In this document: one piece after another, positions 1 through 64,000 of the stretch | Position numbering within the stretch: position 1 is the stretch's first letter | How the letters are laid out: every line of letters begins with the position of its first letter | Source of the DNA: Utricularia gibba | Taxonomy: Eukaryota > Streptophyta > Magnoliopsida > Lamiales > Lentibulariaceae | Direction of reading: 5' to 3' | DNA: 64,000 bases | Assembly: GCA_002189035.1 (NCBI GenBank) | Contig: NEEC01000002.1 | Coordinates: forward strand, 806,001-870,000 | Notes under the pieces: generated by a model | Database searches by the model: none | What the model was told of the DNA's origin: nothing | What the model saw: only the letters and a program-made list of their open reading frames with translations | Translations under genes and position numbers: made by a program

Positions 1-321
1 TTTCCATCTGAAAACATCACTTCCTCACCGGAAAGTAGCTTGGATTCTCCTGGTCTTGATCCATTCCAGGCTTCTTCATCTGGCCGTGAAGATTCTCGAA
101 CACTTGCGGCCGCAGCTGGCGTGCTACCCAGTCGGGAAGACATCCTATTGTCAAGATCAACTAGTGATGGGTATGATGCATCGGGTGGAGAAGACAGTGA
201 TCGAGGTCCAGCAAGGTTCCTGAACAGGCAAACCAACTGGTCAAACATACTCTTTGGATCTGAAACCGAAATCAGCATCTCAAACTTCGGGCAGACGACA
301 TCATCCTCCTCGAAGGTGTGA
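1..321 (+). CDS. 3' end of an unidentified protein gene (partial)
   Basis: Frame 1 is open from the left edge to a TGA at 319-321, giving about 106 C-terminal residues; the 5' part lies outside the window. The tail is rich in Ser, Asp, Glu and Gly, with a segment TLAAAAGVLPSREDIL followed by acidic stretches and a Ser-rich end (QTTSSSSKV). It looks like a disordered cytosolic tail, with no recognisable catalytic or membrane motif. I do not recognise the family. The gene converges on the minus-strand membrane-protein gene that ends at 765. The ATG/TTG codons inside the segment are not likely starts because the frame is open upstream of them. Confidence 0.6.
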   Translation, partial: FPSENITSSPESSLDSPGLDPFQASSSGREDSRTLAAAAGVLPSREDILLSRSTSDGYDASGGEDSDRGPARFLNRQTNWSNILFGSETEISISNFGQTTSSSSKV

Positions 322-764
322 AAACAAGAGCCTTTTGTCACCTGCAATACAGATTCAGGTTGTTTTCCCTGGTAAGAAACACAGATTAGGACCCTGCTAT
401 GTTTGCAGGTATTGTTACCAAGTTCCTGATTTCCAGATTCTTGACCTTCATCCTATAAATGTCGTCCCATTTCTTTCACTGTGCAATGAAGTTACTTGCG
501 CACAAGAAAATTTACATTTTACAACAGCAACTCCAATGTCCACAATTCAGTAACAAAAACAAACTCAAGAATTTGGAAGAAAATGCTACAGGTATGTGAA
601 AAGCATAACGTGCAGTAAGCTTGGCAACATTACCAACTTGCAGGCTTTCCATTATCTTGAAGTCATTGTCTGTGTCCCTTGCATTAATTAAAAGCAACTT
701 GATGCGGGGCTTCTTCCAAAAATTCATGTAGAAACGAGCTCCTGCAATGCCGACGAGCCCAATG
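322..764. other. Convergent 3' intergenic region
   Basis: It lies between the stop of the + strand partial gene and the stop of the minus-strand membrane-protein gene, and probably holds both 3' UTRs. Short open frames here are not homologous to anything I know. No further gene is seen. Confidence 0.5.
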
Positions 765-1835
765 TCAACGAGCATCGCTTGGTTCGGCTGCAACATTCAG
801 GGCTTCTAGATCTGGTTGACTTTCATTGTGTGTGAATTCCAAGCTGTATGCTTTACAACTGAAGTAGAAGATCGTGTTCATCATTGAATCTATCAACAAA
901 ACAAAGGAGAACATAAACACCAAGAGGGGTCCTTCCCAAATCCTAGAAGAGCCGTCTCCATAACTGAGTGTTTTCACCCTGTGATCAAAGAGACCCTCAA
1001 CGAAAGCCATTCCCAAAGTAGATCCAAGAAATATCGATAGTCCAACATGGAATTGTCTTCTAACCAGAGAACTTGATCTTTGCAAGGCATGCAGCATCAT
1101 GACCTCCTCAAGAATCGATACCACCACAGCGATGTTGCATATGATCATGGCAATTGCCAAGCATATTGCAAGTACCAGTCCAACAAGGAATACGGGATAC
1201 AGAAGAAGATCAGGTGGGCACCCCATGAACAAGAAGAGGCTGCTGGCCATGCCCAAGATGACAATGAACAAAACGAAGCAACCACAAATAACTCCACAGG
1301 CAAGGAGATATGTGAGCAGTACACGCTTCCAAATCTTTGAAATGAATACATAAAACACCGATTGATCACAGGGCTTTCTGGAATAGGCACAGTCCACTGA
1401 ATACACAACAGCAGCTTTAGACAGAAGCAAAAGTGTCATGAATAGAGGGAAACACATTGCAATTGAAACGGTAATTTCTGAAAAATTTTGGCAAAGTCGA
1501 TGGACAAGGGGTTTAAGAGCGAGTCCGCTGGACTTGGCAAGAAGCAATAACCGTATACTCAACCACTTAACCAAGGATTCATTGACCAAAACACTTGACA
1601 AGAAAACAGCAGAAACAGGACAAATCAACACAGCAACAATAGAGAGTAATGCTGAAGAATTTTGTCGAAGAATTCTCACGCTTTCTCTCAATATCTCCAA
1701 ACAACTCGTAGGCTGACTGTGAGTCAAACTCTCCAATTCAAAATTCTCAACACTAAAACTTTCGTTTTCCTCATCTTTCTCCCAGTTCGATGAACCTGCA
1801 TTGGATCTTGTGTTCAATCCACTAGCTGCCTCCAT
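765..1835 (-). CDS. Multi-pass membrane protein, At1g69430 family, function unknown
   Basis: This is a single open exon of 356 residues. The first ATG in frame is at 1835 (MEAASGLNTR); the open frame upstream of it has only TTG. After a soluble N-terminus of about 45 residues comes the family-typical SCLEILRESVRILRQNS. Five or six hydrophobic segments follow (roughly 60-80, 120-145, 175-205, 210-245, 265-285, 305-330). Strongly conserved blocks are RLLLLAKSSGL, VVYSVDCAYSRK and VEGLFDHRVKTLSYGDGSSR. I recall the same blocks in Arabidopsis At1g69430, a protein of unknown role. It is next to AGO7, as in Arabidopsis, where AGO7 is At1g69440. No enzymatic motif is seen, so no function is proposed. 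Confidence 0.8.
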   Translation of the reverse strand: MEAASGLNTRSNAGSSNWEKDEENESFSVENFELESLTHSQPTSCLEILRESVRILRQNSSALLSIVAVLICPVSAVFLSSVLVNESLVKWLSIRLLLLAKSSGLALKPLVHRLCQNFSEITVSIAMCFPLFMTLLLLSKAAVVYSVDCAYSRKPCDQSVFYVFISKIWKRVLLTYLLACGVICGCFVLFIVILGMASSLFLFMGCPPDLLLYPVFLVGLVLAICLAIAMIICNIAVVVSILEEVMMLHALQRSSSLVRRQFHVGLSIFLGSTLGMAFVEGLFDHRVKTLSYGDGSSRIWEGPLLVFMFSFVLLIDSMMNTIFYFSCKAYSLEFTHNESQPDLEALNVAAEPSDAR

Positions 1836-3768
1836 TTCACCACCTCCTTTCAACTCAGCCAGACGAATAAAGATTAAAGAACCATGATAAATGCAGGACT
1901 ACTCAAGCCAATGCTTGCTACAAAGATCCAGATCAACGAACCCTCGCCGATAACACATTCCCAAGAAAAGAAAGTATCCTATAGCCTCCACAATCCGAGA
2001 GGGCAAAAGACACCGCATTTTTCAATCAAGAAATCAATCCCCCAACTCACATACCCATGACTTCAGAGAACAAATACCGATTTAGACGTGAATAGGACAC
2101 TCCACGGCGCCAAGGGCTGCTCATCAGAAGATGTCCGTGGGTTTCCTTGTAGCGAGAGAAACACCTTACCGCCGATGAATCAACGAAAGCACGTAACGCA
2201 TCGAGTAAAAGAAAAAGAATTCCAGTTTGGTCTTTAAAAACAGAAGCATGGCCCATGGGTAACCGACCGGAGTCACCGACGTTGCCGGCAAGGTTGACGG
2301 TGGCTCCTCTATGGGTATCCATCGCCCCAACCAAGAAATGGGCTAACAGGCCCAGATGTAAACCACACAGGACCGAAAGCCCCAAATAAATGGATACGTA
2401 CAATGGTGGGAGATTTGTGACGTGTATCGCCATCGGTGACCGTTGATTTATCAGCAGCTCAATCAACGGCACGTATTCGCTTTTAACCGTCACCTCCAGT
2501 GGCTCCAGAGCCGTACGATTCAGATTCAATCTGACGGGTGAGATTTTTTTATCTCACGGACGGGACCGTTAGTGAAAAGAGGATGGACGGACGGACGGAC
2601 GTACCGCTAGGCGCTAACTATCAATCAATGTGGTCGAGATTTTTTTTTTTTTAATTTATATAATTATATTTTATTACACAAATATTTTCATAAATAATTT
2701 CCAATAATTTATACTAAATAGACTATATATTTGATACAAGTTCTACCTTCAGATAAATATTTAATAAATACTTTTTATCTAATATATACCATTTTTATTC
2801 CAAAAAAATTAAAAGTCTAGAAGTTTCTTTATTTTTAAGAAATTATGTATTTTGAAATTATTTATTTTTTCCACAGAAAATAATAGCAATTGGTGGTTGT
2901 AGAAGGGGGAGCGGCCGCACATGGCCGGCCATCTATCTGTGTGATCTCTGAGGCGTGCAGCAGAGGGAGAAGGGGAACGGGACTGCTCTGCAGGCTGGCC
3001 GGGAGAGAGGATGAACACAGCAGTCTATTATTATTTTGTTATTTGTTTCCATTGTCCCATTTCTGTCTCTCTTTGAATTATTAGTGAGGCTGCAGTTTGA
3101 ACAGCTACTCAGACCAGTTGCAGGACTGCAGAGAAAGATCACCCTTCCCAGAATCTCTATTCAATGACGCCCCCCATCCCCTGTTTTCACTATTGTGAGA
3201 ATTTTTTTCTCCCTTTTCTCCACTATGTTTATTGATTTTGATCCAAACCCACAAATTCTCAAACCCTGGATCGAGTCAATTCGTTTCTAGGGTTTCCAAA
3301 ATATGAAGCAGGTTTTGTTCTTTGTAACTAAAGAAGGAGGTGGGTTGCTATGGTATAATGCTAATAACCCCCCTAGAGACTGGCGTTCTGACTGCTCATT
3401 CTTCTTATCTCTGTCAATTGGCAGTGATGAAGCCATGACCATTCATTCTGCTACTGATACTTTGCTTATACTCTTTCTATTTTTCATTGAGGTTGGGGGA
3501 TGCTGTGCTTGGCATTTGTCAAAATGTATTCTTTTTCTCCATCCCATTTAATATAATCCCACTTCTCCAAGAAAGGAAAAGGCAGCAGCGGCTGCATGCC
3601 TACGAAGGAAACCTGCATCCCTCACGCACCCTCTTCCCTGCAGATTCTGATTTCGTGTAATCTGTGATCCCTGCATCTTTTTAAATGTTGGGGGGTCGTT
3701 TAACTGTTGACCCCTCCATTAATGAAGGTGAAAAGAACCGAGGAGGTCAAATCAAATAACACTGGTGA
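1836..3768. other. Upstream region of membrane-protein gene and 3' flank of AGO7
   Basis: About 1836-2600 is moderately GC-rich and probably holds the promoter and leader of the minus-strand membrane-protein gene. It carries a 160-codon open frame (2047-2529, minus) that I judge to be chance. 2640-2880 is extremely AT-rich. 2880-3600 is mixed, with an 82-codon open frame (3303-3551, +) that lacks recognisable homology. No RNA gene or transposon was recognised. Confidence 0.4.
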
Positions 3769-6700
3769 TTAGCAGTAGAACATGAGCTTCCTGATATTCT
3801 CAGTGAGCTTAGGCAGTGGTGTTGTCTGAGGGGAAGATGCTACGGTGACCGCCGGCGATGATCTGGCATCGCAGCGGTCAAGATACAAGCGGCCTCGGTA
3901 GGCTGCGAGGTGAGCGTAATAAGCAGGGGGGACTAATGAAATAGGCTTGGTGCAACGAACGAAAGTGTAGCAAAGATTGTAGACCAGTTTCTGCATTTCA
4001 TCAGAAGTGAATTCATTCTCATCCCAGAGAATATGGTAATGTATTGGCCTACTTGTGCCTTTGACTCCCCAGTGACTGCAGAGATAAAAGTCAAACTCTT
4101 TGGGATGTGTGATCACTGAATCGACGACAGTTCCTGGTGGCACATTTCCATCCGTGAAAGGTGTTGCGGCTTCTGTTGGAAACAATCTTGTATGATGCCT
4201 TTTTTGCACCACAGCGAAGGTAATGGGTGGATTGTAGCCAGGGAACTTGAGAAATGATTCACGTATTGATTGAAGCTCTTGCTGCAACACTTTCTGGAAC
4301 TGTGTTTCACTGACCCCATCGCGAAAGAATATGATCCTTTCAGGAAGTCTGGACACTTCTTGGTAAAAATCATCTAATATTTCACCCACCATTGCAGAGA
4401 GGCCTTCAATGATCTCTTGGCGATGTGTTTGTGACCTCATTCTTGATACATACTTGTTTGCAGCAGGCCAATTGACGGTACCAACAACTGCTGCAATAGA
4501 GGGACTCACATCATCCAGAGGATGAGGATGAGTGACATCAGCTCCCAAAAATATAACCGGCTCATCAAGTCGAAAAAGCCTTGGAATTTGAGAGGGTAGC
4601 GAGTTGTATAATGCAACAGTGCATCCACCAACTTTGGCATTGATCTTGAGGGCCAGATTTGCAAGAAATTGTGAACTCAGCTTCCCCAGATTGGAATACA
4701 GGCAGCATTGGCTTACAATCCCAATGGTTGTTTCAGCAATCCTTTTGAGATCTGCGTAGCCTTTGTGTTTCCTCTCCATAACACAAATCAGAAGCTGGAG
4801 ATTGTTCCTAGACACACTGTGAATCCTCTTGAGCTTCGACTCAAGAAGTTTGGGGTTTCCAAGAATGTGCAGAGGCTCAAAAACTGGACTAATAACAGTC
4901 TCCTTGTTGAGAAATATTCCCAACTGCTGACATTTCTCAGACAGAAGGTTCATGAAACCAGTAATTCCAGATCTTTGATCTGGGCTTCCCCCAAAACTAA
5001 GGATTGCCCATCTCTCTATCCTGGTTCCTTCAAAAACATGACTATCTAAAAGATTCCATTGACGATCACGGCGTGAGGGAGTTAGATTTCTCACGTTTCC
5101 ACCATTTCCAAGCTTCAGCTTAGGTGGCTGAAGAATTCTTCCTGTTAACTGTGTCATTTCTCTTGAAACATGAAGCTTAAACTCATTGGCTTGATCTCCA
5201 CTGTCCCAAAGAAGCAAACAGGAAAACATTAATTCATCAGAGCTGCAAGAACCATGTTGAAGAAGAGAGGAAATTTTAAAAATTCATTGTACCTTGTTAG
5301 ACCAAGGCTTCCTTCCATAAATCCATCTATTATTGCTTTCCGTTCTCTGGGCTTTTGGCATCCCATTTTAAGCATTTTCGCTGTTTGGTCATCTGAAAGT
5401 CTTCCCAGAAACTTCTGTCCTTCACAAACCACACACAGCTCCATGGGTATGTAACAAGGCTTCCTTCTACTAATTCTCAAACAGGGTAAAAATTTGAACT
5501 TCACATCATAATCATAATGATCTTTGAAATACTTCACCAGCCTCAAATTCCTGCCATCTCTATCAGGAAACCAGATACTGTCTGCAACTTCCTCAGTCAA
5601 CCCATAAACGCGGTATCTTTGAAATGTTTCTCTGTGACAAACAAAAACTCTCATGTTCTTGAGAACTTCTTCAACTTGCTTCTTCTCCTCACAGCTCAGA
5701 GATTTTCCAGGCTTTTGAGAAATGTCTTGCATGAAGTCAAGTCTTTTTTGTAAATAAGGAATCACACCTATGCTTTCGTGGAAAGCTGTGACTGAGAAAT
5801 CTACATTGAGAGCAAGGCCTTGTTGTGTTGGCCTTATGCTCTGGAAGAATCCTCTGAGAGCAACTGCTCCTCCACCAATTTCTTTGGCGCCACCCATTAA
5901 GCTGGAGTAAAATGATCTCCCTGTAGATAAACATTTCTCAGACGAAGTCTCTCTCAATACAACATCCAGTGCATGAATGTATTCCTGAGGAAGGGGACTG
6001 CAACTGCAATCATCGTCTCTGTTCAAGTAGCTGGAAACAGCTTCACCATCAAACTTGGAAACAAGCTTCATGTTGACTTTAAAGATCTTGTCTTGGCTGT
6101 TGTGTTTGTTGCTTAAATTCTCCCCCATTTCTTGAGTTAATGGGAGCTTGATGTATAGCTCAAACCTGTCATTTTGGAACTCCAGGGGACTGTAAATTGT
6201 CCTTCCACCATCGTAAACTGGTGAACAACTGGAAAAGGCCTTAGAATTCTCCAAGACAAGTTTTTTCTTGATCATTCTTGCTACTTCCTTTGAAGGATGA
6301 GGAGATATCTCAACATCGTAGTGAAATATTTTCTGCGTAGGATCAAAGTTCACCAAAAAATGATTTGCTAGAAGGGTAATAACTTTCCCTTCAACACCAC
6401 CGCAGTCTGGCCTTCTTGCAACAGCTAAAACTTTTGTCTTTGCATCAACAGCTTTTCGTGCATACTGCTGTCTGGGCGTGTGAGGTTTCCTTTCAGCTGC
6501 TGTAAAAACTTAGTGTCAGTGCGTCAAGGCATCAACATGCGAGGAGAAAGAAAACATCACCTCCACAACCTGAAAATTCTTTAGATCTCCTTTTCTCTGG
6601 GTCTTTTCTAAAGTGTGTTGCTGCCCTTTGTTCAAATCTGTGGTTCAGAGGCAAATATGCGTTACTAATGGGAGGAAGAGGTAGCAAGTCTGGGAAAATC

Positions 6701-6870
6701 TGGAGATGATTTGCATATCCAAATCCAAAACCAAGAGCGTAAGAGTTCTGAAGTTGCAGCAAGTAATGATGATGCTGATAGCTAAAGAGGCTCTGTTGGC
6801 TCCATCCACCAAAACTCCCTGTTTCTGGAGCAAGGTTTCTGCTGGTGTTCGGTTGATCTTCTTCTTCCAT
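3769..6870 (-). CDS. AGO7: ARGONAUTE 7 (AGO7/ZIPPY)
   Basis: There are three coding exons, 6870-6561, 6499-5293 and 5200-3769, giving 982 residues, close to Arabidopsis AGO7. The start MEEEDQP was chosen because family members begin MEE; an in-frame ATG at 6930 would add 20 residues. A Gln/Tyr/His/Leu-rich N-tail is followed by ArgoN, PAZ (with HRETFQRYRVYGLT) and PIWI. PIWI catalytic residues are visible: Asp in FLGADVTHPHP, Asp in FFRDGVSETQ and His in RPIHYHILWDE. The end LPKLTENIRKLMFYC is AGO7-like. AGO7 is known to bind miR390 and to trigger TAS3 ta-siRNA production against ARF3/ARF4. Exon 2 starts at a CAGCAG tandem acceptor, which could add or drop one Ala. The frame is intact. Confidence 0.97.
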
Positions 6871-7700
6871 GAGTACCCAGTTTGAGGTAGGAGACAGTAA
6901 AGAGTCAGGCAAAAAGGGCACTATTTGCATGGAAGATAAAGGCAGAGTATTACAAGCAAAAAAACGTAGTAAATGCCATCCATGTACAAGACTGAGGATG
7001 AGTCAGATTCTCCTTTTTTTTTTCACTCTGCCGAGTTGCTGAGAGAGAGAGAGAGAGAGAAGGATGCTTCTGAATACTAATGGTTCAGTAGCTAAAGCTG
7101 GGAACTTCCACATTGTCTTGGGACACGAGAGGCCGGAATAATGTAATGTTCCGTTTGCAAGCCTCAGACTTCATGCTTTTTGCACACTCTTCTTACAGTC
7201 AAATGGGCTTCTAGATTTGTAGGGGCGAAGACAAACAAACAGATAACAGATTGTGAAGCAAAAACTATGTAGCTCAAAGCTTCTTATTACACATCCATGA
7301 ACCTCAACTTTGAAGCTGAGAGATGTGAATTCCCATTTCTCTCCCCGCATCATGATGCTTGTCCATGCAACCATGACTGTGTCCACCCAAGGGCCTTTAA
7401 GTACATGTCCATCACATCCATTGGCATGAAAATGATGTGCATCGCATGCAACATCATTCCATCCATTCGCCTCTTAGGCCATGCGGTCAAAATATGGTAA
7501 TATCATATCATCATCATGCACTAAAGGCCGCGGCAGAATGGTCGTAGCCTAGCCCCCAGAGATGGGGGCATGATCTCCTACGCCGCACCCCTCCCCTCAA
7601 GTGGGCCCTCGCCAATCATCATCACTTCAAAAAGCAGTCAAACTTCATAAATTTATATACGTGTAATACTCTGATTGGCGGCCCACAATGCATGGGCTTA
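6871..7700. other. AGO7 upstream region and UCP3 3' flank
   Basis: It contains the AGO7 leader and promoter (minus sense), with a (GA)10 run at 7041-7060. Beyond about 7200 it is probably the 3' UTR and spacer of UCP3. Open frames here are short and unrecognised. Confidence 0.45.
7041..7060. repeat. (GA)10 microsatellite upstream of AGO7
   Basis: Ten perfect GA units lie about 170 bp upstream of the AGO7 start, reading as (CT)10 in the gene sense. CT/GA runs are common near plant transcription starts and are bound by BPC-type GAGA factors, so a regulatory role is possible but not shown. Confidence 0.9.
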
Positions 7701-8803
7701 TCAGAAGGTCTGCAGGCCGGAAAGTTTACGAAATTGTTCGTAAGTGACCCAGAAGGCAAACTGCCATGGGCCGAGCCTGGCCCATGTCGGGAAGAATCCC
7801 TTCCAAAGGGCTCTCACGCCCTCAACCCTCACTGTTTTCACAAGGCAATCGTAGGAGTTCCTATACCTGAGCTTGTCTCCTTCCCCTGCGCTCTCATTCA
7901 TCATTCTGGTTTTCACAACATCGGCGGGACAGCTCAGTGAAGTGGCTGCAAGCCCGGAGATGATCGACGACAGCGTGTGTGCATAGATGTTGTCATCGCA
8001 TATGCGGTTGCCGGTGATGAGATGTTTGGCTTGGTCGTAGCAGGAGAGCTCCCCCATGTTTACCAGAAATGCTCTTTGAACGTTGGCTGAAACGCCTTTC
8101 CAAAGGCCTGAAAGTCCTTCAGAGGTGACGATCTTCGCCAGAGCATCGAAGAGACCGGAGTATCGGGGCTGGAGAGCTTGACTCGCCAGGCGGCTATCTG
8201 CTTGCATCCTTACCTTCACCAGGTCAGCTGGGCTAGCGACAAACTATGCAGAATAGAGATTTTTCAGTAAGACTACAGCAACTGGAATATCTATTCAAGG
8301 CAGTGTAGAATTGAGAATCATCGATGACAACACCATAAGCACTGTTCTTTCTCAATTGCAAAAGGGAAACGTACAATTTTGCAACTTGCGTCATTTCCAA
8401 AGAAGAATTGAAAATGTAGAAAAGGAAAAAGACAATCTCCGATCTGCATCACCTGGGCAAAGGCGCCAGACACTCCACCGATTAGAGCTTTTCCATAGAA
8501 GGGAACGGAACATTCCCCCGATTCCAAATACAAGCCCCGTAAATGCTCGTACCCAACGATCCGAGTAGGAGTGTAGAACATGTGCCGGAAAACAGCAGGC
8601 GAGAGTCCCTTGTACAATCCCAGGAACCCATCGTTTCGTACAATTTGAGAGGCTACCCCGACCGCGGAACCTCGACGAGCCGATTGCATCGACTCGCCAT
8701 GGAGTTGGAGCCTAGTCTTGATCAGATCGATCGGAAAAGTAGCCGTCTCCGCCACCATAGCCGACAATGACGTCATCACAATCTTATGCCCATCCCCGAT
8801 CAT
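7701..8803 (-). CDS. UCP3: Mitochondrial uncoupling protein 3-like carrier
   Basis: Two exons, 8803-8453 and 8243-7701, encode 297 residues (Arabidopsis UCP3 about 305). Three mitochondrial-carrier repeats each keep the signature P-x-D-x-x-K-x-R: FPIDLIKTR, SPADLVKVR and CPADVVKTR. Conserved family blocks include LYKGLSPAVFRHMFYTPTRI, NVQRAFLVNMGELSCYD and ALWKGFFPTWARLGPWQ. The protein is an inner-membrane carrier with six expected helices; plant UCPs are assigned to proton leak or to dicarboxylate/amino-acid exchange. The start is the first ATG (MIGDGHKI) after an in-frame TGA; codons further upstream (GTG) would not initiate in a plant. The intron lies inside the second repeat, after GAFAQ. 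The frame is intact. Confidence 0.93.
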
Positions 8804-9446
8804 CGGAGCCGCCGACACCACGTTACAATCTAGATGTTCCGTCTCCGCAAACTTCCCCTTCGGTCATCACTGTGTAGGTTGGGCTACTGAGCCACTCCAG
8901 GAAAATTGGGCCAAACACAAATGGACAAGACACATAACGGCAGCCCAATAGAGATTCAGGGCCCACTATAATTTACTTGTATATTATATATTTATTATTG
9001 GAGGCACTCCAGAAAAAAAAATTAATATTTATTATATTTTCTCTGTAAAAGAAATGTCGGGTGTTGGGGAAATAAATAGCGATGACGTCATGTGACGTGT
9101 GCCTAGCGATGGTCGGTCGATGCGACATTTATTTATAGCTAACCGAAACGTCACCGTTTTGATTCACAATCCATGTTGCCGCATTCAATGAAAAACAAAA
9201 ACCATCAACAAGAATGTGCCCACATCCCCTGCTTTCCTAGTATTATTATGGGTTCTTGCTTCATGGAACCACAGCACAAATTTTTAATTAAAAAAATATA
9301 AATTCTAATTAATAATAAATTTAAAAAATAAAAAGTATTTCTAATTCTTTTTATCACAAATAAAAAAAGTTTATTCAATTAGATTAGGAATGGACATCCG
9401 GCACGTGGTGAATTTAACCAGTGGCTAAGTATAAAAATTTTCTCAG
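8804..9446. other. UCP3 promoter and MYB 3' flank
   Basis: The region next to UCP3 contains GGGCC/GGCCC-type motifs (8876-8965) typical of site II elements in promoters of mitochondrial genes. An AT-rich stretch (8975-9400) follows. A palindromic TGACGTCA core (bZIP site) lies near 9083. No gene is seen. Confidence 0.4.
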
Positions 9447-10547
9447 CTAGAAACCCGGCAGCTCCATCGGTGACGTCACCATGTGCAGCAGCTCGTTCCA
9501 GTAACTCTTGGTGTCATCTTGCTCCAGGAACGCCGTCGCGGAGGACATGGTATAGCAATCGGAACTGATACTAGGAACCCCAGCATCCTCCGCCGCGTCG
9601 GGAAAGTGGAACCTGCCGAGGTCCATCTCATACGTTGCGGCATGGTTATCGTATACACTTCCGGCGGACGGAGTGACGGTGGGAACCGCCGCTACGGCGC
9701 TAACGGGGGAGAAGTTGAGAGTGGAGGTGGGTGACTCAAGGGTGGTCTGCGCGCCGAAAAAGCAGCTGTTCGCTGCGGTGGCTTGCCACACTTTGAGAAC
9801 GTCCAAACACGGCGTGGCATTGGACATTTGAAACGGGAGGGCGGCGAGGGGAGCGGCGGAATGGTGACCTTCTGTAGAAACTGAAGATTGGAGAGGATTT
9901 TCGACTCACGGACGAGGCGAGCCTCGGCTTCCAGCCGCGCCGTTTCCCACTGTGCCATGTGACTGAGATTCGCGGCCTGCTTCGACTGCGCCCCTCCGCC
10001 GGAGCTACTCTTCGGCTTGTGCGTCACCGGGTCGATCCCCATTCTCGTTAGCCTCTTCTTCAGACGAGTGTTCCAGTAATTCTTGATCTCGTTATCCGTC
10101 CGTTTAGGTAAATGCGTCGCAATCGCCGACCACCTACACCAAAAAATGCATATTAATAACCGATCCATGAGCATTCACTTTCTACTCGTCATCATTACCA
10201 CCTGTTGCCGAGCAGGGCGTGGAGCCGGATGATCGCCTTCTCCTCATGGGCACTGAACTTTCCTCTCTTGATATCCGGCCGAAGGTAGTTCGTCCACCGC
10301 AGCCGGCAGCTTTTCCCGCACCGCTGAAGCCCTAGAGCCACCACACACAGGCAACCGCTATCTCATCAACTCCGATCAAACCCAAAGAAAGCAATTGAGG
10401 TGAGCGCAGGGTACCTGCTTTCGCCGGGAGGGAACGCCAGCTGCCATGGCCATGTTCCTCGATGTAGGCAAGAAGCTTCTGGTCCTCTTCCCTGGTCCAG
10501 GGACCCTTCTTCAGCTCTTCCTTAGCCGGGGAGTCCGGTTTCCCCAT
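9447..10547 (-). CDS. MIXTA-type R2R3-MYB (subgroup 9), frame broken by one missing base
   Basis: Three exons: 10547-10415, 10331-10202 and 10133-9447. R2 and R3 are complete ([39 protein letters not shown]). The subgroup 9 motif [20 protein letters not shown] follows directly, as in MYB16/MYB106, regulators of conical cells, trichomes and cuticle. After it the natural C-terminus ([31 protein letters not shown]) lies in the other frame. Total coding length is 950 nt; adding one base gives 317 codons. The switch must fall between 9905 and 9692, most simply at the TTTT run 9898-9901 (AAAA in the gene sense). Unrepaired, translation ends at 9692 with an unrelated Pro-rich tail. The start [12 protein letters not shown] differs from the usual MGRSPCC. 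Confidence 0.88.
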
Positions 10548-10644
10548 TGTCGCCGAATCCCTGATTCTCAACTTTGCCAAAAACAGGAGACGCCGCTCTA
10601 GCCACGGCCCGACCGCCACGGGGTGCCCGGAGAGTGCGTGTGGG

Positions 10645-10650
10645 TATATA
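10645..10650 (-). promoter_or_regulatory. TATA box of the MIXTA-type MYB gene
   Basis: TATATA lies within CTTTATATACCC on the minus strand, about 100 bp upstream of the MYB start codon, a normal plant spacing for a TATA box plus leader. Confidence 0.55.
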
Positions 10651-13600
10651 AAGTAACAAACGATCACGTTCATAAATAGGGTAAGTACACAAGGAGTAAG
10701 TGGTGTTGTAAAGCATTATAAATTCCGCTACCTAAGAAATTTATGAGGCCATGGTTTTGCACAAGGTGCCTTCTTCCCAAAATAATTAGCATCTAAAAAG
10801 AATCATATTTCAAAAATATGAAAATCGTAAAAAACCGCACAATCTAAGACTCTTTCTAAAACACTTTATACACATAGAAGCCATTCAGAATCAATTTTGT
10901 TAGCTAACCTTCCAAAAATCCAATGATTTAAATATTGATTTATTTTAAAATAAATTATAGGAATCAAGTTTCGTTCAATTCATTTAGAAAAGTATCCACC
11001 TTGTGCTACTCTCTTTCACATTATGACAAAAATTTTACGTACACGATGACCACTTTTCTTATACACTTAAAATACAGGGTGCACTTTGGTAATATACACA
11101 GTTAATTTAGCCGAACTAATGCAGTATCGAGTACGTGAATTTCGGGTGATCCAATTAATTCACAAAGTCCCCATTTTTAGTTATGAATAATAATAATAAC
11201 TAATTAAATTACACCAAGATGTAATAATACCCCCAAGTCCCGACCAGTTCTGTATGAGTTCAATTTTTTTTCCTTTTTGAAATTTGAAGTTTGTACGGAC
11301 AAAAGTGGTCCTTTCCCACAAGACTACAACGCTTTCCTAAGTGGGATGCCGAAGTATCCCTGTTCGCGCCAATTTTAATTTCTCCAGAAAGTTACATTTC
11401 TTTTATTTAATTTGTTACCGAGATAAATAAATATACGCATTTACTTTTTTTATTGTATGGGTCAAAGAATGAAACTAGGAATTACTACGTTCTCTGCTCT
11501 TGTCGCGCGGTCAATATTCCCATTTCTTTTTATTTTTACAGCCTCAGTAAAAAAAAAAAATAATAATTCGGGCATAATAAAGAGGCGTTCGTGTGTGCGG
11601 TCTCGTGTTGCATGCTTTTAGTTTCTTGCACAAGATACTCCCATCACATCAGCATGTAGGTTAAGGATTCTTCAAGTAGAAATAAAATAAAATAAAAATA
11701 ATAGGAAATTATTGGTGATTCTATAAATAGCATGGTATCTTGGATACCGCATGTGATATTTTCATTTCATGATACCCGGACACTTAATGATCCCTTTCCC
11801 TACCAAATCTGATCTCGTGCCCTTTGGATGTCACGTTCGGACCTACTCCGGCACAACCAACCTTATGTTATATGACGAAACTGTAATTTTCGTCGATACA
11901 TAATAGTTAAAAAAATGATTTTAATTTTATTACTATATATTTGATAAGCGATATTAGATGAAAAACATTAATATATCAAAATTTCAAATATATTAATTAA
12001 GATAATATTCATTAGAAATTTATTAGAATAAAATTATCTCATATTTGAATTTTTAAAATAATATAATCAATTATATAAAAGATTATAGGTTACTGATAAT
12101 TAATTGAACCTAAACTTAATTATATTGGAACCATGAACATTACGGTCCAACATGGGTCGGAACCATCGGTTACACGTTGTCGAATCTAATAGAAACCGTA
12201 CGGAAATTGATTTCTTGAAATCGAACAAGAACCGGAATCGACGTCTAGTGGGGAGTTTTGGAAATGCTTTCTAGGGTTCGTCGACTCGATACTAATACAT
12301 AATCACAAATATGTTGTGGGAAGCTGACAAGGAAGAAGGGTATTTACTCCGGTCAGAAGAGAACTGGGCCAAGGCTCGGTGCAGCCATAAATGTGAGCAA
12401 CTGTGGTACACAGAAAAGGGTGAACGGAAAAAAACACACTTCAATGCCCATGAATTCCGCCGGGTCCCCTCCCTGTGCTCTGTCTCAAACAGACATTTGT
12501 TTTTAACTCACTAATGAGACGATCATAAGGTCCTTTTGTGAATTCAATGTGTTCCCAAGATGGGGTCTTACAAACCATGCTGATACACTGAATACGCTTA
12601 CTCCGACTCATCTTTTTGGTGCAGAGAGGTGACGACATCCCTCCAGCAGCAAAGGCCAGCACACTACCGATCAGTCGGGGTTTCGCCAGGTCGACTGCCA
12701 GGTCTTCTGCACACCTACGGCTCTCACAGTCGGAGTACGATCGGGTAACGCCGCTGCGGGTGGATAGATGCTATCAGCAGGGAAACTCACCTCATCTTTT
12801 TGTTGTACTGCGATGACAACATGCAGCTGCTGTAAAGCACCTCCCTCTTCAACCCCTATCACCAAAACAACATATCACGTTAAGTCATTTCAACACATTC
12901 ATTTAGTCTAACCAGATGCTGAACTGATCACGGCTTTGATTTAGGCATTAGGGTTCCGACGAAAATGCGCGCGCACGTCTGATCAGAATTAATTAGCTGA
13001 AGGATTTCAAGGATTTCAGTGCAGGAACATTCCTGTAGGTCAGAGGATAGAGACGCAGTCGCTAATTAATGGCATCGCTGATTACCGTGAGGCAGTTAAA
13101 TACATCACGCCGTTAGGTATATAGTTGAAAAACGAAACAAAAAACCTTTTGCCCCAACACCCGTTGGGTGGACGAGCCCTAGTCGTTTCACGAACCCCGG
13201 TCGCCGGCGACTGTACTCCGATTACCGTAGGCGCGAAATAGGCCTCTCCGCCCTCATCTACCGCCATTTTACAAAATATTGAATGTGAAAGCAACACATT
13301 TACTGTTTCAACTTTCACCCGCATTATCATCGTATTATTTACTTTTTTTAATCAACGGAGTAAATTAAATAAATATTTTATTTTTTTTTAAAAAAATTGT
13401 CAGTGAACGTTCTCAATGCCGTAGAAAAAAGTAAAAAAAAAACCGGTATTCAATGTAGTAATAAATTGCCTCCCGAAAATTTACTCTACACTTTCAAAGT
13501 TTCAAGTTCTAACATCATACTATATAATTACGGGATTAAATTTTCATATAGTATTTTTAATAATCTAAAACCTATACAATTTTTTTCTGTCAAACACGTA

Positions 13601-14068
13601 CTTAGTAAATTTTAATTTATTTTATTTTTTATAAAAAATAATTTCCTGTATATCCTCGAGCATTCACCTTGAATGAAGGAAATCAAAATGGGGAAACCAT
13701 GCCTTGATATGGCATTTCATTAATGTATTTTGCTTGTAATTTAAAAATAATATTTTTTTAGTCCCGCCTTTTTCGGATTATTATTATCCAACTAATTTCC
13801 AATGCGCCTTTCGGGCGGTGACAGTGAATGTGTCCGCCGCGTCCTAAAATTAATAATACATAAAAAATGCATATATCTCAACGCGCTTTCTTTTTTTTTT
13901 TTTTTTTACAAGTGTGCATTTCTAAAAGAGATAAATGGAATAAAATCTTGCAATGCCTTATCCTATAAAATAAAAAGATAATATTTTTTATTCCAATTAT
14001 TTTTTTCAAGCTGCAAACTCGTTTACAATTTACAGGGAAGTGTCCTAACGAGGAAGATGACGAGTAAA

Positions 14069-14139
14069 ACGGCGTCGTTATTGTGGCGCCACTGGAGTCG
14101 GGTGGCAAATGGAACGGTGTCGTTTCTGTGACGCCACTG
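14069..14139. repeat. Two imperfect 26-bp direct repeats
   Basis: The copies at 14069-14094 and 14114-14139 match at 22 of 26 positions with a 45-bp period. Both begin ACGG(C/T)GTCGTT and end CGCCACTG. AACGGCGTCGTT-like sequence is a known over-represented element of plant promoters, so this may be a duplicated cis element. No gene follows closely. Confidence 0.75.
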
Positions 14140-17100
14140 ATTTTTTTGTGACGTCAGATCGCCTTGTCTTCTTGCCGGGATGGGCCATTGAGCTTTCATT
14201 ACCCGCTTCGCGGGGCTCAGGTTTTTAGGTGACAGGTAATTGCGCTGTCGCATTGTGGGGATTATCATGCAATACTTTATTTTCCGATGGTGGATCGATA
14301 AAGTAGCAGAAACCAGCCATGGAGATTAGGTTTCCAAAAATAAGCAAGACGGATGGGGTTTTAAAAGTGGTAGAAGACGAAAAGGGTGAATCTTTGGCTG
14401 GAAATCAGTGCAAAACAAAGCACTTTGAAGTGATTTGTAAAAGAAGAAGAAGAAGAAGGCAGTAGTAGGGGTTTGGTTATTAAGGCTGCATGGTTCTTCT
14501 CCACCTGCCCTTCTGGCGGCTCATTTAACAGTCAGCAACAAGAAAAAAATGCACCATACTCTGCACAGTCTGCGCCATCACAAATTGCATGCACCCACTC
14601 TGCTCTAGTCGCGTCCTTCATTTTCCACCACAAGGGAAATCGTCCCTTCGGGAGCCTGTCGAGACTGACTTTGTTTTACTTGCATGTTCAGAATCAGCAC
14701 AACGAAATTACAGTTCGAAACTATGGTGCCTGAAAGAAAAGCGAGGATCCAGAGAGACAAGTCCCATGAAGTGTCGTATCAATAGTGTTGGAAAGCTGCA
14801 GAACAAATTAAATGGCAGAAGGATTAAATGAGTGCAAAAGCGAGGGGACGACTGTGAAGGAAGGGCTAAACTCTTAGCCTTGTCTTGCTCTTAAGGATCA
14901 TCACCTCCCCTTTTGCTGCAACCCCCGTTTCCTGCATCCCCCTCTTTTGTTTCATTATCATGTCGCTGCACAGCTTTCTTGCTAACATTTGCTAACGGTT
15001 ATTTTAAAAAATACTCACTTTCAAATGACTATGTGATAAAATTATACATTATGTGTGTAATTTTTTATCTTTAGTATGTGAGAGATAAATACATGATGGA
15101 TACTTTTATAAACTAACCCTCGTTCCCGTGCCTTCTTCCCTCGTTTCTCACAATGACCCACTCCCTTTGGCAAATATTCCCTCCCTAGTGAACACATAAT
15201 GTTGTATATCTTCGAAATTTGCGTATTCAAAATTACGTTTATTTGATAGATAGCTTTCGAAAAGTGAAAAACCCTAGTAAACTTTTAAATTTTTTGAGTC
15301 ATTAGGTTATTAGTATTTGATAACAAAACTGTTTTTTTAAAAAAAACATAATTAAAAAGTATTCCGAATAGAACGTAAGAAGTATACCAATTTTTATTTA
15401 AATACAAATGTATTAATAATTATTGACATTGAACAATAATTAATTAATTAATTAATATATCCGAATAAACTTCCCGTACAATAATTTGGTTGGAGGGGTC
15501 AGAAAATGAAATAATTGTAAAATTATGAGGAGTGAATGCAAAGTTTCTATAATAGAGCCATTAAGCCTGAGGTCACCCGGGCTAACTTTCTATAAATGCA
15601 CTTCCCCCGCGGTGGGAGCCATCACGACACAATTACGTTATGATGATAAAAAAAGAAATTGTACTTCATCTCTTTATATTTACTAAACAGCCGTAGCTCT
15701 ATAATTGGCCATGCCTGCCTCCTCCCGTCTTCTATTAATATTATTTAATTTAAATTCTTTTTATTACTACCAGGACGTGTTGGCCCACGTGCGTCATTGG
15801 GCTAAACTAATAATATTGGGCCCTTCGTCGAACTGGCCCAAACTCAGACAAAGCGGTTGGTTACTCTTCTGGGCTGCAAGAGCAAGGCTGGGATCCACGT
15901 CATCAGATTCCCGACCAATCAACCCAATCCACGCACATGGCGAATTTAAGCGCTACGACCAGAGCAAGTTGGGCCTGACAGATTCGTTTTTTCGTTTCCG
16001 TAAATTTGACCAGTCTTATTTATTCATTTATTTTTAAAAAATATTTAATTTTCTGGAATTAAATATGGATACAGTTAATTTGTATAAAATAAAAAATTTT
16101 CAAAAAAATTGAATGTGTTTTTATAAAGTGATTGTTTAATTAAATACTATTTATTCAAAACGATTGAAAACAATAAATAAATTAGATAATTTAAATATCT
16201 TTATTATAAAAAAAGTATTCACTAATAAAATCGGAGTTTAATTTATTTTTTCGTCTATAAAAAAGTAATTTAATATTCAATTACACAATTTATTTCAATA
16301 AAATTAATCTAATTTTCAAAAGGCGTGATTATGGTGGAATTAAAGTTGGATTAGTAGGGCTCATACGGGTTATTAATTACACAACTACCAAATCACATAT
16401 TGTCAACCATTTCTCTTTTTTTAAAATTTTTCCTTCTTTTTGAATATTATGAAAAAATGGGTAATATTAAATATTTTTTTTTTACACAAGTTTCTGTTGA
16501 TGAATATTAAATATTAGTTTTTAAATAATTGTGCGTTGACTTTGGTATATTAAGAGTCCCCTCTTACGAGTGTATATAATTACAAAATGGACCATCTGGT
16601 TAACAATTTAGCGAAGTGGCCACATGCTCACTTGTCCCTTCTTTCTTCACTATTTACATTTCTACCCCAAAGTGAAACCGCAAATTATGTAATTTATTTT
16701 ATGCTTCTTACAAAAATACTGAATACCCCCTGTGCTAAAATGTAAATATAAACCTTTTGTTGTGGACATTATTTTAAATCGTCCAAAAATCGTAAACCGT
16801 TTACACAATAGTTTGCGAAGTTTAATTTATGATAGTAGTTCATTTTGTATAAAAAAAAACATTAATTTTTTGTATTATAAAAAACATCGAATCATAATTG
16901 AATTTATAGTTAATCATTGAATCACGATTTTTTTTTGAACAATTAAAATTTAATTTAATCGATTTAACAAGATGTTTTATAATATAGTATAGAATATTTA
17001 TATATCAACCTGAATAACCATATTACTTATTAATTTTTTGAGCATATGTATTACATATATAAATAGAGATATCTGTTAATAATATCTCTACCAGTGTATG

Positions 17101-17183
17101 TTTTTGTGTATCTTCGACTCTTATACCTCATACTTATATTTTCATATATTAAATAGATAATTTTTTGTATATATTACAATTTA

Positions 17184-17202
17184 ATATATATATATATATA
17201 TA
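17184..17202. repeat. (AT)n microsatellite
   Basis: An uninterrupted alternating AT run lies within AT-rich DNA. Nothing further can be said. Confidence 0.8.
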
Positions 17203-17613
17203 CATTATATTGAAACATAATAATACCCTAATATGAAACGACGTCTTAATGAAATATTCAACATAATTTGAGGAACACAAGTTCTTCATAGTAGTTGCAT
17301 TAGTGTGGGTAATTAGAGTGGATAGTTGCGGGATGGCCACACGAATTAGTACATTTTTTTCCATTGGCGCATTTAGACCAATTTAATACACTAGCTATGC
17401 CCTACTCTAGTGTTAGAAAAAAAACCCTATTTTAGGCAATCTATTTTACGTGCCAAGATAATATATTGTAACATTTTATTTTTTTTTTAATAATTTAAGA
17501 GGTGGAGTTATACTCTACTTGACCCCTCCCGCTTTTACCTTCTAAAATTGACAGTCTCCCGGCGGCGGTTATTCTATTTTACTGTTCACCGTACGCCACC
17601 GTAACCGGGACTC

Positions 17614-17620
17614 TATTTAA
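17614..17620 (+). promoter_or_regulatory. TATA-like box of the expansin gene
   Basis: TATTTAA (within CTCTATTTAAG) lies about 70 bp upstream of the expansin ATG in a CT-rich leader context. The position is plausible for a core promoter with a very short leader. Confidence 0.45.
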
Positions 17621-17686
17621 GTTTGCTTCACCCATCTCTTCCTCGGCCCCCCAGACAGACTCCACATTCTCCTCCACCGGAAAGCA

Positions 17687-18582
17687 ATGGCTGCTTCTGG
17701 GTTTCTGTTTTTCTCTCTTCTTCTTGCTTTTCTGTCGACTGGTGACGGCCAGGGTTGGAGCTGGATTCAGGCACACGCTACATTCTACGGTGGGAGTGAT
17801 GCTTCTGGAACAATGGGTATGGTTTGCATTTCGCAGAGCGGCTTTAAAAATGGATCGTTTTCAGTTCGTTTGATTGTTTGAACCAGGGGGAGCTTGTGGG
17901 TATGGGAATCTGTACAGCCAAGGGTACGGCACAGACACAGCGGCATTGAGTACGGCTCTGTTCAACAGCGGTTTGAGCTGCGGCTCCTGCTATGAAATCA
18001 GATGCGTTGCTTCGAGCCAGTGGTGCTTGTCTGGGTCGATCGTGGTCACCGCAACCAATTTTTGCCCGCCGAACAACGCGTTACCCAACAACAACGGCGG
18101 CTGGTGTAATCCCCCATTGGAGCACTTTGATCTTTCTCAGCCCGTTTTCCAACAGATCGCGCGGTACAGAGCTGGAATTGTCCCCGTCGCCTACAGAAGG
18201 TTGGATCTTGATTCGGTGAACGAAATCCCACACGGTGTTCATATATTGTATTCATGAAATCGGGGACGATCGCAGGGTACAGTGCCGGAGGCGGGGCGGA
18301 ATCAGGTTCACCATTAACGGCCACTCGTATTTCAATCTCGTGCTCATCACCAACGTCGGCGGCGCCGGCGACGTCCACGCGGTGGCAGTGAAAGGGTCGA
18401 GGACGGGATGGCAGCCGATGGGGAGGAACTGGGGCCAAAACTGGCAAAGCAACTCGTATCTTGACAGGCAGAGCTTGTCCTTCAAGGTAACCACCAGCGA
18501 CGGGAGGAGCGTGGTGGCCTACGACGTCGTTCCTGCCGGGTGGTCCTTTGGTCAGACATTTTCCGGCCCCGCCCAGTTCTAG
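17687..18582 (+). CDS. EXPA: Alpha-expansin
   Basis: Exons 17687-17816, 17887-18199 and 18276-18582 encode 249 residues, the normal EXPA length. A hydrophobic signal peptide (about 1-22) directs secretion to the wall. The N-terminal DPBB domain has the Cys pattern ([30 protein letters not shown]) and the HFDLSQPVF motif. The C-terminal carbohydrate-binding domain has [33 protein letters not shown] and the end [14 protein letters not shown]. Expansins loosen cellulose-matrix contacts without hydrolysis and drive acid growth. Sequence and neighbourhood resemble Arabidopsis EXPA1 (At1g69530), but the exact orthologue cannot be fixed by eye. All splice sites are GT-AG and the frame is intact. Confidence 0.96.
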
Positions 18583-21089
18583 AAACACAAAACACTGGCC
18601 GAGGTGCATCCTTTTTCCGTTCCGACTGGAAAATTTGGAAGAGAGAAAGGCGCTCGAGTTTCTAGAAGATGCCTTTTTAACGGTGGCCGAGGTGGATTCC
18701 TTTCTTCCCACCCGCCCCCGCTGCCTGTTTTATTTAATTTATTCTGGTTCAAATTTTCTAATAATAATTTATTACCATATTTTTCGATTTAATCACATAG
18801 TTAGGTAGAATCGAACATAATTTTGGATGACCCGATCATGTCCAATCGGGGCGGTTCTTGAAACGGATCCCTAAATCGGACAGAGTAGGTTGGTTGCCGG
18901 ATAGCTACAAAATTTGCGCCTACAACGAGTAAATATGCACTACATAATTAATGCGAGGAGCGGCTCCGTACAACAATTATCAGCCGACTGCATGATTGGA
19001 TAGCTCTTCTTATTTTGGTTTTTAAACCTTTAAAAAATTTCTCATTTTCTTTTCCGATTCCACACATAATAATAATTATCGAAAAGGGAATTTAGGGTTT
19101 GATTCAATTTCTGATTAAATTTTAAATAAAAATTTAGTCAGAAATTGAGACTAGGAAGATTCCCTGCATCGTTATCGATATATGGGCCTTGTTTGGGGTT
19201 GGTCTTACGGGCCTCGAGACAGCCCAATTCAATACGGGTTTAGATTTATGAGCCTGTGCAATTTGAGGCCCAATATAGGCTTTGAATTGGAGGATTCAGA
19301 GTAGTAGTAAGAGAAGAGAATATACGTACTGCTGCTGCCGGTGATTCGATTGTGGTGTCCCATTTCTCTGCTTGTCACCCTCTTCTTCCTCTGCAGGCAT
19401 TTCATGTCTACGAACAGGGCACAGCCCTTGAATCCTCACCGCTTTCTACACTCTGAGTGAAACCTGTGCCTTCAGGGCATCTTCTTGGCCTTTTCGCCCG
19501 CTTCCCAATCCTCCAAGAAAATAGCGCATGGATCATCGCCGGCCGAAACCTCTATGCATTTGGTATCATGGGTAGACGCCCTGGATGCAGGGGGCGGCCG
19601 CGTTTCTCGCGATCAGGTGTCCCTAGATCATCCTCTTCCGAATCCAGTTCCTGTGATGGCGCCAAAAATCATAGGTCTGCAAGGAAAAGTGGAACCTAGA
19701 TGATGCCTTTCAGACGCCATTATCAAACAGAGCAATGAAAGATTTTCAAGAAAGATCTAGAATCTCTCTGCTGCATGAGACAGGCAGGTTATGTGCTGCT
19801 TATCTCCAAGGTTGTATATGTTTGCGGAGGGGAACTACGACACAGAGGTACCATAGTTGTGGTGTCCCTAATCCTTCGTATATTGATTGTATCGTATTTT
19901 CGTTTATAATTCTCCGAGCACCGGAAGTGTTCGATGAATTGCCAAAGAGGAAATATTGAAATCTGGATTTATTGATTCTTGGATTGCGTCATGGTGTTGG
20001 CCTTGGCTGGCCGGGTGCCATGCCAGTGTCAGAGGTTTGTGTCCATGGTTTTTGTACAGTTGTGGATCAAACAAAAGAAGCTGAGCCGTGGACAAAAATA
20101 CAGGAAGGCGGAAATCTAGAACGAAGCTGTGGGCGATAGCGAATGGAGCGGAGTATTAATTGTTAATTAGGGAGGTGGCAATGTAGAGCCATTGGATTGG
20201 GAAGGTAGCATCGCATCCAACGGCAGAAACAACCAGGGCCTCCGCCAGTTCAAATATTTCCGATGCTCGTATAAATTAATTGATCTTGTCTATTTGTCTG
20301 ATGAAATCTCTAGATGCTCCGAGGCGGATTAAAATGGGGCATACGGAGGGGAAGTAGAATGTGGGATGTGCTGCAAGTCAACGAAACCAGGGACTACCCA
20401 AGACTAAACTAAAAAAAAAAAAAAGCGTCGATTTTTCACGATTTCTTGGCTGGGATTCAACTCCTGATCGATTCCATTCGCTTCGCGAATTCTGGTCTGT
20501 GTTTTTGTTCTTTTTTTTCGCAACGGGTGAGTTTCTCGTTTACTACCTCAATTTGCTCCGCCTATTTATGGTTTTCTGTTGATATAACAATTTGTCCTGT
20601 TTGGGGTTATCTGCTGTGGATTGTCTACGGTTGAATTGCAGGAAATCTGTGATCTTGCTGCCAATGGTAGCGGATCGGAGGATTTCTTTCCCTTTTGTTG
20701 TGCTTTAATATCAGTTTGTCGTGGATTGGGTATGGGCTTTGCTTGATGGGTGTATTTTTGGGGTACTCCGTGGGTGAACTTGATTTTTGGGAGTATGCCG
20801 AGATTGCTTTCTTGTATTTTGATTGAAGAAACTTCTTTTGCTTCGTTAAGCGATCACGCTGGTCTAACGATCGTAGATTCTCAAGGGAACAGGAAATGTG
20901 GATTTTTCAAACTCTTGTTCTGAGGTTGAAAGCTATTATTTATTTTCAATACGGTTTAATTGGATTTTGTTGTGCTGAAATATCCGTTCTCTGGGTGTCT
21001 TAGGTAGGGATTGCCGTGGAAGTCTCTCTAATTTTGACTGTAAGAGGGATCGTATGAATAACTTTTGAGTGGGCGAGCACTTGGTGAAT
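18583..21089. other. Expansin 3' flank, relic DNA and RING gene 5' region
   Basis: 18583-19080 is the 3' flank. 19104-19148 holds a hairpin (listed separately). 19180-19300 is dense in GGGCC/GCCCA motifs. 19400-20100 carries broken open frames, one with VFDELPKR, reminiscent of a PPR repeat but too short to call. 20340-21089 probably contains the promoter, 5' UTR and a leader intron of the RING gene; a TC-rich exon-like stretch at 20420-20530 is followed by GTGAGT at 20526. Confidence 0.4.
19104..19148. repeat. Near-perfect hairpin, 20-bp stem, 5-nt loop
   Basis: Arm TCAATTTCTGATTAAATTTT at 19104-19123 is complementary to 19129-19148 at 19 of 20 positions, with loop 19124-19128. It lies between genes. 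It could be a remnant of a short inverted-repeat (MITE-like) element or a fold in a transcript. The stem is too short and AT-rich to call a miRNA. Confidence 0.8.
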
Positions 21090-22700
21090 ATGAGCGAGTT
21101 TTCAAACTCTGAACTTCATGACCCTGACCACCTGGGGTCACACTCAAAGAAGCCGGAAGTGGCAGGGTCCTCATCTGGGGGTGCAGCAGAAGATGGTAAA
21201 CTGGTGGCTACGATAGATGATGATGCAGATGAGGAGGCACCATTGATCGGTATGGGTGAGTGCCGTATTTGCCAGGAGGAAGATTCTATCCAGAATTTGG
21301 AGACCCCTTGTATGTGCAGCGGGAGTCTTAAGGTGGCTGCTCAAGAATTTTTTCGTTCTCTTGTTCTTCAGTCATTCAAATGTTGTTGATCTCGAATTTT
21401 CTGTGGCATGCCTTTCACAGTATGCTCATAGAAAATGTGTCCAGCACTGGTGTAATGAGAAGGGTGACATCACCTGTGAAATTTGTCATCAGGTATCCGA
21501 CCGTTTCTTATTCCTTTGCCAATATGTAGTATCTTAACACATGGGTATGCTCATGCATATTCTTTTTTGCATGTATAACTTCACTTCGTAGTAACTTCAA
21601 AACTCATTCATTCTGGTTATTGCAATATGATATTCTGAACTTCAGCTTTGAAACAGCAATTGTTTGCCTGTTTTCTACGTGATTCACCTGATCTCACACC
21701 GTTCTAATTGTAGCCATATCAGCCTGGTTATAGTGCTCCTCCTCGGCCTGTTTCTGATGAGACAACCATAGATATTGGGTAAGATTTTTTTTTTCTTTTT
21801 TCTCAGCTATATTTTCCCTGGCTTAGATAAGATTCTGGAGAGACTCGTTTTCGTTAACTGTATTGGGACAAGTTTCACAATCTTTGATTTAACAACTCAT
21901 ATTTCTGGGTTTGGCCGTAGGGGAGTATGGCAAATTTCTGGTGCTGCTTTGGATAGTAATGATCCTCGCCTTTTGGCAATCGCTGATGCAGAAGGCCACT
22001 TATTTGATACTGACTATGATGATTATAATGGTGCTAATAGCAGCGGTGCTGCATTTTGCCGTTCAGCCGCTCTAATTGTGAGTCTATGGTACTTATTTAC
22101 TTTTAAATGTAGATTTTTCAACGTATAGTGACTGTAGGGAAGTTTCTATTGAGTACAAAAGTATTGGTACTTTGGATTGCAGTTGATGGCTCTTCTGCTA
22201 CTGAGGCATGCGGTATCCATCACTGATGATGGAGATGGAGAAAACGAAGAAGATGCTGCTGCATTCTTCTCTGTAAGTGACCGCACAATGGCGTTACTTC
22301 TAACTCGATTTTCTTCTGCTCATGTGGCATTGTGAATTTGATTTGCTGAGAAATATTTTTCCACAGCTATTCTTGCTTAGAGTCGTCGGCTTTCTTTTGC
22401 CATGCTATATCATGATGTGGGCGATAAGTATCTTGCAGCGCCGGAGGGAAAGACAGGTAAATATATCCTTGACAAACTTGTGACAATGGCTGCATATAAA
22501 TGACAAACTGATTGGGAAATGGTATACGGGTACAGGAGGCAACTGCTGCAGCTCTAGCAGCAACTCAATTTGCCATCGTTGTTCAGTCAGCTCAAAGCAG
22601 AGGCCTCCTCATGGCTACAGCTGCCCCAGCAGTGACTCCATTGGCAAGTCCATCACATGCCACTTCCTCTCCCATCCCCCCTGAGCTCGATCGCGTTTGA
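21090..22700 (+). CDS. RING-CH (RINGv) E3 ubiquitin ligase with two membrane segments
   Basis: Seven exons: 21090-21332, 21421-21492, 21714-21778, 21921-22077, 22183-22272, 22367-22456 and 22536-22700; 293 residues. An acidic N-terminus precedes a C4HC3 RING-CH finger (GECRICQEED, CMCSGSLK, YAHRKCVQHWCNEKGDITCE, ICHQ). Then come the family motifs PYQPGYSAPP and ISGAALDSNDPRLLAIADAE and two hydrophobic stretches (ALILMALLLLRH; FLLRVVGFLLPCYIMMWAIS) followed by LQRRRERQ. Members are membrane-bound E3 ligases of the MARCH-like/DUF3675 family; a probable Arabidopsis relative is At1g14260. The first ATG is at 21090; the codon at 21069 is GTG. All splice sites are GT-AG. Confidence 0.92.
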
Positions 22701-23836
22701 TCAATTCAGCTTCAAGGGTCATGAAGACCAAACCGTTGTGGTGAGTTTTCGAAACTTAAGCATTCAACAGACCAACATCCGTGTGTGTGTCGCGGGTAGC
22801 ACAATCAACTAGATTTAAATTGTGTATTCACTGCAAATAACCTTCTACCTGAACTAGAGCTGTCTGTACCCTTGATGTGATATCTGTATCTTCACTGTCA
22901 CAAAACCAGTTTTATTTGTCTTGCGTTGTCTGGTCATTTCTGAGCTCTCATGTTCACTAAACAATCAAGCCTTCTTATGTCATTGTTAGTTGCCATCCAC
23001 TGGAATGCAAGATTTTAAAGTAAAGCATCAGAATGCTCCAATTCGAAGCCTGTCCTGAGGAGTTGTTGGATGAAGCAAAGTGAATAAAGGAAAAGACGGT
23101 CTTCCTGGTTAAATGGGACACAAAAGATGAGTAAAGATATCTCCTTATCTGTATCTTAAAGACAAAGAGCTCCTCCCATCCGATGAAGTTGGAAGAAAAC
23201 AGTAAAACAACATTTGTACTGGCAAAGGATAAATAAAACAATGACTAGAAAACCAGATGTGATTATTTGTATGCGGCTGCATAGAGAAACGAGCTTAGAA
23301 TTCTAAGGCCAGCCAGCTCTCAATTCGCCATAAAGCTAAGTTTGGGTTTTTAAGGAAAAATTCCCTTGCACTACCACTCCCACTTTTTCTTTTTCTGCCT
23401 GGCTGCTCATTACTTCCATCTCTTAGCATCCAAGCAACTCAAATCTACATCTTATCTCCATAGTGTTGAGTGACTTTGCTTCGTGTTGTGTATGGAAGCA
23501 GAGACATGGATAAGTAAAGGAAACCATTGATGCATTCTTCTGTAACTTGACTGATAGAGAGAGGGCAGAGGGTAAAAGAATATGGTTTAACTTATTTGCG
23601 GGGTCATCTTTAATCAACAAAACATGACTCTTCCTTTTTCCATCAGCAGCCTTGGATTTGCTGATTGCGGTACAGATCATGGACCCTCTTTGCTTTAAGA
23701 TCCTATAAATTGGATAGGATGATATCTACAGGTGGGACTTGCATTCAAAAAAACCAACTGCAGTCCTGCTATTGTAGCTAGCCTGTAGGTCTCTTCATCT
23801 GTAGTTATTTACAGGTTTTCACACAGGGCTTGTAGC
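22701..23836. other. RING 3' UTR and CLE promoter region
   Basis: It carries no recognisable coding sequence. A long stretch of moderate GC (22980-23700) probably includes the RING 3' UTR and the promoter and leader of the CLE gene. Confidence 0.4.
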
Positions 23837-24106
23837 ATGGGACCATTGATTCAAAACTCGTCCATGGTGATTATGTTAGTGGGATTATTAGCAGTTCATC
23901 ACAATCAAGTTTTTGGCTTGACAAATGCAGGCTTGGTACTACAGCAGGGAGGAGTGACCCGGGCTGTGATGATGAAGAATGTTCATATGATGGAGAATGA
24001 TGGGGTGAAGTACAAATCCCATGAAATCGAAACAAGACATGATGTATACTCATCTAGCAAGAGACAAGTACGTAAGGGATCAGATCCCATCCACAACAAA
24101 AGCTGA
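23837..24106 (+). CDS. CLE45: CLE45-like signalling peptide precursor
   Basis: A single-exon prepropeptide of 89 residues. A hydrophobic signal peptide (about residues 9-28, MVIMLVGLLAVHH) leads into a variable middle and a C-terminal CLE domain: SSSKRQVRKGSDPIHNKS. The 12-residue core RQVRKGSDPIHN differs from Arabidopsis CLE45 (RRVRRGSDPIHN) at two positions, and the flanking SSK and the trailing NK are also shared. CLE45 is known to act through BAM3 in protophloem, and also with SKM1/2 in pollen tubes. The Ser where most CLEs have Pro (GSDP versus GPDP) is the CLE45 hallmark. A multi-exon structure is not needed: start, signal peptide and stop are all in one frame. Confidence 0.9.
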   Translation: MGPLIQNSSMVIMLVGLLAVHHNQVFGLTNAGLVLQQGGVTRAVMMKNVHMMENDGVKYKSHEIETRHDVYSSSKRQVRKGSDPIHNKS

Positions 24107-25092
24107 TACAGAGAGCTCTTGATAATGGAACTGAGAGCCATTGTCAATGGTAGTCTACCGTTTGAGAATTTTGAAGCAGATATGCAGAGAAGTGCAGTAG
24201 GCAAATATGAAAGAGCTTTCCGGAGAATACAACAAAAATGAGGATACCAATAGCACATTTGATCTTTTGTTCAATGCTGAGCTTTGTATACATGTGATTG
24301 ATGGATACCTCTTAAGTACATGTTTTTGCGTTCAGCTTTTTACAGATGTGTTTATATCAGAATCACATAGGGGGCGATTGATGCTCAAATCCTGGAAATT
24401 TCATGTTACTCCACTTCATAAAGTGTAATGTATACGTACTCATCCTGGCTGGCTGGTACAAGACTTATATCATGAATCAGATGGATTCCCTGTTGGTTTC
24501 ATTCCACCAGCAAACTTATACCCTCCAAGTGAAGGAAGCATAGATTGGAGTGTGGGGTCACAGCCAGCGCCACAGAATTCTCTGTTCTTACAGGCTGTAA
24601 CAGCAAAAAAGTAGTTGGTGTTGTCGGGATGTACAAATAGCATATGTGCTGATATATTCTGAGGGAAGAAGGTAGCAAATCAACGCTCAAATCCTCACTC
24701 CACAAGGAGAAAAATTAACTAGCCATCTATTCATGCAACAAAACAGGTGGGAACTGTTTGATGCTCGAGTTGTCTGAAATACAATCATTGTTCCTCCATG
24801 GGAAAGAGAAAGCTTCATTCCAGTGCTTATTATGTTTCAGTATATTAAAAGAATAACCAAAAGATAAGGTAAGAAATGCCATTGAAGCGTACAGATTATT
24901 TGCAAGAATAAACATGGCATGTCACATAGAGTGGAATTTGACCCTCACAAGAATTACAACAGCTCAGAGCTAACACGCAAGTGTGAGCTAAATATTAGAC
25001 TGCCAATTCCCACCACCCCCCACTCCCTAAACTCAATCAACAAGGTATACAACAATATTCCAAAAGAAATCTCTAGGTATGTACATCTCAGC
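24107..25092. other. Spacer between CLE and sphingoid hydroxylase genes
   Basis: It probably holds the CLE 3' UTR on the left and the 3' UTR of the minus-strand hydroxylase on the right. No gene, repeat or RNA was recognised. Confidence 0.4.
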
Positions 25093-26182
25093 TCATTTAT
25101 GAATGTATGAAGCAATAATAATCTTTTGGGATAATCTATCAGTCTTCCTTGCACTCTTTTGCAGGTTGTGCTTCAAGACCCCTTCAGTTCTTGTCACGAT
25201 ATTGTAAGGCATGTATGTGCCTAGAATCCTATCCCATGTCACAAAAAAAGGCTGGGAAAAGTTATACTTGCTTCCATAGAGCTGATGGTGAATATCATGA
25301 TATGCAGCATTGTTTCCAAAGAAAAGCTGGAAAAGGTTGCCTGGAACCCATAGCCCGCAGTGATCATCCACTGTTTTCAGAGTGGCAAAGGAAAAGAAGA
25401 AGATTGAAGACCGAGAAGACATGCCAGAAATAAGGAAAGCCAAAGCTCCACCGAATGTGTCAAGAAGCACACCCTCTAGAGGGTGGTTGTACAGAGCTCC
25501 AAAAGCATATGGAACAACAAGTCGATGGTGATGAGAATGAATATGCTTGTACAAAAACCTGTTATAGTGCATATAGCGGTGCACAAAATACTGCCATGTA
25601 TCGAGCGCCACCATTGCAACAATGAACTGCCTAGCAAGAACAACGACTGAAGCATCACGATTTTGTGTAGACCCACCGGTACCCCCAGTAACCTGATTAT
25701 GACAATAATTTAGTTCCACGTAATGAAAGATCACTTATTTCAGTTGCACTGGTACCCCAGCAAACGACTACTATAGACTCGGTTGTAGAAAGATTGAGAG
25801 AACAAAAGAACCAATTTTATAAAAAGGACGACTGGCATCTAACTACATCGCTTCATTTAAGAAAGGTGGGGAACAAGAGAAACGATTTTTTTTTCATCCA
25901 ACAACGACAGAAAGAAAGAAAAAAAGGCATTAATTACCGCAAATAGGATGGTGGCTACAGAAGCCTGAACAACCTGCTGGAATAATACCCCTATCACGAC
26001 TTTTTTCTTGGGCACCAAGTTCTTCTCTTCTTCATCCTTCTTCGAGTGAAGTCTGTAATCGTCGAAGGATCCAAGGAACACATAGATCCCAGAATAAACC
26101 CAGTACACAACAATGGGCACAAACGTTCCCAAAAACTCATCAGAGAATCCCACACCTCGAATAACCACCCCACTCTCTCCAT
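25093..26182 (-). CDS. SBH: Sphingoid base C4-hydroxylase (SBH), no in-frame AUG
   Basis: Exon 1 runs from about 26182 to 25938 and exon 2 from 25692 to 25093 (stop). The protein is a diiron fatty-acid-hydroxylase-superfamily enzyme of the ER that makes phytosphingosine (t18:0) from dihydrosphingosine. His boxes are HRYMH, HIHSHHHR and HDIHHQ, with DTWQYFVHRYMH and TYMPYNI as in AtSBH1/2 (At1g69640, At1g14290). The frame carrying FSDEFLGTFVPIVVYW has no ATG: a TAG lies upstream and the first codons are GTG/GTT. An ATG at 26182 (MERVGWLFEVW) is in the adjacent frame and would join after one added base between about 26182 and 26140. The C-terminus has 12 or so extra residues after the usual end. 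Confidence 0.9.
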
Positions 26183-26719
26183 ATCTCTACTAAAATCGTA
26201 CTTCCAGTGAAGCAGAACGTGCGTTATCAGGATAAAATAAACCAAAACTTCAATGCAGGATCTGGGTGTTGATCCAAAGTCCGGAACGCTTCAATATGAC
26301 ATGGAGCTAGAAGGGATAGGGAATCGGATGCTCCGCCATTGACGCCAGCTTGTCTGCAGTGGTGACGATCACGGAAAAATTCTATTTGCCTTGTTCTAAA
26401 ACCGCTGTTTCTTTGCCCATTGTTTGAAAACGTTCCAATCAAACCGGATTGGGCCTTGGTCCAATTATGGCGCATGTTAAACAACGTCATTGGGTTACGG
26501 GCCGACAACCTAGTCTTCTAGGCCCATGAGTGTTAAAACCTGGCCCAAGGATATTCAGCCCATTAACAGCGCCGAGAAAACTTCACGTATTGCACATGCT
26601 CGGCGCGATCTTGATCGGTAACGCGCTCCGTTACCGGAGTTTTGGCCCTTCTAATCAAGAGTATGCAGAATAAGAGATGTTTGATGGTTCACTTGTGCCT
26701 TCCCCGAGGTTCTATCTAT
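26183..26719. other. Divergent spacer between SBH and the CYP23 relic
   Basis: It contains the SBH leader and promoter (minus sense) and GGCCC/GGGCC motifs at 26450-26560. Presumably it was once a shared promoter region with the now decayed cyclophilin gene. No other gene is seen. Confidence 0.4.
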
Positions 26720-28100
26720 TGATTCCTCAAGAGTGGTATTTCAGGTGTTCTTTCCAGTTTTTTCATTGAACAGGATCACAAGTCGGAAACTTTTTTAACA
26801 CGTATGTATCTTGTTTCATTAACATGCTTGTGTTGTGAAAATCGGTTCCTATGAGGATCAGCCTAATGTGAGAATCAGCACTATGAGAATATATCGCGTG
26901 TGGTTCTTCATCGTGGGTCTTTGATCATTTAGTGTTGGGAAATTGCAGACAAACTATGGGGATATGGAATTTGGATTTTATCCCACTGCTGCGCAGAAGA
27001 CAGTTGAGCACAGCTTTACGCTTGTTGGATTGGGATGTTATCATACCGACATTTTTTCCCGCTTTTGGAAGAAACTGCGCTATTTATGTGTATTGAATGT
27101 GAAGATCTGAAAAAAATAAAGTTTGAGAGTTCAAACTGAAATATCCTCAGCTAGATAAGGGATTTGTGGCTCAAGCTGATGTTTTGGGTCGAAGAACTGC
27201 AGCAACGAACGAGGTTCAGAGATTGGAAGCTGAGAAAACTGTTGTTGAGGAGTTCAGTGATGTCAAGCATGTCAAGGGTGTTCTAGCAGTGGAAGTTAAT
27301 TTCCTGAGTTTCGTCGCTTGGGGGATATTGTGATTCTGTAGTACCTTTTATCGTCTTCGTTTTACGTGGTAGGTGTTGATATGCTGGTACCTTTTCTTTC
27401 TATTCTGGTGGATCTGGGCACATTACTATTTCATGACAGATATTCTGACCCCAGCATTGCATTATCTTCGTTCTCCATTTTACTTGAAGATGCCCCTAAT
27501 CTTGATGGCAGGGTTTGCTGGATAAGGTTGCTATGACTATTTGCTTATCCATGATCATTAGCAAACTAGACTATAACCATTTATTTTGTTTCTGCTTCAA
27601 TATGCAGTCTTTGGAAAAGTGACCAAGGGCGAGGAAACACTGGGAAAACTATGAAAATCCCATTCGTGGCTAAGGAATCTTTGTAATGGTACAAAACGTT
27701 TAGGGTTTATATTGCTAACATATGATCGTTTAGAGCATACCATATGGCTTGTTGTTAACTGTTCTTCACCTTCTCCTTGTCGATGTTCTGCTATAAATGT
27801 ATTGAAGCCCTTGTTGGAATTGCATTTGCAGGTTCAGCCAACAGAGCGGATCAATATATTCTCCACATATTATTAAGGTAAGCAGGGATCTTCCATGATC
27901 TCATAAATAGGTGCGCACTAAGTGGTATTCTAATTGCTATTATGCTGTATGCTAATGTGAAAGTATATCACAACCCCCAAACCAAGAATATAATTGCCCA
28001 TTTTGCTTTAGATTACTATGACTGAAAATTGTGAGGAAGACAGGTTAATTTTAGGGAGAAGGTTGGCTGCAGCTGCTATGGAAATCCAAGGACAGGTAAA
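26720..28100 (+). pseudogene. CYP23: Decayed CYP23 (cyclophilin, peptidyl-prolyl isomerase)
   Basis: Pieces colinear with Arabidopsis CYP23 lie in order on the + strand, each preceded by an AG and most followed by a GT: DSSRVVFQ (to 26752), TNYGDMEFGFYPTAAQKTVE (from 26949), LDKGFVAQADVLGRRTAATN and EEFSDVKHVKG (from 27151), RYSDPSIALSSFSILL (from 27440), VFGKVTKGEETLGKL (from 27608), PTERINIFSTYY (about 27838-27873) and NCEEDRLILGRRLAAAA (about 28029-28076). Stops interrupt the reading: TGA after GKL, TAA after FSTYY and TGA just before NCEED. The segment after GKL is frameshifted, and no signal-peptide ATG remains. Intron positions are retained, so this is an unprocessed relic, not a retrocopy. 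CYP23 normally has a signal peptide and a cyclophilin fold. Confidence 0.85.
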
Positions 28101-31079
28101 GCACTTTTGTGAAATTGTGGAAACATAGAATTTTTATTCAATTTTTTTTAAAAAAAAATTACAACTCAGTCAATTTGTCATCCATTCCACTCCCCGAAAT
28201 CATTGTATGCAAGGGTTGACCGATGGCTGTGACCTTCAGCAGTAAACGTATGAGCGAGTCAGGCTTTTGCAGGTTTTGTAATCCTAGCTCTGTAGCTTTC
28301 CTTCCCTCCCGTGCTGTAAAAGTAAGGATAAGATATTTCTCTATGAGACTTTTATTGTATCCTTACTATGCCCCTATGTTGCAATCAAAGCAATAATGCC
28401 CTAGTGACTGGCTTGCTTTAAATTTGGGTACCGGGAACTGAGAAAGCAGTATGGGAAATCTATGCAATCATGCTGAACAGTTGAGGATATAGTTTTTTAG
28501 GTAATGTGATCAATTGCATGATGTGACCGATCTCTACCCTGGTACAGTACATCAGTTTTTTGAAGGTAATATAATTATATAAAATGCCCATTACTTTGAT
28601 CATAAAATTATATTGTGCAACTTGATGCTGATAGCAAGTGCAGCGTGTCGCCCAACGGCTCTAATTTCACGACACTAGGCCCCTCTCTCAGGCACTTGGC
28701 TCTCTATAATTGATCTACTGATTCCATGGTTGTCTTCTTCAGGATAAGGGTTTCTGATGTTTATAGGATGTAGTAACAGTTGCACAAGATAAGGGAGTGA
28801 TTTTTATGACGCTCCGAATACTTTGAATGGTTATAGTGATGAAAACTGCTAAAAGGATAAGGGTTTACTCTAGGCAACGTCTTCTGTATTGCTGACTTGT
28901 CCCTTTGTATCTCCTTAGCACAACTTGTTATATGAATGATATTTCTTTCTTAGAGGATTTGTAATGGTGTTGACTAGTGGCGTTCACTGTTATGCTGTAA
29001 AACGGTAAGAAGCCATTACAGTAAACCCTGTTCTGCATAAAGTGAAATGACAATTTTTTCTTGCTCATATGGCTTGGCTCCTCACCTGTGTGCGTGTTAA
29101 TGGTGCCAGATGATAATCTGAAACAGAAAAATTAAATATGGAAACACTTCACGTGATTGAAGGGTGATATCACCGACTCGTTGATATTATGCTAATTTTA
29201 TTGTTTCATGTGTCTGTCTACATTTCTAATGGTTGGGTGGAAAGCAGGCAGATCCACGTTTCAACATACTTTCATGTATGCAAAGCAGCAAGCTTAACTC
29301 AGACATCCAACAGAAGACTCCATATGGAGGTGTAAGCAAATGTATGCAACCTTGGACAAACTCTTCCCTACAGGTAATTTACATCAAACCTCTTCTCATA
29401 CATACATTTTATTACGTGATGAATGAACTAGATTTTAAGGCTGTCTAGATAGAGCAGTTGGGCGTTTTTACGCCTGGTTCAATTACGTACTTTTCCTAGT
29501 ATCCTGCCACTTCTTCTGCTGCTCCTGCTGTTGGGGTGATTTCTAAATCACCCGATTTAGAAATCTGGCCACTGTCATCTCACTGTGTCACCCTGCTGTT
29601 GGTGCTGGTGCACGCATTCACTCACTCCCCTTTTGCAGTGTCATTTTGTTTTGTCCTTGGGAATGAACTATTAGATCTCCCGCAGGGTCCTCTCTGTATA
29701 CAGTTATCTTGCATTTGCACCACGTGCTTCCTGTCTGGGATGTCGAGGGGAAGTCTTAAATGCTCAGGTTGGGAACCTTTAGAGAAGGACACTGAACATG
29801 GATTTCACCTTCACCCCCTTCACAAACCATGCTTTTACTCACCATTTGTTGTCTGTCTCAGCACATCAGGTGACCAAATCTCTAGCTGTTTAGGCCATCA
29901 GACTGAGCCATAAGATGTGTAGTCAGCCCACTCAAGTCCCACCCACAGTAACTTACCTACCCATTTTTTCAACTCTGTGAATTGGATTTTGCCCCAGATC
30001 TCTTGCGTTTCCCCAGGAGGATTCACCATCACCCTACCCCTACATATTAATATCACTTTCCTTCACAGACACACAGTTCACAACTTGCCCACTAACCCAA
30101 CCCTCGACTTTCATGTGAACACAGGGGCCTGGTTCGTCGGAGTCCCAGCAATGTGGACAGATCATACACACCATCCGCACATACCCAGCAAAGAGATCTT
30201 GAAGACTCGAACTTGGCAACTGTAAATTCAGCAGGAGCATCCCTGGACTCGAGAGTGAGACAAGAATTGACTGATTGTTGTTGTTGTTTTGTGGGAGAAT
30301 TAATAACGCAACGTGGGTTTGTATTCCAGGAATGTGACTTGTCGAGGCCCCGCGAGCATCAATTCCGACCCGCCACCAGGACCCAGAAGGATTATTCCCT
30401 TTTATCTTTGCACTCTGGTTATTAACTGCTAAATCCTTTGCCTCGCCACCACAGGAGCCGTGTCCCCGTGCCCGTGTCCTATTGCGGACGTGCAGCACGA
30501 CACTGCGTCTTTGTCTACAGGTTCAAATATTGTATTGGAGTTAGTTGTTGTATTATGTGGATTAGGAGTCGTAGGTTTCCCAAATTTCATGAATCTTTTT
30601 TATTAGTTATTCATTAGAATCAGTCACACGTGTTGCTTGCAATGATTCTAATCTTCTAACTCAAATCTCTCTAATCTTTATAATTATCATTTCATCATCA
30701 TATAATTTGTTTCGTGATGATAATTGAGTATTGTTTGATGGGTTTGAATTTTAATAATAATATAAGGTTTTTGGAGGATGGTATATCAAATTTTCGTGAT
30801 CGTATGGATTTCGATTTGAATCATGGTTTTATGAGTTTCGATCCATTATTGATCGAGTTATCTGACGAAATATATGTTTCCAATTACAATGTTATAGGCC
30901 AAAATGTACAAACAATATATTAAAATATGAACAAAGACCCCATTAATAATAATATTATATTTGAGTTTCTTTTTGTGTGTGAAAAAAAAGTTTATGTCCT
31001 TTTATTCAAAAAAATTAAAAAGTATGTAATATTAATAATAATTATTATTATTTAAAAGGGTTATAGGTCAAAATGGCAG
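28101..31079. other. Intergenic region between CYP23 relic and PRE gene
   Basis: It has a mixed composition with many short open frames and no homology that I can see. 29,200-30,520 is less AT-rich and contains a 152-codon minus-strand open frame (30040-30498) that looks like chance, with Asn and Ser runs. 30,600-31,060 is AT-rich. Part may be CYP23 3' relic and part PRE promoter. Confidence 0.35.
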
Positions 31080-31087
31080 TATATAAG
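31080..31087 (+). promoter_or_regulatory. TATA box of the PRE-type HLH gene
   Basis: TATATAAG sits about 150 bp upstream of the ATG at 31234, followed by a CT-rich leader. This is a good core promoter for a short HLH gene. Confidence 0.65.
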
Positions 31088-31233
31088 AAGGCACCCTGAC
31101 TGCCCTTTCTTCCATGCAATCTTCCCCACCGCGCACAAACCATTTTCTAACTGGTTTTCTCGTCAACCCACAGACGTCTCCTCCGTTTCACAGATCCTTC
31201 CCTCGTTCTTGCATCCCCATCTTCTGCTGCACA

Positions 31234-31778
31234 ATGTCTTCTCGAAGAGCCCGCTCCGACAACCCGCCACGTCACGGATAACTGAAGAAGAGATCGCCGA
31301 TCTTGTCGCCAGGCTGCAGTACGTCGTCCCGGAGATCCGCCATCGCCGGACCTCGGACAAGGTAAACCCGATACTTTCTACACCATGTAGTACATAAAAT
31401 GACGTCGTTTCTGGGTGGGACTCCATGTTTCCCCAGCTACTGACAGCCATGCCTTGGTCTACGCTGTCCGGACGCCTGGATTTCTGAAATTAAATCAACC
31501 ATATGTCATGTTTGCAGTATTTTCTCCAAATTAAAATCAAATTCGCATGCGTTTTTTAATTAAATAACTAGTGGGTGTTTTCCGGTGTGCTTTAACTCTA
31601 GTTGGGTGACGACGCGCAGGTTTCCGCTTCGAAGGTGCTGCAGGAGACTTGCAACTACATCAGAAGCTTGAACCGGGAGGTGGGGGATCTGAGCGATCGG
31701 CTGGCGCATCTCTTGGCGGCGACCGGCGTGAACAGCGACGACGCGGCCATCATCAGGAGCTTGCTGACGAGAGATTAG
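31234..31778 (+). CDS. PRE: PRE/KIDARI-type atypical HLH protein, frame broken near its start
   Basis: Exon 1 is 31234-31361 and exon 2 is 31620-31778. The HLH is nearly complete: [26 protein letters not shown], then [29 protein letters not shown] and the family-typical end [14 protein letters not shown] proteins lack the basic DNA-binding region and promote elongation downstream of gibberellin and brassinosteroid by titrating IBH1-type HLH partners. The expected start [11 protein letters not shown] (31234) is one frame off and hits TAA at 31279. One added base, most simply in the CCC at 31263-31265, yields MSSRRARS...ATSRITEEE and a normal 95-residue protein. The HLH frame has no in-frame ATG of its own. 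Confidence 0.9.
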
Positions 31779-34673
31779 GGCAGACTGCGACGCCATAGCT
31801 GCTCCTGCTGCTACTCGCCATTATGGATGATGCCTTTGTTGCCATTCTAGGGTTTCCTGCTTCACCCATGTGCTACCTCCGTTTAGGGTTTCGTGCGTGT
31901 TTCAATGAAATGGGTTTGACCCGAACCCGCTATCCACCCGCCTATAGTTCTATTATTGGATGAAGAACTCTCTAGAACAATGGCTGACATATTCAAGTTC
32001 TAATACTGGAAACCAGACAGCACTCACCCAACAGACAAAAGTGGGCTCTTGCCTCTTAAAATAATAATAATAATTTATTTGAAATAAAATCAAATAACCA
32101 GATAATGACTTCCTTTTTGTTCCTCAGAGATTTTATTTATAGAAATAATTTAAATATTTGAAACATTTCGGAGATCAAAATTCATTAATTTTTCAAATTA
32201 CGAACAACCCAAGATGCTATTTTTTTAATTCGAGTGTATCCGTACCATAACATGTTCTTTTTTATAATCGAAAAAACTTAATATGCGAAATTGGTTGATT
32301 CCAACCGCTTAAGGGGACTGTGGGGCCCATTTGCTTGTACTTGATTTGATCGGATCTGGGCCCAAATGTACCTTGGGCTTTTGGGCCCAAACTTCTTAAT
32401 GTTAATAAATACCCTTTAATCATCGTATTATTAACAAATTATATTCACAGTAATTCGTGGGTCCCATACTTTAGCCATAGCGTCCTCATTTCCGTTCAAA
32501 ATGATGCATATTTTCTCATTTTATATCTGATATTTTCATTTTGTTTCTTCTAATTATTTATTAAATAATTATATATAGCTATCCTAAATTTTATTTAAAT
32601 TAAAAATTAAAAATATTTGAATTTGATATCATGTATTTTTTTAATTATGTGCATAATTAAAAATTAGATAAGGGGAAAAAATTAATTAGTGAAATGACGA
32701 TGGAAAGAACTGTTTTATGTGCATTGGATTCTCTAGGCGTGCGCTTTTACAAAAGCGTGCTTTTCAGGAATACACAGAAGGCCAACTTTGTGAGTTCGGG
32801 GTTCCCCTCTCCCTACCTTGTGAACATAAAAACATCGCCTTTAAGGTGGGATCGGCCAGAGAGGGAGCTCCAACAAGACGATGACGACGTGGCCATACCC
32901 ATGTCGCGACAAAAACCCATTGCTGGAAACAGCTGATCTTCAACCCTGAATAGCCACAGGTGGGCAGGAGGCATCGGACACGGTGGTGATAAAGCATTCA
33001 TTTGGCTTCCTTGTGCACCATGTTAGCGACATCTCTGACTCATTAGCCTGGAATTGTGGACATTAGAACGAGCAGTGTCAATGATTAGGAGGAAACCAGA
33101 GTAAGTGGAGTGCAGTGGTCTGAGTGACGCTTTACAGTTCACAGCAGAGACATTCTTTTTTTTTATTTATTTTTTGTGTTGTTGCTCTTGCTGAGGGTCT
33201 CAGGTGTCAGCCAGTAATCATTCCGTTCTTCTTGTGATTAAATCTGCAGGGCACCTCTTTATCTTTTGTCAGCTATTCTTCTTCATCATCTCGTTACTAT
33301 TCCAAGCCAAGCCAGGCCGATTGTTCACCTAAAGCCAGCGACAAAAGCTGTTGATTCGACTGCGAGCATCAATCTCACTGATCGATCGCTTTGAACCCAC
33401 TTCGTGTGAACTACTAAGAATTCAATTTGTGTTATGAAATGAAATAGCAATACATCGGCAGGCGACCGGAAAGATCACGTTTTGGTAGATATAGGAAGAG
33501 GGGTGGTCAGATCAGCTGCATCGGCTCTTTTGCCCCTCTGTATCGTTTCGGTGGGAGCCTGGGAGCAGATGTTCGCACTCCACCTGTGACTTCAATGCTA
33601 GTGCCGATGTGGGGCACTCACTGACAATCCTCTCTCTCCCTCCCTCTTTTTTCTTATTGAATTTTTTTGATCAGCAATTGCTCGAGATGATCTTGGTCAT
33701 GTATCTAAGTTCGAATAATGCCTAAAAATTACAACTTTCTAAATAAATGTATTGCAAGTTTAGAAAAAGTGTAGTAATATGGCGATCAAGTTGTCTAGAA
33801 TTTGAAAAAACTGAAAGGAGGGAAGAGGAGGTTTAGGTGAGTCACGATCGAAAGGTCGCGATGCATTGAAGAGAAGCCCGACCAAGAACCAGGCAAGAGA
33901 GCGTAGGGGGGAATGTAGGGTTAAGTTTATTGCGCACGTTTTACATTAATTGCTTACAGCTTCATGGGTTTCAGCGTCTTCTCGTCATCTGTATTTACTT
34001 CTTGGTATCGCGTAGGCAAGTTTTGAAATTGGCGCTCGGATCCGTTGGATTCATTGTTTTTGAAATATGAAAGAAAAATCAGAGAAGCCCACATTCATTT
34101 TTCTTTGCCTTTTTGATGGGGTAGATAGAGAGAGAGGGAGGAAAGGAAATGATCCAACTTTTGGACGGCAAGAAAGCAATTCTCATCTTTTGAATCTCAT
34201 AAAAAAACACAATCCCATGTTTGTTGTGTGGTGATTCTTCTTTCTTGATATTCATGCATCAAGTGCAGGCTCCAGGTTCACCTTTTCCTAATCTCGAGGA
34301 CACTGGGGTTGAATGGATTAGGGGTTCATACACTTAAGGTAACTGCTTCATTTGGATATGTGTCTTAGTAAGTTTATGTATGCTGAACTGGAATCCTGGA
34401 TAAGGAGCTTTATTTAATTCATTCTATCTAGCCTTTGTTCAAGAAAGCGGAAGGCGGACGAAAGGTGGTATCCTAGGTGAATTTTTTGGGTTTCGGAGAT
34501 GGCTAAAAGACCAGCATCTTAATTTTTGTTTTGATTCCTGATTTTGTGAGCTTTGGGTGGTGTTCTTGAAAGGAGACAAGGATCAAAAGGCTTGATCTTT
34601 CCCCAAGTTCATATTTCTTTCTTCTTCTCAACATCGCTCTCATAAAAAGGAGGCTCTCTGATCTTGTTTGAGC
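31779..34673. other. PRE 3' flank and FLP upstream region
   Basis: 31,780-32,700 is largely AT-rich with site II-like GGGCC motifs near 32,325-32,385. 32,700-33,650 and 33,820-34,670 are moderately GC-rich, the latter probably FLP promoter and leader (CT-rich runs, GAGAGAGAG at 34,129). Open frames are short and unrecognised. A small palindrome CGCTTTTACAAAAGCG lies at 32742-32757. Confidence 0.4.
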
Positions 34674-34715
34674 ATGCAAGAAGAGGTGGAGTTTGACAAG
34701 TTAAGGGGGATATGA
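34674..34715 (+). promoter_or_regulatory. uORF overlapping the FLP start codon
   Basis: A 13-codon upstream frame (ATG at 34674, TGA at 34713-34715) ends in an ATGA overlap with the FLP ATG at 34712. If the leader is unspliced here, such a uORF would reduce FLP translation or force reinitiation. It is seen directly; an effect is inference. Confidence 0.6.
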
Positions 34716-37013
34716 AGAAGGAGATAGCTACTGGTAGTGAACTGTCACAGCAGAAAAAAAGGCATAGACATATTGTGTCCTGGTCTTCAGAGGTAAGGGA
34801 GCTTTATTTGATTCTCAGTTGACATCTGGTTCCTAATAACTTCACTGAAAACATTTCGTTTTCAAATCAGGAGGATGAAATCCTGAGAGAGCAAATCAGG
34901 CTACATGGGACTGAAAAGTGAAAATTCTTGACTCTCTTGTTGGTTTCTTTGATTTGATGATGTGGTTGATCAATCTTTTTTGACAGTTGGGTCGTGATTG
35001 CATCGAAGTTTAGGGATAAATCAACTAGGCAATGCCGCAGAAGGTTGGTGAAAGTAAAATGGATGATGGCTACATTCAACTATCTCTCCCTGTTTCCATG
35101 GAGTTTTTCTTACACTTGTGTTTTTACTGTCTCAATAAAGGTGGTTCACTTACTTGAACTCTGATTTCAAGAGAGGAGGATGGTCACCAGAGGAAGACAT
35201 GCTGTTGTGTGAGGTTAAAACAGTTTTTATCCTAGCACTATCTTTTCTTCTCCACGGTGAAAAACCTGCTCTACTGGATTTGAGTACATAACAATGCGGG
35301 TATGATCTTAAACGCATTTCAGGCACAGAAGATGTTTGGAAACAGATGGACTGAGATTGCCAAGGTTGTCTCAGGCAGGTAATTCCATAGTAGCAAAGCA
35401 TATATCTGCAAAGGTGTTGCAAAACGGCAATTCTAGTTCTAATACACCCTGCTTTTCAGAACTGATAATGCTGTGAAGAATCGATTTACAACTCTCTGCA
35501 AGAAGAGGGCAAAGCATGAAGAAGTAGTAAGAAGAAGCAATGGATCTGAGACTACTCCACCTCGTAAAAGGATGAGGTTGTCTGAATTGACAAATTCTTT
35601 TCTATTATGATGTTTTTCACTTACTCATGTTTCATAAAATCGGTCATGTAGGACCTACATAACGAATACAACCTTAAACCAAGTAGAAGAAGCATCTGGT
35701 GATAATGGTGCTGCGAGTGATCTACATACATTAGTTGCTGAAAGTGCCTGTAGGAATACCATCAAACTACCTCCCCAGCAACAATGGGAGAAGAAATCAC
35801 TTGATGCTGGTAAGTTTTGTAGACTCGCATTGAGGAAGAAAGCCATAGCTTTGTCATTTTTGTTGCTTTATGCCTGAGATTCACATCAGGGAGTGGAAAC
35901 AGTATGACTAACTGTATAATCACTTAAAATTTCATGCTGAAATGTGATCCATTTCCACTCATGCAGCAGAAAACAATGCTGCTCAGCGAACATTTCTTTC
36001 AAGGGATGATCCAAGGATACGTACCTTGATGCAGCAAGCAGAATTACTCAGTTCACTTGCAATCAAGGTTAACTTGGAACAGACATATGAAAGCCTTGAC
36101 AATGCATCGATGGTAGTTGGAAAGCATAGTTATCTGAAAACAGTGTTGCATTTGAATGAAATAAAAAAGAATCAGATGATGCAATGTGTTTTTTGTTCTG
36201 AGCGACTTACTGTGCAGGCTCTTCAAGATTTTCTTGAACAAAACAAGCCATGTAATCAGCCATCATTTGGAAATCCAGATACTGGTTGTCAACTTGAGAA
36301 ATTCAATGATACTGTGGAGGGCTTATGGAGCTGTTCCAATGATGGGAGCAAAGGAGATTATTATGATTCTTCACTAGCTAGCTCTGAGTACAGCAGTGGA
36401 TCAAGCCTGCCTTCGGTTGATAAAACAGAAGTGTGTCAAGGAGAATTCTCTGTCCCACAAGAAGAAAATAGCCACGAATCGAAAGCAGATCAATTAGTTA
36501 ATAACCATTTTGTGGCTGGTGGAAAGCTTAACCGCCGCAAACCAAGCTGGATCGAAGGTAAACAATCTCCAATGATTTATGTCTGAGATGATATAAACAG
36601 CTCAGTCACAGGCTCTGAATTCTTCCACTTCGATGCAGTGGGAAACATATTAGCTTGTAGTGATGTAAAATATACTGACAGAGCAGTGACGTTTGACTGC
36701 CCCAGCAGGGAGTTTGATTCCCCTCTTCATGTGGCTCCATTATTCAGATCTTTAGCTGCTGCAATCCCCAGTCCCAAGTTTTCAGAAAGCGTAAGGAGTG
36801 CCATTTTGGTTACTTGTCATCCTTCGCAATACACTCCATGACATCTCGTTGTACATGTTGATTTCTCGACTACTTGAATAAGATCATTTCTCCTCCCTGC
36901 AGGAAAAGAACTTCCTGATGAAGACACTAGGAATAGAGCCAACTTCGCCACGCCCAGTATCGAATCCTTCACAACCTCCAGCCTGCAAGAGGTCCCTCCT
37001 CCATTGCCTATGA
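34712..37013 (+). CDS. FLP: FOUR LIPS/MYB88-type atypical R2R3-MYB
   Basis: Eleven exons: 34712-34792, 34871-34917, 34987-35043, 35141-35213, 35323-35378, 35460-35576, 35652-35809, 35967-36112, 36218-36557, 36639-36790 and 36903-37013; 445 residues. R2/R3 repeats carry FLP-specific blocks: RHIVSWSSEEDEILREQ, IASKFRDKSTRQCRRRW, NSDFKRGGWSPEEDMLLCEA and GNRWTEIAKVVSGRTDNAVK. C-terminal blocks TLMQQAELLSSLA, SSEYSSGSS, PLFRSLAAAIPSP and KTLGIEP match as well. FLP and MYB88 end the guard-mother-cell division by repressing cell-cycle genes. Intron 8 (36113-36217, 105 nt) has no stop and is a multiple of three, so its retention would insert 35 residues. Exon 8 begins at a CAGCAG tandem acceptor. 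Confidence 0.95.
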
Positions 37014-38724
37014 CTGATCTCAATTTGGAACTGGAATTCTGATCAGTCATTGCCAGCATTCTCAACTACCAACTTCTGTGTGGAGTTTTTGTTCTTGGAT
37101 TGCAGCCATTTAGACCTGAGTTTTTTCATGATAGGCCTGGGAAGATCTGCTGGGAATATAGCTTGCTATCAAGCTTCCTACTACTTCCAGAAGATCAACC
37201 TACATGATCTGCATCCTACTTGTTCCTTTTTTTTTTTTTTTTGCTTCCCATGGTGTGCCAGTGATTCTTTGTGTTTGTAGTGTGACGGAGAATGGATACG
37301 GTATCCGCAGCTCCGATTAGCATTCGGCTAGATAAGCCTGTACATATGAAGAAAGAGAAGCAACAGTGAAGTGTCTTAGTGCGTGCAACAATACGATGGC
37401 ATCTCGCCGTCAGAGTGAGTGATAGAGTTGGAAAGAATGAAATGCGGTCAGCATCATCTTTCTTTCCCTGTGGTTTTCTGTGTGCAATAAGTTCCCTTGG
37501 TTTTACAGTCATGTAACCATAGCCTACTGGTTTGAAGTATGTGATTTCATTACTCGAAAGTGTACCTGTTTCATTCTTCTCCAACAGAATTTGTGGAAAC
37601 ACCAAAAGGGATATGATAACCTGAGGGAAAGCTAAGAAATCATCTGTTGAAACATCGTGAATGGAAACAGACAGATTCCAATGAAACATAGAAAGTGGAA
37701 TGCTCACAGTGATACACTTTTTACTCTGAAGCTCCCTCATTTTCCCCCAAAACACTAACGCCTTCACAAAACACTGTATCACAGGATAGATTACATCTCA
37801 ATATTCAATGATCGGAGCTGCACAAATCCCAAAATGAATCGAAGTATGGTGCTCACAGCGTCTCCTGAAGGACACCCTGATAAATATACCCCGCCCAATA
37901 CCTGCAACGCAAAGTGACAAGAGAAGCACCCGATGGACGCTAGCAGTCTGAACTTCCAGTGCTAGTTCAGATCCTGCCCCTTCCGCAATTTGTCGGGCAA
38001 TTCATTTTCCCGGATTCCGATGCGCGGCGTAGACGTAGCGGTCGCCGGTAGGGATAGACCAGCGTGGCTTCCCACGTGGACAGCGGTTGGCTGAGATCGA
38101 CTCCATGCGTCCAAAACGTAAACGGTGTCTTTTAGCTTTTACATTTTTTATTCTAAAAATAAAATGGGATGACGTCATAAAATGAAAATGTCGTATATCC
38201 AGGGAAACGCGTCCACCGCCTACATGCTACCTGAGCTGGGAAAAATGGTTTCTTTATTCTCAGTGATATCACAAAGTCAACTAGCTTTGAGCGTTCACAT
38301 TGCACTCTCGTCAAAGTAGGAAGAAGCTGGTGTATTAATGGTGGGTTTTCTTTATCTTTGCCGCCATGACTTGATTTCCTGATGAAAAGGATCAGGTTTG
38401 GTGGAGAATTTCGCCTAGAGAGACTAATTGGAAAAAAATGAGCCGGGAGTCAAAATCGGGAAGTGTGCAGTGGTTTGAAATAAGTACATGAAATGGCACC
38501 GGGCGCCATATTGGGTCCACCGGGATTGTGAACAGGTAGGAAGAGGCAAATTTCGTTGCTTTTTGCCTCGCTGTTTCCTCACTTCTTCATCTGTGTTTTC
38601 AGTTTCTTTTTCTTGTTGTTTATGTGGCTTTGTTTTCTTTTAAGGCTGGAGTTCGATTCTCGTTTTGTGGGTCGTGAAGGTGCTTTTTGCGGGGTGTTCT
38701 GGTGTTGTTTTTGCTGAAAGTGAG
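37014..38724. other. FLP 3' flank and RLCK upstream region
   Basis: 37,014-37,800 is probably the FLP 3' UTR and downstream DNA, with a poly-T at 37,227-37,242. 37,800-38,100 has a GC-rich stretch with CCACGTGG (G-box) near 38,072. 38,550-38,724 is a TC-rich leader of the kinase gene. No further gene was recognised. Confidence 0.4.
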
Positions 38725-40631
38725 ATGGGAAATTGTGTGGGTTCGCCGGCAAAAGTTGATGCCACACACAGCGCGCTGTCTGGTACTTTCCTTCTTTCAT
38801 TGTATCCCTGTTTTCTGTCGTCGGTGGATTCTTAGATCTGTTACTCTTCTTGAATGGATCTATCTATTCATACATAATATGAGACCCCAAACTCTCTAAA
38901 TTATGGAATGGGTAGCTCTGATTTACCCAGCAGTGATTTGATACAAAGCTTCCCTTTTTAAAGAAATCCACAGTGGAAGCAAAATAAAAACCTCTCTTGT
39001 TGTTTCTAGACACATTCATGGGCTTTGAATCTGAAGTGTGTTTCTTGCACTGGTTAGGCATGAGGTCTTTTCTTTTGTTCTGATGCAAATGATGGTCATC
39101 TGTTACCTGGTTTTCTTCGAATTAGTACACTTTCACTCTATTGAAACACTTCCTGCACACGTATATCTTATCTTTCTAATGTTTTCCCTTCAGAAGCATC
39201 GAAATTCGGAAGGATAACCACAACCAGTTCATCTGCTCCTTCAAGCACAAGCGCTGGTACGAAAAGCAGTTTTGAAGAGCCTCCCACCCCAAGATCAGAA
39301 GCTGAAATTTTGTCATCCACCTCCGTGAAGGCCTTCTCATTCAGTGAGCTAAAGAGTGCAACTCGAAACTTTCGGCCGGACAGTCTTCTTGGTGTAGGAG
39401 GATTTGGTTGTGTTTTCAAAGGATGGATCGATGAGCACACTCTTACTGCTGTGAAACCAGGATATGGATCTGTCATTGCTGTAAAAAAGTTGAAACCTGA
39501 GGGATTTCAAGGTCACAAGGAATGGCTGGTACACAGATATTATCAAATGGTTTCTCTGAACTGCCTGCATCTCTTTCCACTTCTCAACACCCTTCTTTCT
39601 GCAGACTGAAGTGAACTACTTGGGGCAACTTCACCATCCAAACCTAGTTAAACTCATCGGATACTGCTGCGAGGGTGATAAGCGCCTTTTGGTGTATGAG
39701 TTTATGCCAAAGGGAAGCCTCGAAAACCACCTGTTCAGGCGTACGCATCACCATCTTTGTTTTCGTGTCTTTCTCAAGAATGAGACGATACTTAGATGCA
39801 TTCTTTTTTCCAGGAGGACCTCAAGCCCTGTCTTGGGCCACCAGGCTCAAAGTTGCCATAGACACTGCTAGGGGCCTTGCTTTCTTGCACGAAGCTGAAG
39901 AACAAGTCATATACAGGGACTTCAAGGCTGCAAACATTCTCCTTGATGCGGTGAGACACTCGTCTAGGCAACTCCATTTCTCCGGTGTCGAGCTTCTTGC
40001 TTTGTTACTGACAACCCCTTTACAGGATTTCAATGCAAAACTGTCTGATTTCGGGTTGGCAAGAGCCGGTCCAACAGGAGACAGAACGCATGTGTCAACC
40101 CAAGTGCTGGGCACACAAGGCTATGCTGCTCCGGAATACGTTGCCACAGGTCCAATCCTCACCCTCTTCATTCACTTTTAATCTCATTTTTCTAACAAAC
40201 CATGCCCCGAAACAGGGAGATTGTCCGCCAGAAGCGACGTGTACAGTTTCGGCGTCGTTCTGCTCGAACTACTCTCCGGCCGCCGTGCCGTCGACAGATC
40301 AAAGGTGGGTGTCGAGCAAAGCCTGGTGGACTGGGCAAGGCAGTATCTAGGAGACAGGAGGAAGCTGTTCCGGATAATGGACATCAGACTCGAAGGACAG
40401 TACCCTCAGAAGTCTGCATTCGCTGCTGCAACCTTGGCATCGGAATGCTTAAACCTGGACCCGAAACACAGACCCAGAATGGCGACCGTGTTAGCGAAAC
40501 TCGAAGAGCTGCGGGATCCGAAGCGATGCGGGCGAAGTTCCAGGGGCGAGAGACAAGCAGATCCACTGCATTGTTCCGAGGAACAAACGCCTCTGCCTTC
40601 TCCAGTCCCGGCGCAAAGAAGAAGTTGTTGA
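38725..40631 (+). CDS. PBL: Receptor-like cytoplasmic kinase, RLCK-VII / PBL family
   Basis: Six exons: 38725-38782, 39194-39528, 39605-39740, 39814-39950, 40026-40149 and 40216-40631; 401 residues. The N-terminus MGNCVGSP is an N-myristoylation (Gly2) and S-acylation (Cys4) signal, so the kinase should sit at the plasma membrane. Kinase motifs: G-loop [15 protein letters not shown]-equivalent VIAVKKL, catalytic [12 protein letters not shown] (Tyr in place of the His of HRD, as usual in this subfamily), DFGLARAG, activation loop [19 protein letters not shown] and [21 protein letters not shown]. It resembles APK2A/PBL2 (At1g14370). Such kinases relay immune and developmental receptor signals. 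The C-tail is Ser/Arg-rich and probably disordered. The frame is intact. Confidence 0.95.
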
Positions 40632-41847
40632 TGTCTGTATAGCATAGCCAGCCTCCGATCCATGATTATATATGTATGTATCTTCTCTTGTACCGGTTCA
40701 ATATATGTTTTAAAAATCAAAATTCAAATATATGTTTGATTTTATTTTATTTCGAAAAAAAAGTATCATATAAAATTAAGAAAAATATCTGTATATTAAT
40801 TGTTCATGTACTCCATTCATAACTAATGAGTAATTGATTCTTCCATTCTTTTTTAGATCGAACATTTAATACATACGTTTGCTATAAAATTTTAAATTAA
40901 ATAAATAATTTAATTTAAAATTGATTCAAGATAAATTAAAATCGTATATACAAGTTTACGAAAAGTTGAGTAGATAGTATATTTTATATTAAATCGTATA
41001 TTTAACTCAATTTAAATGTATTCATATTTTATTTAAAAAATCCGAAATTTTCGGCGAAAACATTGATGGGGTGAACTTGGCCAACTTGTGTGGGGTGGGC
41101 TATCTTGGGCCTCGGCAATTTACTGACGTTGGGCTAAGAATAGTAAAAATGCAGCCAGCACATGTGGGCTCAAGAGCCCACATACCTTGGGAGACGAATC
41201 TCGAGCCGGCCCAACTAAATTTTACAAATCATGGGCCCATGGTGCATGCCGAGGGAGTGCACCCCGAATACGGGTTTGACCATTCCAATTGATTGGCATT
41301 TAAGGCAATTATACTTTGTTTGAACAAAGACATGCATTTAAGGTAGACGTGTTTGGTTGACCAAGTAATTAAGAATGTCTGAAGTGCTTGTAAAAGCCAC
41401 TAATGACACCAGGCTAAGTGTCATCACTTTTCTAAGTATTTGGGTAGATTAGTCCCTTCAAAAATGCCCCTCTACTCCCATAGGTATGCTTCTTTAGCAT
41501 TAACCTATTTACAATATCCCTATTTTGATTGATCAAAAAAATTATATAATATCATGTTTTTTTATCGAATTTAACTCATTTTATATCACCATAAAATCAT
41601 GATTGGAGCATTTTAGGTCTGACAGTATTCTATATTCGTTAATGAACGAGAAAAGGAATAGGATCATTCTAATTTTATAATAAATGACGGAAAAAACGTA
41701 AAACAGTAGCGTGAAAATATAGATATTCCTCCGGTTTCAACTTCCACCAGATCCACTGATAGTATTCGGTTCCGTGTGTATTTGATTGATGGTAGAATCT
41801 CTAGTATAAATGTCATATAGAGATGATCATGAGATGGGTATCAAATC
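40632..41847. other. AT-rich spacer with site II palindrome
   Basis: 40,720-41,040 is very AT-rich. 41,060-41,240 has several GGGCC/AGCCCA motifs and a perfect palindrome (listed separately). 41,290-41,850 is the probable promoter of the PQQ-repeat gene. No gene is seen. Confidence 0.4.
41162..41183. repeat. Perfect 10-bp inverted repeat with 2-nt spacer
   Basis: ATGTGGGCTC-AA-GAGCCCACAT reads the same on both strands. Its core TGGGCT/AGCCCA is the TCP-binding site II half-site, so this is a symmetric candidate TCP site. It is about 660 bp upstream of the PQQ-repeat gene. Confidence 0.8.
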
Positions 41848-43637
41848 ATGAGTTCCTTTCAGTTCGTTCTCTGGGCGTTTTGTCTGATTTCTCTACTTCA
41901 TATCTCAACTGCAGATGTGAGTCATCTTCTTTCCGCCATTTCAATACAGTATGGTCGTCACTAACAATCTCTTTTGACATTGTTGGCAGTGGTTGACCCA
42001 TGGAGGTAACCTTGCGAACACTAGAAGCGCTTCGGGAGGAAGCATCAACCCTTTTACGGTGAAGCAAGGCCTGTTGAAGCTGCAGTGGAAGTTCCTCGCA
42101 GGCTTCGATATCAGCGCTACGCCGGCGATCGCTGACGGGGTGGTGTACGTTTCGTCGTGGAATGGATATCTGTTTGCTGTGAATGCTTTCACAGGTACAC
42201 AGATATGGAATCAGAGCTTGGGACAGTTGACAGGGTTAGTACCCACACTTCATAACGTGACGCTTTCGCGCGCTACTCCTGTCGTCGCGGATGATCTCCT
42301 CCTTGTCGGAATCTGCGGGCCGGCGAACGTCGTGGCGGTGAGACGAGACACCGGTGCGCTCGTGTGGTCCACTCAAGTTGATTCAAGCGAATTAGCCATC
42401 ATCACTGCTTCTGGAACTTATCATCTCGGGTTAGTTGATTCATTCTTGATTTCAAGATGAATATTTTGATGATCAAGTTCTTGTGTTCAGTGGGTTTTAC
42501 GTCGGGGTTTCGTCTTATCAAGAGAGTTTGCCGACGGGTGAGTGCTGCAATTTCCGTGGAAGCATGGTGAAGCTCGATGCACAGACAGGAAGAATCATCT
42601 GGCAAACATATGCTATTCCCGACAACGGCGGCCGGCTGGATCAATACTCCGGCGGAGCCATTTGGGGCAGTAGCCCTGCAATAGACGTGGCCCGTGGCTT
42701 AGTCTACGTCGCCTCCGGGAATCTCTACACCGTCCCCCCTGATGTTGCAGAGTGCCAAGCCAAGCAAAACAACGAGACAACACCGCCGAAGACGCCGGAC
42801 CAGTGCGTTGCAGCAGATGTCCATTTCGATTCATTCATAGCATATGATATACAAACGGGAAGCGTCAAATGGGCAACCCAGTTGGGAGGTTATGATGTAT
42901 TTTACATCGCTTGTATTAACTCAAGCAATCCAGCTTGTCCGCCGGGGCCTAATCCAGATGCGGACTTCGGAGAAGCACCCATGTTGCTCACCATATTCTC
43001 CGATGGGCGTTACCGGGATGTTGCTGTGGCTGTGCAGAAGAACGGGATCGCTTGGGCTTTGGATCGCGACAATGGCAGCGTCGTCTGGTTCACAGTTAAG
43101 TTGTCAGCAAATTCAAGGCAAGTTGTGTAATGCAAACCATGAGATACATACCTGTGACATGATGATGTTGGGCAGAAAGCAGGACCTGGATCAGATGAAG
43201 GAGGAGGAATGTGGGGAGCTGCAACTGATGGAGTACGGATATACACCAACATTGTTAATGCGTACGGGCTTCCCTTCCAGCTAGCTCCATCCAACGCGAC
43301 GACTACCGCCGGAGGATGGGTGGGGTTGGATGCCAACACCGGGAACATCCTCTGGACGACGGCCAATCCAAGCAATGACACTTCTCGTGGACCGGTGACG
43401 GTGGTTAATGGAGTTGTATTTGGAGGTTCAGTAGCTCCCAACGGGCCTTTGTATGCGATGGAGGCTTCCACCGGGGAGGTTATTTGGTCGTATGACACCG
43501 GAGCCAGCATATACAGCGGAGCTTCCTACAGCTACGGGTGCATCTACATCGGTAATGGGTATGATGGCGGCTCACAGTACCCTGGTTGGACTAGTGGCAA
43601 GTATCTCTTTGCCTTCTGTGCAAACGAAGAAGAATGA
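41848..43637 (+). CDS. Secreted PQQ-repeat quinoprotein, polyvinylalcohol dehydrogenase-like
   Basis: Exons 41848-41916, 41990-42429, 42491-43094 and 43176-43637 encode 524 residues. A signal peptide (about residues 4-20) precedes a beta-propeller of PQQ/WD-like repeats: ADGVVYVSSWNGYLFAVNAF, VVAVRRDTGALVWSTQ, MVKLDAQTGRIIW, FIAYDIQTGSVKWATQ, AWALDRDNGSVVWFT, VGLDANTGNILW, LYAMEASTGEVIWSYDTG. The GxIxW-type repeat ends are the family mark. Bacterial relatives are PQQ-dependent alcohol dehydrogenases; the substrate of the plant proteins is unknown to me. NNT/NTS sequons fit an extracellular protein. The frame is intact; exon 4 begins KAGPGSDEGGG. Confidence 0.88.
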
Positions 43638-45698
43638 AACAGGCACTGATCAGAAACAATACAAAATGAGTGGTATACTGTGCTAATAATGCCAGAGTTG
43701 CTGTAATCTCTGAAATTGTCAAACAACAGATGTTAATGTTGCTAAATATGTAAAACAAACTGTTAACACTGAGAATATCTCTTGTAACTGACAAGAAAAC
43801 TGGAAAGAGATGAAGTTTCACCATTTTCCTAGTTAAAGAATTAACTTCTACTTTACCAGGTGAAGCGAAAGCAATGCATAGAATGTAAAGTAAGACATTA
43901 GCATTATAGAAGACTCTGCAACTTTGGAGAGGAAACTCAAATTCATCCAAAAATATCATGCATTAGTTCTATAGTGGACCGGAAAGAACTACAGAAAATA
44001 AAAAAATTTAAATAAAATATGAGAGGAAGAGACCAGCACTCGACAGCGTCTCTTAGATATCCTCCGCATAGCATCGATATTGCCTCGCTCATTTATAATA
44101 CCTGCATAAATATTCTTTCTAAGTCACTGCACCTTCCTATGAATTTTCACTCACACGCTCCTGAGAGGCTACTTTTGCCTCTCTCTTGGACCGAAACGTT
44201 CATCAAATTTAGCAACTCGCACAAAATAATATGAGTTTTCAAATCTTTGTTGCAATTCTTCTGTCTTTTTTTTTCTCTCATTCTCCTTCCTGAGAAGAAA
44301 CTCACCTGCTGGGACATCCAAGTACTTGCACTTCTGCTTTCAGGATCTGGACTTTCTTCTTGTTTAACAGTTCCATTTTGTTTTCCAGGGCCTTTTCCGT
44401 TCCCATTCTTATTCCTTATAGCAAAAAATTCAAATGAAGGGATTATTTCTGCATCTTGCCTATATGCAGACAGACATGCAAGAATTTGGATATGCTCACC
44501 TATGATATGGAAATATGCAACTTCTAAAAAAACCCAAGTAGCAGAATAGAAAATACACGACTAGATGTAGCCAAATTTTCCTCACAAAGAAAATAACAAA
44601 CGCGAAAATGAAGAAATGGATACCTGTAAAAATAAGAGGGCATGATGAAAGCGTATCCGGTGCCTCTGTCCAATTCTCAGGGGCTTTCTCTCAGAATTTA
44701 TTCAAGAAATGAAGAATTCTGTTCATATATGAGAAGGTGAATGAAATTACAAATATCTTGACAAGAAAGGCGAAATCAGATAAACAATAAAACTCCATAC
44801 CAGATGGTACTGCTATCAAGCCTGCATCTACCGTAACATCTACATCGCCAAGAACCCGCGATTACATTCTCCACTAAAGTGAGGACAGCTTCCATTTCCA
44901 TTCCGATTCCCATCACTCTCTGCATCTCGAGTATCGAAACACACATTTTCGAGAAACGGATCAGTCACCGTCAAACCCCCGAAGTGTCAGCAATTCCAGT
45001 CCAGTAAGCGTCGTCCTGTTGAAGCTCTTCAATGGGTCGCGGCAGCGGGGCAACATATCGTGTTAGACCGCATCAACAGAGTCATTTCGAAACCTCGCAC
45101 AAACTGAACCCCACCACAGCGAAAAAGACCGCATCTAACAATGAGGCAAAAATGGCACATACTTTCATTACCCAACTCCATCAAAATGTAACCAATTTCA
45201 TCTATTTAAAGCACGAATCACACACTTGCATCGCGTGTAACAGCAAATGCCAGAAATCGTAAAGTTAATCCTTAAAACCAAAATGAAACCCTTATTTCGA
45301 CGGAGTTGTGGAATTCACTGTCGCCGGCGGCGCTACGGCACAGAAGTCTCTGAATGATATGTAGATCTGCAGTCTTTGCTGATAAAGACTCGAAATGACT
45401 TCAGGTTCATGAAATGTATTAATTAATATAAAAAAATTAGTATTTTATTTTAATATAAAATAGCATCAATTAAATGATCTCTTATGTTTTATTACAATAA
45501 AAAATTATATATATGATAAAAAAATTAAAAAATAATATTTCCTATAATATATATATATTTTTTTATCGTTATAAGCAATGAGATTTCCTTAGTATATTTT
45601 GTGTATGGAAATAAATTTGCAGTGAGCAGTACAACGATGGGAACACTCTGATCCTTTAAAGTTGCAACCTTTTACGTTCCCTTTATTCTGAAAAAGCA
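43638..45698. other. Unassigned region, possible minus-strand transcription unit
   Basis: No gene could be recognised. Between 45,400 and 43,990 on the minus strand there are exon-like pieces: an open stretch 44,310-44,420 (NGNGKGPGKQNGTVKQEESP) between an AG and a GTGAGT at 44,305, a GC-rich leader-like block at 45,300-45,370, and a hydrophilic stretch at 44,840-45,060 that is open only if one base is added at the C5 run 44,976-44,980. They cannot be joined into a convincing protein by eye. 45,415-45,560 is AT-rich and belongs to the HD-Zip promoter. Confidence 0.3.
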
Positions 45699-46522
45699 AT
45701 GGAAGGGGAAGAAGAACAAGTACACTACACAGCAAGAAAAGTTTCAATGAAACGGGAAGGGATTCCTTTCTCTCCTGGGCATGCTGATTCTCTCCGTTTC
45801 AATCTCCAGGGCAGATCCCAAGCTGCTCAAATGGAGGATGATGAACAGGAACTCCTTTTCCCCAGCCACCAGGAGAAGAAACGGCGGTTAAGAGCGGAGC
45901 AAGTTCAGTTTCTTGAGAAAAGCTTTGAGATTGAGAATAGGCTTGAGCCAGAGAGAAAAGCTCTGCTGGCTAAAGAAGCTGGTTTGCAGGAGAGACAAGT
46001 TGCTGTTTGGTTCCAAAACAGGCGAGCGAGGTACAGAACCAAGGTTCTAGAGAAGGATTACTATGCTCTGAAAGCGAGGTTCCAGACACTGAAAGCAGAC
46101 TATGATGCACTTGTGAAAGAGAATGAAGAGATGAGAAATGAGGTACAGTACATGTTTCTGGTGTTCTCCGTTGATCCTCTGCTTTTTTGTTCTTGTTTGG
46201 CTTCAGATTTGTAGCGTATCAACCTTATGTTCTTTTTTCATCAACAACACTTGTTTGCTCTGTGAAGATCATTCTTTTATCAGAGAAGATGAATCAAAAA
46301 GGAGAGAAGCTTAAGCAGGAAGAGTCCAATGAAGTGAAGCTACTGTTAGAGCCGCTAAATGGCGACCCTTTGGATTTTGATCTGTCACAAACTTTAGCCC
46401 AAGATGAAAAGAACAAGAGCACCCCAAAACTCGAGTTTGAATGGGATGAATATCTGCAACCAAATTGTTGCAATCTGGGATTCCCAGTTCGTAATCAGGG
46501 GACATGGTTCTGGAAGTACTGA
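45699..46522 (+). CDS. HD-Zip class I transcription factor
   Basis: Exons 45699-46142 and 46268-46522 encode 232 residues. The homeodomain (about 58-117) starts [20 protein letters not shown], continues [20 protein letters not shown] and ends [16 protein letters not shown]. It is followed at once by a leucine zipper ([25 protein letters not shown]). HD-Zip I proteins bind CAATNATTG as dimers and act in ABA/drought and growth responses. The usual helix-3 end [12 protein letters not shown] is changed to RARYRTK here, two substitutions in a nearly invariant segment. The C-terminal half is acidic with Trp residues (FEWDEYL, GTWFW), a probable activation tail. Closest subgroup by eye is ATHB5/6/7-like, not decided. 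Confidence 0.92.
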
Positions 46523-47840
46523 GTTTTAAAGAGAACAATAAGTGAAGATGAGTAACTGTAACTGGGTTTCATCAACCTGGGACCATCACCACGGGGAAGC
46601 AAGAAAGAAGAAGCAGAAGATTATGTTGATATATCATTGTTCTTTCCTTGTGAAGTGAAAAGGATTCACCCCTCCATGGGAATGGGATTGGGAGGGACTT
46701 GACAAGACAGGATAGGATGCCAACAAAAGTCAAGCTTTTAAAAGGCTTCAGTGCCACTCTTTTCAGTAGTACAACTGACTTTTGTGCACCATTCCTCACA
46801 AATTGTAAAATTCCCCCTGAGTGAGTTTTTCTTTTTTTTTTTCAGTGACACGAAATATGAAAATTTATTATAAAAAAGGCAGTACCTTACAGTAACGTTT
46901 GCAGTCTTCCGGGCCCATAATGGGCCGTTCGATAGCAAAAGCTCGAAACGTCGCTGTGAAGTGAAAAAGATGGGCCTGCCACTTGGCCCACCCTCTGCAT
47001 TTGCTGTTTCCGTGCCGATCAGAAACAGAGATCAAACTCTTGACGGCAACCGCGACTCGTTTGCCCGATCGCGATGGGTTTTTCCAGACTACGGACGGCT
47101 TTGTCCATGCTTTCCACAATCAAATGACTCATGATCCGCCCAGATACCGATAGCCTAGTAATATTGGTATCCAGTTGAAGGTTGGATTAGGGATAGAATC
47201 TTTGGGGCATTTCGTCGAACACCTTGTATTCGTGGACTGGAGAGTGAAATGACGAATGAAGAAACAACGGATAGTTTGGCTGGAGCTTCGTTGCCTGCCA
47301 CCTGGCTTCATTAGCTGTCCCGCTAATTCCGAATATGTGGGCTTATTCGGCCCAATGGGCTTCGGGTTTTAAACGGGTTGCTATCAGAAGTTTTGTTCAT
47401 AGACGACGACCGGGCTCATATACAATTGATGAAAAAAAAATTATATTATAATTATTTTACAAATCATGCATATATCAAATAATATGTGTTTATAAAGTAG
47501 TAAATAAATTTTTTAAATACAGATGATAATTACAAATTATTTAAAAAATAACGCGTTTAAAATAAATGAAAAGTAAAGAATATCTTATTTTTCATTTATA
47601 AATATAAACAAAAAATAAAATGAAAAACAAGTGAAAATTACACGTATTCTGTGAATTATTTGTTTTTGTTTTAATTAAATTAAATGTTTTAACTTAATCA
47701 GCGTGTAATTAAGTGTAATCCCGTTGTGAGTAGATGTATCTTTTTTATGGGAAAAAAAACTATTTTTTTTATGTAACTTGAATTAGGTAACTGTACTTGG
47801 GGTGTGGGCAGGCGTCGTCTCTCGAATCACACGCATTTCC
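46523..47840. other. Spacer between HD-Zip and AMP deaminase genes
   Basis: 46,523-46,830 is the HD-Zip 3' flank. 46,900-47,380 has GGCCCA/TGGGCC site II motifs (46,913-46,928; 46,974-46,990; 47,350-47,362). 47,420-47,780 is AT-rich. The AMP deaminase promoter lies at the right. No other gene is seen. Confidence 0.4.
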
Positions 47841-50800
47841 ATGGCTTCGCCATCTCTGCCATCCTCATCGGTTTCGCCTCTTGACCTTGTGGTGGCGGCG
47901 TTTTTCGGCGCTTCTGTAATGGCCATCACCGCATTCTTCTTTCACAAGCGGAGCGTCGATCAGGCACTTGATCGCCTCTTGGACCTTAGCAACCGCCTCT
48001 CTGATGACGAAGAAGTTGAACCTTTTGATCGCCATGGGAGTGAAGAGATACGGAGGGCGGAAAACTCCTTTTACGATCGTGATGACGATGGGAATGGCGG
48101 TGAGGAGAGCGATTTACACTTTGCTGAGTGTAGTGCGAGAGTCACGGAGGAAGAATTTGACGGTGTGGAGGCTATTTCGAAAATAATGCCGAAGTCATTG
48201 GGTGAAGGTGGCCTAATGCCTTCTAGGTTACCTCTTTTGACTGATCAGAAAAATGGTAAGCGTTTGGTTCCACAACGTTATCAGGCAAAATAAAATTTTT
48301 AGTAGTTTTAGTTTACAAATGTTGATATGCGCAGGAAAAAATCAACATGTTGGCACGAATGTGAGTCTTGAAGCATCAAGGGATGCTGTATTTGAAAGAA
48401 AAAAGTATCCTGATGTAAGTGGAACTGAACTTGTAGACAGATACTGTGATCAAGGGTTGCTGAATCGATATTTCCTCCTTGTGAAGTCCCCGGTTCAGGT
48501 TTATTCATTAAGCTTCCGGTAAATATATTTTTAAAAAATTTAAGCCTGCAGGAAAACAAGCTAGTGCATCAAAATGGGGGCGTTTGGAGCACACTGTCAC
48601 AAAAAAGGATTCTAGAATTTGAAATGAAGTCAAGTGAACATCTTGCCAACAGAAACTTCGGTACATCTTCAGATTCTATATCTGATAGTGTTTTAAATAT
48701 CCAGTTCTCAAAAAAATTAGCCCAACTTTTGTTGTTAACTAAATAGGTAACTTTTGCGTATGTGCATATCTTGTACCTGGTCGTATTTTTGAATCACTAG
48801 ATTCTGCTTCTGGTGTTTTGCAATACATGTTCAGAGTCAGTCAGACATGAAGATCAAGAAGTGCTGAAAATGATACGGGGTTGCTTGGATTTGAGGGAGA
48901 AATATGTGTTCAGGGAAAATGTTGTTCCATGGACTAAAAATGTCAAAGATTCTTGCCGGAAGAATGCTAACAATGATCCATTCCACTTCATCCCTGTTAA
49001 GCCCTCTTCAGTATGTTGGAAAACAGAAGATAGATATAATTTATTCAGATTTTTTTTTCTTGTGCTTTTCCTATAGAAATATTGTTAAGCTGCTTGATTT
49101 ATGCCATCCCTCTCATATGCCGAGCAGCATATCTTCAGAATGGAAGATGGAGTCATACATGTCTATGCAGGCAACAATGGTAAGTAAAAACTTGAATGCG
49201 TTCTTATACTTTGAATGGGAAGTCTCATTATTAACATTTGCGTTTTTTGGATTTAGATACGGAAGAGCTATTCCCTGTTCCTAGTTCTACAGCATTTTTC
49301 ACTGACATGCATCATCTTCTGAAAGTAATGTCCCATGGAACTGTTCGAACAACATGCCACCAGCGGTTGCATTTAGTTGAGGAAGTAATGATGTATACTC
49401 TGAACCTTTCACATTCATCCACAAATGGTACTCCTCTGTTCATTATTAACAAACTATGTCTTCTCCAGAAATTCCGACTTCATTTGTTGCTGAATGCTGA
49501 TCTTGAGTTGCTGGCCCAGAAGAGTGCACCTCATCGTGACTTCTACAACATAAGAAAAGTTGACACTCATGTTCATCATTCTGCATGCATGAACCAAAAG
49601 CATCTTCTGAAATTTATCAAGTTAAAGTTAAGAAATGAACCAAATGAGGTATTCTTGTCAATCAGGACTTTTCAATTTATTGCTCTCTTTTGAAATCCTT
49701 CTAAGGTGTAGCTCATCTTCTCGCCTAATGCTGTAATGTGATGCTATTTTAAATTTTCACAGGTTGTCATCTATCGTGATGGGCAATATCTTACCTTGAA
49801 AGAAGTCTTTGACAGCTTAGACTTGACAGGGTTTGTTTTAGTACAACTCATCTAATTTATTTTTAACAGTTAGATCTCTGATGTTTAATCAGCATGCATA
49901 ATGCAGGTATGATCTTAATGTCGACTTGTTGGATGTACATGCTGACAAGAGTACCTTCCACAGATTTGATAAATTTAATCTCAAATACAATCCTTGCGGC
50001 CAGAGTAGACTTAGAGAAATTTTTCTGAAGCAGGATAACCTCATTCAAGGTTTCTCCTGTTTTTAGACTTGGAAAAAACAAAAGTTCAGGCATTGCTTGA
50101 TTGCTAAATAACTTAATTTTTATCATGCCCATGATCCAGGGTAGTAGTCAGTTGACAAGTTACTCTTTCATGACAATTGATTTTTTTTTTTTTTACATTT
50201 TTTATTTATAAAAGTTACATTGACTGTTATAAATTTTGTGGGCATTTGTTCCTAGAGTTTCTATTTTTCATTTATCACATGATCAATGTTAAGAAATTTG
50301 GCAAGGCACATGACTTGCTATTTGAGGCATCTTTTTTACATCATTCACCATAGCTCTCGTTGTGAAAAAACAAACACCAGTTTAAATGATCTCATGGAAC
50401 TTCTTTAGCAACCTTTGGCCACAGATAATATAGATGAAATGCCATAACTTTTTTCATTCTCAGGACGTTTCCTTGCTGAAGTGACAAAGCAGGTTTTATC
50501 TGATCTAGAAGCAAGTAAATACCAGGTATCGTTCATCTGGCTTTTGTTCTCTTATATATGGATTGTTCTAGTTAATTTAGAAGTGGTTGTTTGCCCGATC
50601 AAACTTAGTGAAAGACATTGCTTTGTGGTGCATTCCTCGATCCCTATCTGGAAAAATAACAAGTTTGAGTAAAGGGAAACTCAGTGTAGTCTGATAATTG
50701 CACTTTTCAGATGGCCGAGTACCGAATTTCTATTTATGGGAGAAAACAGAGTGAATGGGATCAGCTAGCTAGCTGGTTTGTGAACAACCAAATTTATAGT

Positions 50801-52605
50801 CCTAATGCTGTGTGGTTGATTCAGGTAAGTATTTTGGTGGCCACGCAATTATCATGCCTAGCCTTCATAACTGTCCTACTAACTGTAACATTTAATTGAA
50901 AGTTAACTGCGGTTAGATTAACTTGATTTATGTGATTATAGTGTGACTCTTAACTTTTTCAGTTGCCAAGATTATACAATTTGTACAAGAGGATGGGAAC
51001 AGTCACATCCTTCCAGAACATGCTAGACAACATCTTTATTCCACTTTTTGAAGTTACTGTTGACCCGAATTCTCACCCACAGTTGCACCTTTTTTTACTG
51101 CAGGTTAAGACATTATTGCAACCTCATTTTTTACTTATTGAATTACGTATCCAAAGGTGAAGGTGTTGTTTGCTAAATGTTTGTGATACAGGTTGTGGGT
51201 TTTGACATGGTAGATGATGAAAGTAAGCCAGAGCGCCGTCCAACAAAGCACATGCCAACTCCTCCACAGTGGACAAATGAATTTAATCCTGCATTTTCTT
51301 ACTATGCTTATTACTGCTATGCGAATCTATACACTCTTAACAAGGTGGAGTGCCCATAACTCTAGTCAGCCACCCCCCACTCCCCGCAAGCCACAATCCT
51401 CTTATGAAATGCTTACTTTTTAATAAAAAATTGTTTACACTACGTGAAATAATTTTTTTTTCATATTGAATCCTCTCTTATCATTCCACCTCATATTCTT
51501 CATCCTTGGCAGCTCCGCGAAACTAAAGGATTGCCAGCCATCAGCTTTCGTCCCCACTGTGGTGAGGTTGTATTCTGAGTCTAGCCTGCATGCTGCAAGA
51601 TGCCTTGAATTTTTCTCTAAAACTTTTTAACACCCCCTACTGCAGGCTGGAGATATTGATCATTTAGCAGCAGGGTTCCTTCTTTGTCATAACATTTCAC
51701 ATGGAATAAATCTGCGGAAATCTCCACTCTTGCAATACCTATATTATCTAGCGCAGGTTTGTTGATAAATGTTACATGCATTGATTGGATGTTCATCAAT
51801 ATGCTTTTTTCCTTTCAGATGAATCGTAAAGAATGTATATAATGCAATCTACCATGAGAATGGGTTTTGCTGCTTGTAATATTTGTTCATGTCTAATAAC
51901 AACTTCACAAATTTGGTTTGAACGTTCAGGTTGGCTTGGCAATGTCACCACTAAGCAACAATTCGCTTTTCTTGGATTATAACCGCAACCCCTTTCTAAT
52001 GTTCTTCCAACGTGGCCTAAATGTCTCACTCTCAACTGATGATCCACTGCAAATCCATTTAACCAAAGAACCTCTCGTTGAAGAATACAGTGTGGCAGCA
52101 AAGGTACGGTTTGTTTCTCACCTTTTTCGATCTCCCTAGGCATATTTCTCCAAGATACTTCTTCAACCAGGTCTGGAAGCTTAGCTCTTGTGACCTTTGC
52201 GAGATAGCAAGAAATTCTGTCTACCAGTCTGGTTTTCCCCATGCAGCAAAGGTTAGACCTTCAAACCGATTTTGCTGCATAAGCCGGTTAACGTTTTCCT
52301 GCTCAGTATTTCGTAGTTACAAATGGTTCAATAACTGCATCTGTAGTTGCACTGGCTTGGAGATGGATATTATAAGATGGGACCTGACGGGAATGATATA
52401 CACAAGTCTAATGTACCAAATATACGAATTTCTTTCAGACATGAGGCAAGCATATATCATCCTCGTTATTGCGGTTCCTTTCTCTTTGCATCAATGCTTA
52501 CTTTTAACTGTTTCTTTATGCTTTTTGTCTTTGCAGACTTGGAGAGCTGAGATGCGATTTCTACATGGTGGAGAAGTCATTCTTCCACTAGAGATCGATC
52601 ACTAA
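47841..52605 (+). CDS. AMPD: AMP deaminase (EMBRYONIC FACTOR 1)
   Basis: Nineteen exons, from 47841-48255 to 52537-52605, encode about 830 residues (Arabidopsis FAC1 839). Exons 7-19 are certain; the exon 3 end (48660) is less so. A single membrane anchor near the N-terminus ([20 protein letters not shown]) precedes an acidic linker and the deaminase domain. Zn-binding [14 protein letters not shown], substrate residues in [20 protein letters not shown] and the catalytic block [20 protein letters not shown] are all present. The enzyme converts AMP to IMP plus ammonia and sets the adenylate balance; its loss is embryo-lethal in Arabidopsis. Intron 18 (52446-52536) has a GC donor (GAG|GCAAGC) with an AG acceptor, the only non-GT donor seen. 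The C-terminus [20 protein letters not shown] is diverged. Confidence 0.95.
52446..52536 (+). other. GC-AG intron in the AMP deaminase gene
   Basis: The homology junction (ISFRHE to TWRAEM) requires donor GAG|GCAAGC and acceptor TTTGCAG. GC-AG introns are about 1% of plant introns and are spliced by the major spliceosome. No in-frame GT alternative fits the family alignment. Confidence 0.75.
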
Positions 52606-53042
52606 CACTAGCATCAAAACTCTGCTTCCAAATTTCCTATTAACACCTGGTTTTTAATTTGGGAACTTCATTCTGGGAATTCGCATTCAAAATTAGCTTG
52701 TCTTCATAATTGGCAAGGTCCAGGGGCTTGGTATGTCTTTAAAGACATATGTGCTGTATCTTATGCAAATACGTTGCTGGAAATCATTGCCTTCTTTTAC
52801 TACAGAAGATCAGTTTAGTCGGAATAAAACCCAAGTTCATGTCTGCTGCTTTGAGAACAAAATCTTACTATTTTCCACGGGGTGATTTATCTTTTTTCGA
52901 GTTGTCACTTCCAGAATGTATTCTTGTCTGTGAAAAGGTACTGAAGTTGGGTACTATAAGGGCAGCTATCAACCCTCAATGATGAAGAGATAAGCATCCG
53001 CAGGAACAGAGAGCGAGGGAAGCAAGAAACTTGAGGGGGGAA
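52606..53042. other. Short spacer between AMP deaminase and thioredoxin
   Basis: Less than 440 bp holds the AMPD 3' UTR and the thioredoxin promoter and leader, an unusually compact tandem arrangement. No other feature is seen. Confidence 0.4.
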
Positions 53043-53606
53043 ATGGGAGCCAATGCCTCTTCTTGTGGTTACAGGAGGAACCTGATAACAAAACCTACTG
53101 TGAAACCAGCCAAAAAAGGTCAAGTCATTCAATTTCATTCTTCATCAAAGTGGAAGAACCATTTTGATGCCTCCAAGCAGACTTCAAAACTGGTACCCAA
53201 GTCTGTCTATCATCTCCACTGCATTCTTAACAGATATGATTTTTCGGATGATTTTTTCTCTCGTCACAGATTGTTATCTACTTCACTGCCACTTGGTGCG
53301 GGCCGTGTCAGCTCATTCAGCCTGCCTTTACAGCCTTCGCAGAAAGGTATTCTGATGTGGATTTCATCAAGATCGATGTCGATGAGCTGATGGTAAGCTG
53401 TTTATTTCCCATAATTCATTCAATGGTTGCTCTGTGTTATTATTGTTCTGTGAAAGAAAAAACCCATTTGACAGAACGTAGCAGAGGAGTTTGCAGTGCA
53501 GACCATGCCCACATTCATACTGATGAAGAAAGGCAAGCAAGTTGACAAAGTTGTTGGCGCTAAAGAGGAAGACCTCCAGAGGAAGATAGAGAAACACAGG
53601 CGCTGA
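53043..53606 (+). CDS. TRXh: Thioredoxin h with N-terminal extension
   Basis: Exons 53043-53192, 53270-53392 and 53475-53606 encode 134 residues. A roughly 25-residue N-extension begins MGANASSC, a myristoylation-type Gly2 with a nearby Cys8, so membrane attachment is possible (as known for TRX h2/h9 relatives). The thioredoxin fold follows: [39 protein letters not shown] with the redox [15 protein letters not shown], the cis-Pro block [20 protein letters not shown] and a Lys-rich end. It reduces disulphides using NADPH-thioredoxin reductase in the cytosol. Intron positions match typical TRX h genes. The frame is intact. It converges with the DnaJ gene, the stops lying 387 bp apart. Confidence 0.93.
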
Positions 53607-53992
53607 AAATCACTTCTTGGAACCTGGAGTTCTTGTTCCAAGATCCCTATCACCCTTGTAGAACACCAAAGCACCTCTCATGGTGCATTCATATCCTATT
53701 ACTAGAATGAAGTACTTATTTAATAGTTACCATCTGCAAACCTCGAGGTTTCGAGCGTAAAAACACGGATAAAAAATATGAATGCTTTCATTCACCATTC
53801 TGATATAAGACAATCTATCACAACTCATCTTATGTTGCATCAGTAGTGGAGCTTAACATTTCCAGCTATTGAAAAAAAAAACAGACAGGATGGCACCTTC
53901 TCCTACCTATGCGCCACGAGCTTTCTGGTTTAAACAAGCTTATATACACTTGGTCTAGAGTTCAGAAGGCAAACTTCAATGATCTTATTTCA
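53607..53992. other. Convergent spacer, thioredoxin and DnaJ 3' ends
   Basis: This short region must carry both 3' UTRs. Nothing else was recognised. Confidence 0.4.
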
Positions 53993-55320
53993 TCAATGGC
54001 TCGTCCTGCCCAAGACCCGTCTCAGTTCTGATTTCTGTTCTGCAGAAAGTCTTGAAGGGAACTTGACATCGAATTTGATCCTCAAATTCCCATGTTTACC
54101 AGGCTCTTTTGATATTGGCATTCCTTCATTTTCAATCACCATTTCCTGGCCAGGTTTGATGGTATCTGATAGAGAAACAGCAATATCTCTTCCATCCAAT
54201 GAGGTAATGTGCAAATCCTTTCCTGTAAGAGCATCTAGCAGAGAAATCTTCTGATGAATCATCAGATCATTACCATTCCTTCGAAATACCGGATGCGGCT
54301 TCTCATCGATGACAAAGATGAGGTCTCCTGGAGCGACACTTGGTTCATGGTTACCCTTCTCAGGAAACGTGATTCTGGTACCCTTCTTCCAACCAGGCTT
54401 TATGTTTATGGATAAAACCTCTTCCACCATCATTGGCTTACTACAGAGCATGAGTAGCAGAACGTTCAAGTAGTAGATATCAGTAGAAATCATATGAACA
54501 AATCAAATGTCAATGTTTTTAATCTTCATTAGGCTTGAGCAAGAAAACCATCTATAGGAATTTGCTAAGTTTTTGTTCCTAACTGCAGATGCAACCCCCC
54601 CTGGTAAAGTGAAAAGCTGCACAGGGCTATGAAAGGATGAATGCACATGAGGAGTTCAGAAGATAATGATGCTGAAGGTTTGAAAAACTAGGTAGACGAC
54701 TCCCCAAATCCGATGTCTCATTTCCCAGACAACCAAATGAGGGATCAAGAAGTAGTCAAAACATTTGGAGAATTGATATCACATATGAATGCTGAAATCC
54801 ACTACTCTCAGTTTTACCTACCCTGCATCATCAAGAACGATTCTTGAAATCTTCATCTTTCTCTTTGATCCCTTGTACAGCTCCTCCAAGGTACACGTCA
54901 ATTTGGTCTCCACGTCCGCCGCCTTATCTAACTTCCGGCCGCCCCCGCCATCCGCATTTTGCTCTTCCCGGACATGAAACCCACCAAAAAATTCCTCGAA
55001 AATATCCTCAGCGTTTCTGGGATTGTACTTGAACCCCCTCCCAGACACCACATCCCTTCCATTGGAACCCGGGGCGGAAACATACCAGACCCGGACTTCA
55101 AACCTTCCTCCCCGAACAAATCATAGATCTGCCTCCTCTGTGGATCACTCAACACATCATACGCCTCGCTAATCTGCTTGAACTTAGCCTCCGCTTCCGC
55201 AGGATTCATCGCATTCTTATCCGGGTGCCATTTCATCGCCAATCTCTTATACGATTTCTTCAGATCCTCCTCAGTGGAGGACCTCGAGACCTTCAATACG
55301 TTGTAATAATCGACACCCAT
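53993..55320 (-). CDS. DnaJ (HSP40) class B co-chaperone, one missing base
   Basis: Exons 55320-54822 and 54440-53993. The J domain is complete ([45 protein letters not shown]), with the HPD motif that stimulates Hsp70 ATPase. A Gly-rich linker, the [18 protein letters not shown] segment and the C-terminal substrate-binding domain ([54 protein letters not shown]) follow. The J domain and the rest are in different frames: one added base, most simply at the GGGG at 55071-55074 (CCCC in the gene sense), turns FPPRVPM into the family-typical FPPPGSN and gives 316 codons. Without it translation continues in a wrong frame to 54928. The class B architecture has no zinc finger. Confidence 0.92.
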
Positions 55321-58300
55321 CAGAACTTTCTTCCGCCCACAAAGGTAGATGGACACTCCACTCTACAGTACACCCCCTTCCCTGTTCCTGGGGACTGGTG
55401 ATGCTCAGACTGCATAATGGGCACTGTACTCCATCACTTTATAGGAAAAGGGTGTCTGGGTCATTCTCGAATACAGTGAAAACGATAAAATTTAGGGGCC
55501 GGTCACCCCCTCGATGGAGGACGTTTGTCAACGTCGAACCCGGGCGCCACCATCGGATTTCCCAACGCCTCAAATCCCCCGCCCCACCCGTGTACCCCTC
55601 TGCCATCATCCCTTGTAAAAATCACTCTCCCATGTGCGACCCATCGGAATAGCATTCACAACCAAGCCCCCAACATTCCGATCATCAGCTACCTCATCCC
55701 AATGCCTGTGATTGATAAATCGTTTAATACTAGAATATTAGTATGATTAAGTATAATGTAATTAAATATATATATACCTTTTATATTCTAAGATATAAAT
55801 TTAAATATATGAATAATATAGATATAATTAATCTATCCACATCCCATTTATATAATCATTTATATGTTTAAAAATCAATTATTTGAATGATATAATTATA
55901 CAAGATAAGATATATATATATATACTAGATAATCAAACAACGTTATATATATATATAAATTCTATAGCCAATTATCAAACACCATCTCGACCAAATAAAG
56001 AAACACACCATCATGATACACGTGTATGAAAAACTAGTTATTATTACCATAAAATTTCCCGGTAAGGATGATCAAATGAGTACCAACACATGAACAGCAG
56101 TCTTTAAGAGGTGATTAAGGGGTGACATCACATACGTATACATACAAACAAACCATTAAACTGCATGACACGTCAGCGTCGGTGAAGATGAGGAGACAGA
56201 GAATTTAAGTGTGCTGGGGATGTTCCTCCTATAAATCCGAAGGGGACTCTCCACCCGGGGGCCCCACATTTATTGTTTGAAATATAGGTCGGGTCGGGAT
56301 ACGGACCGAAAATTTAAACATGGTTGTAGAGAAATAATCAAATTTCACTCTATTTTAATTATTTTCAATCAAATATATTATTTAATATCGGTACGACGTC
56401 GCGTCAACCGCATTGTGACACATCATGGCTGGCTGGGGACCAGTGCGTGGGTAATTGATTAAAAAGGCGGATATGTAGATTGGGCTTTAAATTGGAGACA
56501 GGCCCATTCACATGAGACATGGGCTTTTATTGTTTGATTTTAAAATTTTTATCCAAGATGTTAACAAGTAGAGTTATAACGATTTCATACCTGTATTATA
56601 TGATATTATTTGTTTCGAATATTTAATTTTTATGATTATATATTTTCTCTATCTTTAGCTTATTTTTTCAGAAGATCGCCCATCTTTAAATTATTCAAAA
56701 TCATATTTAAATTTAGAGTTTTTATAAAATATCATCCATCCTATTTAAAAAAAGATTTCGTACAAGATTTATTTAATTTCATCTTATCTCATAATGTATG
56801 TGGAATTTAACTAATTCATCCTCCCTCAAATGGGACATCACATTTTCCCTCATTTGGAAACTCAATTACTCCATCATTGATTACATGTCTATGTTTGAGT
56901 ATAATATCAAATATAACGATTCATTTATTTTTATCATGATATTATTCATTTGGAGTAAACAATTCTTATGAATTTACATTTTTTTTATCAAATCATTCAA
57001 TTTTGTTGTTTCTATAAAAAATCTTCCCTACCCTAGAAAATAACTAGTACAAAATTTACTTTGTGGGTTTACTCAATTTCACCCGATCGTATTTACCAAG
57101 GCACTTCCACGCTCGGGCATCACATAGGGCAGGTTTGTGGCCCGGAGGAAGCTCCGCCGTTGGATGAAATCGACAGCGCGGCGCGCAAGGAACGTCCCCA
57201 ATTCCGAAGGTGTGGATGCCTCTCCCCGGGGTCCCCCGCTTCGCTGCCCTGGAATCCTTCCAATCGATTGAATCGGATTCCCCGTAGCGTAGCGTCACAG
57301 TGAGGCGTTGCAGCAGAGAAGCAACATCTGGAATCCGGAAGCGAGGGCAGGGAGCGATTGCGGAAGGTAGGAGTGGGGCTTTCGATTGATGGAGCGTGTC
57401 TACCCAAATCGGGCGCCCTTCGCTTTTTCCTCATCCATTTTTGCCTCAGCACAAGTTAGGCGGGCGTTATCGCCCTCCCCCTTCAATCATCTCTATGCAC
57501 CCCCTTTGGCGTAGGGACCACGCTTCCTTCCTATTACCTTATTTTTCCACACACGCAAGTCACCGGATCCAACCCCCAACCCATCATCCCTACACCCGAC
57601 CCGAACCGAACTTTCCCCATACCACCAAAGATATTACGTATATTAATTTTTTAATTTTACAAAAATAGTGTTAAAATTAGGATGTATTTGATAGTTGGTT
57701 CTAATATATTACACGATAAGATTTTGGGCCTGTTCGTGTTATTAATTTTTTGATGTAATTTTATTTAATTTTTGAAAATTTTAATTTTAGTTGATATGTA
57801 CTAAAATCAGAAATTAAGATTGTGTGATTAAATTAAGAAATTATTGAATTTCTTAAATCATTTATATCATAACATTAAATTATACAATAATTTGATATAT
57901 TAAACTTTGTAATATATATTTTATTTTATTAAATTTTATGATATAATTTTATGTTATTCTAGAAAATAGTTTTACAATCTCAAATTGATTGCATTTTACA
58001 TAATTTGAAGCATTAGATAACATTTCCTTTATATTTTTGAATCAAATGTTAAATTTTTACTAAAATTAATTGTATGTGGGGAATTAGAAATATACTAAAT
58101 AAGGAAATATGTTTTAAGTCAAAAGAAAGAATTGAATGCAGCAGTTACCAAGGGAGGAGGCAACCCAAAATGTTGATACATAATTAAGCCGTTAATAACT
58201 ATCATTATCGCCCGTCTTCCCATAAATGCTATGGTTAATCATGGTTTATTGCTGACTAATCGAGCTTGATCATTGTTAAATTAAGTAAGTGATTAGGCCC

Positions 58301-58787
58301 CCGTGGTACGTTAATTACTTGCCGTAAATACAGCTGGGGCCGGGACGCCAGGGGTCTTTGCGTCATTAACTGCGTCGCCGGGCCCCCCAACTTTTCCCTT
58401 TTTAATTAATTCAATGCGATACTGACTAATAATGAATACTCGTGTGCTTCACTTTCCATGGGGTGAAGAATACCCGTCTACGTGTACGGTTAGCGGGTAC
58501 CCGACCCGGTTACTGCGTGAAATGTCTAAATGACCCCTTGCCCCCTGGGTAAAGTTGCGGGAATGGGCTGGTGCAGGTGCACCCGTTGTAGAGGATAACG
58601 GCATGGATGCCATAAGAAGACCCGGGGGGCTGGAGGAGGACAGGTTATCACCGGAAACCCTGGTTTGGTTGTCAGTTGGGAACTTCGCTCATTGGCTGCT
58701 TGGGAAGTGCCCATTCTCCGATCGTTTAACTTTGACTGCCGTTTTCGAATTGGTAGAGGCGGAATCCCGGCCTTAGATGATCGGAAA
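55321..58787. other. Long AT-rich spacer with a GC island
   Basis: 55,390-55,720 is mixed, possibly the DnaJ promoter. 55,730-57,050 and 57,640-58,150 are very AT-rich with TA runs. 57,061-57,610 is a GC-rich island with overlapping open frames on both strands, none recognisable. 58,300-58,787 is GC-rich and should contain the promoter and leader of the bHLH gene. No transposon ends were identified. Confidence 0.4.
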
Positions 58788-60474
58788 ATGGATCCTCAGG
58801 GGCCCGTGATAATGAACGTCTCCGGAGTTTATAACTTGTCCGAGATCTGGCCGGCGTTTCAGATGGGTGCGCCCACGACGTCGTTTGGCGTTGGTGCGGA
58901 TCCAATGGCCGCGAGGAATCGCACCCAGAAAGCACGGAAGCGAAGCGAGGAAGACGAATGCGCCAAGCCGAGAGCTTCGGCGAGTAATGGGAACGCGGTC
59001 AGCGACAGCATTGCAACGGTGATGGGTTAATTGAATCTTTTTTTACTTGCTAGTTCGATTTGGGGCTCATTTTACTCAGCGTAACCTTAAGAATTTGTGT
59101 ATTATGTTTGCTTGGTATCGCTGGTTATCCTTCTTCTCCAGTACTTGAAACCCATTATGCCACAGGGTGCTTGTGAGAGTAACAGAGTGAAACCACTTGA
59201 ATCACAGCACAATAGTGAAAATGAAGCTGAAGGAAAAAGGAATCTATTCAAGGCAGTGGAGGAAACAGGAAAGGTTGTCGAGACTCCAAAGCAAGACTTC
59301 ATCCACGTGCGAGCAAGAAGAGGCCAAGCCACAGACAGTCATAGTTTGGCTGAAAGGGTGATTTCAATTCACCTTTTTCTCCTAAGATCTACTTCTATCT
59401 GTTCATCACCCATGATGTAGCATTGAATGGTTTCGATTATGTGGTAGTTGCTAAGTATGTTAGAAGCGCTTGCTAATTGATTTTCTTTGCTTCATCTCTC
59501 TTGTGCAGGCTAGGAGAGAAAAGATCAGCGAGAGAATGAGAATTCTCCAGGATTTAGTTCCTGGTTGTAACAAAGTGAGTATTCAGAAGCTTTCCTTGGG
59601 AAATACTTCTGCGACTGCCTTGGAATTCCTTATTTCTTCTTATCCAATGAGATACTGCCTGCAAAAGCCATTTAGCAGATCAATCATCTTCAGACTCATC
59701 CTTTTTCCCTTGTGTTTTTTGTGAGATGTAGTACTTTTGTGCAGTTATGTGGGCACTTGTTGATTGCATGGTATTGCTACTTCATCAAAATCTTTAAGAT
59801 AGTCAATCTTTGCTGATCGGTTTTTGGTGTAACTTGATGAAGCCATTTTTAAACAAACACAAGCCTTACACCTGACATTGTGATGCTTAAGAGGATTCAA
59901 ATAAAAATTGTTGCTTTGTTTCAGGTGATTGGAAAAGCTTTAGTGCTTGATGAGATTATAAATTATATTCAATCACTGCAACGCCAAGTGGAGGTGGGAT
60001 ACCCTGTTCAATCTCTGTCTTTCTGTGCTTGCATTAGCTGATCTCTGAGATTGTCCCTCTTTCTTTTGACTGTTGTTTGGAATATCTTGGGTAACAAGAA
60101 CCGACTGTTCTTTGCAGTTTCTGTCTATGAAGCTTGAGGCAGTCAATGCAAGGATAGGACTTGATGGATATTCTCCCAAAAGTGTAAGTGATTTAAGCAT
60201 ATATCACTGTATGATTGTAAATTTCTGCCTTTTCTCCTATTCATTTTACCAAAACACAAAGGCAATGCATAAGTTCTTCATATAACTACATATATATTCC
60301 CTCTTTCATAGTTGAATTCCTCCTCTTCAGCAGTTCACTCAGCAAATTTATGAAGCTCCTAGTGTTGCATACGGTTCCCAAAGGGTGTCATCGCCAGACT
60401 GGCTGCATATGCAGATTGGTGGAGGATGTGAACGAAACTCCTGGCAGATCCTCCCATCAACTCCAGAAAAGTGA
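58788..60474 (+). CDS. bHLH transcription factor, BIGPETAL/bHLH79 group
   Basis: Six exons: 58788-59018, 59166-59357, 59509-59574, 59925-59993, 60118-60183 and 60331-60474; 255 residues. The start [10 protein letters not shown] and the following [12 protein letters not shown] match BPE/bHLH79 N-termini. The bHLH has [38 protein letters not shown] and [20 protein letters not shown] with the E-box-contacting His-Glu-Arg residues. The C-terminal [12 protein letters not shown] block is diagnostic for the group. BPE limits petal cell expansion in Arabidopsis and has splice isoforms with different C-termini. The exon 1 donor was placed at ACG|GTGATG because only that keeps the frame. Exon 6 begins at a CAGCAG tandem acceptor. 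Confidence 0.92.
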
Positions 60475-61153
60475 AGTCTTTGATCTCTTCCATACCACCC
60501 AATGAATCAGGATTAAACTTGTGCTTTCCGGCGTGTGTGGAGGCCTATCAGTAAGATCACCATACAAGTAAAGAGAGAATCTCTGGCTAAACCAGTAATC
60601 CGATATTGCTTTGTTGTCTGTGTTGTCGTTTGAATGTTTTTTAAGCCTTTGTGTTGCAATAGATGCTTCTATAAATAAACTGTAGCAAACCCCTGCATTA
60701 AACTTTCAAGAAATTTTGAACAGACTGATGATAAAAGGAGACGAGGCATAAAATCTTTTCAAAGCCATTGAACACACAATAGCCGGTGCCCCTAGGGAAC
60801 GCCCACAGCACCGCGTTGGAGTGGTGTAGAGCTACTCTGAACTTGCTCGTAGCTCGACCAGGGAATCCGACGGCAGCGAAACCGAGTTGGTCGGGTTTCA
60901 CTGAGACGAAGCTGCCGTGGAATTGATTCCAGGGGAGGAGAACGACTCACAGGAGGCCGTCGGGTTCCCGTCGTGCATAACAGGGCGGGGACGCCCCTGT
61001 CAACACAGAGAAAAGCTTTCGACAAGCAGAACAAACAACTATGCACACTTCTTACTGATTCAACCCCTTCAGCTACCACTGTAACAATTCACAAGCAAAA
61101 CAACACCACACCGCACAGTACAAGGATGTGAAGAACAACCGGACTATACATGA
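60475..61153. other. Convergent spacer, bHLH and SOFL 3' flanks
   Basis: It holds two 3' UTRs. A GC-rich block at 60,780-60,990 has a 95-codon minus-strand open frame without recognisable homology. Confidence 0.4.
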
Positions 61154-61489
61154 TCATCTCTTGGCCTTTTTACCAGGCTTTAGCTTGCCATGATCTCGCT
61201 TAATCATCTTCCCTTGTTTCAAGTACTTCTTGGCATCAACTTTTCGTTCACCCTCGCGGGTCTCATGACGCCGATACCTCGGAGCGGATGATGCATCGGA
61301 ATCCATCGAACTATCATCCTCTTTATAATAACAGCAATAAGTCTTGCCACTTTCCTTCTCATCAGTGACACCAGCGTCTCGTTGCTCATCCCCGTCTTGT
61401 TCTTCATGGCACGGCGAAGCAATGTACATCGTCCAGCTCGATTCATTGCTACATGCTTCTTCCTGGAGTATCTCTGATTTGGAATCCAT
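61154..61489 (-). CDS. SOFL: SOB FIVE-LIKE (SOFL) small protein
   Basis: A single exon of 111 residues. Two short conserved motifs define the family: domain A as ESSWTMYIASP (residues 16-26) and domain B as DDSSMDSDASSAP (58-70), spaced as in SOFL1/2. The C-terminal third is strongly basic (KKYLKQGK, KLKPGKKAKR) and could act as a nuclear signal. SOFL proteins raise cytokinin responses and leaf/vascular growth when overexpressed; their biochemical role is unknown. The substitution ESGWT to ESSWT in domain A is a small departure. The start MDSKSEI is the first ATG in this frame. It is divergent from the PAC1-like gene, with which it shares about 1 kb of upstream DNA. Confidence 0.8.
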   Translation of the reverse strand: MDSKSEILQEEACSNESSWTMYIASPCHEEQDGDEQRDAGVTDEKESGKTYCCYYKEDDSSMDSDASSAPRYRRHETREGERKVDAKKYLKQGKMIKRDHGKLKPGKKAKR

Positions 61490-62529
61490 GGAGACTCATG
61501 CATAAGGAAACCCTTTCTGAGATAGAATGTGCAGGTCTCTTGATCTTCCAAAAGGAAGCATTTTATGCAGAACGTGCTCATGAAAACTTACTCTAAAAAT
61601 AATGTGCTTGTTGCTTTAAAGGGAAACAGGAGAGCCCACCTCAGAATGGCAGCAGAAACGTGTAAGGCTGTGGATCAAGCAACCATACATTTATTTGCTC
61701 TATCCAGTCTACAGCTTGGAGATATGCATATTGAACAGACTTGTGCTTTGATCCCATGGTCGAAACTGGGAACCCCTTGGCTACACTCAATTATGAGACC
61801 AGTGCTTCTTCTGTCACTGTCTTCCACACATGACCTCAGCTGTTTTGAATCCTTTACAGGGGGCTGGATGCAATATCCGAAAAGTGGAGGACTGGTGTGA
61901 AAATTGTGATGTGTACCATGGTGTTGGATTAGGAATTGGCCCAATTAATTTGGTTTGTGTGGGTCTGGCCCATATAAAGGCCTGCGATTATGCGTTGGCC
62001 AATCGCTGCTTGGAAAGCTTGGGGGAAATGCGATGAAATTTCGCACCTCCGAAAGTTTCGTGGGAAGCAATTCACCTGTGCCACCTTCTACCTAGTCTCA
62101 TATCGGCGATTCCAGGTGCGTAGATTGGATCTTCTGTACAGTTGCTTTCGTTGATTGGTAATATTTTTTTCGCTTAGATTTACTTTCTGCAGTGTATTCC
62201 CCTAATGCGGCATATGCAAGGACTAATTATGGAGAAATGGCGATATTTTGGTTTTCTGGTGTTGTTTTCATCTCACTGTTAGGTGGAGAATTTGTGTGTT
62301 TTATTGGTCGTGGTGTATGGGGTTGATTTGGGTTTGGAGATGTTTTGTATTCGACTTTCTTGCTGAGTTTTAGGTGCCTTGTGGGTTTGGTGTTTGGAAT
62401 GGTTTAATTAAAATAGTTCTCATTTGGGATTTTTGAGATAGAAGAGGTACACATAGAATGGTGAAAAATGTTTTATGGACTTCAATATTCTGATGACTGA
62501 CAACTTGTATGTAGCACTTGGAAGAAGAG
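61490..62529. promoter_or_regulatory. Divergent promoter region, SOFL (-) and PAC1-like (+)
   Basis: It contains GGCCCA motifs (61,938-61,944 and 61,967-61,972) and a TATA box TATAAA at 61973-61978 for the + strand gene. A likely leader intron has donor CAG|GTGCGT at 62116 and acceptor GTAG at 62514, ending just before the ATG at 62530. The SOFL promoter must lie in the left half. Confidence 0.55.
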
Positions 62530-63303
62530 ATGGATGATGTAATAACAGATATCCCACCTCCATCAAGGTTTCTGATTGAAGATTTGAACAATTTCACTCT
62601 CCGGGATCCTACACTTCCGACTCCGTTCCTTGATCTCTTTGGTGCTGATGCTAAGCAAACCTTGTCCCCTTCACTCCTCATCATTGCGATGTCTTCCTCC
62701 TCTATCCATATTTTACAACACTCGTCCCCGAAAACTCCATTAGGAGCTCTTGTTTTACCTGGTCTCTTGCCTGATGAAAGCAAATCATGTGACATCTATG
62801 CCCTCGATAGTTCTAATAAACCTGTTGTGTTCGTGTTGGTTCATACCCCAATTTCTCCTGAGAGAACTCATGCAGTTGCCAAATCACTGATTGGTGATAA
62901 GATCAACCCTCAGAATGTTTTGATTCTAGATTCTATCCAGAGCTGTAATTTCCGGGGAAAGCTTATGCATGACGAAGTGACTGTTTTCAAACTGGAGACA
63001 TCACTCGAGAGAAAAAACGCTGATGCCGGGGATTGTCTTCTCAGACAAGTTAACTACTACCCTTCTGGAAGCGTAGTGGATGGACTGGCTGCAGCACTTT
63101 TGGCACGCTGCGAAATGAAAAGGATCAAGGGCAGCCTGTGCTTGTCATGGCCTGAATTCGGTATCCCGGTTATGTCTATGATCAAGTCCATTCTGGAGAA
63201 GGATGTGCTGAGTGGCGTAGAGTTCAGTGTTGATGGAAACCATGAAGAGTATCTGAAGCTGAGCCGGAGGAAGCAGAGTAGATGCTCTGACTTGTATGCT
63301 TAG
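62530..63303 (+). CDS. Probable proteasome assembly chaperone 1 (PAC1/PSMG1-like)
   Basis: A single coding exon of 257 residues; the first ATG (MDDVITD) follows a leader-intron acceptor at 62514, and the TTG upstream is not a start. The order of blocks resembles PSMG1: a hydrophobic strand LSPSLLIIAMSSSSIHIL, then VVFVLVHTPISPERTHAVAK, NPQNVLILDSIQS, then VVDGLAAALLARCEMKRIKG, corresponding to the DLPAAVLSYCQ-type segment, and a Trp/Pro turn. PAC1 with PAC2 scaffolds the 20S alpha ring. The match was judged by eye and overall identity is low, so the name is provisional. The frame is intact; promoter motifs of the site II type fit a housekeeping gene. Confidence 0.6.
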   Translation: MDDVITDIPPPSRFLIEDLNNFTLRDPTLPTPFLDLFGADAKQTLSPSLLIIAMSSSSIHILQHSSPKTPLGALVLPGLLPDESKSCDIYALDSSNKPVVFVLVHTPISPERTHAVAKSLIGDKINPQNVLILDSIQSCNFRGKLMHDEVTVFKLETSLERKNADAGDCLLRQVNYYPSGSVVDGLAAALLARCEMKRIKGSLCLSWPEFGIPVMSMIKSILEKDVLSGVEFSVDGNHEEYLKLSRRKQSRCSDLYA

Positions 63304-63695
63304 CTCTTGAGCCCTTGTGCAACTTGTGCCCATTTTGCATTCTTCACTCGGGGATATCTGTTCTTACAATTACACTGAACATCTCCCGTTCTACTAGGCA
63401 TTCATTTTCCATATGGGAGTTAGACGCCAGTGTTGGGTTTCCTTGTAAACAATTCATGTTCTCAAGCTGCAAACTTTGACAACAATTGCATAGATGGATA
63501 TTGGATAGTGGTGGTAGGCAAACCAATGAATTTATTAGCTAGGAAATGAAAGAGTTCAAAGGCGACATAACCGTCGCGAGCAGGCACAGACAACCGCACG
63601 CACAACTACTAACGACATAGTCGTCACTGTTTATTGGAAGCAGACAATAACAAGCTGGAAAATGCAACTCCTTTTCTTGTTCATCTTCGACTGGA
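63304..63695. other. Convergent spacer, PAC1-like and SAMDC 3' flanks
   Basis: It holds the 3' UTRs of both genes. Nothing further was recognised. Confidence 0.4.
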
Positions 63696-64000
63696 TCATT
63701 CTTCCCTGCCGTCCGTATCGGAATCTTCTCCAGCGAAGCATTTCAGAATGGATATCGGAGACCCGCAGAACCCAGTAGTCATCACGAACTTTTGGAACAT
63801 GATCGATCCTCCCAGCTCAAGGCCCTCGGTATATTTTTCTTCACAGGAGTAGCCTTCGATGTCAAGTTCCCGGATATGATCATAGAGTTCAGTGCCATAT
63901 TCAGCATGCACGGAGATGGAGAACTCCTGTGGTTCAAAACAAGATAGAACCCTCTTGATCAGCAGTTCCAGATTCATATTCTTCAAGTCGTATCCAGAAG
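63696..64000 (-). CDS. SAMDC: S-adenosylmethionine decarboxylase, C-terminal end (partial)
   Basis: The minus-strand frame is open from the right edge to the stop at 63696, covering the last 100 or so residues. SGYDLKNMNLELLIKRVLSC, FEPQEFSISVHAE, GGSIMFQKFV and CGSPISILKCF match the C-terminus of plant AdoMetDC. The enzyme makes decarboxylated SAM for spermidine and spermine synthesis from a self-cleaved pyruvoyl proenzyme. The cleavage site and the leader uORFs known to control SAMDC translation lie beyond the window. The end EDSDTDGREE is acidic. Confidence 0.92.
   Translation of the reverse strand, partial: SGYDLKNMNLELLIKRVLSCFEPQEFSISVHAEYGTELYDHIRELDIEGYSCEEKYTEGLELGGSIMFQKFVMTTGFCGSPISILKCFAGEDSDTDGREE

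Follow-up and report, generated by a model that had tools for sequence, protein, structure and literature searches.

Do single-base frame shifts in four genes of one plant genomic region record the loss of those genes, or are they faults of the sequence in which they are read? The stretch of DNA analysed, here called the window, comprises 64,000 nucleotides of Utricularia gibba (C451:806001-870000) and lies on a 6.8-Mb contig of an assembly of 100,091,633 bases in 516 contigs. A first-pass annotation had ascribed the shifts to deletion-type sequencing error. With a high degree of confidence, we regard all four as examples of homopolymer-deletion consensus errors that occur throughout a long-read assembly; the four genes are probably intact in the living plant.

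Sign of the frame shifts in the window

The affected genes encode an R2R3-MYB protein, a sphingoid base hydroxylase (SBH), an atypical HLH protein of the paclobutrazol-resistance type (PRE) and a DnaJ protein. Their positions, and those of the shifts, are as follows.

9447..10547, minus strand: R2R3-MYB gene (MIXTA-type), three coding exons, intact apart from the shift (three-frame translation)
9835..9851, minus strand: stretch containing the MYB exon 3 shift, C3/C3/C4 in the gene sense, one missing base (DNA alignment to homeologs)
25093..26182, minus strand: SBH gene, FA_hydroxylase domain intact in the second exon (translation)
26168..26171, minus strand: SBH shift site, C4 on the plus strand and G4 in the gene sense, just past the ATG at 26182
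31234..31778, plus strand: PRE gene, two exons (translation)
31256..31257, plus strand: PRE exon 1 shift site, a CC run
53993..55320, minus strand: DnaJ gene (type II HSP40), two exons (translation)
55071..55074, minus strand: DnaJ exon 1 shift site, C4 in the gene sense, a single 1-nt gap relative to the homeolog

Three-frame translation bore out the first-pass statement that each gene has one frame change with the sign of one missing base (four of four), and there was no extra-base case among them. On the sense strand the frame moved from 0 to 2 in MYB exon 3, from 2 to 1 in the first SBH coding exon, from 0 to 2 in PRE exon 1 and from 1 to 0 in DnaJ exon 1. Each gene carried this one lesion, with normal splice sites and the rest of the sequence intact. 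The signs of a true pseudogene, namely indels of mixed sign, accumulated stops and relaxed constraint, were not found in these four genes. An intron was rejected as the cause of the shifts, as it was for the split GRAS matches described below; there was no space for an intron, and the matches overlapped.

Homeologous copies and placement of the shifts

The same genome was searched with the MYB, PRE and DnaJ proteins and, for SBH, with the FA_hydroxylase family; the PF04116 match that represents the second SBH exon (C451:831216-831626) was free of stops. All four genes were present, in conserved order, in a homeologous block at C2:5.008-5.070 Mb, and partial blocks were located at C3:4.05-4.09 Mb, C414:0.22-0.28 Mb and C412:0.21-0.24 Mb. 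The C2 copies of MYB, PRE and DnaJ had one open frame through the shift sites, and that of SBH read unbroken from its ATG. Up to five homeologous blocks can thus be listed (C451:806-870 kb, C2:5008-5070 kb, C3:4051-4091 kb, C414:221-281 kb and C412:208-244 kb), to which MYB, SBH and PRE are partly or wholly common and of which only that on C2 shares DnaJ; this set is consistent with repeated whole-genome duplication.

Alignment to these copies moved two of the sites proposed in the first pass. The MYB shift had been assigned to the A4 run at 9898-9901, which was ruled out because two homeologs (C2:5008k and C3:4051k) aligned in frame 0 for approximately 45 nt beyond the run. In the DNA alignment to both, the frame broke within the C-rich stretch at 9835-9851. 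The MYB homeologs on C2, C3, C414 and C412 were open from residue ~85 to 316. For PRE, the CCC at 31263-31265 had been suggested; the CC at 31256-31257 agreed better with the C2 homeolog and was taken as the site because the frame-restored RSRQPA was identical to that of the homeolog (C2:5050661-5050840). The alignment of these two sequences had a net difference of -4 nt, which equals one codon plus one base, and PRE homeologs with exon 1 matches were present on C2, C3, C414 and C412.

For SBH, the missing base was upheld, and its site, previously left undetermined, could be placed at the C4 of 26168-26171, where alignment to the homeolog at C2:5.04 Mb (L002) had its gap; L002 reads MEKMGMVIGGMRFSDEFLGT unbroken. 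This shift falls within poorly conserved first codons. The proposed DnaJ site at 55071-55074 was supported, since the sole 1-nt gap relative to the 88%-identical C2 homeolog (C2:5070082-5070585, exon open over query residues 1-170) was located there. In that homeolog a G separates the two CC pairs, and therefore the base lost from DnaJ did not necessarily come from a pure C run. Homeolog identity was high on either side of the DnaJ and MYB shifts. All four sites had a G/C context, with pinpointed runs of four only in SBH (G4) and DnaJ (C4), the PRE site being a CC.

Genome-wide survey of frame shifts

A frameshift-aware protein-to-DNA alignment of our own was applied to 76 loci, comprising 46 GRAS loci (including those retrieved for GRAS matches outside the best 30) and 30 UDPGT loci. 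The aligned coding sequence came to 98.6 kb, and a shift was counted when the alignment was well supported to either side of it. Matches to the p450 and CCT families were set aside because they were too rich in introns or incomplete. Since GRAS genes are largely intronless, a frame-split GRAS match with no space for an intron was taken as a frameshift. Over the 76 loci the automatic filter gave 34 missing-base and 7 extra-base shifts (binomial p = 2.5e-5), and curation, which involves judgement, gave about 36 and 2, respectively.

Five of the seven extra-base calls were rejected as true insertions: either the reference was itself short of a base, or direct DNA alignment revealed deletions close by. 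Two had been called against L029, which is one base short, one against L028, which seems to have a loss at about the same C-terminal position, and two in L071 reflected nearby deletions that were visible in the direct comparison. The other two were in L081 (C244:2104747-2106819), a decayed GRAS copy. It combines missing-base and extra-base shifts with a stop and a large gap and, in contrast to the error class, is probably a true pseudogene.

Run context was scored within 10 nt of the missing-base sites and compared with random coding positions. G/C runs of at least 3 were present at 89% of sites (34% of the background), runs of at least 4 at 50% (9%) and runs of at least 5 at 25% (1.7%). The enrichment for G/C runs had p about 4e-14, and A/T runs were not enriched at the surveyed missing-base sites. 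Many GRAS matches were split between frames; among the 12 for which the sign was computed, 11 showed a missing base, and the twelfth (L034) proved on inspection to be two bases short. In HSP70 genes, four in-exon splits and one further split in a duplicate contig all had the missing-base sign. Shifts of this type were thus found in GRAS, UDPGT and HSP70 genes over many Mb-scale contigs, in conserved and essential genes alike.

The survey also altered the standing of the window. The first-pass annotation had implied that four shifts in 64 kb were out of the ordinary; at 36 shifts per 98.6 kb, 4.4-7.3 would be expected for 12-20 kb of coding sequence, a length estimated from the list of open reading frames and not from a gene annotation. 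With about 4-7 expected, four is an average number and not a cluster. No in-exon frame break was found in the AGO7, mitochondrial carrier, expansin, receptor-like kinase, PQQ enzyme and AMP deaminase genes of the window. An uncharacterised gene at 35948-36841 has a diverged homeolog at C2:5055497-5056397, and its apparent stop at 36584-36586 sits within a GT/AG-bounded, intron-like stretch that is very short.

Recurrent breaks and twice-assembled loci

Three DELLA genes (L035, L036 and L037) and the PAT1-like GRAS gene L034 had a common break at conserved Gly-Pro-Pro codons, within runs of 4-6 C or G; in L034 two bases were missing, 17 nt apart. Other GRAS genes had no interruption at these codons. 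A recoding site was considered for this recurrent break and rejected, since the genes have merely C/G-rich Gly-Pro-Pro codons in common and differ in run length and exact position. The break reflects a recurring error-prone context and not a conserved site.

One locus was assembled twice, on a 38-kb contig (C316, L020) and on C412 (L021). Over 4.1 kb the two copies differed by 1 substitution and 10 gaps. All ten gaps were in L020, most of them one base long, and one broke a frame that L021 keeps open; the losses fell in both coding and non-coding DNA. In natural divergence substitutions outnumber indels, and because of this the differences between L020 and L021 were attributed to assembly error. 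Three other pairs (L029/L071, L029/L080 and L026/L083) also differed mostly by gaps in one copy, in a pattern less clean than that of L020/L021. In the clearest twice-assembled pairs, one partner lies on the 38-kb contig or at a contig end, and coverage may be lower in such places than inside the 6.8-Mb contig. In L029, when compared to L071 and L080, a 6-base stretch seemed to be locally inverted (AACACC versus GGTGTT), which is perhaps a haplotype difference.

An HSP70 gene (C304:2235549-2237462) and its duplicate on a small contig (C241:16598-18511) carried an identical in-exon missing-base shift. The two copies may have shared reads, the error may be systematic, or the lesion may be real. 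This is a counterpoint to the error reading, since it allows that the error is systematic or that some shifts are genuine. We consider it extremely unlikely that a subset of the shared shifts, for example those at the DELLA motif or in the HSP70 copy on two contigs, is genuine and either recoded or tolerated by the plant.

Alternative explanations

Real gene loss would make the four genes recent pseudogenes, tolerated because of copies left by whole-genome duplication. Homeologs do exist for all four, such that the loss of one copy would be tolerable, but each gene is disrupted at one point only and otherwise intact, with normal splice sites, the same type of lesion is carried by HSP70 genes and several DELLA genes, and both the sign and the G/C-run context are typical of sequencing error; gene loss is therefore highly improbable. 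A mixed origin, in which most of the four are errors and one or two are genuine natural frameshifts, is also very unlikely, although any genome contains some real pseudogenes, as L081 with its shifts of both signs seems to illustrate, and the poorly conserved codons affected in SBH would suit such an origin. The missing-base rate of the survey fully explains four shifts in the window, and none of the four is distinguishable from the error class.

The DELLA shifts, which affect one motif in several paralogs, at first resembled a conserved recoding site, and programmed ribosomal frameshifting or correction at the transcript level could in principle restore the frame in the plant. The shared feature is confined to C/G-rich codons, however, with differing run lengths and positions, a two-base deficit in L034 and no interruption at the motif in other GRAS genes, and the twice-assembled locus has the same kind of loss in coding and non-coding DNA. 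The conserved slippery site at a fixed position that characterises programmed -1 or +1 frameshifting was not seen for the window genes: the homeologs of MYB, PRE and DnaJ had no interruption, and that of SBH has its ATG in frame. We give restoration of the frame by the plant next to no credence.

Consensus error in the assembly, as proposed in the first pass, accounts for the common sign, the G/C-run context, the recurrence across the assembly and the presence of twice-assembled loci that differ almost only by missing bases. Taken together, the shifts are almost certainly errors, and each individual site in the window is a probable one. The consensus would have dropped a base within short G/C runs or where one such run borders another. 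We infer that the assembly would have been built from PacBio continuous long reads, polished by a Quiver-type method and left uncorrected by short reads. A Utricularia gibba PacBio assembly was made with HGAP/Quiver and has a contig N50 of 3.4 Mb (PMC5793159); that report states 581 contigs, compared with 516 in the assembly analysed here. G homopolymers are a known weak point of Quiver and result in false frameshifts (PMC4853030), and gene-fragmenting errors in long-read assemblies arise mainly from homopolymer deletions (PMC12007338).

The pattern of shifts is a property of the sequence file and, taken as biology, an artefact. In the GRAS/UDPGT sample there was about one supported shift per 2.7 kb of coding sequence. 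At the single-base level, gene models, pseudogene counts and claims of gene loss from this assembly are untrustworthy without read support, and wherever a gene copy seems to be lost, those of DELLA, HSP70, SBH and MYB included, a G/C-run error should be the first assumption. Loss of DELLA is not inferable from this assembly.

Comparison with known assembly errors

The closest likeness is to PacBio continuous-long-read assemblies polished with Quiver only, in which, as here, short homopolymers lose one base, genes that are otherwise intact are frameshifted, and deletions outnumber insertions. Here, on what is presumed to be the same platform, runs of 2-4 bases are affected as well, and only when they consist of G or C. 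Uncorrected long-read bacterial assemblies (Kastor, PMC12007338) likewise have gene-fragmenting indels, most of which are spurious deletions in homopolymers 2-8 bases long and result in frameshifted pseudogenes; those data are from nanopore sequencing and the deletions are commonest at A/T runs, whereas G/C runs dominate here. The false frameshifts at G9 in PacBio/Quiver assemblies of Xanthomonas oryzae (PMC4853030) share the involvement of G homopolymers and of a PacBio consensus, but those runs were much longer than the runs in this study, and the shifts mostly disappeared with better chemistry and parameters.
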